A program made the translations under genes and the position numbers. The notes below the pieces were generated by a model that saw only the letters and a program-made list of their open reading frames with translations, made no database searches and was not told the DNA's origin. A stretch of 64,000 nt of DNA, taken from positions 186,001 through 250,000 of the forward strand of contig JAKOGI010000367.1 of assembly GCA_029747015.1 (NCBI GenBank), given 5' to 3'. Positions 1 to 64,000 of this stretch are shown here, piece after piece. The stretch's first letter is position 1; each line of letters starts with the position of its first letter. Origin of the DNA: Carnegiea gigantea. Taxonomy: Eukaryota > Streptophyta > Magnoliopsida > Caryophyllales > Cactaceae.

Positions 1-900
1 AAAATGTATTAAAAATGATTGAAATAACAGTTGCTATGTTCAAAAAATTATGCAAGGAAATCGAAGCTGAATTTATCAGAGCTAAACCTGATTCCAAAAA
101 AATAGTTAGAGAATGACAAATAAAGATTAATAACATAAAATTATGGGATATAAAATATTTGGTGAATTATATTGCTGAATTTAGTCAAAATTATTACCAA
201 CTTGGACATAATCAAACCAATCTTGGTATATTTTATGGGAAATTACCATATCCGATCAACTCTATAATCAACAAAATATACATCTAATGGCTTGAGAAAG
301 TAAATGTCATTGATACGCTTAGTACAAGAATATCTTATCTAAGAAAATGGGTCAATGACCATCTTTGAATCTCCAAAAACGAAAGAAAATGAAGAAACAA
401 TTTCTAAACTATTGGGATAATCCTCACCAATGGGGAAAGGAACCTGACAGGAGATGGAAAAAGAAATTTTATAAGAAAAGGAGCTTTAACAAGCAAAGGC
501 GAGAGAAATATGAAACAAAATATTATAACAAACCAAGCCCTAAAAAACAAACAATTGTTTAGAAAAGTCGTTATTGTTCTATAGGGAAAAACAACTCTAA
601 GTATTGGGTATGTGGAAAAGTAGGTCATTATACAAATGAATGCAAAAATACGAATGATAACAAGCTTATTGAAACTTTGGGTGATCTAGATTATTTTGAG
701 TTTCATGAGGAAGAAGCACTTGATCTAGCCCTAAAAAACAACAAAGAAATTGTTGGAATTGCACTAGAAGACAAATATGAAGAAAGCAATTATGAAGAAA
801 CTAGTCATATGATGAAAAGTAGCTTAATTAGTCTTGGTAATCTTCAAGGAGAAGAATTTATTATAGACAATGAAGATCTCAAATGAGATTGGGTCCTTCC
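1..900 (+). pseudogene. Pararetroviral coat protein region, C-terminal part (broken)
   Basis: The window opens inside the coat protein region; the matching part of copy C is about 28055-28513. A very basic Lys/Arg-rich segment (365-562) precedes a CX2CX4HX4C zinc knuckle at 602-643, then an acidic Glu/Asp-rich tail (677-886). The basic arm plus knuckle is typical of caulimovirid coat proteins, which bind the pregenomic RNA. The knuckle is damaged: the first cysteine codon is TAT (602-604, Tyr), while Cys 611-613, His 626-628 and Cys 641-643 remain. Stops and frame changes separate the pieces. Confidence 0.75.
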
Positions 901-915
901 TATAATTTAGAAAGA

Positions 916-1775
916 CATGATCAATAAAAAATTCATCTTTTAATTAAAGAGTAAGTATGTACGTGAAATGAAGGAAGGAGCTTTAGAGATAAAAGACCGT
1001 GAGTATGATGTGGCAGAAGTTAATGTCATTAATTGGGAAAGCATCCTCAAGCATAAGAAAAATGTAAAGTATAGATATATCCATGTTCGAAGTGTCAAAG
1101 TATAAATTACTCCTTTATAGTATTATGGCAAAGATATTGATATTTATGTTTTGCTCTGTGATATCAGGCATACCAAATTTACTAATCAAATTATCGCATG
1201 GATTAAGACCAACTTATGTAACAGATCTGTAGGGTTTAATTGCCAACCTGGATATTATGTAAGCCTGAAAGATGAATTTACAAAAAGCTTTCTATCCCCT
1301 AAGATAAAAAGAGTTGGCATGGACATGAAAAGAGAGGGATGACCACTAAGGATATTTTGAAAAATAATCTACACATTAGATAACACTATGGATACAAAGA
1401 CTAAGGTAACAATGATAGAGACAGAAAAATTTTGAATGTCTTACTCCAATGCAAAAAAATCAAAGGATACAATGCAATTTGTCGAAGATAAAAATCTGTA
1501 GTCTTAGATATCTCGCATTGCCAATCATAAAAAAACTCAATAAGAAAAATATAATAAAAATTGATGAAAATGGTAAAATTACCGTTAAACACCAATTACT
1601 AAGAAGCATGAGTACAAGATCAGAAAGAGGACAAGGGTCTTCATTAGCTGAAGAAGAGCTTAAAGAAGATGATACAATTCGCATGACCAGTGCAATGAGT
1701 AGAATGAGTTTTGAATCTACAAGACATAGTGTAGACCAAAGTACGTGTCTAGATAAAAAAAGTCATTGGCTATAA
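916..1775 (+). pseudogene. Pararetroviral movement protein region (30K superfamily-like), broken
   Basis: The fragments include the short stretch KYRYIH near 1066, a core read from 1151 to 1342 (DIRHTKFTNQII, then SVGFN and YYVSLKDEF), and a Ser/Glu-rich tail at 1600-1750 (SMSTRSERG, RMSFESTRHS). The core resembles the conserved part of caulimovirid cell-to-cell movement proteins, which line tubules through plasmodesmata. The assignment rests on pattern recognition and on its position after the zinc knuckle and before the protease. Copy C has the matching region at 26700-27474. Several in-frame stops and frame changes are present; no complete protein can be made. Confidence 0.65.
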
Positions 1776-1779
1776 TATA

Positions 1780-3440
1780 ATGACTGTTAGTGAGTCAATC
1801 TACGAGGATGAATTAGTTAAAAATATGATTGGGGAGATTTGCTATGAAGTCACCAAGACAAATCCTAATAGCATCTATATCCCAATAAATGTATGTTTAC
1901 ATGGATATGATAGATATGAATTGTGTGTCTACATAGATAGTGGTTGTTATGTCTGTTTTGGAAAAAAGATCTTCATTTGAGTTAGCACTAATAATCTCAC
2001 TACTTGAGTTATCTATTAAAGAGCATATTGGTAAACAACAAGAGCAATCATGCAAAGAACCATGCTTCTATAATCCTCTTAAATTTTGGGATAAAGATAA
2101 GATATTTACAAAGATTATTTTGTTAAATCCCAACACTATTATGCGAGTCTGACAAATGGTGTGTACATACTAAGATATCCAAGAATTTGATAAGCAAATC
2201 AAAGACCTATTAGATAAAGGGTTAATTAGAAACAATAAGAATCCTCACACTTGTCTTGCTTTTATAGTAAGAAATAATGCTGAAGAGAAAAGGAGAAAGC
2301 TAGAATGGCAATCATTACAAAATACTTAATGATTATACTATCTTTGATGGTTATTATATTTCTAACAAAACAATCCTTTTCAATAAACTTCAAGAAGTCT
2401 CTTAGTTCTCTAAAAGGATTGCAAAAGCAGATAATGGCAGATAAAAATGGGCGAAGAAAGCATTCCTTTAACAGCTTTTAGTGCCCCTTAAGGACATTAT
2501 AAGCAGATAGTAATGCCATTTGGTCCTAAAAGTGCACATCAAATATTTCAAAGAAGAACCTATAAAATTTTCAAATATCTTAATCATTGCTATCTGGCTT
2601 GCCTTGATGATATCCTCATCTTTTTTAAGGCCATAGAATAGCACAAAGATGATGTCCCACCTGCCAGCCAAAGATACATTGATCATGGTATTATTCCTGG
2701 TAGAAACAGGTGCATTAATGTTGAACAACAAATCGAGGTTTTAGGTCTTAAAATAAAAGCTAGGCAAAATCATCCCACGAAAACATATTCCAAAAAAAAT
2801 AGAACATTTTCCTGAGAATATTGAAGATAGGAAGTAATTAGAAATGTTTCTTGGATGTCTTACCTATGCTTCATACTTCATTACAGATATATCTAAATTG
2901 AGAAATCTATTACAGCAAAAACTCAACAAAGAAGTAAGTTGGATGTGGACCCCTAATGATTTAAAGATTGTTCAAAACTTTAAAAACATGTGTAAAAATC
3001 TTGTTGTTCTTAATCTACCTAATGAAGAAGATGATTTAATTCTTGAGATAGATGCCAACAACGAGCATTAGAGTGCAATACTCAAAATCAAAGAAGAAGA
3101 AAACTCTGCAGCTATTGTAGTGGAAGTTTTAATAAAGCGAAATCTAACTATCCTACGATCGAAAACAAAATCATTGCAGTCATAAGAGGAATTAAAAAGT
3201 TCTTAATCTTTTTATTCCCAAAACCTTTTCTTATTCGAACTTATTGCAAAAGACTGCTTGGTTTCTTGATAAAGAATTTATCAAATATGCAAGCGTAAGG
3301 GAGACTCTTGAGTTAGCAGTTATGGCTTCATCAGTTTTTTTTATTTATTAAACATATACAGACATCAAAGAATTTTCTAGCAGATAGTTTAACTCGTGAG
3401 CTTGATAATGGTGATCAACATAGTAGAACTCCTGTCGAAA
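1780..3440 (+). pseudogene. Pararetroviral protease - reverse transcriptase - RNase H region (broken)
   Basis: An Asp-Ser-Gly aspartic protease motif lies at 1936-1944 in a YIDSGC context. The RT follows (about 2150-2830) with the entry segment around QEFDKQIKDLLDKGLI. The RT active-site box at 2600-2611 reads Cys-Leu-Asp-Asp, where copies B and C keep Tyr-Ile/Val-Asp-Asp, so the catalytic tyrosine position is lost. RNase H follows (about 3030-3400), with EIDANNEH near 3045 and a tail near 3380 (SLTRELD in related frames). Such polyproteins copy the viral pregenomic RNA into DNA. Many stops and frame changes. Confidence 0.8.
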
Positions 3441-4394
3441 AAGGTGGAAATCCAAAATGAAATGCCATTGCTACTAGAATGGGTTTGTCCTTCTAGTAGA
3501 ATCCTTATGGATATTTTGGAATTCCATTCAAAAAGTAGATGATGCTTTGGTCTGCTATCTTCTTCCTATCTAATAGCAATAAGGTTAAGCCTTTTAGAAC
3601 TACAAATGAATGATATTCAAGAAAAAATAAGTTCTTATGTTTAAGAAAAATGGTTCAACAACTGGTATATAGTCTGGATCAACTACTATCATAACTATTC
3701 TTATGATATTTGGGAGTTACGGAGTACTACGATCTTCTTTCCTGATAGATCTGAAGTAGGTCGTGTTATATTGCCAATAATTCAATCTCTCTAGATGATG
3801 CCATCATGAAAGCTTGGGAATCTGGAATGGTAGCTTATCTCATGAAAATCACATATCCAAAGTACCCATTCTTCTCAAAACTAGTTGATTTTCAACCGTG
3901 CATGTATAATAGAATCTGTTGGATTCTCACATCTCCTGATTGTCTGACATAAATTCCATACATTAAAAGCATGTATGCGGAGGTAAATTGTACAATAATT
4001 GAGTATGAAAATGAAAAAGTCAAATAGCACATGATCTTGTTTAATTAGTTAATTTAGATGATGTCAATCATCAACGACAAGAATGGTTTCTAGAACGACA
4101 TGAAGTAGTCGGCGATCATCAAATGTTGGCATTAATTGAACAAGGAAAAACACCAATGCATTGCGAGAAGACGACTTTCGTCTATTATAATGATCAAGCA
4201 AATAAATGACGGTAGAAGGAGCTATATCAGAAGATGTCTTTCATTATCTCTTTGATGTTATAGGTGAAAAATTCTTATCAGAAAAAAGAAAGAAATATCT
4301 TCATGAATTATTTATAAGGTGGGATATAGACATTTGTAACTTAATAAACATTTTGATGATTTTGTGGATAATGATGGACAATAAATATTATTAG
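3441..4394 (+). pseudogene. Unidentified C-terminal pararetroviral region, conserved in copies A, B and C
   Basis: Downstream of RNase H all three copies keep about 0.9 kb of similar coding-like sequence. In copy A it includes the pattern YNYSYDIWE (about 3690-3715), then TIFFPD, and ends in a Lys/Glu-rich piece at 4206-4394 (FLSEKRKKYLHELF). Copy B has the same words at about 11620-11680 and 12095-12286. I do not recognise a domain. By position it could be the transactivator/inclusion-body gene that related viruses carry last, or a C-terminal extension of the polyprotein. Broken by stops. Confidence 0.55.
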
Positions 4395-4603
4395 AGATGA
4401 AGGCATAAAGAATCTGAGTATGTATGACTAGTATTGTCAGCATTAAGTACTCTAAAATGTTATTGCACTATTATTCTATGTTTACCAAGTGTTAAGTCAA
4501 TAAAATAATGTAGTCCATTGTAGCCATGTGAGGGCAACTATAGTCACATGAAAATACCAGCATATATTGTAGTCATTAGGGCATCCTATGTAGCCATCTT
4601 CTC

Positions 4604-4611
4604 TATAAAAA
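4604..4611 (+). promoter_or_regulatory. TATA box of pararetroviral pregenomic promoter, copy A
   Basis: TATAAAAA sits after the last coding-like region and 160 bp before an AATAAA signal, as in the 35S-type promoter of caulimovirids. The same box, with matching surroundings, occurs in copy B (12571-12577) and copy C (16624-16630, minus strand). Upstream are repeated TGTAGCC-like words. Confidence 0.65.
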
Positions 4612-4770
4612 GAGAGGCTGAGTATTGAGAAGGGATACGATCATTTGAGCATACTGAAACAAAAGAGAAGTTGAGAATTTCCATGTCTCTATAAGCAAGC
4701 ATATCTAATGATCTTAGTAGTTTAAGTCCCTTCAATGTTTCCATTGTAATATGCCCATTTTCAAGCATTC

Positions 4771-4776
4771 AATAAA
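4771..4776 (+). terminator. Poly(A) signal AATAAA, copy A
   Basis: AATAAA lies about 165 bp after the TATA box, inside the predicted terminally redundant region of the pregenomic RNA, where caulimovirids place it. Copy C keeps AATAAA (16456-16461, minus strand); copy B has AATAAT (12739-12744). Confidence 0.5.
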
Positions 4777-5253
4777 AGAAGTTTCCCAATAGGAAAAATT
4801 ATTCAATCGAACCTTATGTCTTAAATATTATAATTTCTTGATTAAAGATCCACTGTCCTTAAAAGTATTTAAAAAAACTTGATAAGAGACTATGGTCTGG
4901 AGTAGGAAACCAAACGGATCTATAATGTGCCTGATATAAAGAAGGTGGGGTTGAGATTAGCAATCTTTATAAACTAGAAGCAATAGGAACACCAGGGTCC
5001 GGCGCGGACTAAGTTCAAGTCAAAACTCTTTAATTAAGCTCTATTATGTTGCTAAGTATGGTGGGCCTGTAACCACAGAAAATATAATATTTATGATATA
5101 AATAGTAGATCGTAATAACTAGTACTAGTAAAGTCATTATAAGAAATTTAATCATTTAAATCAAGCATATTTCTTGAAAAAACCCTAAAGATAGCTTATT
5201 TGCATCTTTTATCCAATTCTAGGGGTTTCTATAATTTCAAAAAGTTTTGGGTC
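4777..5253 (+). other. Pararetroviral leader region, copy A
   Basis: Non-coding AT-rich sequence that matches copies B (12745-13190) and C (16010-16455, minus strand) well, including TCCTTAAAA near the start and AGCTTATTTGCAT near 5190. It corresponds to the 5' leader of the pregenomic RNA. No open frame of note. Confidence 0.5.
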
Positions 5254-6489
5254 AAAAGTGAGAAACGAAATTGTGCAGGAGGTATTAAAAATTAAAAAAA
5301 TAGCTGTTCCAAAGGAAAAATTAAAACACCATACCTTCGCGTACTAAAAAATTAAGTAAAAAACGTGAGGCGTAAAAAAATCAATAACACACATAAGTCA
5401 AGGAACTAAAAAGTCAATTACCTATACCCACATGGTGCTATTGAGATTAAGGACTCCACCAAAAACCACATATATAAAGTGAATGGGAATAGGTTGAAGC
5501 ACTTTCTAGAAATGCCAAGTGAAGGAGATATGGGGTGTCACTTGCTATGGAAGTCCCATCCTCTTGTATATATGTAGATATGTGTGCTTTGTGTGGGTTT
5601 TGGAAAAAATGAGAGGAGAAAAAATTGGTGAGAAATTACCTAAAAAATAGAAAAGAAGGTAGAAAAGAATAAGGGAAAACTTTGGAGAAAAAAAAAGAGG
5701 GAAAGTTTCAAAATGACAAAAAAAGAGAGTGAATTAGAGGCTAAATAAAATGTTGAGAGAGAAACGAGTGAGAATAAAGAGAGAAGAGAAAAAAATGGGA
5801 AAAAACAGCTGACCTTCAGAAGGTAAGATTACTTGGATGCAGATCTAGCATGAGGAGGTCGTACCATGAAGCACTCGCATGCCATACTCCTAAAATCTGA
5901 GCTGACTGCTAGAGAAATGGCACGGGGTGACTGTGCTTAGTGGCATGACCATGTTACTCCTACTAATTTTGAACCTAATACCAAAGATTGGCATAAGGTG
6001 CCATACCATGCGGCACATCCATGCCACAATACTTGAGTCCTGCAAAAAAAGCCCAAAGTGCCCTTATTTTGCTCTATTTCTTCCACTTTTTTTCTTCTCT
6101 TCTTCCTTCAGTCGACACACGCTCATTCAATCCTCGTTTCTCCATCACCTAAATCCTCAACAAAACTTCAAAATTTCTATCAAAATCTTTAGTTTTCTTC
6201 ATCCTAAACCTTTTTCCACTCGAATTTCTCCTAAAATCACTCAGATTCTCCTTTCCTCCTCATTCACCTTCTTTCTGTGAAACCCTAAGCACCATTACTG
6301 AGGTTAAAAGTGATACAGAGAAAAACCTCAACCCTAACCCCAAATTCATCGCTCATTTAGCAGCTCGAGCACATAATGAGAATTTTTAGGAATAAGCATT
6401 ACACTTTCATCTCCCCACGGACTTGAATTCTTCTAACGTGGGTAAAAAACATTTAAAGTAGCCTCCAACCAAGCTTACCGACCCTAAGA
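5254..6489. other. No gene; purine-rich tract and Athila-like leader sequence
   Basis: About 5600-5810 is strongly purine-rich (A/G). About 5860-6040 holds repeated GGCACG/CATGCC words of the kind found next to Athila-type ORF1 sequences. About 6050-6280 is pyrimidine-rich and ends in AAACCCTAAGCACCATTAC, resembling the leader before the ORF1-like pseudogene. I find no coding region. Confidence 0.4.
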
Positions 6490-6497
6490 AGTTAACC

Positions 6498-8246
6498 ATG
6501 TCTTTGCCTTCATTCAATCTCACTCCTAAGAGGAACCAAGGTAAATCTGATGCTTACCCATTATTGATTCATCCACATAATCAAGGCCTTCAATTTGAGA
6601 ATGCGGAATAAGGTAGAAAATATGAGACATTAACCTCTAGGCTTACCTGTGAGTTAAAGTATTGGCATGTAGACATAGTAAAGATTTCGAGAATGTTAGA
6701 TGAGGTGCATTATTGCTTCTTAATTTAGGCTAGCTTGAATTTATGAATTTGAAATGTGAAACATGTGATAGGTTGGTCCTTCAATTTTTAAGCTCTTTGA
6801 CTTTTGATTGGGGTAGTTGCTATAAGGGAAGTACTTGTTGATGAAATTTCAAATGTTTAGAGATAATGTGAAATGGAGTCCCAGGGATTTCAATGAGATT
6901 ATTCACCTTGCGGTGAGAAGTAAGGTTAACAGGGATGTGCCCAATACTTTGAGCCCTGATTCTATGTGGCTTAGTGTTATATGTGCATAATGGAAGGTTT
7001 ATTATGATAGATGAGTTTGACCACGTATATTTAGCTTTAGGTAGGCTAAGATGACAAATTTCTACAATATAAACATTCATTGTCTGCAAGACTTAGTGGC
7101 TAGCATCATATTTAGGCATCATGGTTGCCAAAATATTTGTAGGAAAGACAAACTATTTGTAATTTTGTCTACTTTAAATGGTGAGCATATTGACACTGGA
7201 TCTGTCATACTGCACCACCTTATGAAGGTTACAATAACCTCATACAATAATGTGATAAGTCTGGGGGGATTAGTCACCACTATTACAATTAGGTTTGCAC
7301 TTGAGGGGAGGTCTGGCATATTAGAAGCTCAATTCTTCGGTGGAAGTTTACACATCCCCACTTTGAGGCTCATGATTATCATAGACATCAAAGGAGGCAA
7401 TTACAAATACCCACACTACAATAGGATTTTCTCTTTTCCCTTTCTAAGGTGGGCTGCACAACATTGTTATAAAAGGGCAACTAGTCCTGTGATACGGCAG
7501 TGTAAAGTGAGGCATTTGAGGAAATGCCCCAAATGGTACATGAGAGAGATTTTAGTGATTAGTTAGCTAATAATGACGATGGTAATGAGGTTAGTGGAGA
7601 AGGTGAGCAACCCCAAGAAGAACCATGACAATAACCACCCTTATTTGATATGGGTTGGTTGGTCATCATCGGCTCGTGCCCCTTTTGGTGAAACATTCCT
7701 TCATTCCTTTTCTACCCTCCAACTTGAGGTAGCTAGTTTGTGTTTTAATTATAAGGTGTTGAGGCAAAATGTGAACAACATAGTCGGCTGCATCGATCCT
7801 ATAAATGACGAGGTCACTTATTTTAGGGGCTTTGTAAATACAAGAGGGAAATGGGAAGAGTAAGCAGAAAAGCGCGAGCCATTAGAAAGGCTCAGGAGTT
7901 GGTGGAGAGAAGATAAATAATGAAATTGTGCAGAGCCAAGTGGAAGGCCTATGCTAACAAGAGGAGACGCTTCACATGTACATGGACAACCAAGGGAGTT
8001 TGGTATTTCCTTTATAATTTCTTTCACCTCTTATACAGAGCCAAGTGGAGGGCCTATGCTAACAAGAGGAGACGCTTCACATGTACATGGACAACTATTC
8101 TTTCACCTCTTTTAGCCACCATTTGGACCCAACGGAGCCGATTTATTGTGATGTATATTTCCCTCCCTACCTACTCTTTATCACTTATATTAGTTGTGAG
8201 CAGAACTTTCATATTTGATATTTTAGAAAGGGGGCTGCCCATTTAG
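6498..8246 (+). pseudogene. Athila-type Ty3/gypsy ORF1-like (env-position) protein, degenerate
   Basis: Fragments at 6498-6725, 7051-7566, 7573-7863 and 7920-8246 read in different frames. The first starts MSLPSFNLTPKRNQ and contains RKYETLTSRL, resembling the RYE.LL.RP opening of Athila ORF1-like proteins. The second contains LHCLQ-type residues, then GEHIDTGSVILHHL and SLGGLVT, matching the VDTG-HHL and GGLIT pattern of the same family. The function of this protein is unknown. No RT or integrase of an Athila element is visible nearby, so this is an orphan fragment between pararetrovirus copies A and B. The family assignment is from memory of its motif pattern. Confidence 0.55.
7931..8095 (+). 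repeat. Tandem duplication, 105-bp period, inside the Athila-like ORF
   Basis: The 60 bases at 7931-7990 recur at 8036-8095 with very few changes (start CAGAGCCAAGTGGA). The period is 105 bp, exactly 35 codons, so the frame is kept and the peptide AYANKRRRFTCTW appears twice. A short word, TTCTTTCACCTCTT, follows both copies. Confidence 0.9.
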
Positions 8247-8792
8247 GGTAGGCCACATTATATTCAATCTCTTTCTCACTTGTTCTTATTCCCCACCATT
8301 TGCTCTTTTATTATCATAATTAGTAATGATGAATGATTGTGAAGTGGGCCATTTGTGATCTAATTTTGGTTTTCGTATGGCCATTGAATTGAGGATTTGT
8401 CATGTTGATCGAGCTTGTATTCCTCATGTTCAAGTAAGATTTGTATGAACTTATCAATGGGCTCCTAGGAGCATAGACAATGTATATAGTTCACATTTTG
8501 GTTAGATGCTGCATTTCCAATGTACGTATGCATTCATGCTTGTGAATTCAACCCTCCTCCACCTCTCCAGGTATCTTCTATTTATTCACTTATGAACATT
8601 TTATCTTTTCATTATTTACCTTTTATGACTTTAGTTCCCACAATGCGGGCATCGTGCATTTTAAGTGTAGGGGGTGAGGAGGTTGTTCCTTTAAAATATT
8701 TAAAAAATAAAAAAGGGAAACTTTTTTAAAAATTAAAAAGCTTTTAATTTTTGTATATATTGCGTGGTTTAAGGGAGAACGTGCGATTTTGG
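8247..8792. other. No gene; Athila-like non-coding tail
   Basis: No coding region. The purine stretch AAGTGTAGGGGGTGAGGAGG (about 8660-8680) after a CATCGTGCATTTT word is like the non-coding tract that follows ORF1 in Athila elements. The segment ends where copy B's inverted-repeat end begins. Confidence 0.4.
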
Positions 8793-8970
8793 GGGTAATT
8801 TACATTTAGAACCATCGAACTTTGGTGTATTCATTTGTAGGACCAGCTTTTCGAAAAGTTCATTACCAGGACAATTGAGTTATTGTACAATCAACTTTTG
8901 GAGGACAAATCACTATTGAAATTTTTATATAATTTACAAAACTTTTCATATTTACAAATATAATCCCAAC
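8793..8970 (+). repeat. Left terminal inverted repeat of copy B unit
   Basis: Aligns closely with 29549-29720 read on the minus strand (copy C). Shared words include AATTTACATTT, GGTGTATTCATTTG, GACAAATCACTATT and CTTTTCATATT. It pairs imperfectly with the right end, 13192-13353. Confidence 0.65.
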
Positions 8971-9040
8971 CCTTAAAAATTTACCTTCAAAAAATCCAAA
9001 TATATGCATGTGATATTCTACTCACTAGTACTAATTGAAG

Positions 9041-9044
9041 CCCT
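9041..9044 (+). other. Deletion junction with 4-bp microhomology (CCCT)
   Basis: Copy B runs from TTGAAGCCCT straight into ATGCAAAAG. In copy C the first half is at 29469-29480 and the second at 26935-26947 (minus strand), about 2.5 kb apart, each next to CCCT. The intervening primer site, ORF1, coat region and most of the movement region are missing in B. Confidence 0.8.
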
Positions 9045-11345
9045 ATGCAAAAGATTTAGACAAGTAAATCCAATCTATATGAGATAAAGATTGATCGTTC
9101 ATGGATATCTAGCTTTGCTAACCCTAAAAAAATTGATAAGAAAAATGTGAAAAAAATTGATGATAATGGTAAAATTATCATTAAACTCCAATTATTAAGA
9201 AGTATGATTGTAAGGTCATAACAGGAGAAGGGTCTTCATCAGCTAAAGAAGAGCTTAAAGAAGATGATACAATTAGCAACTCCATGGAAATGAGTAGAAT
9301 GAGTTTTGAGCCTACAAGACATAGTGTAGACTAACGTATGAGTCAAGATAGAAAAGTCATTGAGTACAAAACAAGAACTGTTAGTGAACGAAGATGAATT
9401 AGTAAAAAAAAATATAACTATGGAGATATGCTATGAAGCTACAAATACAAATCCTAATAGCATCTATATTCCAATCAAGGTATGTTTAGAGGATATAATA
9501 AATATAAATTATATGGTTGCATTGATAGTGGTTGTTCTGTATAGTTTGGAAAAAGAACATTATTTCAAGAATTTATGTGGAAAAAAAGTCAAGAATTCTT
9601 TACAAGTAAGGATAGCGAGTAACAGCATTATGAACCATAACAAGGCAATAAAAGGGTTATCCATGGAATTAGAGGGTCTAATGCATTATACTAATTCTAT
9701 GGGCTACAGATCAACCCTCTCATGATATAATTATTGGCAATAATTTTCAGAGACTATATTGTCCATGCACACAGATCATAAACCAAATAATATTCATAAT
9801 TAATGGTCGTTTTATTCCTATCGAAAAATTAAGTAAGGCATATACTCATAAGAAACTTAAGTCTACACGCAAACAGTGTGGTGAGAAGGTAATGCCTATA
9901 CAATGTGAGATACCACTGGCAATCTCACCACTTGAGTTGTCTATTAAAAAGCAGATTGTTGAACAACAAGAGCAAATATGCAAAGAGCTCTACTCTAATA
10001 ATCCTCAAAAATTTTGGGATAAAGATATGACATTTGTAAAAATGACTTTGTTAAATCCCAATACTATTATTCAAGCCAAACAAATGTTGTGTAGACACCA
10101 GGATATCCAGGAATTTGATAAACAAATCAAAGAACTTCTGGCTAAAGGATTAATCAGGAATAACAAGAGCCTCACACTAATCGCACTTTCATGGTAAGAA
10201 ATTATGCTTAAGAAAAAAGAGAAAAAGTAACAATGGTAATCAATAACAAAAAGCTTAATGATAATACTATCTTTTATGGTTATTATATTCCTAATAAAAC
10301 AGTCCTTTTCAATAAAATTGAAGGAGTCTCTTGGTTCTCAAAAATGGATTGCAAAATTGGATACTGATAGATAAAAATAGATAAATAAAGCATTCCTTTA
10401 ACAGCATTTATTGCCCCACTAGGACATTATGAATGGATAGTAATGACATTTGATCTTAACCACCCAAATATTCCAAAGAAGAATGGATAACATCTGCAAA
10501 GACGTTAATCACTGTTATTTAGTTTACATCGATGATATTCTTGTCTTTTCCAAAACCATAAAATAGCATAAAGATGATGTCTTAGCTATCACCTAAAGAT
10601 GCATTGATCATGGAATTATACTCGGTAAAAACAAGTGCATTTATGCTGAACAAGATATTGAGTTTTTAAGTCTAGAGATAAAAGCTGGACAAACCATTCT
10701 ACAAAAACATATTCCGGAAAAAATAGAAAACTTCCTTAAAAAGATTAAAGATAGCAAGCATTTAGATAGGTTTCTTGGATGGCTTACCTATGCTCCAGAT
10801 TTCATTAATGATACTAAGAAAGTTATTGCAATAGAAACTCAAAAAAGAAGTTAGTTGACATAGACCCCTATTGATTCAAAGAATGTTCAGAACTTCAAAA
10901 AGATGTGGAAAAAGCTTCATGTTCTTAATTTGCCTAATGAAGGAGATGATTTAATTCTTGAGATAGATGCCAACAATGAGCACTGGAGTGCGGTACTCAA
11001 AATCGAAGAAGGAGAATAACTCTGCAAATATTGAAGTGGAAGCTTTAATAATGCGAAACATAACTATCCCACAATGGAAAAAGAAATCCTTACAGCCATA
11101 AGGGGAATTGAAAAGTTCTTAATTTTTTTGGCCTAAAACCTTTCCTTATTCGAATGAACTATAAAGGAATACTTAGTTTTATGAAAAAGAATCTATCAAA
11201 CATGTAAGCACAAGAACGACTCCCACATTGGAAATTATGGCTTAACCGATTTTCTTTCTCTATTGAACATATACAGGGGTCGAACAAATTCTCTGGCGAA
11301 TAGTTTAACTTGTGAACTCACCAATAGTGATCATCAGAGTAGACC
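9045..11345 (+). pseudogene. Copy B movement-protein tail, protease, reverse transcriptase and RNase H (broken)
   Basis: The movement-protein tail (9045-9355) carries the MSFEPTRHS-like words. The protease Asp-Ser-Gly is at 9534-9542. The RT entry region is the longest open piece (9892-10197: QEFDKQIKELLAKGLI). The RT active-site box at 10525-10536 reads Tyr-Ile-Asp-Asp and is intact. RNase H has EIDANNEHWSA near 10960-10995 and a TMEKEI.TAIRGIEKF pattern near 11070-11110. This is the replication polyprotein of a caulimovirid. Stops and frame changes occur throughout. Confidence 0.8.
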
Positions 11346-12400
11346 TCCTGTTGGAAAAGAAGGAAATCTAAAATGAAGTGCCATTACTAGTAGAATGTGT
11401 TTCTCCTTCTAGTAAAGTCCTTATAGATAATTTAGAATTACATACGAAAAGTAGATTAGTTTTAGTCTGCTATCTTTTGCCTACCTAATAGCCCAAAGAT
11501 TTTCCCTTCTAGAGTTATAAGTTAAATACCTAAAGTATTCTTATGATATCTAAGAAAAATAAGTTCTCATGGTCATAAAAATGGTTTAATGAGTGGCATG
11601 TAGCCTGCATCCATTTTTATTATAACTATTCCTATGATATTTGGGAATCATGGAGCACTACAATCTACTTTCCCGATAGTTTTGGAGTTGGTGCTGTTAG
11701 TTTTCCAGCAAATTCTATCCCTCCAAATAACCCTGTAGTAAAAGCTTGGAAATATAGAATAGTAGTTTACCTCATGGAAATCCCAGACCGGAAGTTCCCA
11801 TTTTTTTCTCAAGGTCAACCAAGTTTTAACAGTGCATGTTCAAAAGGATCCATTGGATTCTCACATCTCCTGATAGTCTAACAAAAATCCCATACATTAG
11901 ATGCTATATGTTGAGGTACATTGTGCATTAATTGAGTATGCAAATGGAAAAGCTAAACCAGCCCATTATCTAGTTCAACTAGTTGATCTAGATAATTTCA
12001 GAGATCAACAACAAGAGTGGTTCTCAGAACAACATGAGTTAGTTATGATCTTACTTTAGCATGACCCATTGGCTTTTTCAATATTTACAATCAAATGTGG
12101 GCATTAATCAAACAAGGAGTAGTGCTAAGGCACTGTGGAAATACTAATATCGCCTATCATAATGAGTTTATGAAGGTAGAAGAAGTCACTTCAAAAGATG
12201 TCTTTGATTATCTTTTTACTATTGGAGTTGGAAAATTCTTAGCAGAAAAAAGAAACAAACATCTCCATGAATTATTTGAAAAATAGGATCAACAGCATCT
12301 TCAACTAGATGAAGATTTTGATTATTATCTGGATAATGATGGACTGAAAGAGTTATTAAGGAAGAAGGTGTGTAGAATCTCAATAATGATGACTAGTCTT
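11346..12400 (+). pseudogene. Copy B unidentified C-terminal pararetroviral region
   Basis: Same unidentified region as 3441-4394 and 16870-17560. It contains YNYSYDIWES followed by TIYFPD (about 11620-11680) and the best-preserved end piece at 12095-12286 (DVFDYLF, KFLAEKRNKHLHELFEK). No known domain recognised. Broken by stops. Confidence 0.55.
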
Positions 12401-12570
12401 GTTAGCATTAAAAGGCTCTGAAACATGGTTGCTCCATTGTTGTACTAGTTTCACAAGTGTCAAGTCTGTAAAATAAGACAGTCTACTGTAACCATATGAA
12501 TGTGACTACAGCCATGTTAAAATCAATGTGTACTATAGCCGTTAGGGCATTTTATGTATTTTAACCCCTC

Positions 12571-12577
12571 TATAAAA
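12571..12577 (+). promoter_or_regulatory. TATA box of pararetroviral promoter, copy B
   Basis: TATAAAA in CCCCTCTATAAAAGGAAAGG, matching the copy C box almost base for base. AATAAT at 12739-12744 stands where copies A and C have AATAAA, so the poly(A) signal is probably weakened in this copy. Confidence 0.6.
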
Positions 12578-13191
12578 GGAAAGGCTGAGTACTGTGAAAG
12601 GACACGGTCATTTGAGCATACTTGAGCAAAAGAGAAGTCGGAATTCTCCATTTCTGTATGAGCAAGCACCCCTTATTATCTCAGTAGTTTGTGTCCCTCT
12701 TCAATCTTTCTATTGTAATATTTCCGCTTCAAGCTTTCAATAATATAAGATTCCCAGTGGGGAATCTTATTCAATTGAACCTTATGTCTTAAATATTATA
12801 ATTTCCTTATTAAAGTCTCACTATCCTTTAAAATATAAAACTTGGTTAGTGACTACTATTTAAGGAAGGAAACAAAACAGATTTGTGTTTTGTCTAACCT
12901 AAGGAAGGTTTGGTAAAGATTAGTAATCTCTGTAAACTTAAAGCTGGAGGAATGCTAGGGTCCAGTGCCGACTAAGTTCAGGTAATGATGAAAACTCTCT
13001 AATTTAATTTTAATTATTTTTCTAAGTATGGTAGACCTATAACAAAAGAAAGAATAATATTTATGAAATAAGTAGTGAATTGTGATAATTAATACCAATA
13101 AATTCATTATAAGAAGGTTAATCATTTAAAACAAGCATATTTCTTGAAAAAATCCTAAAAATAGCTTATTTGTATATTTTACCCGATTCTC

Positions 13192-13353
13192 AGGTCTTTC
13201 TGCAATTTCTAAAAATTTAGGGGCCAAAATAATGATAAAAAGGGCCAAAAAGTCAGTTTTGCCAAAATTGGTGGCACCAAACTCCTAATTTTTCTAAAAC
13301 CTAGACCAAACAATTCATACACCAAAACTGAAGATACCAAAGTACTAAATTTT
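13192..13353 (+). repeat. Right terminal inverted repeat of copy B unit
   Basis: Matches 15855-16008 of copy C read in the opposite direction; shared words include TTTCTAAAACCTAG, GACCAAACAAT and ATACCAAAGTACTAAATTTT. It pairs imperfectly with 8793-8970. Confidence 0.6.
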
Positions 13354-13363
13354 CGTTATTTGG

Positions 13364-14224
13364 TTGCTATCAATCCTTTGTCACTTGGATATAAACAACA
13401 TGTAATTAGGGTGTACATGATAGGTCTTGGTTCAAATTTATGGTCAATTTATGCAGGTGAAAGCGGACACGGTTGATAATCCTGCTAGGTTTTTAAGCCT
13501 TGATCGACCACTTCATCACTTATAGCCCCCTGCTTTCTTTCTTGAGTGATTGTTCCATAATGTACATCCTCTATAGCTTGACCTATTTCTCTTAGAAATC
13601 ACACATACATTTGTACGTTTGATGAGATAAAAAACGCATTCCTTGTGTGATGTGAAACTACAAGAGCCAAAAACCAACTTAAGTTGGTATTAAACGCCTT
13701 AATAACCCTTTGAGCCTTAAACTATTGTTTTTCATTTTGAACTACTTTTATTAACCCTTCACTAAACACATACTTCCCATTCTAAAACCAAGTCTAAAGA
13801 AGCCTCATTTTGACAGATTTTGGTCGGTGAAAGTAGTAGGTGGTATTGTGATATGAGTAGTAAGGGGATAATAATAGGGAGAATAATAGAATTTTTCCCC
13901 CTTGTTTATGTGGATATATGGTTGTTGTGTACATAAAGGGACTCCAGTGGGAAAAATGCGTGTTTGCTCTGAACTCGTACATTAAGAGCTAGTTGGTTTA
14001 TCCAAAGCATTCGAAGGAAAAGAGAGAAAAAGAAACAGAGAAAAAAACCAAAAAAAAAAAGAGGAAAAGAAAACAAAAAGTTTACACGGTGACTTCATAC
14101 GGTTTGACCTACCTTATGTAACCAAAGTTCATTTTGGGTAAGATGGGAATGTTTCCCACGTGTGTGTATGTGTGTGTTTTGGTGTAAAATATAAGCTCAT
14201 ATATTCAAACTCAATGTTGAAAGT
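13364..14224. other. No gene recognised
   Basis: AT-rich sequence with a poly-purine patch (about 14005-14090) and a short TG-rich run (about 14158-14180). No coding, RNA or element signature found. Confidence 0.5.
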
Positions 14225-14575
14225 TTACACCAAAAAAATCACGGCATACCCTGAAATTCTAAGTTATTTACAAATCCCTTGAGCCTACAGAATATCATTC
14301 CACCACACTCTTTAAAGTTGATAGCAATCCTTTTGTACATCCTTAAAAATGACTTTATTTCTTTCAAGCCAACACTGACAATGATAGTTAGAGCCACATA
14401 GAGTCCATTCTTGTTGCATTCTACTTCCAGCCTAAATCAAATCTTATTGCTGCCAACTATGCCATTCTACATCATCACACTTGAAGTGAAAACATCACTA
14501 AATGCATACATCACAACTTGACTATATGTACAAGAGAAAATAGATGATCATTCTATTCATTCTCTTTATGACAAA
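14225..14575 (-). pseudogene. LINE retrotransposon, 3' part of reverse transcriptase ORF (zinc-binding region)
   Basis: On the minus strand fragments read HKENE, NDHLF, then CWLERNKVIFKDVQKDCYQ, the pattern of the zf-RVT region at the end of plant L1-type LINE polyproteins (…HLFF.C…, W.ERN.R.F). It is cut at 14575 by the Tekay-like LTR; the preceding half lies at 39590-40620. Several stops; inactive. Confidence 0.65.
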
Positions 14576-15344
14576 TGTAATACCATATCATTTAATCATA
14601 TTTAATTAGTCCTAATTCTTGCATTAGTCATGTGGTTAAGATTAATCGGAGTAGTGAGCCATGCATTTTCTATTATCGAGCGAAACAATGACTAATTTAA
14701 AAATTTATGCTATTGCAGAATTCTTTTAAGCTTATAAAATATCAAAAAGTTATACGAAAGCATAAAATTTCCTATAAATATGCATTAAAACCCAAAAGAG
14801 GTCGGGGACTTACGGAGCCATAATAATTTCTTAACAGCTAAGAAAATGATGGGAGCGAATATATAAGGGCCAAATGTATAGCCAATTCTTAGCCAAATGA
14901 AAAGGAAAAAAAATGAATAAGCTGAAATTAATGAGACTTGACAAAAAGGAAGGGAGTGAGTGCCCTAAATTTAGAGATAAAAATGTGAATTAATATGTGA
15001 ATTCATAAGTGGGCTATTAAACAAACAAAAAAAAACCAAAGAAAATCAAATAAACCCAAAGCAAAAGATCCTCCGTTTTCCTCTCCCTGCACCTGCGTCA
15101 TTCTCAGCCGGAACCCCTCGGTTGTTGCTGCTATCACTGTCCGGCTAGCTGATGCAGGCTCTAGCCGTCACCGGCGAGCCGCCACCACCACCCTTCATCC
15201 TCTATAGCTTATCTTCCCCTAAGTTCTACTAAGGCAACTCTACTCCATCCTCCTTCTTTTTAAATCCAAATTTCATAGATGTGTTTGTGGGGAGTTAATG
15301 GGTAAATTTTGGTGAATGATAGTTCATTTGAGTAAATTAATTGA

Positions 15345-15556
15345 GTGATTTGTGTAGTTCATGAGGAAACTAATTTAGGGTGTATGTAGATGTGATTTGT
15401 GTAATTCATGAGGAACTAATTTGCTGTATATGTGGATCTCATGTTTGTAATTCACGAGGAAATCAACTGGGGGTATATGTGGATGTGATTTGTGCAATTC
15501 ATGAGAAAATTAAACTGGGAATATACGTGGATGTAATTTGCGAAATTCATGAGGAA
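15345..15556 (+). repeat. 47-bp tandem repeat in the 5' LTR (five units)
   Basis: TTCATGAGG-type words recur at 15358, 15405, 15451, 15498 and 15546, spacing 46-48 bp, each preceded by GATTTGTG. The 3' LTR has only three units (37655, 37702, 37750). Confidence 0.85.
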
Positions 15557-15845
15557 ACCTAATTTGACTAGATTGAATAATCTTGTGGAATTATGAAATA
15601 GTTATGTTATGGGGCAAATCAAAAGATGAAAAGAATAAAATGTTCAAGGAATGCCAAGTATACTTGGTTGTTATACCAATGAGCATATCCATAGATATTT
15701 GCTATGGATTATGTTGTGCTAATGATGAGATGTGTGTAAATGGGTAAATAAGATTATGTTAAATGGCTTAATTTAGTTTATGATAAGTTACTTGAATAAA
15801 GTTGGGTTGAGTTCTTGTTTGAACAATGTGGGGATGAGATCATAT

Positions 15846-15854
15846 TGACTTAGG
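15846..15854 (+). other. Left target-site duplication of copy C insertion
   Basis: TGACTTAGG here and TGATATAAG at 29721-29729 both correspond to TGATTTAGG at 38051-38059 of the uninterrupted 3' LTR. The target is therefore present twice, over 9 bp, with point changes. Confidence 0.65.
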
Positions 15855-16008
15855 GAAAATTTGACACTTTGGTACCTCCAGTTTTGATGCATTCATTGTT
15901 TGGCCTAGGTTTTAGAAAAATTAACACTTCGGTACCTCCATTTTTGGTAAAAGTGACTTTCTATTATTATTGTTTTGGTCCCTAAACTTTTAGCAATAGC
16001 AGAAAGGT
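15855..16008 (-). repeat. Terminal inverted repeat of copy C unit, leader side
   Basis: Begins GAAAATTTGACACTTTGG. It pairs imperfectly with the other end (29549-29720, minus strand, beginning GGGCAATTTACATTTGGG); shared words include GCATTCATT/GTATTCATT and CCTAAACTTTT/CCTAAAACTTTT. It contains a 60-bp direct repeat: CACTTTGGTACCTCCA at 15865-15880 and CACTTCGGTACCTCCA at 15925-15940. Confidence 0.65.
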
Positions 16009-16455
16009 CTCTGAAAAGGGTAAACTATGCAAATAAGCTATTTTTAGGATTTTTTCAAGAAATATGCTTGTTTCAAACGATTAAATTTCTTATAATGACT
16101 TTATTGGTACTAGTTATCACAATCTGCTACTTATATCATAAATATTATAGTTTATGTGGTTATAGGCCTACCATGTTTAACAAACTAAATAAAACTTAAT
16201 TACAGAGTTTCGACCGTTAACTAAACCTAATCGGTGCTGGGCCCTGGCATTCCTCTAGCTTCCATTTTACAAAGATTGCTAATCTGAACCACACGTTTCT
16301 TAGATTAGGCACAACATAGATCTATTTCGTTTTCTACCTCAGACCGTGGTCACTAATCAAGTTTTATATTTTAAATGATAGCGAGAATTTAATCAAGAAA
16401 TTATCATATTTAAGACATGAAGATCGATTGAATAATGTTCCCTACTAGGAGACTT

Positions 16456-16461
16456 TTTATT
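16456..16461 (-). terminator. Poly(A) signal AATAAA, copy C
   Basis: Minus-strand AATAAA about 165 bp after the TATA box, the same arrangement as in copy A. Confidence 0.5.
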
Positions 16462-16623
16462 AAAAACTTAAAAGTAGAAATACTACAATGGAAAGATTAA
16501 AGAGGGACTTAAGCTACTAAGATCATCAGAGATATTTGCTCATAGAGGAATGGAGAATCCCTACTTCTCTTTTGCTCAAGTATGCTCAAATGACTGTGTT
16601 TCTTCTCAGCGCTCAGCCTTTCC

Positions 16624-16630
16624 TTTTATA
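16624..16630 (-). promoter_or_regulatory. TATA box of pararetroviral promoter, copy C
   Basis: Minus-strand TATAAAA in CCCCTCTATAAAAGGAAAGG, as in copy B. CTACTGTAGCC-like words lie 60-120 bp upstream (about 16665-16725), shared with copies A and B. Confidence 0.6.
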
Positions 16631-16869
16631 GAGGGGATGGGGGTATATAGGATTCCTTAACATCTACAGTACATGCTACTTTTACACATGGGTATAGTAT
16701 ATTCTGTTGGCTACAGTAGACTACCTTATTTTTTAGACTTGACACTTGTTAAAATAGTACAATAATGAAGCAACCACTTTTCAGAACCTTTTAATAATAG
16801 CAAGACTAGTCATCATTATTATGATTCTATATGCCTTTATCTCCAATAATATCTTCCAGACCATCATTA

Positions 16870-17560
16870 TCAGGATAATTATCAAAATCTTTATCATATT
16901 GAAGATACTTTAGATCTCATTTCTCAAATAATTTAACAATATATTTCTTTGCTTTCTGTCATAATAATTTTCCAGCTCCAACATCAAAGAGATAATCAAA
17001 ACATCTTCTAAAGTCGCTCGTTGTACCTTCATATATTCATTGAACTCGCTGTGGTAAGCGAAGTAGTGTTTTCGCAATGCATTAGTGTCTTTCCTCATTC
17101 ATTTAATCCCTGCCTTTGATGATAAATGTTAGAAAACGGCTCTTGCCAAAGCAGGATCAGTAACTAATTCTCATCTTTCTGAATTCTATTTTTGTCATTG
17201 ATCATTAGGGTCATCAAAATCAACTATCTGAACGAGATAATGAGTTGGCTTCGTTTTTCCATTATCATACTTGATTACTGTATAATGTAGCTCCACATAT
17301 GGGCATTTATTATTTGGTATTTTCATTGGACCATCAAGAGATGTAATAATCCAATGGATTTTTCTGAACATGCATTGTTAGAACTTAGCTTGGTTAATTT
17401 TGAGGAAAATAGGTACTTTAGATCTAGAAATTTCTTGAAGTAAACTACCATCCTATACTCCCAAGCTTTGATGACGGGGTCATTTATAGATATTGAATTT
17501 GCTACGAAACTAACACCACCAACTCCAGATGATCACCATTCTACTAGCAATGACATTTTA
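16870..17560 (-). pseudogene. Copy C unidentified C-terminal pararetroviral region
   Basis: Counterpart of 3441-4394 and 11346-12400. The best-kept piece is 16910-17098 (NALRKHYFAYHSEFNEYMKVQ). No known domain recognised; stops present. Confidence 0.5.
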
Positions 17561-17599
17561 TTATGGATTACCTCCTTTTCTGTTAGGAATTCTGCTCTG

Positions 17600-19162
17600 A
17601 TGATCACTATTAGCGAGTTCTCGAGTTAAACTATCTGCCAGAGAATTCTTTCATCCTTGTTTATGTTCAATAGAGAATGAAAACTGGTTAAGCCATAATT
17701 GCTAATGTAGGGGTCGTCCTTGCGCTTGCATATTTGATAAATTCTTTTTCATAAAGCTAAGTATTTCTTTGCAATCAGTTCGAATAAGAAAAGGTTTTGA
17801 GGCTAAAAAGATTAAGAAGTTTTCAGTTCCCCTTATGACTACAAGGATTTCTTTTTCCATCGTGAGATTATTGCATTATATCTTATTAAAACTTCCGCTA
17901 TAATATTTGTAGAGTTTTTCCTCTTCTTTGATTTTGAGCACTCACTCCAGTTCTCATTGCTGGCGTTTGTCTCAAGAATTAAATCATCTCTTTTATTAGG
18001 CAAATTAAGAATAGCAAGATTTTTACATATCTTTTTGAAGTCTTGGACAATCTTTGAATCACTAGGGTTCCATGTCTAACTTTTTTCTTTCTTGAGTTTC
18101 TGCTGCAATTACTTTCTTAATTTGGCTAGATCTTTAATAAAATTTGAAGCATAGGTAAGGCGTCCAAGAAATCTTTCTAACTTCTTCCTACCTTCAATTT
18201 TTTGGGGAAAATTTTCTATTTTTTCAAGAATATGTTTTTGTAGAATGATTTCATCAGCTTTTATCTCTAGACATAGAAACTCAATCTCTTGTTCAGCATA
18301 AATGCCTTTGTTCTTGCCAAGTATGATAATGATCAATGTATCTTTGTGTCACAGGTAGGACATCATCTTTATGCTATCCTATAGTTACGAAAAGGACAAG
18401 AATATCATCAACATAAACTAAATAACAATGATTAAGATATATAAAGATGCTGTCCATTCTTCTTTGGAATATTAGGGGTGCATTCTTTAGGCGGAGTTGC
18501 ACTACTATCCACTCATAATGTCCTAATGGGCCTCTAAAAGCAGTTACAAGAATGCTTTCTTTATCACATTTTAATTTTCTAGTATCCACTTTTGCAATCC
18601 ATTTTCGAGAACCAAGAGAATCCTGTTAAGAAGGACAGTTTTGTTAGGAATATAATAACCATCAAAGACAGTATTATCATTAAGCCTTTTGTACTTGATT
18701 ACCATTCTTGCTTTTCCCTTTTTCTTCAGCATGATTTCTTACCATGAAAGTAGGACTGGTACGAGGACTCTTGTTATTCCTGATTAGTCCCTTATCCAGA
18801 AGTTCTTTAACTTGTTTACCAAATTCTTAAATATCCTGGTGTGTGCACACCATTTGTTTAACTCGGATAATAGTATTGGGGTTTAACAAAGTCATATTTG
18901 CACATGTCTTATCTTTATCTCAAAATTTTAGAGGATTATCAGAGTAAAGTTTTTTGCATAATGTTTCTTGTTGTTTAACAATCTGTTCATTAATAAATAA
19001 CTCGAGCAATGAGATTGTCAACACTATCTCACGCTGTGCAGGCATTGCCTTCTCAACACGCTAGCTGCGTGTAAACTCAATCATATTATTTGGTTTATGA
19101 TATGTGTGCATAGCCTCTGAAAATTATTTCCAATAATTATATAATGAGGGTGGATCATTTGC
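17600..19162 (-). pseudogene. Copy C reverse transcriptase and RNase H (broken)
   Basis: Minus-strand RT pieces at 18374-18589 and 18109-18336. The active-site box Tyr-Val-Asp-Asp is intact (18404-18415, NHCYLVYVDDILV). The thumb region contains CLEIKADEIILQKHI and FLGRLTYASNFIKDL. RNase H follows to about 17600. The protease lies on the far side of the CRM-like element at 26297-26699. Confidence 0.8.
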
Positions 19163-19167
19163 CCATA
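19163..19167. other. Target-site duplication of CRM-like element (CCATA), left copy
   Basis: CCATA directly abuts the LTR terminus TGATGTATC; the same CCATA is at 26292-26296, directly after ...CTCCATCA. A perfect 5-bp duplication. Confidence 0.9.
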
Positions 19168-20471
19168 TGATGTATCTTGGTAGGAAAACACTAAAACTCA
19201 AAACTAAATTCAAAAGCTAAAGGCCAGCAAGCTGAATTCAAGCCGAAGTTTAATTGTTGTCATGTATGAATAAATGGAAGAAGGATAATCTAAGCTCTAG
19301 TTTAGATACATAATCACCACTAAACTTAACCTTAGGGTCCCTAGACTATGATAAAGATATAGAAGCACCACTTAATCAAGGTTTAGGACTTACTTGATCA
19401 CCACCTTAATCGACCAAACTAAGGATAAGCAAGTGAAGTATTCAGAGGATGAAAGCTAAAATGCTCTCAATCTGGTTTTCATTCAAAGTTCAAGTGTTTT
19501 CTTTAAAATGGCCATGATACAATGTTAATACTCAATCGAGCAAGCACCTAAACAACTAAGCTAGTTGCTGGAGGTTTCCTCCTTCGGTAGGAAACGTATT
19601 AACTTCCTAACTATGCACTTAGAACAAAATCATATTACATACTTGTTTAAACTAAACTAATTACAACCAGATTATAAGGAAAGCAAAACAAATGATGTAA
19701 TTAATTTTAATACATTGTAATTAAGCTAATATTGCAGCATTACTAGCAAAATCTGAAGAAAAGTTGCCGTAAAGTGCATCCCCTTTTCGGTTGTCCAATG
19801 AAAATGCTAGGTGCTGAATCTCCCCTTATGCTCTCATTGGTAGAACATGTCCCAAGGCTTCTTCAGTAGCAAATCATTATGTTTCCAGGCTGCTTGACTA
19901 GTAAATGAAGCAAGCAAGCTAGAAAGAAGCTGAGGAAACCCTTTGAAGACGGAAAAACACGTAGCTCTTCAACCGAGTTCACAAGGCAGTTTTTAGCCTA
20001 GTTTTAGGACCTTATTTCCACCAATCAAATGTGAGCATGATTTTGATTTTAGGCCATGGAGGACGCCTTGGGGTGTGCACAAACGCTCTTGTAAGGAAAT
20101 CAAGGTTAAATCATGTTTAAGTAGACGATTTCTACTAAAACATTTTACTATGTAGTTTTGAATCAAAACTAGCAGGTTGAATAAAAGGCCTTAATCTCTT
20201 GACTTCGACTGTGCATGAACGATTTTAAATGCTTGGACCTGAAAGCTAACATTACAAGGAATCCAAAAATGTAAAAATATCAATCTTAAGCCACAATGTA
20301 GCTTAAGAAATGAGGTGAACAAAATCAGGTACATTCTAGTTGTTTAACCCAGATGTTGCTGTTTGGTTCTCCTCTAACTTTCGAACCATTGCTTGGACTT
20401 TGAAACTTGGAGTGGACCTTGAAGGACTCTTAGGACCCTCTTTCTTGTCTTGGCTATGGAGGACTTCATCA
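19168..20471 (-). repeat. CRM-like element 1, 3' LTR
   Basis: 1304 bp, aligns end to end with 24997-26291 apart from scattered substitutions and a short indel near 19800/25630. Its first part, in element sense, also encodes the last residues of pol. Confidence 0.9.
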
Positions 20472-23400
20472 TTCTCCCCTTGTTGAAGAGATTTGATCCT
20501 CAAATCTTCAAGGTAATTATCGACATGGCAAGCACTCAAGTCAGCCACGTTGAATGTAGTTAAAACTCCATAGTTCCCTAGCAAATCAACCTTATGAGCA
20601 TTGTCATTAATTCTTTTAGGTACCTCAAATGGGCCATTAGCCCTTAGCATGAGCTTGTTCTTCCTCTTTGATGTAAATCTCTTTTTCCTTAAGTGTATCC
20701 ACACGAGGTTAAAATACCACCTTCTTCTTGTGTTTGTTGGCTTGAGCTTGATATGATGCATTAGTCTTCACTATTCTGCTCCTTACCAACTCATGTATCT
20801 TTTGGATTTCTTCTACCTTAGCTGCTGCATCTGCACTTGGCTTTTGATCTAAAGGTCTTGGAGTAAGATCAGGTGGACTAAGAGGATCAATCCCATGGAC
20901 CACCTTAAATGGTGATAGATCAGTAGCCTTACTAGGAGCCCTGTTGTAAGTAAATTCTACATAGGGTAAAAGAAAATCCCAAACTTTGGCATGAGGCTTA
21001 ACCAAAGCCCTTAGGAGTGCACCTAGGGTTTGATTTGTGACCTCAGTTTGCCCATCAGTTTGTGGATGATAAGTAGTACTATACTTGAGTTTAGTACCTA
21101 ACTTATTCCACAAGGTAATCCAAAAATGGCTTAGGAACTTAGTATCCTGATTAGAAATAGTTGACCTAGGTATACCATGTAACCTGGCCATCTCCCTGAA
21201 ATACAACTCAGTAATGTGTGTAGCATCATTAGTCTTGTTGCATGGAATAAAATGAGACATTTTAGAGAACCTATCTACTATAACAAAGATTGAATCTTTG
21301 TTCCTTTGTGTCTTAGGCAGTCCAAAAATGAAATTCATACTTACATCAACCCAAGGAGTAGTAGGAATAGGTAGAGGGATGTATAGGCCGTGAGCTAGGG
21401 AGTGACTTTTGGCCACTTGACAAGTCCCACACCTCTTCAAAATATCTTGTACGTCCTTTTCCATACCTGGCCAGTGGTAATACTCTCTTAGCATGATGAG
21501 GGTCTTGTTTTCGCCATAATAACCAGCTAAAGAACCCCCATGAACTTCTCTAATTGGAAGCTCTCTTATGCTACACCGTGGTACACACAGCCGTGTACCC
21601 TTGAAAAGGAACCCTTTTTGAATTAGAAATCCCCTTTGGAGTGCTTTGAATAATCAGCAAACAACTCCCCAAAGTCTTCATCTTCAGCATACAAAACTTT
21701 TTAGATGCTCAAAACCAAGTACACAAGCATCTAATTGAAGCAAAAGTAGATACCTCCGTGATAAAGCATTGACACCTTAGTTAAGCTTTCCAGATTTGTG
21801 CTTGATTGCGAAATGATATGACTGGAGAAACTCAACCCATTTAGCATGCTGTGAGTTTAGCTTATGTTGGCCTTGAATGTACTTCAAAACTTCACGGTCA
21901 AAATGAAGGATAAACTCACTTGTAATCAAGTACTAACTCCAATGCTCTAAACATCTTACAATCACATAGAACTCTTTATCATAGGTGAAGCACTTTCTTC
22001 TTGAATCACATAATTTCTCACTAAAGAAGGCTAATGGCTTACCTTCCTGAGTAAGAACACCACCTATGCCAACTCCAAAGGCATCACATTCAACTTCAAA
22101 AACCTTACTAAAGCACGGCACAGAGAGGCCAGGTGCTTGAGTAAGTCTTCTTTTAATCTCTTCAAAGGCAGATTGTGCTTTTGGTGTCCATTGAAATGAT
22201 GTACCCTTGATAACTTCAGTCATAGGAGCCATAATAGTGCTGAAACGTCTAATAAACCTCCTGTAAAATGAAACTAATCCATAAAAAGGTCAAACATCAT
22301 GAATTGACTTAGGAGTAGGCCATGATTAAATAGCTTCAATCTTGCTTTCATCTGTCTTAATGCCATCACTAGTGACTATATAACCTAAGAATGTTACTTC
22401 AGGAGTGAAGAAAGCACACTTCTTAAGGTTACAAGAAGCCTCTAACGTTCTAAAACAAGCGCAACTTGAGTTAAATGGTCTTGATGTTCATGCTCATCCT
22501 TGGAATAAATCAAGATATCATCGAAATAAACCGCCACAAACTTTCCTATGTACGACTTGAATAATTGATTCATCAATCTCAAGAATGTGCTAGGGGCATT
22601 TGAAAGACCAAAGGGCATAACCAACCATTCATAAAGCCCTCCTTTAGTTTTAAAGGCTGTTTTCCATTCATCACCTTCTCTAATCCAAATCTGGTAGTAT
22701 CCACTTCGAAGGTCTATCTTTGAAAACACTTTAGAGCCATGTAACTCAACCAGCATGTCTTCAAGTCTAGGTATGGGATACCTATAGTTGATTGTGATCT
22801 TGTTTATGGCTCTACTATCCATGCACATACGTATTCCACCATGCTGCTTTGGCACCAAAAGAGTAAGCACAACATATGGACTTAAGGACTCACAGATTAA
22901 GCCCTTGAACTTCAACTCTTCAAGTTGTCTTTGTATTTCCATGGTGTCCTTTGGATTTATCCTATAGGCAGGCTTATTAGGTAGGAAGGAACTAGGAATA
23001 AGGTTAATATGGTGTTGGATATCTCTTTTAAGAGGTAAGTCCGTGGGTATCTCCTCAGGAAACAAATGACAGAAGTTTTGTATGAGTGTTTTAGCTATGG
23101 GATGAGTGGGTAAAGGGGCTGATGCTTCTTCTTGCATACTCAAAATTCACTCTTTAAAGGCCTTAAACTCATGTCGAGAAACCTTTAACAACGTTTGACT
23201 TATGAACAATAGCAAATCAGAATGTTTGGGCTTGTTTTGAGGCTTGACTTCATGAAGCTTTGATGGGGATAAAGGGGCTAAAGTGATCTTCTTACCATCC
23301 TTAGTAAAGGAGTAGGTATTCAAGTAACCATTATGCATAACCTTATGGTTATATAGCCATGATCTCCCTAAAAGCATATAACAAGCATCCATAGGGATAA

Positions 23401-23818
23401 CATCACACCAAAGTTCATCTTGATAGTTCTTTCCAATAGAGAAAGAAATCAACCACCGTGAGTTCACTTGGATTCCCTTACTTTGATTCAGCCATTGAAT
23501 ATTGTATGGATGTGGATGAGTCATAGTTAGCAATCCTAGTTTCTCAATCATGCTTAGAGAAACCACATTTGTACAGCTTCCTCTATCAATAATCAAAGAA
23601 CACACCTTCCCTTGAACTGTACAATGAGAATGGAATATGTTCTCTCTTTGTTCATCTTTTACTCTTTTTTGATTGCTCAGAACTCTTCTCAAAACTAGCA
23701 ATTCATCTTCATCAACCTCTTCCACTACTTCCTCTTGAGTTTCCTCAAGTTCATTCTCACATTCATCTACCTTTTCTTCCTCTTCAAAGACTTCCTTCAT
23801 GGCTGACCATTCGGACAA
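20336..23818 (-). pseudogene. CRM-like element 1 pol: protease, RT, RNase H, integrase
   Basis: The protease piece (23147-23818) carries SLIIDRGSCTNVV; the Gly after the catalytic Asp position is Arg, where the related element 3 has Asp-Gly-Gly. RT (22442-23143) has [10 protein letters not shown] and the intact box Tyr-Phe-Asp-Asp. RNase H is at 21933-22232 ([18 protein letters not shown]). Integrase (20709-21494) keeps CGTCQVAK and the Glu in DGQTEVTN. Two catalytic Asp codons are AAT: 21333-21335 (SMNF) and 21150-21152 (ISNQD). A stop lies at 23147-23149 and a frameshift near 22445. The C-terminus (20336-20761) extends into the LTR. Inactive. Confidence 0.85.
20472..20486 (-). other. Polypurine tract, CRM-like element 1
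   Basis: Minus-strand CAACAAGGGGAGAA directly next to the 3' LTR; primer for plus-strand DNA synthesis. It lies inside the pol reading frame. Confidence 0.7.
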
Positions 23819-23854
23819 AGTAATAACCTTATGGTTTGGGTAGTCTAAGGCTAC

Positions 23855-24874
23855 ATGCCCAAGTCCTTATCATTTGAAACATCTTCTGTTACTCATGGGA
23901 TTGGGATTAGGCCTATTTTGAGGAGTTTGGATCATTTGTGGAGCTGGGATTCTTTGTGGAAAAGAAAGAAATGGATTTTATGGCTTGGGAGTAGGATTAG
24001 AACTCCCCTTGTTAAAGGGTTGGTTCTGGGTATAAGGCTTTGGATTTTGGGGTTTAAGAGGCTACCTTGCTTTCTTTTACCGCTCAGCCTTATGAGCCCG
24101 CACACACACCTCATCAAAGGTAGTGTATGCTTACAAATCAACCACATTAGCATACCTAGGATCAAGTCCTCCTAAGTACCTAACAATGGTTTGCCCTTTG
24201 GGTTCTTGTAAATCACACTTGATTACAAGTTTCTCAAACTCCCGTGTGTACTCTTCAACACTCAAGTTGCCTTGAGTAAGATTATGGAGTTGAAAATAGC
24301 AATCTTGATCATAAGTTGGGGGAAGAAAATAAGCCTTAAGCTTTAATTTCATCTTATCCTGTGTTCTAATTTTTGACTTTCTTTCCCTAACCCGTTTAGC
24401 ACATAGGTTTGTCCACCATAGTGAAGCGTACTTTTTAAGTCTTAAGGCCACTAACTTGACCTTCTTATCCTCTTGAACATCTTTATACTCAAAAACACAT
24501 TTAACAGTGTGCAACCAATCTAAAAATTCTTCTAGATCAGGCTTACCTTCGAATTCTGGAATTTCAACTTTGAAATCATTGGTGGTAGCCTGCATCCGTG
24601 GTTTTGCCCTAACCATTCTCACTGGTCCATCTTCACTAGATGAATCAACTTCATGGCTGTAGAGTTGTTCTTGCCTTCTTGGTTCAGATTGCAAAGTTTC
24701 TTTATTCATTTTCTGCTTTTGCTTCAAAACAGAACCAGGCTGCATCCTTAGATACTCATTCTGAGCTTGAGTTTCTTGGTTATGTTGAGTATCTTCATGA
24801 ATCTTCTTTGCTAGCATTTCATTCTGCCTCATTAATGCTTCAAACGTCTCTTCCAAACTCATGCTAGAACTCAT
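23855..24874 (-). pseudogene. CRM-like element 1 gag
   Basis: Start chosen at 24874 (MSSSMSLEETFEALMRQNE); the same frame is open upstream to 25042, but that part covers the primer site and LTR. Next comes the capsid-like gag domain with EIPEFEGKPDLEEFLDWLH, KYASLWWTN and LSVEEYTREFEKL, typical of chromovirus gag. The frame breaks at about 24131; the zinc-knuckle region towards 23855 is in other frames. Gag forms the particle in the cytoplasm. Confidence 0.8.
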
Positions 24875-24980
24875 CTTGCTCACGGTTTGTGTTTGGATTG
24901 AAGCTAGGAATGTGTTTGGATTTTTGAGTGGGAATGAATTCTGGAAGTGGAGGGACGTACTAGGCCAAGGCAAAATCAAA

Positions 24981-24992
24981 GCTTTGATACCA
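24981..24992 (-). other. Primer binding site, CRM-like element 1
   Basis: Minus-strand TGGTATCAAAGC, 11 of 12 bases matching the site for initiator tRNA-Met (TGGTATCAGAGC), four bases inside the 5' LTR. Confidence 0.8.
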
Positions 24993-24996
24993 AATA

Positions 24997-26291
24997 TGAC
25001 ATATCTTGGTAGGAAAACACTAAAACTCAAAACTAAATTCAAAAGCTAAAGGCTACCAAGCTAAATTCAAGCTGAAGTTTAAGTGTTGCTGTGTATGGAT
25101 AAATGAAAGAAGGATGATCTATGCTCTTGTTTAGATATAGGATCACCACTAAACTTAAGCTTAGGGTCCCTAAACTGTGATTAAGATATAGAAACACCAC
25201 TTAATCAAGGTTTAGGACTTACTTGATCACCACCTTAATCGACCAAATCAAGGATAAGTAAGTGAAGTATTTAGAGGACGAAAGCTGAAATGCTCTCAAT
25301 CTGGTTTTCATTCACAGTTCAAGTGTTTTCTTCAAAGTGGCCATGATACAATGTTAATACTCGACCAAGCAGGAACCTAAACAACTAAGCTAGCTGCTGG
25401 AGGTTCCCTCCTAAGGAAGGAAACGTATTAACTTACTAACTATGTGCTTAGAACAAAATTAGATAACATGCTTATTTAAACTAAACTAATTACAACCAGA
25501 TTACTAAAGAAAGCAAAACAAATGATGTAATTAACTTTAATAGATTGTAATTAAGCTAATATAGCAGCATTACTAGCAAAATCTGGAGAAAAGTAGTCGT
25601 AAAGTGCATCCCCTTTTCAGCTGTCCAATGAGGTGTTGAATCTCCCTTTATGCTCTCATTGTTAGAACACATCCCAAGGCTTCTTCAGCAGCAAATCATT
25701 GTGTTTCCAGGCTGTGTGACTAGTAAATGAAGCAAGCAAGCTAGAAAGAAGCTAAGCAAACCCTTTGAAGATGGAAAAACACGTAGCTCTTCAATCGGGT
25801 TCACAAGGCAGTTTTTAGCCCGATTTTGAGACCTTGTTTCCACCAATCAAAAGTGAGCATGATTTTGATTTTAGGCCATGGGGGACTCCTTAGGGTGTGT
25901 AAAAACCCCCTATAAAGAAATCAAGGTTAAATCATGTTTAAGTAAAAGAATTTGCTAAAACATTTTACCATGCAGTTTTGAACCAAAACTGGTAGGTTGA
26001 ACAAAAGGCCTTGATATCTTGACTTTGACTATGCATGATTGATTTTGAATGCTTGGACCTGAAAGCTAACATCATAAGGAATCCAAAAATGCAAAAATAT
26101 CAATCTTAAGCCACAACATAGCTTAAGAAATGAGATGTACAAAACCGGGTACATTCTGGTTGTTCAACCCGGATGTTGCTGTTTGGTTCTCCTCTAACTT
26201 TTGAACCATTGCTTGGACTTTAGAACTTGCATTAGAACTTGAAGCACTCTTAGGACCCTCTTCCTTGTCTCGGCTATGGAGGACTCCATCA
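24997..26291 (-). repeat. CRM-like element 1, 5' LTR
   Basis: 1295 bp; termini TGATGGAG...ATATGTCA in element sense. Pairs with 19168-20471. Confidence 0.9.
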
Positions 26292-26296
26292 CCATA

Positions 26297-26699
26297 GAAC
26301 TAATATAATGCATTGGACTCCTCCTAATTCTATAGATAACCCTTCTATGACTTCGTTCTGGCTCATAATGACATTATCAGCTATCCTTATTGGATTATTC
26401 TCCATATAAATTTTAGAAATAATGATCTTTTTACAAAGCATACAGAACAACCACTATCAATGTAGGCACACAATTCATATTTATTATATCCCTCTAAACA
26501 TACATTTATTAGGATATAGATGCTGTTAGGATTTGTATTAACAGCTTCATAGCATATCTGCGTAGTCATGTTTTTTACTAATTCATCTTCGTAGATGGGC
26601 TCACTATTAGCTCTTGTTTTGTACCCAATACCTGTTCTATCTAGACTCATACTTAGATCTACACTATGTCTTGCGGGTTTAAAACTCATTCTACTCGTC
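26297..26699 (-). pseudogene. Copy C protease region
   Basis: Open minus-strand piece 26387-26689 contains IYEDELVKNM, NSIYILINVCLEG and the aspartic protease Asp-Ser-Gly at 26450-26458 (YIDSGCSVCF). It is cut just downstream by the CRM-like element; RT resumes at 19162. Confidence 0.75.
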
Positions 26700-27474
26700 T
26701 AACTGGTCATGCTAATTACATCATCTTCTTAAGCTCTTCTTTAGCTGATGAAGATCCTTCTCCACATTCCGATATTGCACTTATGCTTCTTAATATTTGA
26801 GGGTTAATGGTAATCTTACCATTCTCATCAATTTTTATCACATTTTTCTTATTTGTTTTTTTAGGGTTAGCAAAACTAGATATTCATGAGCAATCGATCT
26901 TTATCTCCTGTGGATTGGATTTAATTCTCTAGATCTTTTGCATAGGGGTAGGACTTTTAAATTTTTCTACCTCTATCATTGTTATCTTAGTCTTCGGATC
27001 TATAGTATTATCTAGTTTGTAGATAATTTTTCAGAATATTCTCAATGGATATCCTCCTTTTTTTATGTCCATCCCAACTGTTTTTATCTTAAGAGATAAG
27101 AAGTTTTTAGCAAATTCATCTTTTAGACTTACATAACATCTAGATCGATAGTTGAATCCCACTGATCCATTACATAAATTGGTCCTAATCCCTGTAATAA
27201 TTTGATTATTAAATTTGGTATGTCTAATATCATAGAGCAAAGCATAAAGATCAATATCCTTGCCATAATATTGTAATAGAGTGATTTGAACTTAGATACT
27301 TCCAATATGGATATACCTGTACCTTCTATCTTTATTATGCTTAAGGATGTTTTCCCAGTTAATGAGATTAACTTCACCCACATCATACTCACAATCTTTT
27401 ATTTCTAAATCCCCTTCTAGGATTTCACTTACATACTTACTCTTCAATTGAAAGATGAATTTTTTATATATCAT
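26700..27474 (-). pseudogene. Copy C movement protein region (30K-like)
   Basis: Pieces at 27292-27474 (KDRRYRYIHIGSI), 27129-27392 and 27031-27240 (YDIRHTKFNNQIITGI, YVSLKDEFAKNFLS) match the region at 916-1775 of copy A. Tail words RSISA.SE and KEELKK lie near 26720-26800. Role inferred: cell-to-cell movement. Frames broken. Confidence 0.65.
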
Positions 27475-27480
27475 GTCTTT

Positions 27481-28847
27481 CTGGATTATAGAAAGGACCC
27501 AATCTTGTTTGACTTTTTTTTATTATCATCGTCTACAACAACTCTTCTTCTTGAAGATCACCATTACTAACCGAGGTACTTTTCATCATATGACTTGTTC
27601 CCTTATAATCGCTTTCTTTATATTTATTGTCCAAAATAATTTCAATAATGCCTTTACTATTATTTAAACCTAGGTCTGGTGTCTCTTTCTCACTAAGGTC
27701 AACACAATCTATGCTTCCCAAGCTTTCAATAAGCTTGTTATTCTTCCTATTTTTGCATTGATTAGCATAATGTCCTATTTCTCCGTATGCCCAGCATTCG
27801 CAGTTATTTTTCCTTGCAGGATAATACGTGGCTTTCCTAAAAAATCTCTGTTTTTTAGGACTTTGTTTGTTATAATATTTTTTTCTATATTTCTCCCCCC
27901 TTTGCTTGTTAAAGCTCTTTTTCTTATGGAATTCTCCTTTCCTTCTTTTTCAGGTTTTTTTCCCCATTGGTGAGAAGAATCACAGCAAGTTAAAAACCAC
28001 TTCTTAATCTTCTTTTGCTTTTGAAGATCAAGACATTGATCATGACTCATTTTCTTAAATAAGAAACTCTTGAACCAAGCGTATCAATGATATCTGCTCT
28101 TCAAGCCATGCAATGTATTTTTCATTTATTATGGAATTTATAGGATACGGAAATTTGTCATAGAACATTCTAAGATTAGTTTCATTATGCCCAATTTTGT
28201 AATAATATTGACTAAATTCAGCAATATAATTTTTCAGATATCTCACATCTCATAATTCTATATTATTAATGTTTCTTTGTCATTCTCTTGCTTTTTCTTC
28301 AGAATTATGTTTTGCTCTGATGAAGTCGATTTCAATTTCCTTACATAAGTTTTTGAAAAGTGCAGCTAGTGTTTCTATCATTCTTAATGTATTTTTACCA
28401 TCTTCATTTAATGAATCGTACCAGTCAGGTACAATCTGAGAGAAACTATGTTCAATGTAATTTAGAAAATTTGCAGTAGTCCATATAGTATTCAGGTTTA
28501 AGACACTACTCATTCATCTTTTCCAATGGTCAAATATTTCTTCTCTATTACAAGCTCCGTCTATGCTTAAGATGTATCCTGCTTGACTAATTGGAGTAAG
28601 GTCAACCTCTTCAAAGGCTGCAGTTTTCCTTGGGATAAGCCCAAAGGAAAAATTAGTTGTACGTTCTGTTGGAGCGGACTTAAGCCTTATGATTAACTTG
28701 ATTGGTCTTTATTTCATTTAAGTCGAGCTCTTTTCCAATCTCATTGATCTCGTCTTCTAGCCTTATTTTGCCATATTTATTATCCAATTTTCTTCGAACT
28801 TCTTCTAATTGTAACACCTTAAGATCTTCTAGTTTAATCGTATTCAT
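27481..28847 (-). pseudogene. Copy C coat protein region
   Basis: A start codon at 28847 (MNTIKLEDLKVLQLEEV) opens a Lys/Glu-rich, coiled-coil-like segment. It is followed by the core (28280-28513: FLNYIEHSFSQIVPDWYDSL), a basic arm (27775-28050) and the zinc knuckle at 27755-27796. The second knuckle cysteine is Tyr (codon at 27785-27787); the first Cys, His and last Cys remain. An acidic tail lies at 27533-27721. The start was chosen because an upstream frame ends at about 28872, 25 bases before. Stops interrupt the region. Confidence 0.7.
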
Positions 28848-28871
28848 TTGCTATATATTTTCTCTTCTAAT

Positions 28872-29380
28872 TAGACATTATCTATCTCGTCTTTATCATC
28901 AGATAACACGTCATGTTTATCACTAATTATGCCCATTATCTTATTTAATTCTTCTAGATTTTGTTTTTTCGTAAAGATATTTCGTATTTCTTCATGAATA
29001 TACGACTTATACTCCATCCTTTTCTTCTTTTTTTGCCTTTTCAGACGATTTCTCAGCTGATTTTCATCCTACTTCTTTTTGGATTTTTATATCATACAAA
29101 GGATATGAATTTTTGTTTTGGGGTTTTGGAAAGGATATTTATACTGAAACGAAGTACTAATACATGGAGTAGATTTCTCACTATGCCTAACTTCGTTGAC
29201 TAGAGAAAGGTAAATTACAAATAATTGCTTCGTAAGCTTCTTGACTTTAGTCTTAATTTTAGCTAATTCTGCTTTTAATTCGATATCATTTAATTGAGGT
29301 GCTCCTAAAGAAATTCCTTTAGGTGAGTGAACAATGTGTGAATAATTAGGACTAAGGCAAGCAGGTGATGATTCAAGCAT
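28872..29380 (-). pseudogene. Copy C first ORF region (unidentified)
   Basis: Starts MLESSPACLSPNYSHI at 29380, 69 bases inside the primer site. Lys/Glu/Leu-rich (LKAELAKIKTKVKKLTKQL), coiled-coil-like. Broken after 29087; a further piece near 28872-29020 ends just before the coat start. No known domain recognised; by position it is the first ORF of the virus. Confidence 0.5.
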
Positions 29381-29448
29381 TAATCATAGTTAATTATTTT
29401 AATTAGTCATTAATTAGCTTAATTATCTTAATTATTTTTTGTAACGTG

Positions 29449-29460
29449 GCTCTGATACTA
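29449..29460 (-). other. tRNA-Met primer binding site of pararetrovirus, copy C
   Basis: Minus-strand TAGTATCAGAGC, 11 of 12 bases of the initiator tRNA-Met site. By convention this marks position 1 of a caulimovirid genome, and the first ORF region begins 69 bases further. Copy B has lost it. Confidence 0.75.
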
Positions 29461-29548
29461 GATGATAGAGGGCTTCAAGTAGTTCTAGTGAGCGAAATAT
29501 TACATGCACAAATTTAGATTTTTCAAAAATAAGTTTTTAAGGATTGGG

Positions 29549-29720
29549 GTTATATTTGCGAATATGAAAAGTTTTAGGAGTTAAATAAAAATTTGAATAG
29601 TGATTTGTCTCCCAAAAGTTAATAGCACATTGAGTCAATGGTCCTGGCAGTGAAATTTTCAAAATGCTAGTCTTGCAAATGAATACACCATAGTCCTATG
29701 GACCCAAATGTAAATTGCCC
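29549..29720 (-). repeat. Terminal inverted repeat of copy C unit, primer-site side
   Basis: Minus strand begins GGGCAATTTACATTTGGG. Matches 8793-8970 of copy B and pairs imperfectly with 15855-16008. Confidence 0.65.
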
Positions 29721-31221
29721 TGATATAAGACATTGGTGGCCTTAAAAATGGAGTGTGTGTAAGTTATTTGATAAAGCTAGTGAGTCATATGGTCATGGTG
29801 GAGCTTAAACAAGATGTAGGTGTGCAAGTTGTGTTGATTAGGGAGATTAATGTGAATTAAGTAATATTTTGTTATTAACTTTTAATGATTAGAAGTGTGG
29901 GCGCAGATGACAAATGGATTACTTGATGTAGTCAAGTAAGAAAGGGGGCGTATTCCAATTGAAAATCCATGCAAGAAAATTAGCATAAGACATGTAAGTA
30001 ATCCATGATTATGTGCCTAGGAAATTAAATATAAACAGTCAGTTTGGGTTACAGGTGGTGATTAAGCAATTGTAATTGATTTGGGTGATAAATTAGGAAC
30101 CAATAGCTAAATGGCTAGGATTAGTCAAGTATGGATAATGGAGGGTTGTGAGAAATTCGTTCACATGCGTCTTATAACCCAGAGAGAGAGAGGGGGGAAG
30201 AGAAGGGGAGGGAGGGAGGGAAAAGAGAAATATCAATGTTCTCTTTAATGCACAAAAGTATATCTAGCAAGACCTAGAACTTACATGTTTTAATTCCCCG
30301 TTAATACAGAGCATGCTTAAGCTTACCCTCGGGAAAGGATCATAAAGATCAACTTAATCAAGGAACTGGGTAGGCATCAAAGGTACATTATTGCATGTAC
30401 CCTTCGAAGATGTTGAAATTTACATTCACTATGGTTAGCAAGCTTCTTTTTATTCAGCCATTGGAACCTTAGGACCCATTTTAGTGTTCATTCTTAAACG
30501 CATAATGTTTATTGTTCATCATATCTCTAGCAGAATTCATTGTGTAGGCCCTTTCCGTTAACTGGGAAATTCATGGTTCATTGTTTGTTGATGACATGGC
30601 TATTATTCATAGATTTAAGTCTTAGTTTAGGCCGAGAATCAATTACTAATTGATTTTCTAAATCAGTCCCCTTTAAAAGATGTTAATAAAGCATAGTTTT
30701 AACATTGTGCGCGCTCACTGACTCCTTACGAGTAATAATTTAACTATTTAGTGGTAACGTATTGAGCTATGGCTCATTTCTCTACTATTTTGTATTTTCT
30801 GAATTGTTTTAGGAAAGGAAAGGTAACGTAAGGGTCAGCGGGAACCCATAGAGTCCAAGGGTCCAGGTAAGGTGGGCCGGAATAGTGAATCATAACTCTC
30901 TAGCATACAGAAGCATTTGAGGGCCTGATAAAAACTGACTTGTATTTTGGGGATTATGAAATCTAAACAAAATGTAAATTCTTTTTGGATACGATTAGTC
31001 ATTGTGTTGTACCTACCTTGGAAGGTTAATATCAATCTCATACCTTATCTCCTGTAAAACTTATTATTAGATGTTGCTACTTCTCTACTCAACTCTAATA
31101 CTTAACTGCAGCCATGTCCCTAAGGGACAACAGTAATGCCCTAGCTTGACAGCATATTTTTCCTGGCTTATAATGGTTACTAATACAAATAATTAGTAGG
31201 TAATTACATTGGGGTGTTATA
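29721..31221 (+). repeat. Tekay-like 5' LTR, second part
   Basis: Resumes the LTR at TGATATAAGACATTGG, aligned with 38051 onward, and ends GTGTTATA at 31221. Contains a short (AG)6 run (30181-30192) where the 3' LTR has a much longer one. Confidence 0.9.
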
Positions 31222-31225
31222 GTAC

Positions 31226-31236
31226 TGGTATCAGAG
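31226..31236 (+). other. Primer binding site, Tekay-like element
   Basis: TGGTATCAGAG, complementary to the 3' end of initiator tRNA-Met, four bases after the LTR end. Confidence 0.85.
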
Positions 31237-32479
31237 AAAAACATAGACATTTGAAAGATCAAATTAATGTTGTTATGTGGAGTCTAGACTATCAAGGCCT
31301 TAAGCATGTATAGGCAAAGGAGATAAAACCCATAAGACAGAGGTTGGTAAGTGAGGATGAAAAAGTAAGCCCTATGGTTGACCAAGCGGTGTGAGATTCT
31401 ATGAAATAATATGCCCATGTGGAATGCTTACCTAGTCCATGTATGTGCATTGTAGAAATTAATAAGTGCTTTATGGTGATAACATATGGTAGGACAGGAT
31501 CTATTTGGAGTGGCACCCCGTGAGCTAGCAATTGATATAGAGGGGTATGAGACTGGCATATTTGACATTTAGGCTAGGGATGACAGGTATGATATTTGGG
31601 GTAAAGGAAATGACGGTGGGTCGAGTGACTTGAATAACGTGGTGAGTGTTATCAACATTCCTGAGTCCCCTTAGGTAAAAGAAATAAGCTAAGATGAATC
31701 TGAGGAAGACTCCTAGAACTTGGGGTCTGAGGCTAATAATAGAGCAACTCAGATTACGTACCAAGTGCATGGAATAGGAAGAGGAAGCAAGAAAATGTTT
31801 TGGGTACATAAGGTTCCTGGGATGATAGATTAGGAAGTGAGTTGTGAATATGTAAACATATAAACAGGTAAGGTGGCATGTTGCAAGTAAGCCCTAGGAA
31901 GGTTAGTAACAGTGTAAGATTTCAGGTTATAGGGTCAGAATAGCATCTTATCTAACCTCAACTGCTCATTTTGGTTAAGGAGGTGTGCTTTTTACATCTA
32001 CTACGAGGACTATGCCTATGGTAGATTTATATAATATATGTTGTGGGTAAGTTAATGGAGGTGTGTAAGCTTTATGTACATGAATATAGAAATTGTTAAA
32101 TTGTATACAAATGAAACTCTTAATGGACGAACCCATAATAACTTAGTAAGATGGCTTGGTTGGTGACACTTGTCGGGCCAGCATGGACAACGTAAGTATC
32201 AAACTATGGTAAAATGAGAAGAGTTGCATATGAATGGATGTTGATAAAGAGAAAACACAAGCATGTAGTCGCGATGAATATAAATAAGTGAGAGCTAATA
32301 TGTTTGCATATATGTTTGACAAAATGGTGCATCCAAACAATAATGTTCTGGAAAACGACTTGCAAAGGAACGATGTAGAATGTGTGCCAGTCCACTACAT
32401 TAGCCAAAATTCTGCGGTAGCGACCCCAAATAAGAGTTAGGAAGCTGTTAGTGCACCCCCAAACCCTAGGAATATTGAA
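31237..32479. other. Tekay-like element leader; no gene
   Basis: Untranslated stretch between primer site and gag. Only short open frames without recognisable content. Confidence 0.5.
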
Positions 32480-33420
32480 GGTCAGAAGAGATTACTAGAT
32501 CACGTGGATTTAGAATTGATGGCAAAGATTATGGCTGAAGTGATAAGGAAGCTTAAGGGTTCTGGGTATGGAAAATACGAGAAAGAAAATAAGTTTTTTT
32601 AACCGAGTTGCCAAACCGAATCTAAAAACATGTGATGGCAAGAGAGACCTAGTGTTACTAGAAGAATCAATTCGACAGATGGAAAAGATATTTGATATGG
32701 CAGAAGTTCTCGATAATAGAAGTGTGACCATTGAAGCCTTTTCCTTAACTGGATAGGCTGACTTCTGGTGGGGAATGATTAAGTCCACCATTCAAAGCCC
32801 TGAGGCTGCTTGTGGCAAGCTCAGCGAGGCATTGCGAGCATAGTTCTATCCAATGTACTTGCGAAAGCAAAAACAGAGGGAGTTCTTAACTCTAAGAAGG
32901 ATAATATGTCAGTAGTGGAGTAGACAAGCCGCTTCACTAAACTTTGGAGGTTTACCTTAGAGTATGTAGCTACAGATAAAATGAGAATGCTATGATTTGA
33001 AAAAGCTCTGGTGCCTTATATTAGGAAGCAGTTGGCAGGACAACCCATGCAAACTAGTCAAGAATTGTATGAGCAGAGTATTGAAGTCAAGCAAGTGAAA
33101 AGTGAATTGTGGATGGCTAATCAAGCAAGCCTAAGAAGAGATGGAATGGAAAATGTGCGCAAGCTAAGGGGTTTCCTACTAAGAAGCCTACCAACACTAG
33201 ACCAAGACACCAAGGCCTAGCTCTTACTGGGAAACATTGTACCAAGTGTGGTTGCACAAACCACAATACCTCAGAATGTAGGGTGGGAATAAACCACTGC
33301 TTTTAGTGTCGATAGCCAAACAATCTAATCACCAATTGCCCTTCTAGATTAACCCAATCGGGTAGGGGTCCTACCCCAGTTACTAAATAGGGTAAAACCT
33401 CTGTCGTCGTGACCAGCCAA
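32480..33420 (+). pseudogene. Tekay-like gag
   Basis: Fragments of the retrotransposon gag domain (near 32640-32760: DGKRDLVLLEESIRQMEKIFD; near 32760: ADFWWGM). A CX2CX4HX4C knuckle is intact at 33238-33279 (CTKCGCTNHNTSEC), followed by a damaged second knuckle with stops. Frames are broken many times; inactive. Confidence 0.75.
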
Positions 33421-33423
33421 TAG

Positions 33424-36400
33424 GTGGGTAGAGCCTATGTAATTAACAGGAAGCAGGCCAATGATTCAGGGGCAGATGTGATTGGTATGCTTACTTTTAA
33501 TTTAATAACCCTTGTTGTTTTATTTAATTCGGGAGCTACACATTCATTCATTTCATCAAAAGTTACGACACAAATAGGGGTGGAATCATCTAAATATCTA
33601 GTAGAATTGTACGTGAAGTTACGAATGGGAAAAATGGTAGAATATAGTGTTATGTACAAGAATTTCTCAATTACTCTAAATTAAAAGGAGTTTGAGGGTG
33701 ATTTGTTACAATTAGATTTATCAGAATTTGATATAATTTTAGGAATGGATTGGTTATCGAGGCATGGAGTAAAGATTGATTGCCAAAAACAAAGAGTGTC
33801 CCTAGAAGGAAATAAGGGAGGAAAGATGTATTTTTAGGGAAACAATAGTAGCAAGGAATGCCCTATAATATCCTTAATGGCAGCTATGAAACTAGTTAGA
33901 CAACGATGTGAAGCATTCCTCTGTTGTGTTATAGAAGATAAGAAAAAGGAGATAAAACTTGAGGATATTCCGATGGTTAAAGAATTTCCAAATGTGTTTC
34001 CAGAAGAAATCCCTGGGTTACCACCCAAAAGAGAGATAGGCTTTGAAATAGAATTAGAACCAGCGGCATGCCCTATCTCGAAGCCTTCATATAGGTCGAC
34101 CTCAGCTAAGTTGAAAGAACTGAAAGTGTAATTGGAAGACTTATCATAAAAGGATTATATTGCCAAGCATATCCCCGTGGGGAGCACCAGTACTATTTAT
34201 GAAGAAAAATGGTGGAACTTTGAGATTGTGTATAGATTACAAACAGCTGAACAAGATCAGCATTAAGAGTAAGTACCCATTGCCTAGGATTGATGATTTA
34301 CTTGATCAATTACAAGGCATGAGAGTCTTCTTAAAGGTTAATCTTAGGTTAGGGTATCATCAGTTAAGAATCAAACTTGAGGATATCCCTAAGACGGCGT
34401 TTGGGGCTCGTTATGGTCACTACGAATTCACGGTGATGCCGTTTGGTGTAACCAATACTCCTGTAGCCTTCATGAATTTGATGACTTGGGTGTTTAGGCC
34501 ATATTTGGACAAAATTGTGGTGGTTTTCATTAATGATATCCTAATTTATTCTAAAAATGAAGAGGAGCATACTGAGCATTTGAGCATTGTGTTACAAACC
34601 CTAAGGCAGCACAAACTTTATGCTAAGTTGTCAAAATATGAGTTTTGGTTGATGGAAATGACTTTTGTGGGGCGTGTCACTTCTAGAGAAGGAATTAAGG
34701 TAGACCCCAAAAAGTGAGGGTAGCCACTGAATGGCCGAGGCTCACTAGTGTCGCTGAGGTCCTGAGTTTATTGTAGATGGCTAGGTATTATAGATGATTT
34801 GTGCAAGGTTTTTCAAGAATTGGCTTGCCTCTCACTAGCCTACCAACAAAAACCATGAAATTTGAGTGGAGCGACAAGTGTGAAGCGGCCTTCCAGGACC
34901 TAAAGCACAAGCCTACCATCGCACCAATCTTATCCTTACCAGCAGAAGGAGGAGAATTTACCATTTACAGTGATGCATCTAGGCAAGCTATAAGATGTGT
35001 CCTAATGCAAGATAGGAAGGTCGTAGCTTATGCTTCCAGGCAGCTGAAACCGTATGAAAAAAATTACCCCACCCATGACTTGGAACTTGCTGTGGTGGTT
35101 TTTGTGCTTAAAATTTAGAGACACTATCTCTATGGTAGCCCTTCTAAGATTTTTAATGATCACGTGAGTCTCAAATACATCTTCACTCAAAAGGAATTGA
35201 ATTTAAGGCAACGTAGGTGGTTGTAACTTCCAAGGATTATGACCTCCAAAAACAATGCCACCCAAGAAGTGTTAATGTGGCCACCGATGCATTAAGCCAA
35301 AAAACATGTCATAGTGTGAATGTTGTGACTATGTTGCATCTGAAAATTTTGAGGGACTTAAAGAATATGGGTATAGAACTCGTGCTGTCAGATGAACCTG
35401 GGTCTTCTCTTGGTAGTATGTTGGTTCAACATACCCTCTTAGGTGAAATTAAACATGCACGAGGTGGGAGATGTATATATAGAAAGAATCAGAGTAAATA
35501 TAAGCAAAGGGAAAGCATTGGGATTTATAGAAGACTAGCAGAAAGTTATTAGATTTCAAAATTGAATACGTGTGCCTTAAAAGATGGAGCTAAAGGAAAG
35601 GATAATGTTTGAAGCCCACAATATACAGTACTCCATCCACCCAGGAGGAACGAAAATGTATAGCGATTTACGACAAACCTTCTGGTGGAGCAACATGAAA
35701 AGAGACATAGCTGAGTATGTGAATAAATGTCTTACCTATCGAAAAGTAAAGGCTGAGCATCAACGACCTTTTGGTGAATTAAAGACAATTCGTGATTCCC
35801 ATATGGAAATGGGATTATATTTTGATGGATTTCGTAATGGGGTTACCTCTGACAGTATCAAAGATGAACGCCATTTGGATGATAGTGGATAGACTCACCA
35901 AATCCGCCCATTTTGTAGTAATAGATGACTCTTGGGATGTTGATAGATTGGCATGAATTTATGTCAAAGAAGTGGTGGGGTTACATGGTGTACCCTAGGA
36001 CATTATGACAGAGACTCAATGTTTCAAGCCCGTATTCAGAAGGCTTTAACAGTTTAGTAGCTCTTACCATCATGGGATGGATAGACAAACTGAAAGAGTA
36101 AATCAAATCATTCAAGACATATTATAGGCCCGTGTCTTGGATTTTCAAGGGAAATGGGTGGAGTCTTTACCCCTAACAAAGTTTACGCAGAATAATAGCT
36201 ATGAAGCTGCTATTAAAATGACCCCGTTTGAAGCTTTATATAGTAGAAGATGTAGAACTCCCCTTTCCTGGAATGATTTGGAGGACAGTCTACTTTGGGA
36301 CCTGAGATGATTTAGGAAATGGTGGACAAGATAAAAATTATACAATAGAACATCAAAGCAGCACAGGATAAGGGGAAGTGTATATAGACCAAAGGCGAAA

Positions 36401-36840
36401 GCGTTTGGAGTTTGAAGAAGGTGATAAAGTGTTTCTGAGAGTTTCTTCTGTCAAAGGACTACGGAGGTTCAATGTTAAAGGGAAGTTAAGTGCGCACTTC
36501 ATTGGGCCCTATCATTTCATTAAAAACTCTACCCACTTGCTTATCGATTAGCCTTACCACTTGAATTACAACATGTACATGATGTGTTCCATATTTCCAA
36601 ACTTCATATGTATGTGCATGATCCGACCTATGCAATAGTTTATGAACCCTTAGAAGTAAGGCTGACAGGGTAACTTATGAAGAACAACCCATGAAGATAG
36701 TAGATCGAAGGATAAAATAATTGCACAATAAGGTTATCCCTTTGGTCAAAGTTTTATGAACCCATCATGTAGCCCCTGAGGCTACTTTAGAGACTGAGGA
36801 TGAAATAAGGTATCAATAGCCACATTTATTCCAAAGGTAT
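33424..36840 (+). pseudogene. Tekay-like pol: protease, RT, RNase H, integrase, chromodomain-like tail
   Basis: The protease reads Asn-Ser-Gly instead of Asp-Ser-Gly (codon 33526-33528, LFNSGATHSF). RT (34160-34717) has [12 protein letters not shown]; two catalytic Asp codons are AAT, at 34340-34342 (KVNLR) and 34532-34534 (box Phe-Ile-Asn-Asp). RNase H is at 34801-35118 (IYSDAS). Integrase starts at 35584 with the His-His-Cys-Cys finger; the second finger cysteine is Tyr ([14 protein letters not shown]). The tail near 36765-36840 (EATLETEDEI, PHLFQ) resembles the chromodomain end of Tekay elements, which helps target chromatin. Dead copy. Confidence 0.85.
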
Positions 36841-36874
36841 GTCCTGTGTAAGTTTCGAGGATGAAATTTTCTTT

Positions 36875-36887
36875 AAGGGGGAGAGGA
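36875..36887 (+). other. Polypurine tract, Tekay-like element
   Basis: AAGGGGGAGAGGA directly before the 3' LTR. Confidence 0.85.
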
Positions 36888-38495
36888 TGTAATACCCCGT
36901 CATTTAGTCATATTTAATTGGTCTTAATTATTGCATTAGTCATGTGGTTAAGATTGATTAGAGCAGTAAGCCGCGCACTTTATATTATCAAATGAATCAA
37001 TGCTTAATTTAAAAATTTATGCTATTATGAAAATTTTTATAAGCTTATAAAATATTAGGAAGCTATGCAAAAGCACAAAATTTCCTATAAATATGTCGAA
37101 ACCCCAGCGAGGTCTGGACCTTACCAAGCCATAATAATTTCTTAACAACTGAGAAAATCATGGGAGTGAATAAATAAGGGCCAAATGAATGGAACTCTTA
37201 GCCAAATGGAAAGAAAAGAGAATGGATAAGCTCTATTTAATAAGATTTGACAAGAAGGAAGAGAAAAGGGTGACTGTCCTAAATTTAGAGAAAAAAATGT
37301 GAATCAATATGTGAATTCATAAGTGGTCTATTAAACCAACCACAAAAAGAAAACAAAGCAAATCAAATAAAGCCAAAACAAATGACCCACCTGTTTTCCT
37401 CTCCCTGCTCCTGTGTCCCTCTCGACCAGACCCCTCGGCTGCTGCTGCTGCAGGCAATGTGCGACCAGTCGACGCCGACTCTGGGCGTCACCAGTGAACC
37501 ACCACTGCCGCGATCGCCCTTCATCCTCTCCTAAGTTCAACTGACGTAACTTTACTCCATCCTTCTTCATTTTAGATCTAAATTTCATAGATGTGTTTGT
37601 GGGCAATTAATGAGTTAATCTGGTGAATGATAGTTCATTGGAGCAAATTAATAATTCATGAGTAAATCAATTGGGGATATAAGTGGATGTGATTTGTGTA
37701 ATTCATGAGGAAATTAAATGGGGAATATATATGGAAGTGATTTGTGCAATTCATTAGGAAACCTAATTTACTTAATTGAATAAGCTTGTGGAATTATGAA
37801 ATAGTTGTGTTGTGTGGCAAAAGCAAAAGATCGAAAAAAATGAAATGTTCAGGGAATGCCAAGTATACTTGATTGTTATGCCAATGAGTTTATCCATGGA
37901 TGTTTGCTACAAATTTTGTTGTGCTAATGATGAGATGTATTTTAATGGGTAAATAAGATTATGTGAACTGGCTTAATTTAGTTTATGAAAAGTTACTTGA
38001 ATAAAGTTTAGTTGGGTTCCTGTTTGAACAATGTGGGGATGAGATTATATTGATTTAGGACATTGGTGGCCTTGAAAAGTATCTGTGATTAGATTAAGCT
38101 AGAGAGTCATATGGTCATGGTAGAGCTTAAACAAGACGTAGGTGAGCAAGTTGTGTTGACTGGGGACATTAATGTGAATTAAGTGATTTTGTTATTAATT
38201 TGTGATGATTAGAAGTGTGGGAGCAAATGCGGAATCGATTACTGATATAGTTAAGCAAGAAAAGGGGGTGTATTCAGGGGAAAATCTAAGGAAGAAAATT
38301 AGGGTAAGTCAGATAAGTAAGCCATGATTATGTGCCTAGGAAATTAAATATGAACAGTTGATTTGGGTCAAATGTCGACGATCAAGTAATTGTAATTGAT
38401 TTGGGTGAAAAATTGGGGGCCAATAGCTAAATGGCTAGGATTAGCCCAGTATGGATAAGTGCAGGTGGCAAGAAATTTCTAAACCTGCCTCTTCT

Positions 38496-38544
<49 letters not shown>

Positions 38545-39583
38545 GGACATAGGGAGGGAGGGAGACAGAGAGAGAGATAGAAAGAGAGAAGAGAAATGTC
38601 AAAGTTCTCTTTAATGCGCAAAAGTATATCTAGCAAAAACTTGCACATTTTAATTCCCCGTTAATACAGAGCCTCGTCAAGCTACCATCGGGAACATATC
38701 ATAAAGATCAACTTGATCGAGGAACTGGGTAGGCATCAAAGATACGTTATTGCATGCACCCTTCAAACATATTGAAATTTACATTTACTAATATTAACAA
38801 GATTCTTTTTATTTGGCAACTAGAACCTTAGGACCCATTTCAGTGTTCATTGTTCAATGCGTAATGTTCATTAGTCATTATATCTGGCAGTAGAATTCAT
38901 TGTTTGGGCCCTTCCCATTAAAGGGGAAACTCATGGTTCATTATTTGTTTATTGATGTCATAGCTGATGTTCATAGATTCAGGTCCTAGTCCAAGTCAAG
39001 AATTAATTAATCAATTATTTGAATCAATGTTCTTCAAAAGATGTTTGCAAAGCATAGTTTTGACATTACATGCACGCTAACTGACTCCTTAAGAGTAATA
39101 ATTTAATTGTACATGGGGTAACGTATTGAGCTATCACTCATATTTCTATTATTTTGTGTTTTCCAAATTGTTTTAGGGAAGGAGGGGTAACTTAAGTTTC
39201 AGCAGGAATCTACATAGTCCAAGGGTTCAGTTGAGGTAGGCCAAAGCAGCGGATCCGAACTCTTTGGCATATAGAAGCATTTGACGGCCTGGGAATAACT
39301 TACTCATATTTGGGGATTATGAAATCTACACAAAATGTAAATTCTGTTTAGACACGATTAATGGTGGTGTCGTACCTACCTTGGAAGGTTAATATCAAGC
39401 TCATACCTTATCTGATGTAACCCTTATTATTAGAGGTTTCTACTTATCTGGTCGACTGTAATTCTTAATTTCTACCTTGTCCGTAAGGGATGGTGGTAAT
39501 GCCTAGCTTGTCGGTGCATTTCCACTGGCTCATAAGGCTTACTGGTACAAATAATTAGTTTGTGATTATGCTGGGGTGTTACA
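36888..39583 (+). repeat. Tekay-like 3' LTR (uninterrupted)
   Basis: 2696 bp, TGTAATACC...GTGTTACA. Serves as the reference for the pre-insertion state of the 5' LTR at the copy C site (38051-38059). Holds an (AG)n microsatellite at 38500-38543 and three units of the 47-bp repeat. Confidence 0.9.
38500..38543 (+). repeat. (AG)n microsatellite
   Basis: About 22 AG units; the 5' LTR equivalent at 30181-30192 has six, followed by G-rich purines. Confidence 0.95.
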
Positions 39584-39589
39584 AGACAA

Positions 39590-40620
39590 AACACATTGTA
39601 GGTTGTAAGAGTGGATTCTAAAATTTAACAATTTATCCCTAGTCAGCAACTTCTAATGTAAAGCCAACCACTTAACGAATACATGTTTAGGTTTCTAAGT
39701 TCTGTGCCAGATTAATTTATACCCGGGGTATCTTAGGTTTCCTACCTTACAATCATTCATAGCTAGATTTAAATAGTATGATGGCCTTCATTGGAATACA
39801 TCCATTTACTGCTAGTTAAGAAAAAATCAGGTCGTATCAAGTCCCTATTCTTGAGAATTTTTCATTAACACTAACTATCTTTAACTGTTTGCACACAATT
39901 CCAGATAGTTTTGCCCTTCAAATAGTAATGGTTCACCATTTAATGCAGAGGCTGCTTGCTTTGGATGCAATGTTCCAAACTAGTTTAGCTACTAAGGCTA
40001 CAATCCAATTGATTGCATCCCATAGTACCCTTCCTTGTTTGATAAGCATAGGGCACCCTAAGCAACCAATGTAGGCTTTCTCTATCATAGCCAAAACCCC
40101 ATAGAAAGGCCCAAAAAATCTTATTGACCCTTTTTAAAACTAATTTGGGAACTAGAAAATTTTGGCTCTAATACATAAACATGTTCCACATATACTGAAT
40201 CGATAAGCTAATGTTTACTAGCATATGAAAGCTTTTTAGCTGGCCAAATTCTAACTCGAGCTGTGATTCTATCAACCAAGGTTTGATAATTAAGTTTGTT
40301 CAATGTTACTAGTTTCACTGATACACCAAAATATATAAAAATGTAAAACTCCTTGTTGAAAGCCTCTAAAGGCCACCAATCTATCATTTGTCTTAGATGT
40401 AAGCCCAACAGTCACTATATGAGACTTATCGATGTTTGCTTCCAAACTGGAGCACTTTAAGAAGTATTTGAAGCATAATGATATTGGTGTGGCTCCTCAG
40501 TCTTTTAGCTATTTAGCCTCCTAATTTCCCTAAATCATTTGTCCACCCTTTACCTCAAGCATGCTTACAATCCTTGAAAGTTCCTCTAGATTGTCAGTGT
40601 GCATTTACATCTTAGTGATG
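39590..40620 (-). pseudogene. LINE retrotransposon, C-terminal part of reverse transcriptase
   Basis: Minus-strand 40208-40408 reads TLVDRITARVRIWPAKKLSYAS, the pattern of plant L1 LINE RTs (LDKI..R...W..KKLSYAGR). Downstream pieces read LVWNIASKASSLCIKW and VKWLALH, LLTRDKLLNF, then SYNLQCVL at the Tekay boundary. That last word pairs logically with HKENE at 14575, on the other side of the Tekay element. Stops and frame changes; the 5' half of the LINE is missing or unrecognisable beyond about 40620. Confidence 0.7.
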
Positions 40621-43600
40621 GAGAATCAAGAGTTTGGCCAAGCTTATGGCAGGTAGGTTAGCTGGAATGAGTTAGACAAAAATCATATCAACTTTAAAAC
40701 ACGATAGGATAGCTCCAAATGACCTAAAGTGAGCTGACCATCTCTTGCTCATCACTGAAGCAGGTTGGATTTGTTATGTGATTGTCATGTAGGAGGATCG
40801 AGATTTTTGATTGTGCATTTTATGAATATGCTAGACATATCTTTGTCATTTAAGTGATTTGAAGATTATAGGAATACATTTCATCCCCCTTGAAATCACC
40901 TTGCAAAAATTTGTGAAAATTCAAAAAAATTTCCATTTCTCTTTTCTTTTTCTTCTTCAAAGATTTTATAATTATATCCTCCATAATCCCTCATGGGACT
41001 GCACTCTTCTACTTAAGGAAACCTAGGGGTTTGAAATGCTTGTTACATACACTAAATGCAATCATTAACCCTATGAAAAGGTGGTTTCCTCTTATCTTAT
41101 TTAATGACAAGCAAAATCTAAATGTGAAGACATTTGTTCGGTTCCCAACCTTAATACTTGATTTAACTTTTAAGATAGACCTAAATTAGGAATTTACATT
41201 TTTTTTGCGTTTTTATAGTTAATGACACAAGAAGTGCCAAAAACCGTGCTTTTAAAGCTAGCTTTGAAGATGGAGAAGGAAAAAGAAAGGAAAAAGTCGA
41301 GACCATCCTACCCAGAAGCTAACACTGTGCCAAGGTTAAAAGTGAAAAAAATTGAGACGGAAATGTGGCATGGGTAGATGTGTTAGTTCAGGCAGGTGGG
41401 TTAAATATGGGTTCAGCTAAAATACAGGTCAGGTGTATTTTGAGATTGTGTAAAATACAGGCGAATGTGTATCTATTTTATGGGTTTCAAATCGACCCAA
41501 CGGGTTTCACAATGCCTTTCTTATGAGTTATTTCTTTTTTGTCAAAGTTAAAGATCTTCATATTTGAAACTTAATAATGTTAGTGTTTAAAAAAACATTG
41601 CAATTGTATTTTCTTAAAAAAAATATTTAAACTACTCGAACTTTTCATTATGATATATGTATATCATATATAACTGGCCAAAGAGTCGAGCCCTATGAGT
41701 CAATCCATGGATTAAAATAAGATTGATATTAGATCGGATCATTTATGGGTTGGCCCGTCCAAAGAATTTTAACAGGTCATAGTGGTATGACCTGCTAATA
41801 ACCTACTTAATAATTTGATACTTTTATTAACTAACTTTCCATTACCTAATCGGGTATGCATTATTAGTGGGCCGGCCCTAACACGAGCATAGGTTAACTT
41901 ATTGCCCAACACTAGCATCATAGTTCGAGAGCAATTAGAATAGAAACCAAATAAAGTATATTAGAGAAGCACAAGATATTACAATTATCTTTTAATTATA
42001 ACATCGAAATTTTATATTATTACAAAGCAAAATTTTTTTAAATATGATGAGACATATTCATTTGATCAGTTAACTAGAAAATAACGGTATAACTTGCACT
42101 ATTTTTATATTTCTCTTGTTCCAAACTGATTTTCTTTGGATTAAATAGTTATTTCATACTATTTCATACCCATTTTTTAAACTTTCCCAATTTCAAGTGG
42201 CATATGATGTTATTGTATGAGAACAAACTTGGGAAAAAAATGGTATCATTGTTTAATTTATAAAGGGATGTAGTAATTATATAATGTTCCTCTAAACGAT
42301 CTAATATAATGAATAATCATTATTGTTAAAAGGGATAAAATTTTAAAATAAAAGAAGAATATAATGTTCAGGCCGAGCGAGTGGGTTCAGGTTCGAGTTG
42401 GGTTTAACTCGCTAATTTGGAAATCTTTTGGGTTCGAGTGAAGAAAATCGTGTTCAAAAAACCCAAAATTTCCAATTTTGTATTGGTCCAGTCAGTTTTT
42501 GCCATGTCTAGGAGTGGGTACCCCACGTTGCATTGTACGTCCGTGTTATGTTTGCTTGCCCAAAAAAAAAAAACAAAGGAATTAGAAAAGAGACGTACGT
42601 GGCACGGTCAGCCTTTACCATGTGGCACGACCATGCCATCTATGGAGCTGCTTCTATTTAAGTGAAGATTAGGCTAATGAAAGTGGCTTCTTTCCATAAT
42701 TTTTTAGGGTTTAATATGTCTTTTAGGAAATTTTTCTTCTCAAATACACTATTATAAATTTAATATTGAATCAATGAAAAGGTTTATCTTTTGAATTAAT
42801 TCGACATTTCTTCAATTGCTTTTCTTTGACTTAAGTTCAATGTCACTTTCTCTCTCATAAGTTTCTCTTAATTATCTTTTATTCATCCATATCAAGCCAA
42901 AAATTAATGAGTTTGATGAGCGAAAGGGTGAGAGGAGATCAAAGGGTCACCTTTAAGGATTTTTAGCTTGTAATCCACTTCTCACATTCTTGATTATCTT
43001 CCTTTTTATACCCCCTTTAATCTTCTTCTTCACATACTCTTCTCTGCTATTTTCAATCTCAAAGTTGAAATCCGAAATTTAGATTGGATTTGATTATTAT
43101 AAATGGAAATAGTTATAAGATCAATGAAAAGAACGATTTTCAAGCAAAAATCATCATTAAAAACTCATGGATTTATGGGTAATTTTCTCTCTGTTCCCCT
43201 TTTTATTGCTTTCATTTGAGTAGAATAGTTATGGATATTAGAATTGCTTTTTATTTGTGGCAATCATTTTGAGATGAAATTGGGAAGGTCTTATCGACTA
43301 GCCATGTTGAACCATCAGATCACCTTATGCGCTTTATGTGATAACTCAAAATCCTTTGATCTTGTGCAATACATTCTCTACATTTCTTGCTTAGTGATAG
43401 ATCGGTTTAGTGATAGAATTACAATTTATTTTGATCATCGATGTTCTTTATTTCTTTATTAGTAGTTGGCTTACTTTAAGGATAATTAGGTTACTATTAG
43501 TTTAATTACATTGATTCAACTTTTATCTACAATTTAATCACAGTTGAACCGAACCTTTCACCATTGCTAAGGAGGACAACTCTCTTTTATGAAACCTTTC

Positions 43601-44934
43601 CAACATGGAGCTGATGAGGTGGAGATAAATTAGCAATAATAACATAAGCAAATAAAATGAGCCAAAAAAAAACATAATATTGCAACGATTACTTGCCAAA
43701 ATTAAATAACTAGTTTTGGCCCCAAAGAATAGTTACTAAGAGCTTATGCTTGTAACCCAAACCAACACGATGGGCGTCTGCCGTATGTGCAGTCTAGAGA
43801 TCCCTCTAACCACTTGCCTATTTAGGAGCTCATGGGACACGAGAGTATATAAACATAAAATGCTCTTAGTAATACTTCTATGTGGAACACTGAAAGTAAG
43901 GCAGAAAATAAATGGGTTTCTCTCTATACATTTCAAGCAACTCCAACATACCTTAATCCACTAAATTCAAAGATTTAATGATAGATTTCGTGGTTCTCAA
44001 CTTCTTCATTCTCTTGTCATCTGTGTTGGGCTGTGATTGTTATATGCACTGATCCAAGGCTACTTTCTCCTCCCAAGTTTTATATAATTATGTAGCACTT
44101 TTTGATACTTTTGTGAAATTTAATCTCCGTATTTCATGTTCAAGTTAATTAGTGTATTAATGACTATATGTACTTACATAATACACATATTTTATGAACA
44201 ATATCCCTTACAAGTGTAGTTGAAATTACCTCAATTTTAAGTATGTTGCATGCATGGTTATAGATTGTTATTATTAGCATTGTCTATATATAACCATTGT
44301 CATCACAATTTTGCTTCTTAAATAAAAATATTTAAGTAAAAACTTATTGATCCATAGTGATAATTACATAAAACGCCTAGACATTGAAGTATTGGTTATC
44401 TCCTATTATCAGTAAGGGAGACCCAATTGTTATCCTAGTAATGGTTGGTCACACTTGAAATTTTTAGCCATGTTATTAAGTTTTAATTGTTTTTCCTAGC
44501 CATGTGGTCATCTATGTAGGTTTGGTGTGGTCTTTATTATATGGGTTGTTCATTTTTGTTGCTGTTTTTACTCATTGAAGTATTGGATGATCATCTAATT
44601 TATCTATTTAATTACATAAATTGGAAAAATATTACTTAATTTCGATAGTAATGTAAGTGATTTTTCTAACATTTTCCAACATTTTGAATAAGTGAACATT
44701 TTAGAATCCAAGATACTAAGAAAATATATTAGAAGCCATTCCTGACAAACTAGATATTAAGAACTAAAGTGGAGACCGGTAGTTTAACGTTTAGAATTTA
44801 AAAGAAGCTACACAAATGGAGACCCAAAAAGAAATAGCCCACCTTATTCAATCTAATCAAGCATGCCATCAAAGGGGTGGATTATAGGAGGAAATTGTCT
44901 CCCTATTCAGGTGTGGCCACTTTGTGGAGCTTGC
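40621..44934. other. No gene recognised; AT-rich intergenic sequence
   Basis: No coding region I can support. About 41350-41900 and 42360-42480 contain GGGTTNNAACCC-like and GGCCGGCCC words that may be old DNA-transposon debris. About 42590-42640 has GGCACGGTC/GGCACGACCATGCC words similar to 5860-6040 next to the Athila-like ORF, so a second Athila remnant is possible. Confidence 0.4.
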
Positions 44935-46076
44935 ACGCGGATGGGCATAATTACTAACTTGAGTTTAGGCTCAAATTCCCCCTTGAACGTTGATATGACT
45001 TGTTTTAAAGGCAACGCCCCCCCCCCAGACTAGGATCTACCAAGAATTGCATAAAGGCTTAGCTATCAACAACTCTATAAAGGCTTCACTCAAGACTCAC
45101 CACCTTGTTCACAAGGATAAAGAGAACTTAAGATTTAGAGAGCGAAAGCTTTGAAGCTCAATTGTTCATTCATTCAACTTGCCTTCAACTAAACTTGAGT
45201 ATGGCTTGTATAGAGCTGGCCAATACTCTAGGGAACTCATCTTACATAAGAAAATGCAAAATACAACTTACTAGATTAACATAGGAAATATAAAAGTAAG
45301 TTACTAGATAAACTATGGTAAAAACAATATAAATCTAAAAACTAAGGCTCTTAAGACTTGTTCCCATCAGCTTGGGGACTTATTATCTTGAATTCCCACA
45401 TTAAGAAATGGGATACATCCTTGGAATCAGTTGGTCATGCATTGGTTTCTTAGGGGTGATGAATCCATTTGCATTTAATGCTTTTAGATTTTCGTGCATT
45501 CACACTACAGCAAGGTCAAATTCAATGAGCCATAACTCTCTTATTTCTGGTCGAAATATGATGAAATAGGATTCATATGAAAGCTTTTGAAGTCCATTTC
45601 CAATAAAAAAAGGTTAACTAATTTTGGCCCAACCTTTTGAGTGAAATGTGCTATACTAACCAGATGGTCCAAACTGGAACTGACAGCTAACTTTAGGGCA
45701 GTCCACTTTGGAACTTAAGTTGACTGACCAAATGAAGTACAAATGACTTGAAACTTTTTCCATGTAAAAGATAACATCTTAAACTTAACGATATCCTAGA
45801 ATAACCTTGGCTAGCTCATGTGGAGCATAGATGAAATTTGCCTTAAACACAGACTAACATTCTGTCCAGAAACTGTCCATGAGCACAACCTTCTGCTTTA
45901 AGCTTCCCTTATTCTTGTCGTGTGTTTAGCCTCAATTTAATAATTAACCTTTTAAGAGGCCTCTTAACCTTCCTAAAGGAGGAGGGTACAGATCCTAAGG
46001 GCTTAAGATGTACCTTGAACTGAAGCTATAAATCAGTACATGGATGAAGCCCCTTGTGATGAAGTTTTTGAGTACA
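44935..46076 (-). repeat. CRM-like element 2, 3' LTR
   Basis: 1142 bp; element-sense start TGTACTC. It differs from the 5' LTR by a block of about 90 bp (around 45430-45525) present only here, plus scattered changes. A run of C bases is at about 45013-45022. Confidence 0.85.
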
Positions 46077-49000
46077 GATCCCCCCTTCTTGATTGTGATT
46101 CACCCTCAAATCATCACCATCATCTTCATCCTTAAGGTAAGGTGTGAGATCACCTATATTGAAGGTAGAAGACACACCCATGTCAGTGGGCGATTCTAAC
46201 TTGTAGGCATTATTGTTCACCTTTTCAAGGACTTTGAAAGGACCCCCCTCTTGGCATAAGCTTGTTTCTCCTTCCTGATGGGAATCTTTCCATTCTCAAG
46301 TGTAGCCATACTAAGTCCCCAGGCTTGAAGGTGAGGGCCTTGCGGTGCTTGTTTGCTCTTGCCTTGTAGACTCATTGGTCTTCTCAATCTTTGCTCGAAT
46401 TTGTTGGTAAAGCTTCTTCATCTCCTTTGCTCTTTCTTTTACCTCATAACTCACTCTAAACTCAAGAGAAAGAGGTATGAGTTCAAGTGGAGTTGGAGAT
46501 TGATTCCATAACATGACTCAAATGGAGAATGTGCAGTGGCAAAGCTTGGTGTACAGTTGTATGAAAACTCAACATGTGGGAGCTTGAGATCCCACTCCTT
46601 GATGCTTTTACTCACCAAGCTTCGAAGCAATGTGGCGAGAGTTTTGTTGGTGACCTTGGTCTGTCCATCCATTTAAGGATGGTGGGAGGTGCTATATAAG
46701 AGCTTAGTGCTAAGGAGCCACCATAAACACCTCCAAAAATGACTAAGAAACTTTGTGTCCCAATCCGACACAATGCTCCTAGGTATGCCTTGAAGTTTGA
46801 CAACTTCCTTGAAGTAAAGATAGGCCACATACGATACATCATCGATTTTCTCATATGGAATGAAGTGAGCCATCTTTGAAGAGTGATCTACCACCACCAT
46901 AATGGCATCCTTGCCCCTTTGAGTCCTTGGGAGAGCAACTATGAAATCCACGCTCACATCCTCCCATGGACCATTAGGAGTAAGTAATGGGTGTATAACC
47001 TTGGTGGAATTAGCTCTTGGCCTTTTGGCAAATGGAACACTTAGAAATTACCACATGAATGTCCCCACCCATCTTGGGGCAAAAGAAGTGTTCCTTGAGC
47101 ATTTCAATGGTCTTGTCGATCTTAAAATGGCTAGCCATGCCCCCTCCATGCACCTCTTTAAAAAGAAGCTTTCGGATTGGCCCCTTTGGAATACATAGCT
47201 TGTTGCCCTTGAATAAGAAGCCCTCTTAGAGAGTGTAGAGGCTATGCTTATGGTCATCTTGATCATGGAGGTAGTGCTTGAAGTCTTCATCATCTTGGTA
47301 GATCTCTCAGACGAATTGGAAGGCTAGAACCCTTGCTTCCGTTACGGCCAAAAGAGAGTGCCGCCTACATAATGCATTTGCTACAACATTTGTGGTCCCC
47401 TTCTTATGTTTGGCCACAAAGGAGAAACTTTACAAGAACTCAACCCACTTAGCATGTCTTGGATTAAGTTTATGCTGGCGATTCAAGTATTTTAAGGCCT
47501 CATGATTAGAGTGAAGTACAAACTGTTTTGGCCTTAAGTAATATGACCAATGATCAAGAGCTCTTACCAATGCATAAAACTCCTTGTTGTAAGTTGAGTA
47601 GTTCTTCCTTGAGACGTTGAGCTTTACACCAAAGTAGGTAATAGGGTATTAATCTTGCATGAGGACAGCCCCCATACCCACTCCTTGCATCACAATCAAC
47701 CTCAAATGGCTTGTTAAAGTTGGGAAGGGCTAGTATCGAGGCTTCACATAGCTTGCTTTTGAGTGTCTCAAAGGCATCATGGGTAGCCGTAGTCCACTCA
47801 AAAGATCCTTTCTTCATACATTCGGTGATGGGGGCCATGAGGATGCTAAGCCCCTTGATGAATCTTCTATAAAAAGATGCCAAGCCATGAAAACTCCTAA
47901 CTTTGATGATGGAGGTGGGAGTTAACCATGACTTGATAGCTTCCACTTTGGATTGATCCATGGAGATACCATCTTTAGAAACAACATACCCTAAAAAAGG
48001 CAACTTGGGCTAAAAAGAACTCATACTTTTCCAACTTGCCAAAGAGCCTTTGAGCTCTTAGAACCCTGAAAACTTCTTGCAAATGTTGTAGATAATCTTC
48101 TTCACTCTTTGAATAAACTACGATGTCATCAAAATAGACAACCATGAATATTGCAAGAAAAGGGCTCAAGACTTCATTCATCAATCTCATAAATGTACTA
48201 GGAGCATTAGAGAACTTAAAGGCATCACCAACCACTCATAAAGTCCTCCTTTTGTCTTGAATGCTGTCTTCCATTCATCCCCTTCCCTCATGCAGATTTG
48301 GTGATATCCAGTCCTTAAATCAATCTTATAGAAGATACAAAAGCTATGAAGTTTATTAAGCATATCATCAAGTCTTGGTATGGGATAGTAATGTTGTTTA
48401 TAGATCTACTATCCATGCACATATGGCATAAACCATCCTTCTTTAGCACTAACAGAGTAGGAACCGAGCAAGGAATCATGCTCTCTCTTGCATAACCTCT
48501 AGGCATTAATTCTTCAACTTGTCTTTGAAGTTCCTTGGTTTCTTAGGGGTTACATCCATAGGCAGCCTTGTTAGGGAGTGGGGCATCGGGAATGATGTTA
48601 ATTTGGCACTCAATGCCTCAGATTGGAGGGAGGTTGGGGGGTAGATCTTATGGGAAAACATCTTGGTATTGTGACATGATGGGGCAGATTGAAGGGTGCA
48701 AGGGAGTCACTTCCTCATTTTTGTTACTTTCAAGCATAAGTAAAGCTAGAACTTGCTTACCCTTGCTTAAAGCTCTCTCAACCCGTATTTCACTTAACAC
48801 GAGAAGGTCTCTCTTTTTCTCACTTCCCACCCCAGGTTTAGTTTTGTGAACTTAGTTAGATGGTAATGGGTTTAAGACAATCTTTTCTTTATCAACAATC
48901 AAGGAATATGTGTTTTTGAACCCATCACGCACGACATGCCCATCAAATTGCCAAGGCCACCCCAATAGTATATGACATGCACTCATAGGCACCACATCAC

Positions 49001-49300
49001 GAAGAACATTATCTCTATATTTCCTTCTAATTGAAAAGGAGATAAGAGCTTGCTTGGTTACCTTAATGTTGCCACCATCATTGAGCCACTTCAAAGAATA
49101 GGGCTTGGGATGAGATATGGAAGGAATACCAAGCTTCTCAATAAGAATAGTAGAGGCCACATTGGTACAACTTCCCCCATCAATAATCAAGTTGCAAACC
49201 TTATCTTGTATGGTGCATCGAGAGTGAAAGATTATTTCCCTTTAAGCCGTGTCATAAGGAATGTCTTGGATATGTAAAGTCCTCAAAACTTGTAATTCAC
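46026..49300 (-). pseudogene. CRM-like element 2 pol: protease, RT, RNase H, integrase
   Basis: The protease (48852-49190) keeps MIIDGGSCTNVAS. RT pieces lie at 48315-48506 and 47975-48235 (VVYFDDIVVYSK; active-site Asp-Asp intact). RNase H is at 47554-48003 (EVDCDARSGYGG). Integrase pieces at 46673-46957 keep SVDFIVALP and SDWD, but the catalytic Glu codon is AAG (46655-46657, DGQTKVTN). The C-terminal piece (46026-46220) reads through the polypurine tract into the 3' LTR, as in element 1. Many frameshifts; inactive. Confidence 0.8.
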
Positions 49301-50064
49301 CCTCATCGGCATCAAGTTGAGTCTCCTCCTCTAGGTGGTCTGAATCTGCCCCATTATTGCCTTCTTGAACTTCCATCATCATGGCATCCACTTCTTTAAC
49401 TTCTTGTATGGTTATGACCCTTTTATTTGGACAATCATATTGGAAATGGCCATAACCTTGACATTTAAAACACTTCTTTCCTTCAAACTTCTTAGGCAAT
49501 TCCTTCGGAGAAGAAAAAGTCACGGCTTTGCCTTTCTCAACCTGTGAGGTGCTTTTAATTTAGGGTGAGAAAAGGGCTTAAATGGGGGTCTTGGACTTAC
49601 TTTATCTTTGGAAAAGGGCTTAGTGAAAACTTTCTTCTCCTTTCTTCGTTTTTCAACCTTGAGAGCAAGCTTGAAAACATCCAAGGTGAAATAAGTTTGG
49701 GGTTCCACCTTTCTAGCAATGAGGGGATTTAACCCATTGAGAAACCTAGCCACGGTTTGCTCTTAGGGTTCATGAATACCACCGCCTCAAGAGGAGTTGT
49801 TCAAACTCTCTCATGTACTCACTCACACTCATATTGTTTTGTTTGAGTGAGAAAATCTAGTTGTGTATGTCATGCTTGTAACTCTCGGGGAGAAACCGCC
49901 TGTTCATAAGGGTTTTGAGCTTCTCCCAAGTGTTAATCTTCCTCTTGCCATCTCTAGCCCTTTGCTTCTTGAGATTCTCAAACCACAGGGAGGCATATTT
50001 CATGAGTCTGAGGCTAGCAACTTTAAAACTCTTCTAATCAGCATAACCTTTGGCTTCAAAAATT
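49301..50064 (-). pseudogene. CRM-like element 2 gag, C-terminal part
   Basis: Minus strand from the copia junction: gag domain words KYASLWFENL-like near 50000 and MSVSEYMREFEQLL near 49800-49830. Then an intact zinc knuckle CX2CX4HX4C at 49431-49472 (CFKCQGYGHFQYDC) and an acidic linker. Contains stops, for example near 49860. The N-terminal part is at 60765-61139. Confidence 0.75.
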
Positions 50065-50069
50065 CATCC

Positions 50070-51547
50070 TATTGAATTCCAAGAGTACACAACCACAAGA
50101 GGGGGGTGAATTGTGGTGGCCGATTTTCGCCTAATAACTGACAAACAACCGTAGCACTTGATTGCAGAGATTGTTTGTAAATCACAAACAACCTTACGCC
50201 TTGTTTGTAGCGGTTGTTCTCAATTGATTCAGTAGCGAAATTCAAAGTAATAAATGCGGAAATAAAGCACACACAATTTTTATGTGGAAAACACCTCTAG
50301 CCCAACTGAGGTGTGAAAAACCACGACCTACCTCGTGTAGGATTTAACCACTTCACTAACGGGCTGAAAACGTTACAAAAGCAACACTCCTTGTTACAAC
50401 TTGTAACCCACGTAACCTTCTTCCCTAAGACAGGTTACACCACGTCCAATCTCACCAGATAGGACACGTCCAAAGTCCACACGACTGAGGACACACTCAC
50501 TCACTTTCTGTTCTGAGAACAGGGGTATAAAACACCTTATTGGGGTGCTACTGACTTAAGCAGATGTAAGGTACAATGAAGTCCTATTATGCCAAGAAAT
50601 TGAAAGCTCAGTTAAGCACAATCTTCTCACGGTTTTTCTCTTTGAAATTCAGCTCTAAGAATCTCTTACTTCTTTGTAAAAACCGGATTGTCAAATGGGA
50701 GAGAGAATTTCAATATTTAAACGCACAACCCAACGGCTATTCTTTTCAAAAGATAGGGAAAATCATCTATCTTTAGTCGCTTAGAAGATTCACCAAAGAT
50801 TTCCAATGGCTAAGAGAGGAGAGAAGATTTTCTTAAAATATCTTGGCCGAGTAATCTAGCTTGAAAAGAATAAAATCTTGATTTATCCCAAATTCAATTA
50901 AGATCTAAAAATAGGGGATAAGAATCTTTCAAGAGAAATCTTTAGCAAAAACGGTTTTGTAAATTTTTTGTTTTTTTTTCAAATTCAAAACAAATCTTTT
51001 TAGATCTGGCAGCCAACCGAAGCAAATTTTCAGATAAGACTGATGTAGCTGCTGTAGTTTTTGAGAACACCCTAGGCACCCTGTTTGCAGGGTTGTTTGG
51101 AAATGGTGTCCCAAAGCAACTTTTCGAAAACCGTTTTCAAGAAGTGCTAAAAATGATACTTTCAAGATTGGCATATTAACAAGAGTCTAAAAGATAAAAA
51201 CTAAATTAACCAAGACTCCTTGTAAGAATTAGTTGTCTTGTCAAGAGTGAATATGCTGCTCCAAAATACCTTGGTCACCTTGATTCCTTGGGTGATCTTG
51301 TGTAGCTGAATGTTCCTCAAGACTTAAACCATATGTGTTGTTTGCTGATCTTGTGTCACTGAAGCTCGGAACCTGTTCCTAAGACTTGTTCTCAACATTT
51401 AGCCACCAGGTTAATAAAATATCACAAACAGCGGTGTAGGAACAACAGTGTATTAGGCCCTGTTTGGAGAGCTTGTTTGGAACAACATTACTTAGACAAA
51501 GATGTTACTCTTGGATTTGTTATCATCAAAACTAAATATAATCAACA
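50070..51547 (-). repeat. SIRE-like element, 3' LTR
   Basis: In + coordinates it starts TATTGAATTCC (TG changed to TA compared with 59284) and ends AATCAACA. Nearly identical to 59284-60759. Confidence 0.95.
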
Positions 51548-51563
51548 AATTCTCCCTTTTTGA
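51548..51563 (-). other. Polypurine tract, SIRE-like element
   Basis: Minus-strand AAAAAGGGAGAATT next to the 3' LTR, preceded by TTTGTCATCATC, a common arrangement in copia elements. Confidence 0.75.
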
Positions 51564-51839
51564 TGATGACAAACCAAGTGACCATATTGACAAAATTAAA
51601 AAGCTTAACAACGTTTAATACTGATAGGGATCCTTTAGGTGTTAGGTCATAGAGCACGTCATATGGTTTTATTCATATGGTCTTATTCCCCCTTTTGGCA
51701 TCATTAAAAAGAATAAATAACAGTATGAATGCAAGAAAAGAAATATAGAGCATAAGGTGCAAGAAGCATCATTAAGGAGATATTGCATTAAAAACAGTAC
51801 AATGCCAAAAACGAAGATGGGAGGAGACAAGAGAACAGC

Positions 51840-53722
51840 CTAGAGAATCAGGTTGCAGGTGGGTGGTCTCGTTTGCAGAGGAGGAATGCTGGGGGCAAGA
51901 GTGGAGAGAAGGGCAAGCAATTCCTCATGGCGTTTAGCGGAGAGGGCTTGCTCCTCAGTAAGAGCAGCCTTGACTGACAGCTGAGAGCTCATCCTTAAGG
52001 CGAGCATTGTCCTCAAAAACAGCCTCAAGTTTGATGGAAGGTTGCCCAGAAACAGGTGGTCGAGGTGGTCGACGACCCTGTTTGGAGACTAACCCTTCGC
52101 CAACCTCATAGCCACACCCGAGCAAAGTGTCAATCCCAATCTCATCAACGACTTGGGCCTCCACTCGCCGTGTGAGCACTATCCCAAGGTGCTCAAACAC
52201 CCTTGTCAGCAGAAACCCATATCCAAGATCATGGGCCCGGGTGGTGTTCGCAATTCGTCCTATGTGGCGAATCATGATTGCAGGGAGGTTGATTGGTTCC
52301 TCCCGATCCAGTAAGTCCACCAGGCATTGATCGAGGGCATCAGCTGAGTTTCGCCCTTGACCTCGCGGAATTATGTTCTTGATAGTGAACATAAATAATA
52401 GTTGGTGCAGGGAGGTCATTTCACCCTTCTTAACAGAGAGGGGTGTTCTCATGCCCTATTTTTGACTGAGGCGTTGGGACACCTCTAGGAGCCTGGCTGT
52501 TTCTAGGGTTGTTTTTCTTTCCTCACATACACGTCAAAGCCTTGGGAGGGTACTCCCACAATTTTCCCAAGTGTGGGCGCATCAACCTTAATGCGTTGCC
52601 CATTCACAAAACTAGTCACCACCCCTTCGGTGACACTGCAGTTGGCGTAAAACTCAGCCAACTCAGGCACAGAACACCCCAGCTGGGTGTTTGTAAACAA
52701 GTCGAGCCAGCCTTGAGCGCGCAACTTGGTCAGGAACACCCCCAGACCCTGTTCCTCGAAAAAGCTTACATTCACTACCTTCCCCCTGACGACATTGCGC
52801 TTAAGCAACTGCGCATGTTTGTCAAACATAGGAGAGGGAGTGAACTGCTTTGGGCATTTGGGGGCAGGAACAGAGGTGGTAGCTTCTGGTAGGGGGCTGT
52901 TCTGGGCTTTCGCTTGAGGGGTGTTTTTGCAGGAGAGGGCTTTACAGCAGGTTTAGTGGTTGATTTTGGAGGGGCTTGTTCTTCAGAGAACTCGGAGAAC
53001 ACCGGTGTCCCCTGTTTGAAGGTGGTGTTCTCAGAGTCAGAACTCGAGAACCCTTCGGTAGAAGAGGAGGAAATCTCCTCGATGACAGGAGCAGAGGGTT
53101 TGGAGATACGGTGAGAGGATTGAAAAGCTATTCTCGCAGATTTGCGAGAAGGCTTGGAGGATTGTGGAGAAGAGGGAGTTTGAGAGGGCTGAGACCTTGG
53201 TTGTGGCCTTGTTCTTGGCGTTCTGCTACGCCTGGCCACTATTTTCACCCTTTTCCTTTTCTCTCCAGTTTGAGCGACCGGAGTGGGGGTTTCAGCCTCA
53301 GGGAGAGAATCCTTCTCTAAACTCTCCTCTGATGTCTCATTCGACTTCCCTTGGAAGTCGACATTCAGATCCTCCACATACACACCTTCGACAGAGGCAG
53401 CCCCTGTTTCTGTCGCTGTGTCAGGAAACAACCCAGAAGAACAGGGCTCAAAATTAAACCCTTCAGGGGTTTCCAAGAGTTGGTCTTGAGACCCCGATAG
53501 TGTACCCTCTGACTCGACTTTAATGGGACAAGCAATTGTCCCTACAAGGAACACCAATTCCCTTCCACACTCGAAGGGAATATCATCCATCCCCATTCCC
53601 ACTGATTGTAGGGACAAGCTTTTCAGGAATTTGAAAGGCTTGTACAGGATTGGGCGAGGGGGAGCAGGGATTGAGGACGCAAGAACGAGGGCTTTTGATT
53701 GAGAGGAGTTGTTGGGAGCCAT
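51840..53722 (-). pseudogene. Env-position ORF of SIRE-like element (unknown function), frameshifted
   Basis: Read from 53722 (MAPNNSSQSKALVLASSIP). The first 250 residues are Ser/Pro/Lys-rich and low complexity, then basic (about 53100-53260, RKRVKIVARRSRTPRTRP). After a frameshift near 52850 a folded-looking region follows at 52503-52829 (GWLDLFTNTQLGC, ELAEFYANC, KIVGVPSQGFDV), then 51955-52452 (QLLFMFTIKNIIPRG, NLPAIMIRHIGRIA). That block resembles the 'putative plant transposon protein' domain found in other plant retroelements. No convincing membrane anchor or signal peptide is seen, so 'envelope' is only positional. The ORF ends in an Ala/Leu-rich helix-like tail. Confidence 0.6.
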
Positions 53723-54180
53723 TGTTGCTAGAAGAGAGAGATTAGAGTTTAAGGTTTTTGCAGGGTTTTCAGGTTTTGCTTATGTGCGAGATGAACGGCA
53801 GAACTGAGAACAGGGCATATAAAGAGAGAGAGAGAGAGAGCACCCAAAATCTTTAGAAGATTTCTCGGTTTGCAACGGGTGTGAGCATTAAAAGCTTGTG
53901 CCTTGGGAAGGAAAAAAAACACATCGAGCAACCAAGGGGCGTACCTGTTCTCTTCGTTATGCCTATTCTTTGCCGTCTGATCTTGATTGGACTTAATGGT
54001 ATTAAGGCGGCTCCAGTACATCCCCTTATGCTGCACTAAGTGGATAAGTAGAGACAAAATGCACGCAATTTGAGTGTATGCAATCACATCCGTTGTTAAA
54101 AAGATTTGCAAACAGGGGGAGAGAACAGGGTGTAAAGGTTGATCTTACCAAACCCAGTTCATGTTCTGGAAACAGGTATC

Positions 54181-57100
54181 TCAGGGTGTTCTCACCAACC
54201 CTAGTTCCAGTCTATTTCTCTCAAATTGATCTCTAGCTAGTGCCTTAGTGAATATATCAGCAATTTGATTTTCCGTTGTGCAAAAATTCATAGAGATTAA
54301 ACCCTTTTCAACATTATCTCTCAAGAAATGATGTCGAATGTCAATATGCTTTGTTCTTTTATGTTGACATGGATTTTTGGCAATGTTAATTGCACTTATG
54401 TTATCACAAAAAATAGGAATGCATTCAGTGTCAACACAAAAGTCCTTAAGCTGTTGCCTTATCCACAACAGTTGAGCACAACATGAAGCTGCTGCAACAT
54501 ATTCAGCTTCTGCTGTGGACATGGCAACTGAATGTTGCTTTTTGGTAGCCCAAGATACCAAACAAGGTCCAAGAAAGTGAGCCATACCTGAGGTACTCTT
54601 TCTATCAACTAGGAATCCAGCATAGTCAGCATCAGCATATCCAACAAGATCAAAATTGCAACCTCTAGGATACCATAAGGCTAAATTGGGTGTATGTTTC
54701 AAATATCTTAGTATCCGTTTCACAGCCTTAAGATGAGTTTCCTTAGGATTAGACTGAAAACGGGCACATAAACCAATACTAAAAACAATATCTGGTCTAC
54801 TAGCGGTTAGGTATAGGAGTGACCCAATCATGCCCCTATAGAGTTTCTCCTCAACTGAGGGACTCCCATCATCCATAACCAACCTGGTTGAAGGAGAAAT
54901 AGGAGTGTCTACGGGTTTGGCCAACTCCATCCCAAAACGCTTAAGTAGCTCCTTGATATACTTTTGTTGATGGATCATGGTGCCGTTTGGAGTTTGCTTG
55001 ATTTGTAAGCCTAAGAAAAAGTTAAGCTCACCCATCATGCTCATCTCAAACTCACTCCTTATCATATTTAAAAATTCATTGCATAAATCATGATGAGTTG
55101 CACCAAATATAATGTCATCAACATATATTTGGACAATCAATAAATGTTCCCCCTTAGATTTTAGAAACAAGGTATTGTCTACCTTGCCTCTTCTAAAATC
55201 ATTTTCAATTAAAAAACTTGACAACGTTCGTACCAAGCTCTAGGAGCTTGTTTTAGGCCATAAAGAGCTTTGTCAAGTTTGAAAACATGGTTAGGAAATT
55301 CACTGTTTTCAAAACCAGGGGGTTGTTTGACATACACCTCTTCTTTAAGGTATCCGTTGAGGAATGCACTTTTCACGTCCATTTGATATAACTTGATTTC
55401 CATATGAGCTGCAAAGGCTATTAAGATTCGAATAGCCTCAATTCTAGCAACTGGTGCAAAGGTTTCTTCATAATCGATCCCTTCTTCTTGATTATACCCT
55501 TGAGCAACCAGCCGTGCCTTGTTCCTAGTGACTGTTCCTGACTCATCCAGTTTGTTTCGGAACACCCACTTGGTTCCAATGATTGTTCTCTCTGCAGGTT
55601 TAGGTACAAGGTGCCATACTTTGTTTCTTTTAAATTGATGGAGCTCTTCTTGCATTGCCGTGACCCAATCTGAATCTGCAAGAGCTTCATTCACACTCTT
55701 TGGCTCAATATCAGAGAGAAAAGCATAGAAAGCACAGAAATTCTTAAGCTTAGACATAGTTTGCACTCCACTGTTAATATCAGACAGAATTTGATCAAGG
55801 GGGTGCGAACTATGGTACTTCCATGGTCGTGAGTAAGAGGATCCACAGACCCATGCTCTACTCTAGTCGTAATATCAAGCTTACGATCATCTCCTGAGCC
55901 TGTTTCTGCACCTGTTTGTAAGCTTGTTCCTGAAGAACATGGTCCTGAATAGGGTTCAATGGTGTTTCCCCCTGTTTGGTGTTCACCTTGCCTGCTGTTC
56001 TGAGGAACACCTTCAGGAGTTGTTTTCTCCATGGTGTTCTTACCTCGTTTATCTTGGAGCAACACTTCTTTTCGAACAAGACCTAATTCAAGTTCATCTT
56101 CCTGTGCATCATTCTCACTCAACAAGTTAGATTCATTAAAAAGCACATGCACACTTTCTTCAACACGTAAGGTCCTTTTGTTAAAGACTTTGTATGCCTT
56201 GCTGTGAGAAGAATAGCCAAGAAATATTGCCTCATCACTCCTAGGGTCAAACTTTCCTAAGGCATCCTTCCCATTATTATGCACAAAACACCTACAACCA
56301 AATGTTCTTAGGTGCGTAATATTGGGTTTTCTGCCCTTGAAAAGTTCATAAGGAGTTTTGTTCAAATGGGTCTGATCATGCATCTATTTATAATGTAACA
56401 TGAGGTGTTCAATGCTTCTGCCCAGAAATACCTAGGAAGACCACTAGCAATAAGCATTGTTCTGGTCATGTCTTCCAGGGTGCGATTTTTGCGCTCAACC
56501 ACCCCATTTTGTTGGGGTGTTCTTGGAGCTGAGAAGTTATGATCAACACCATGTTCATTACAATAGTTGATAAAACTTGCATTTTCAAACTCAGTTCCAT
56601 GATCAGATCTCAAGCTAATTAAGGAGTGTCCTACTCTCTTTTCAACCTTTTTGAGAAAGGCAATAAAATTCTCAAAGGTTTCATCTTTGGATGCCAAAAA
56701 CAAGGTCCAAGTAAATCGAGAGTAATCATCCACTACAACAAGCACATACTTTTTCCCACCTCTACTAGTTATCCTCATGGGACCACACAAATCAATGTGT
56801 AATAATTCTAGAGGTTGGGTAGTGCTTACACATTTTTTCGATTTAAAAGAAGATCTGACTTGTTTGCCTTTTGCACAAGCTTCACATACCTTGTCATCAT
56901 TAAATTTGATGGAAGGTAGTCCAATAACCAGGTCTTTTGAAACAAGTTTGTTTAAAAGAGTAAGGCTTGCATGACCTAGTCTCTTGTGCCAGAGCATTAT
57001 GTCATCATTCACAGCACTCAAACAAGTCAGGTTGTTTTGGGGAAGAGTGGAAATACATACTTTGTAAACATTTTTGTGTCGCTTCCCCCTTAATATGACA

Positions 57101-57915
57101 TCTCCTGTGTTGATATTGACAACCAAGCAATGTGTTCGTGAGAACACCACTAGGTTGTTCTTGTCACACAGTTGGGACACACTTAGTAAATTATGCTTTA
57201 AACCATCAACTAAGTGCACATTATCAATTGAGTGGGAGAGAGTTTTACCAATGCTACCTACACCGATAATTGTCCCAGACTTGCCGTTGCCGAAAGCCAC
57301 GCTCCCATCGGTTGAAGCTGTAAGTGAGAGAAAGTTTGATTTTTCTCCAGTCATATGCCGCGAACACCCACTATCAACATACCACAGCTGCCTGTTTTCA
57401 AGGTTGTTTTCTGATCCTTTTGACAGGGTGCTTCTTACCCTGTTTGCTGGGTTGTTTGTGGGATTGTTCTCTCTCACTTCAGCCTGCAAAACAAATCACA
57501 GATTAGTTTTGGGAACCCAGATCCACTTGGGTCCCATTCTTTTAGACAAGTAAAGCTCATCTTTTCTAATCCAGATTTGTTTCACATACCTTTCATTTTT
57601 TTCAATGACATACCTTCTCAGAGGACATGAATATCGATAGTAACCAGTTTTACCATAATGAAAGCAAACAATGTTTTCAGGTAATCCCACATACTTTCTA
57701 TGAATTGGGTAAACTGTTCGTTTAGGCTTATATCCAAGTCCCTTTTTGTTTCGACTGTGGTGAGTGTTTAACCAATCAAGGGCTTGTGAGGACTTGTTCC
57801 AGCGCTTGGTTGTGATAAGCTCGGTTTCCAGTTTTTCTATATTAGCATGCAAACCCTTGTTCTGCCTGAGCAAGGACTCAACCATTTCTTCCACCTCAAA
57901 GAGTTTTTCCTCCAT
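54181..57915 (-). pseudogene. SIRE-like pol: protease, integrase, RT, RNase H
   Basis: A zinc-knuckle remnant near 57640 (CFHYGKTGYYRYSC; Cys and His positions now Tyr). A TGA stop at 57496-57498 precedes the protease (WYVDSGCSRHMTG), the integrase finger (HKRLGHAS...CEAC) and DDE residues in HIDLCGP, RSDHGTEF and NGVVERKNR. RT has [12 protein letters not shown] and the intact box Tyr-Val-Asp-Asp (IYVDDIIFG). RNase H/C-terminus ends at 54181 with ADIFTKALARDQFE. Frameshifts near 56370, 55800 and 55220 break it. Catalytic residues are all intact, so only a few lesions disable the element. Confidence 0.9.
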
Positions 57916-57935
57916 TCGAGAATAATCTCCTTCTT

Positions 57936-59228
57936 TTATAAAGAGGTTTTCTTTGAGCGTATTAATATTTTCATGTAAGCCCAGTTTTTCATTTTTAAGA
58001 TCTCATTTTCTAGTTCTAGGTCTCGGACATCTCGTTTCAATTCAGCACAAGTATCCATCAAGGTATACAAAAGTTCTTCGAGAGTTGCTTTATTGAGACC
58101 ACGTACCTTGTTCTTGAGATCAGTAAGACTGTTTGTTGATTCATCATCTGAATCCGTGTCACTTTGTGCCATGAGAGCTACAGCACCTTCATCAGTTTCA
58201 GACTCACCTTCATCCTCAGAGGAATCTCCCCAGGCAGCAAGCATAGCCTTCGAGAATCGTCTCTCAGAACTGCTTGCAGCTTATTTTCTACCTTGTTTCC
58301 TGAGGTGTTCTTGCTCTTGCTCTTCTCGAAGTAGTGGACAATTCTTCACAATGTGATCTGGTTTGCCACACTTGAAACACCCTGTGAACTGCTCTCGGGG
58401 GGTGTTTCTGGACTTACTGAAGTCTTTTCTTTTGCTGTTTTCTTTGACCTTTTTGAAGAATTTTTTGAACTTTCTTATCATTAAGGTCATCTCTTCATCC
58501 TCAAGGTCAGAGTCATCATCCTCTTGTGCTTTCAAGGCAAGCCCACGATCCTTCTTCTGCTCCTCTTTTTGTTGTGAGTTCTTTCTGAGTTCATAGGTTT
58601 GAAGATTGCCAATCAACTCGTCGAGGGTGATCTTGTTCATGTCTTTAGCTTCTTGGATGGCTGTCACCTTCGCTTCCCAAGACCGAGGCAAAATCCTTAG
58701 AATCTTCCTCACCAGCTCTTCTGTGGTGAAGGATTTTCCCAGGGATTTTAGCTCGTTTGTTATGTGGGTGAAGCGTGTGTACATATCCATCACGTTCTCA
58801 CGATCACCCATATCAAACAACTCATATTGCCTCATAAGTAGCTCAATACGTGATTGTTTGACTTGAGTTGTTCCTTCATGAGCTACTTGGAGGGCATTCC
58901 ATATCTCCTGAGCTGACTCGCACTCCGATATACGTGTATATTCATCTGGACCTAGGCCAAAATATAATAGCTTCTTGGCCTTGGCATTCTTTTCCATTTT
59001 CTTATAGTCTTCACCATCAAACCCTATGGGTTCCTTGGGAACCTTCTTACCATCTTCAAGCACCTTGGTGGGAACAAGGGGCCCGTTCTTGATGAGCATC
59101 CATAATTCATAATCTTCTGCCTGAATATAGTTCTCCATCCTATTCTTCCACCAACTATAATGTTGGCCGTTGAAATAGGGTGGACGAGTAATGGATTGCC
59201 CTTCAAGGATTCCTTGCGGTGTACTCAT
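57936..59228 (-). pseudogene. SIRE-like gag
   Basis: Starts MSTPQGILEGQSITRPPYF at 59228, 42 bases after the primer site. Copia gag core with FNGQHYSWWKNRM, SRIELLMRQYELF, then a Lys-rich stretch and a zinc knuckle at residues 284-297 (Cys284, Cys287, His292, Cys297). A stop at 58281-58283 interrupts the frame, which then continues open to 57936 with an acidic and coiled-coil segment (LKRDVRDLELENEILKMK). A frame change near 57930 leads to pol. Confidence 0.85.
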
Positions 59229-59269
59229 CTTCAGAATCTCTCAAGGTGTTAGCCCTTTTGAGAGAACCC

Positions 59270-59281
59270 GCTCTGATACCA
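59270..59281 (-). other. Primer binding site, SIRE-like element
   Basis: Minus-strand TGGTATCAGAGC, perfect match to the initiator tRNA-Met site, two bases from the 5' LTR. Confidence 0.9.
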
Positions 59282-59283
59282 CT

Positions 59284-60759
59284 TGTTGAATTCCAAGAGT
59301 ACACAACCACAAGAGGGGGGTGAATTGTGGTGGTCGATTTTCGCCTAATAACTGACAAACAACCGTAGCACTTGATTGCAGAGATTGTTTGTAAATCACA
59401 AACAACCTTACGCCTTGTTTGTAGCGGTTGTTCTCAATTGATTCAGTAGCGAAATTCAAAGTAATAAATGCGGAAATAAAGCACACACAATTTTTACGTG
59501 GAAAATACCTCTAGCCCAACTGAGGTGTGAAAAACCACGACCTACCTCGTGTAGGATTTAACCACTTCACTAATGGGCTGAAAACGTTACAAAAGCAACA
59601 CTCCTTGTTACAACTTGTAACCCACGTAACCTTCTTCCCTAAGACAGGTTACACCACGTCCAATCTCACCAGATAGGACACGTCCAAAGTCCACACGACT
59701 GAGGACACACTCACTCACTTTATGTTCTGAGAACAGGGGTACAAAACACCTTACTGGGGTGCTTCTGACTTAAGTAGATGTAAGGTACAATGAAGTCCTA
59801 TTATGCCAAAAAATTGAAAGCTCAGTTACGCAAAATCTTCTCACGGTTTTTCTCTTTGAAATTCAGCTCTAAGAATCTCTTACTTCTTTGTAAAAACCGG
59901 ATTATCAAATGGGAGAGAGAATTTCAATAGTTAAACGCACAACCCAACGGCTATTCTTTTCAAAAGAGAGGGAAAATCCTCTATTTTTAGTCGCTTAGAA
60001 GATTCACCAAAGATTTCCAACGGCTAAGAGAGGAGAGAAGATTTTCTTAAAATATCTTGGCCGAGTAATCTAGCTTGAAAAGAATAAAATCTTGATTTAT
60101 CCCAAATTCAATCAAGACCTAAAAATAAGGGATAAGAATCTTTCAAGAGAAATCTTTAGCAAAAACGGTTTTGCAATTTATTTTTTTTTTTCAAATTCAA
60201 AACAAATCTTTTTAGATCTGGCAGCCAACCGAAGCAAATTTCCAGATAAGACTGATGTAGCTGCTGTAGTTTTTGAGAACACCCTAGGCATCCTGTTTGC
60301 AGGGTTGTTTAGAAATGGTGTCCCAAAGCAACTTTTCGAAAACCGTTTTCAAGAAGTGCTAAAAATGATACTTTCAAGATTGGCATATTAACAAGAGTCT
60401 AAAAGATAAAAACTAAATTAACCAAGACTCCTTGTAAGAATTAGTTGTCTTGTCAAGAGTGAATATGCTGCTCCAAAACACCTTGGTCACCTTGATTCCT
60501 TGGGTGATCTTGTGTAGCTGAATGTTCCTCAAGACTTAAACCATATGTGTTGTTTGCTGATCTTGTGTCACTGAAGCTCGGAACCTGTTCCTAAGACTTG
60601 TTCTCAACATTTAGCCACCAGGTTAATAAAATATCACAAACAGCGGTGTAGGAACAACGGTGTATTAGGCCCTGTTTGGAGAGCTTGTTTGGAACAACAT
60701 TACTTAGACAAATATGTTACTCTTGGATTTGTTATCATCAAAACTAAATATAATCAACA
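59284..60759 (-). repeat. SIRE-like element, 5' LTR
   Basis: TGTTGAATTCC...AATCAACA in + coordinates; pairs with 50070-51547. Confidence 0.95.
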
Positions 60760-60764
60760 CATTC

Positions 60765-61139
60765 CATGGCTTGAACCCACTCAAGATACTCATTGGGGTT
60801 CAAGTTTCCATTAAACTCCAGGGGTTCCACTTTAGTGTCACGGAATTCATCGGTTGGAGGTCTCCTATCCCCTCTTCTTGGATGACTCCTCAAGCTAGAA
60901 TCACTTGAGTAATCATTTTCATCTTTATGGTTGTTTGATTCTTGAGTTTGTCGTCCTCCTTGGAAGGCCATGAATTGGGCAGTCATTTGCTCAAGTTACC
61001 TACTAATTTGCCTCACACTTTGTTATAGGTTTAGGATGGTATTGTCTTGTCTCATCATGTGGGCTTGCTCTAAACTCATTCCCCTTGGCACCCTTGCTAG
61101 TTGGGGTGAGTTAGGAGGGGAGTGTTCTTCATTCGACAT
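60765..61139 (-). pseudogene. CRM-like element 2 gag, N-terminal part
   Basis: Starts MSNEEHSPPNSPQLARVPRG at 61139, with stops soon after. The piece 60765-60986 reads MTAQFMAFQGGRQTQ and VEPLEFNGNLNPNEYLEWVQ, the start of the gag domain, and is cut at the copia insertion; it continues at 50064. Confidence 0.75.
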
Positions 61140-61338
61140 GATAAAGAGGGTATGGATAGGAAGTTAACGCAAGGGTTGTTTGAGGAGCTAGGGTCTTTTA
61201 TAGCTGGGAATTATGTTTGGTCAAGGTTCTTTTATAGCTTGAAGAGAAGCAATGAGGGATTTAACAACTAAGAATGCAGAAATAGATCTTCAAAAGCAAG
61301 GAAATGTGGAATAAACTCAAGCACACCAACCTGATTTT

Positions 61339-61350
61339 GCTCTGATTCCA
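61339..61350 (-). other. Primer binding site, CRM-like element 2
   Basis: Minus-strand TGGAATCAGAGC, 11 of 12 bases of the initiator tRNA-Met site, two bases inside the 5' LTR. Confidence 0.75.
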
Positions 61351-61352
61351 AA

Positions 61353-62356
61353 TGGAGCGTGCACGCGGATGGCCAGAATTGCTAACTTGAGTTTAGGCTC
61401 AAAGTCCCCCTTGAATGTTGATGTGACTTGATTTAAAGGCAATGCCACCCACCAAGACTAGGATCCACCAAGAATTGCATAAAGGCTTAGCCATCAACAA
61501 GCCTATAAAGGCTCCACTCAAGACTCACCACCTTGTTCACAAGGATAAAGAGAACTTAAGATTTAGAGAGAGAAAGCTTTGAAGCTTAATTGTTCATTCA
61601 TTTAACTTGCCTTCAACTAAACTCGAGTATGGCTTTTATAGGGTTGGCCAATACTCTAGGGAACTCATCTTACATAGGAAAATGCAAAATACAAATTACT
61701 AGATTAACATAGGAAATATAAAAGTAAGTTACTAGATAAACTATAGTAAAAATAATATAAATTTAAAAACTAGGGCTCTTGAGACTTGTTCCCATCACCT
61801 TAGGGGCTTATTATCTTGAATTCCTACATTAATAAAGGGGGATGCATCTTTGGAATCAGTTGGCCATAACTCTCTTGTTTCTGATCCAAATCTGATGAAA
61901 TAGGATTCATATGAAAGCTTGATAAGTCTATTTCCAATGAAAAAATTTCACTAATTTTGGCCCAGCCATTTGAGAGAAATGGGCCATAATAGCCATATGG
62001 TCCAAACTGGAACTGACAGTTGACTTTGGGGCAGTCCACTTTGAAAATTAATTTGACCGACCAAATGAACTCCAAATGACTTAAAGATAGCCCAGAATAA
62101 CCTTGGCCAAGTCATGTGGAGCATAAACAGACTAACGTTCTGTTCAGAAACTATCCATGAGCACAACCTTCTATTTTGAGCTTCCCTTATTCTTGCCGTA
62201 GGTTTAGCCTCAATTTAATGATTAAACCCTTTAAAAGACCTCTTGACCTTCTCAAAAAAGGAGGGTAACAGAACCTAAGGGCTTAGGATGGACCTTAAAT
62301 GTAAGTTCTAAATCAATGCATGGACCAAGTCCCTTGTGACAAAGCTTTTGAGTACT
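61353..62356 (-). repeat. CRM-like element 2, 5' LTR
   Basis: 1004 bp; pairs with 44935-46076 and lacks about 90 bp plus smaller stretches found there. Element-sense terminus reads AGTACTC instead of TGTACTC. Confidence 0.85.
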
Positions 62357-62817
62357 AAGAAGGACTTGAGGGCTCTCTTGGACTAAAATAGGCATGGCAT
62401 TTGCTTAACTTTCAGTCCTATTAGAAAAATTGGTTAGTTTTTTCTATAACTTAAATATTTTTTGGTAAAGTTGTTTTTCTCTGCAAGACAAATTCATTTG
62501 GTACACCAATCGATTTCATGTCAACTCCTTCAAAAACAGGCCCAACCAAAAAGCAAAATCTAACTGAATTTTATTGATATGAATATAACTCAATCTAAAA
62601 TTGACCTGACTTGAAATCAAATTGAATAACCCCTTCATGTGATCTAGAAATAAGATCCTTACTCATATTACATTAGCCAACCCCAGGGGTGCACAACAAT
62701 GACGAAATAGAGAAAACATCGGGCACCTGGAAGAAGCATATGCCTGTTTTTCATCCATTTAATGAACATAACTGATACCAATTAAATGAAAAAGATTCTA
62801 GAAGATAATTACATGAG
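62357..62817. other. No gene recognised
   Basis: AT-rich; holds the probable 3' flank of the minus-strand gene at 62818-63198. No element signature. Confidence 0.5.
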
Positions 62818-63198
62818 TCAAAATGCACGAAACATAACAAAAAGAAGCAGTTGGAGCACTCCAAAACATAAGGTGCCTAGCTTAGAAGAATGAGTACTTG
62901 ATGATGAACTCCTCCCAAAAGTCTCACCGGAAGTTGGAGCTGACACGGGCACTGGAGAGAGACCGAAAGGGTTGAAACTGTCGGCAGGTGAAGCTGGAGG
63001 GAAGAAGGAGGAAATGCTGCCTTTGGGTGACGATGACGAAGTAGGAGTGGTTGTTGGGAATGGAAGAACAGCAGGAGAAGCTGAGAGGATGGGGCTTGTT
63101 CCAGATCTTGAAGCGCCTTCTACTATGCTAATCAGCATTATTTCCGCTACCAAAACTTTGAAAACACATACCAATCTTGTTTTCAAATTAGTTGCCAT
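62818..63198 (-). CDS. Putative small secreted Ser/Pro-rich, GPI-anchor-like protein (AGP-like)
   Basis: 126 residues. Residues 9-27 form a hydrophobic signal-peptide core (LVCVFKVLVAEIMLISIVEG). Residues 28-104 are rich in Ser, Pro, Thr and Ala with SP, AP and TP pairs, sites typical of arabinogalactan-type O-glycosylation. Residues 97-105 are a Ser-rich small-residue stretch, and 108-126 a hydrophobic end (LGTLCFGVLQLLLFVMF), like a GPI-anchor signal. Expected place: outer face of the plasma membrane or cell wall. The frame is open upstream to 63294, but that start lies only 13 bases after a TATA box, ahead of the expected transcription start, so 63198 is preferred. No family recognised with certainty; the only intact host-like gene here. 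Confidence 0.5.
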   Translation of the reverse strand: MATNLKTRLVCVFKVLVAEIMLISIVEGASRSGTSPILSASPAVLPFPTTTPTSSSSPKGSISSFFPPASPADSFNPFGLSPVPVSAPTSGETFGRSSSSSTHSSKLGTLCFGVLQLLLFVMFRAF

Positions 63199-63306
63199 TA
63201 TCACCAGCTTCTTCCCCGCTAGCTTTTTCAATTTTTTTTTTCTTTGGGGTGTGGGTCGGATTTTTGATCTGGGAGAACGGCTGTATCCCATCAATGATTA
63301 GCTAGC

Positions 63307-63315
63307 TTATATAAA
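63307..63315 (-). promoter_or_regulatory. TATA box for the 62818-63198 gene
   Basis: Minus-strand TTTATATAA about 110 bp upstream of the chosen start codon. Confidence 0.5.
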
Positions 63316-63505
63316 GGCACATTAAAAACAAGACAGATCAAATAAATTCAAGGTAGGATGTACACATCAAAATTCTGAGCTGTAAATTTTCTTTTGGTGC
63401 GAGAATTCTGAGCTGTAACTGAAATATGTTTCTTACAGTCTAGATTTCTGCCTGTTGCTTTAATTTGCATTGTCCCATGGTAAAAGAACTAGCTAAGTAC
63501 AATTA

Positions 63506-63825
63506 GGCCATGTTATTTTTTGTTGGTAAATTTCAATTTACCAACCTCAACTAACTTTAACCTACTTCAACTCATTTCAATTAAAAAAAAATAATCACTT
63601 CAATCAATTTCAACCCATTTTAACCAATTTCAACTCACTCCAATCAAATTCAACCCATTTATCATTATTTTAATCAATTTCTACCCATCATATAAAAACA
63701 ATTCAATCTATTTTAACCCACTTCAACCCATTTTAACAAAAAAATATCTACTTTAACTTATTTCTACAATCTCAACCAATTTTACCTATTTACCAACGCA
63801 TATTTTCCAACGAAAAAAGAATGCC
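63506..63825. mobile_element. Tourist-like MITE with minisatellite core
   Basis: 320 bp flanked by TTA (63503-63505 and 63826-63828), the target duplication of PIF/Harbinger elements. The ends are imperfect inverted repeats: GGCCATGTTATTTTTTGTTGG and, from the right, GGCATTCTTTTTTCGTTGG. Next to the left end is a perfect 10-bp hairpin, GTTGGTAAAT/ATTTACCAAC (63522-63545). The interior is made of degenerate TTCAACCCATTT-like units. Confidence 0.6.
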
Positions 63826-63828
63826 TTA

Positions 63829-64000
63829 GTTAATATAAAAGTATCCCATCAACACCTTTTCTTGTAACTTTTAAAAAAGTTAAAATGATCAGAAATGACG
63901 TATTGTAACATCTACAATCTACCCACTTCGTCTCATTATGTTTGTAAAAACAGATCAATGATAATGCACTTTGACTGTTATTTTCTTGTCAACTTTATAA
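63829..64000. other. Nothing recognised at right edge
   Basis: AT-rich, no open frame or element end. Confidence 0.4.

What the first reader, a model, noticed from the sequence alone, without database searches (positions are those of the whole stretch)
8793..29720. Pararetroviral genome apparently carried as cargo inside a Mutator-like TIR unit (two copies)
Copies B (8793-13353) and C (15855-29720) share both outer ends although their flanking DNA is unrelated. In each copy the two ends are imperfect inverted repeats of about 160-180 bp, starting G-rich then AATTT. For copy C the interrupted Tekay LTR can be compared with its intact partner: left flank ends at LTR base 38059 and right flank begins at 38051, a 9-bp target duplication, the size made by Mutator-like transposases. 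Copy B has similar flanking words (CGATTTTGG / CGTTATTTGG). Caulimovirids have no integrase and normally integrate without such signatures. If right, a DNA transposon captured a nearly whole viral genome and spread it. Alternative: the ends are the two arms of the viral leader hairpin, opened at its tip.
Basis: partly seen in the sequence, partly recalled or inferred. Interest (0 to 1): 0.9.

Follow-up and report, generated by a model that had tools for sequence, protein, structure and literature searches.

The report
Plant pararetrovirus with transposon-style ends
Decayed copies of a plant DNA virus, from a group thought to enter chromosomes only by accident, sit here between fixed, mirror-like ends and a 9-base target duplication, as if a DNA-transposon enzyme had pasted them in.

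Summary
In the host assembly (1.13 Gb) this caulimovirid family starts at one fixed point, about 260 bp before the primer-site motif, ends at another, and lies in unrelated DNA. Of 35 copies with both ends scored, 31 have flanks agreeing at 6 or more of 9 bases (8 perfect); flanks of different copies do so in 2.5% (control on 26). No other duplication length from 5 to 12 fits. Copy C's 9-bp duplication is exact in position against its intact partner LTR. The inverted repeats are real by local alignment but weaker than stated. 'A transposon captured a virus' is only partly supported: 40 of 40 scored matches to the outer 70 bp of B's 5' end are attached to this virus, protease-RT and movement-protein codons show constraint between copies, and premature stops are shared no more than chance. 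Best reading: the ends belong to the viral genome, abut in its circle, and were used by a Mutator-like transposase acting in trans. Not shown: the enzyme, the circle, or a sequence match to any MULE. The copies examined are old and decayed.

The parts
8793..13354 (+). Copy B: provirus, internally deleted between about 250 bp and the movement-protein region
8793..8862 (+). 5' terminal repeat of B (outer 70 bp used as end-only query)
13285..13354 (-). 3' terminal repeat of B (outer 70 bp, inverted relative to the 5' end)
8784..8792 (+). Left flank of B, candidate target duplication (5 of 9)
13355..13363 (+). Right flank of B, candidate target duplication (5 of 9)
12571..12577 (+). TATAAAA of B, taken as the promoter; points out of the 3' end (inference)
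   Evidence: sequence
15855..29720 (-). Copy C: provirus with nested LTR element
29651..29720 (-). 5' terminal repeat of C (outer 70 bp)
15855..15924 (+). 3' terminal repeat of C (outer 70 bp, inverted relative to the 5' end)
15846..15854 (+). Target duplication of C, left copy TGACTTAGG
29721..29729 (+). Target duplication of C, right copy TGATATAAG
38051..38059 (+). Same site uninterrupted in the partner LTR, TGATTTAGG
29447..29460 (-). Primer-site motif TAGTATCAGAGCCA (complementarity to initiator tRNA-Met is recalled)
27533..27949 (-). Zinc-knuckle piece of C, likely coat-protein region (weak Pfam hit, below cut-off)
27034..27291 (-). Movement-protein piece of C, PF01107 over cut-off
26387..26695 (-). 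Protease piece of C, PF02160 over cut-off
17537..19080 (-). RT/RNase H region of C, broken
19165..26291 (-). Ty3-type LTR retrotransposon nested in C; not part of the unit
1..5257 (+). Copy A, cut by the window start; the true 3' end was not settled

Best explanation
These are decayed proviruses of a caulimovirid (plant pararetrovirus) whose genome carries transposon-type ends. SHOWN: insertion joins two fixed points of the viral genome, about 260 bp upstream of the primer-site motif and about 780 bp downstream of the TATA box, to a staggered 9-bp cut in the target. SHOWN: the two ends are imperfect inverted repeats, and no end without virus was seen among 40 scored end-only matches. SHOWN statistically: protease-RT and movement-protein codons were constrained between copies, and stops are not shared beyond chance. 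INFERRED: in the circular episome the two ends abut inside the leader; a Mutator-like transposase of the host, acting in trans, cuts at that junction and inserts the linear unit, as it would a non-autonomous element with matching ends. INFERRED: one integrated unit cannot make full-length pregenomic RNA, because its promoter points out of its 3' end; a new generation needs a circle, from infection or from excision by the transposase.
For: 38 of 40 5' ends begin at query position 1-6 and 35 of 40 3' matches reach position 198-200 of 200; flank identity is random (0.27-0.33) while the first 15 nt inside are 0.86 (52 ends) and 0.82 (20 ends). 9-bp duplications: 137 of 180 positions in 20 pairs; 22 of 26 pairs reach 6 of 9 against 2.5% for mismatched flanks; 31 of 35 with nine further pairs. 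End-only query: 40 of 40 scored matches viral. dN/dS median 0.48 v 0.72 in a spectrum-matched control, lower in 169 of 171 pairs; movement protein 20/20/39 changes by codon position over 130 codons, A v C; stops in shared columns 99 v 115 +/- 6 expected. 150 of 150 scored MULE-domain matches in this genome exceed the Pfam cut-off.
Against: No MULE with these ends was identified and no circle was seen. The inverted repeats are not significant by global identity, and in three of 20 copies 11-17 of 100 shuffles scored as well. Four of 35 pairs score 5, 5, 2 and 0, and three more copies (L016, L018, L021) have cut-short 3' ends without a duplication. Only 96 of 171 dN/dS pairs lie more than 2 SD below control, and protein-guided alignment leans towards conserved codons. 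Copy A does not show the same 3' end. A transposed intact master provirus could mimic the constraint.
Confidence: 0.62

Rival explanations
1. Cargo model: a Mutator-like element captured a viral genome once, and the combined unit then spread as DNA by transposition.
For: The same ends and 9-bp duplications at many sites; MULEs are known to capture genes (PMC9168764, passages); MULE-domain sequences are common in this genome.
Against: 40 of 40 scored end-only matches viral (relatives much under about 85% would be missed); coding constraint between copies; no sharing of stops beyond chance, and 61 of 83 gap events in 16 copies private, though 3 are shared by two copies and 1 each by three and six.
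Confidence: 0.22
2. Leader-hairpin model: the circle is opened at the tip of its leader hairpin by some other nuclease, or by an unrecognised viral or host strand-transfer enzyme that is not Mutator-like, and inserted with a 9-bp stagger.
For: The ends lie between promoter and primer site; the two arms pair better than shuffled arms (-61 v -44 kcal/mol).
Against: Pairing within a copy is no better than between copies, G-U-compatible mismatches are fewer than their mirror (169 v 243), and the antisense strand pairs better (-71). A hairpin alone gives no 9-bp duplications.
Confidence: 0.12
3. Ordinary accidental integration by end joining, followed by duplication of chromosome segments.
For: This is the accepted route for caulimovirids (PMC8256270, PMC9719215, PMC5491270; passages, and one section of the second). 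Two pairs of loci do share flanks by local duplication (C257: L029/L031; C122: L018/L036).
Against: Fixed ends in dozens of copies with random flank identity, and 31 of 35 pairs with 9-bp duplications.
Confidence: 0.02

Closest known systems
Endogenous pararetroviruses / caulimovirid EVEs (Caulimoviridae)
   Same: Caulimovirus-type protease and RT, viral movement protein, primer-site motif, many decayed copies.
   Different: Known ones are described as entering by end joining or illegitimate recombination, without active integration (PMC9719215 introduction read; PMC8256270 and PMC5491270 passages); here fixed ends and 9-bp duplications recur.
Mutator-like elements (MULEs, Pack-MULEs; e.g. Hvu_Abermu of barley)
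   Same: 9-bp duplications, long terminal inverted repeats, GGG start at the 5' end in B and C, T/A-rich middle of the target site in the 20 pairs (flanks, one search counts); for Abermu see PMC9168764, passages.
   Different: No transposase found inside; ends only weakly alike; the 3' end of B and C does not finish in CCC; contents are a viral genome; no empty relative seen.
Teratorn (piggyBac-herpesvirus fusion, medaka)
   Same: A virus genome bounded by DNA-transposon ends that spreads inside genomes (PMC10175614, passages).
   Different: Teratorn carries its own transposase and is a 180-kb herpesvirus fusion; this is a roughly 7-kb reverse-transcribing virus with no transposase found.

Membership tests
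Caulimoviridae | Caulimovirus-type aspartic protease and RT | tested here: met
   PF02160 over cut-off in pieces of B and C; RT through aligned relative P0184, RVT_1 and PDB 8r0s 3.7e-54
Caulimoviridae | Viral movement protein | tested here: met
   PF01107 1.8e-5, over cut-off
Caulimoviridae | tRNA-Met primer-site motif near the genome start | tested here: met
   motif with up to 3 mismatches at 250-270 bp in 37 of 40 copies
Caulimoviridae | Coat protein | tested here: inconclusive
   zinc knuckle below cut-off; coat domain PF22909 E 0.12
Caulimoviridae | Circular dsDNA episome | not testable with these tools
   needs DNA from tissue
Mutator-like element | 9-bp (8-10) target duplication | tested here: met
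Mutator-like element | Terminal inverted repeats | tested here: met
   local alignment, mean z 5.6 in 20 copies; not by global identity
Mutator-like element | End sequences matching a MULE family with a transposase | not tested
   150 MULE-domain matches listed; their ends were not read
Mutator-like element | Own transposase (autonomous form) | tested here: inconclusive
   none in the stop-free pieces scanned; the interior was not scanned whole
Pack-MULE carrying viral cargo | Empty or differently loaded relatives with the same ends | tested here: not met
   40 of 40 scored end-only matches viral; distant relatives not excluded
Pack-MULE carrying viral cargo | Copies derived from one another, sharing lesions | tested here: not met
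   99 stops in shared columns v 115 +/- 6 expected

The most novel reading that the evidence does not exclude
A lineage of reverse-transcribing plant viruses evolved or acquired transposon ends in its leader, so that its circular DNA is itself a transposase substrate. By borrowing a host Mutator-like transposase it gained programmed insertion, and perhaps excision, without an integrase.
Probability: 0.55. Interest if true: 0.93.

Novelty: new variant of a known kind. Interest (0 to 1): 0.85.

Why it matters
Plant pararetroviruses are described as integrating by accident. A family with fixed ends and 9-bp duplications at dozens of sites would mean that one lineage integrates through a borrowed DNA-transposon enzyme. 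That could explain high copy numbers, link two classes of mobile element, and make the question 'how do caulimovirid proviruses get in' directly testable, with end-only reporters and with surveys of other plant genomes.

Tried and rejected
Accidental integration as the main route was rejected by boundary and duplication profiles. Selection for an RNA hairpin in the arms was looked for and not found. Copy A's 3' end was compared with the 5' terminal repeats; nothing convincing, and its 5' end is not in C367:183500-185100. Relatives in viral contigs: none by a 171-aa piece, a protease alignment or an exact 22-base end pattern. A phase test on the last ORF gave mixed signals because frames are broken. 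The first arm alignment slid in several copies and stopped with an error; replaced.

Not finished: the same end-only test for the 3' end and a count of one exact 5' motif; the machine did not answer. The ends of the MULE copies themselves were not read.
Full report
WHAT IS THERE. The window lies in a plant-sized assembly of 1.13 Gb in 5,575 contigs (G000:C367:186001-250000). It holds three copies of one caulimovirid: A (1 to about 5257, cut by the window start), B (8793-13354, +) and C (15855-29720, -). Pieces match the caulimovirus protease (PF02160, 1.1e-7 and 8.8e-5) and the viral movement protein (PF01107, 1.8e-5), both over cut-off. RT is recognised through environmental relatives that align to A, B and C; one of them, P0184, finds PDB 8r0s 'Enzymatic polyprotein' at 3.7e-54 (that this is cauliflower mosaic virus RT is recalled). 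C is interrupted by a Ty3-type LTR retrotransposon, 19165-26291, LTRs 89% alike. B lacks the stretch between about 250 bp and the movement-protein region. Close relatives of the pieces lie in short metagenome contigs: 181 proteins with E<=0.01 for the protease piece, 66 with E<=0.001 for the protease-RT piece, 75 for the movement-protein piece.

ENDS. A 201-bp query from B's 5' end had 506 first-look candidates, of which 40 were scored. 38 of the 40 begin at query position 1-6; two are truncated (L022, L034). A 200-bp query from B's 3' end had 657 candidates, 40 scored, of which 35 reach position 198-200. Across 52 5' ends the mean pairwise identity is 0.86 in the first 15 nt, against 0.27-0.30 in the 60 nt before (40 ends with full flank). 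Six of the first 40 loci were left out of that profile (L001, L022, L026, L031, L034, L036: deleted, truncated or duplicated), as was one of six from the second set. Across 20 3' ends it is 0.82 inside and 0.27-0.33 outside. The inverted relation of the ends is significant by local alignment: median score 19, direct orientation 11, dinucleotide shuffles about 11, mean z 5.6. No shuffle of 100 reached the score in 12 of 20 copies, 1-5 did in five, 11-17 in three. It is not significant by global identity over 190 nt (0.64 v 0.63). The primer-site motif (up to 3 mismatches) follows at 250-270 bp in 37 of 40 copies. Of 18 elements with both ends found, 11 measure 7.08-7.20 kb; the others 6.64-8.43 kb.

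TARGET DUPLICATIONS. For copy C the partner LTR fixes the boundaries: a 9-bp overlap, 38051-38059. Of 39 3' search pieces, 19 held a complete 3' end (18 distinct elements), 5 a shortened one and 15 none. With B and C this makes 20 pairs. At fixed boundaries, matches rise only at positions -9 to -1 in the 9-bp register (137 of 180); no other length from 5 to 12 gives a comparable block. A second set started from the 3' list: 20 taken, 6 had a 5' end in the stretch searched, scoring 8, 0, 9, 6, 6 and 7 of 9. Over these 26 pairs 22 reach 6 of 9; flanks of different copies do so in 2.5%. Nine more pairs come from ends further apart (nested insertions or deletions) or from corrected 3' ends: 9, 9, 9, 9, 8, 8, 8, 8, 7. 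These nine were picked by coordinates and by eye, so the 26 carry the statistics. In all, 31 of 35 reach 6 of 9, 18 reach 8 or more, 8 are perfect. Against: pairs scoring 5 (B), 5 (L029), 2 (L040) and 0 (C1301). L016, L018 and L021 have shortened 3' ends and no duplication found. L022/C465 and L034/C384, with truncated 5' ends, were not scored.

CARGO OR VIRUS? (i) A query of only the outer 70 bp of B's 5' end, which could have found empty elements, had 192 candidates and 40 scored matches. 26 were among the first 40, two more were in the second set, and the other 12 were fetched: 12 of 12 continue into the viral leader and first ORF. The two from the second set do so too, and L026 runs into the movement-protein region after a deletion. 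So 40 of 40 are viral. The weakest listed match is 86% alike, so a distant parent MULE is not excluded. (ii) In 19 copies of the protease-RT piece, changes at codon positions 1/2/3 are 243/214/333 on internal and 711/657/831 on terminal branches. Nei-Gojobori dN/dS has median 0.48, against 0.72 when the same substitutions are placed at random; it is lower in 169 of 171 pairs, by more than 2 SD in 96. The movement-protein piece differs between A and C by 20/20/39 over 130 codons. Protein-guided alignment favours conserved codons, and neutral decay after insertion dilutes the signal, so this is a trend with a known lean. (iii) 164 in-frame stops occupy 94 columns; 99 lie in shared columns, where independent decay predicts 115 +/- 6. 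Of 83 gap events in 16 copies, 61 are private, 3 are shared by two copies, 1 by three, 1 by six, and the rest by ten or more. Together this favours insertions from a working virus that already carried the ends over DNA-level copying of a dead passenger. A transposed intact master copy cannot be excluded.

JOINED ENDS. The genome has no match to 3' motif - 0 to 30 bp - 5' motif. Eight of 40 5' ends and 11 of 20 3' ends carry the exact motifs, so about 11% of joined copies would be seen; if the family has hundreds of members, as the candidate counts suggest, joined ones are at most a minority. In L033 a complete 3' end lies 900 bp before another 5' end: neighbours, not a join.

MECHANISM. Shown: fixed ends, a 9-bp staggered target cut, many insertions, coding constraint. 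Inferred: the enzyme is a Mutator-like transposase. Nine bp, terminal inverted repeats, a GGG start in B and C and T/A-rich site centres agree with plant MULEs (PMC9168764, passages), and 150 of 150 scored MULE-domain matches (2,496 candidates) exceed the Pfam cut-off in this genome (domesticated relatives may be among them). Inferred: the substrate is the viral circle, where the two ends meet inside the leader between promoter and primer site. The TATA box of B (12571) points out of the 3' end, so a lone provirus could not make pregenomic RNA unless recircularised.

LITERATURE. Caulimovirids are said not to integrate actively; their DNA is thought to be captured by end joining or by hybrid mechanisms involving transposable elements, and a grapevine run found no TE-caulimovirid chimeras (PMC9719215, introduction read and passages). 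Illegitimate recombination: PMC8256270 (passages). No integrase, end joining: PMC5491270 (passages). Teratorn is the nearest precedent seen for a virus bounded by DNA-transposon ends (PMC10175614, passages). PMC12440569 (passages) concerns another retroelement lineage. Ten searches of open full text listed no paper whose title or abstract start describes a caulimovirid with terminal inverted repeats and 9-bp duplications; subscription papers are mostly not covered.

VERDICT. Observation confirmed and extended.

Noticed in passing
window 50072-51552 and 59286-60764: Direct repeats 97.8% alike, about 9 kb apart: probably the LTRs of a much younger element.
   Followed up: no
window 44925-46075 and 61353-62355: Two direct repeat blocks (92% and 77% alike) outside the younger pair: probably an older nested element.
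   Followed up: no
L031 (G000:C257:379041-380941): Two 5' ends 683 bp apart with the same flank: a local tandem duplication of flank plus end.
   Followed up: partly
L018 and L036 (G000:C122): Two copies 17.7 kb apart with the same upstream flank: a segment duplication rather than two insertions.
   Followed up: partly
L025, L038, L040: A subgroup whose termini begin GAAA instead of GGG at the 5' end; L038 and L040 also have an altered 3' terminus.
   Followed up: no
window 5258-5422 (copy A): A's 3' region departs from B and C after 5257; its true end and duplication were not found.
   Followed up: partly
19 protease-RT copies: Recurrent stops fall at CAA, CAG, CGA and TGG codons, as expected from C-to-T decay of methylated DNA (cause inferred).
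   Followed up: partly
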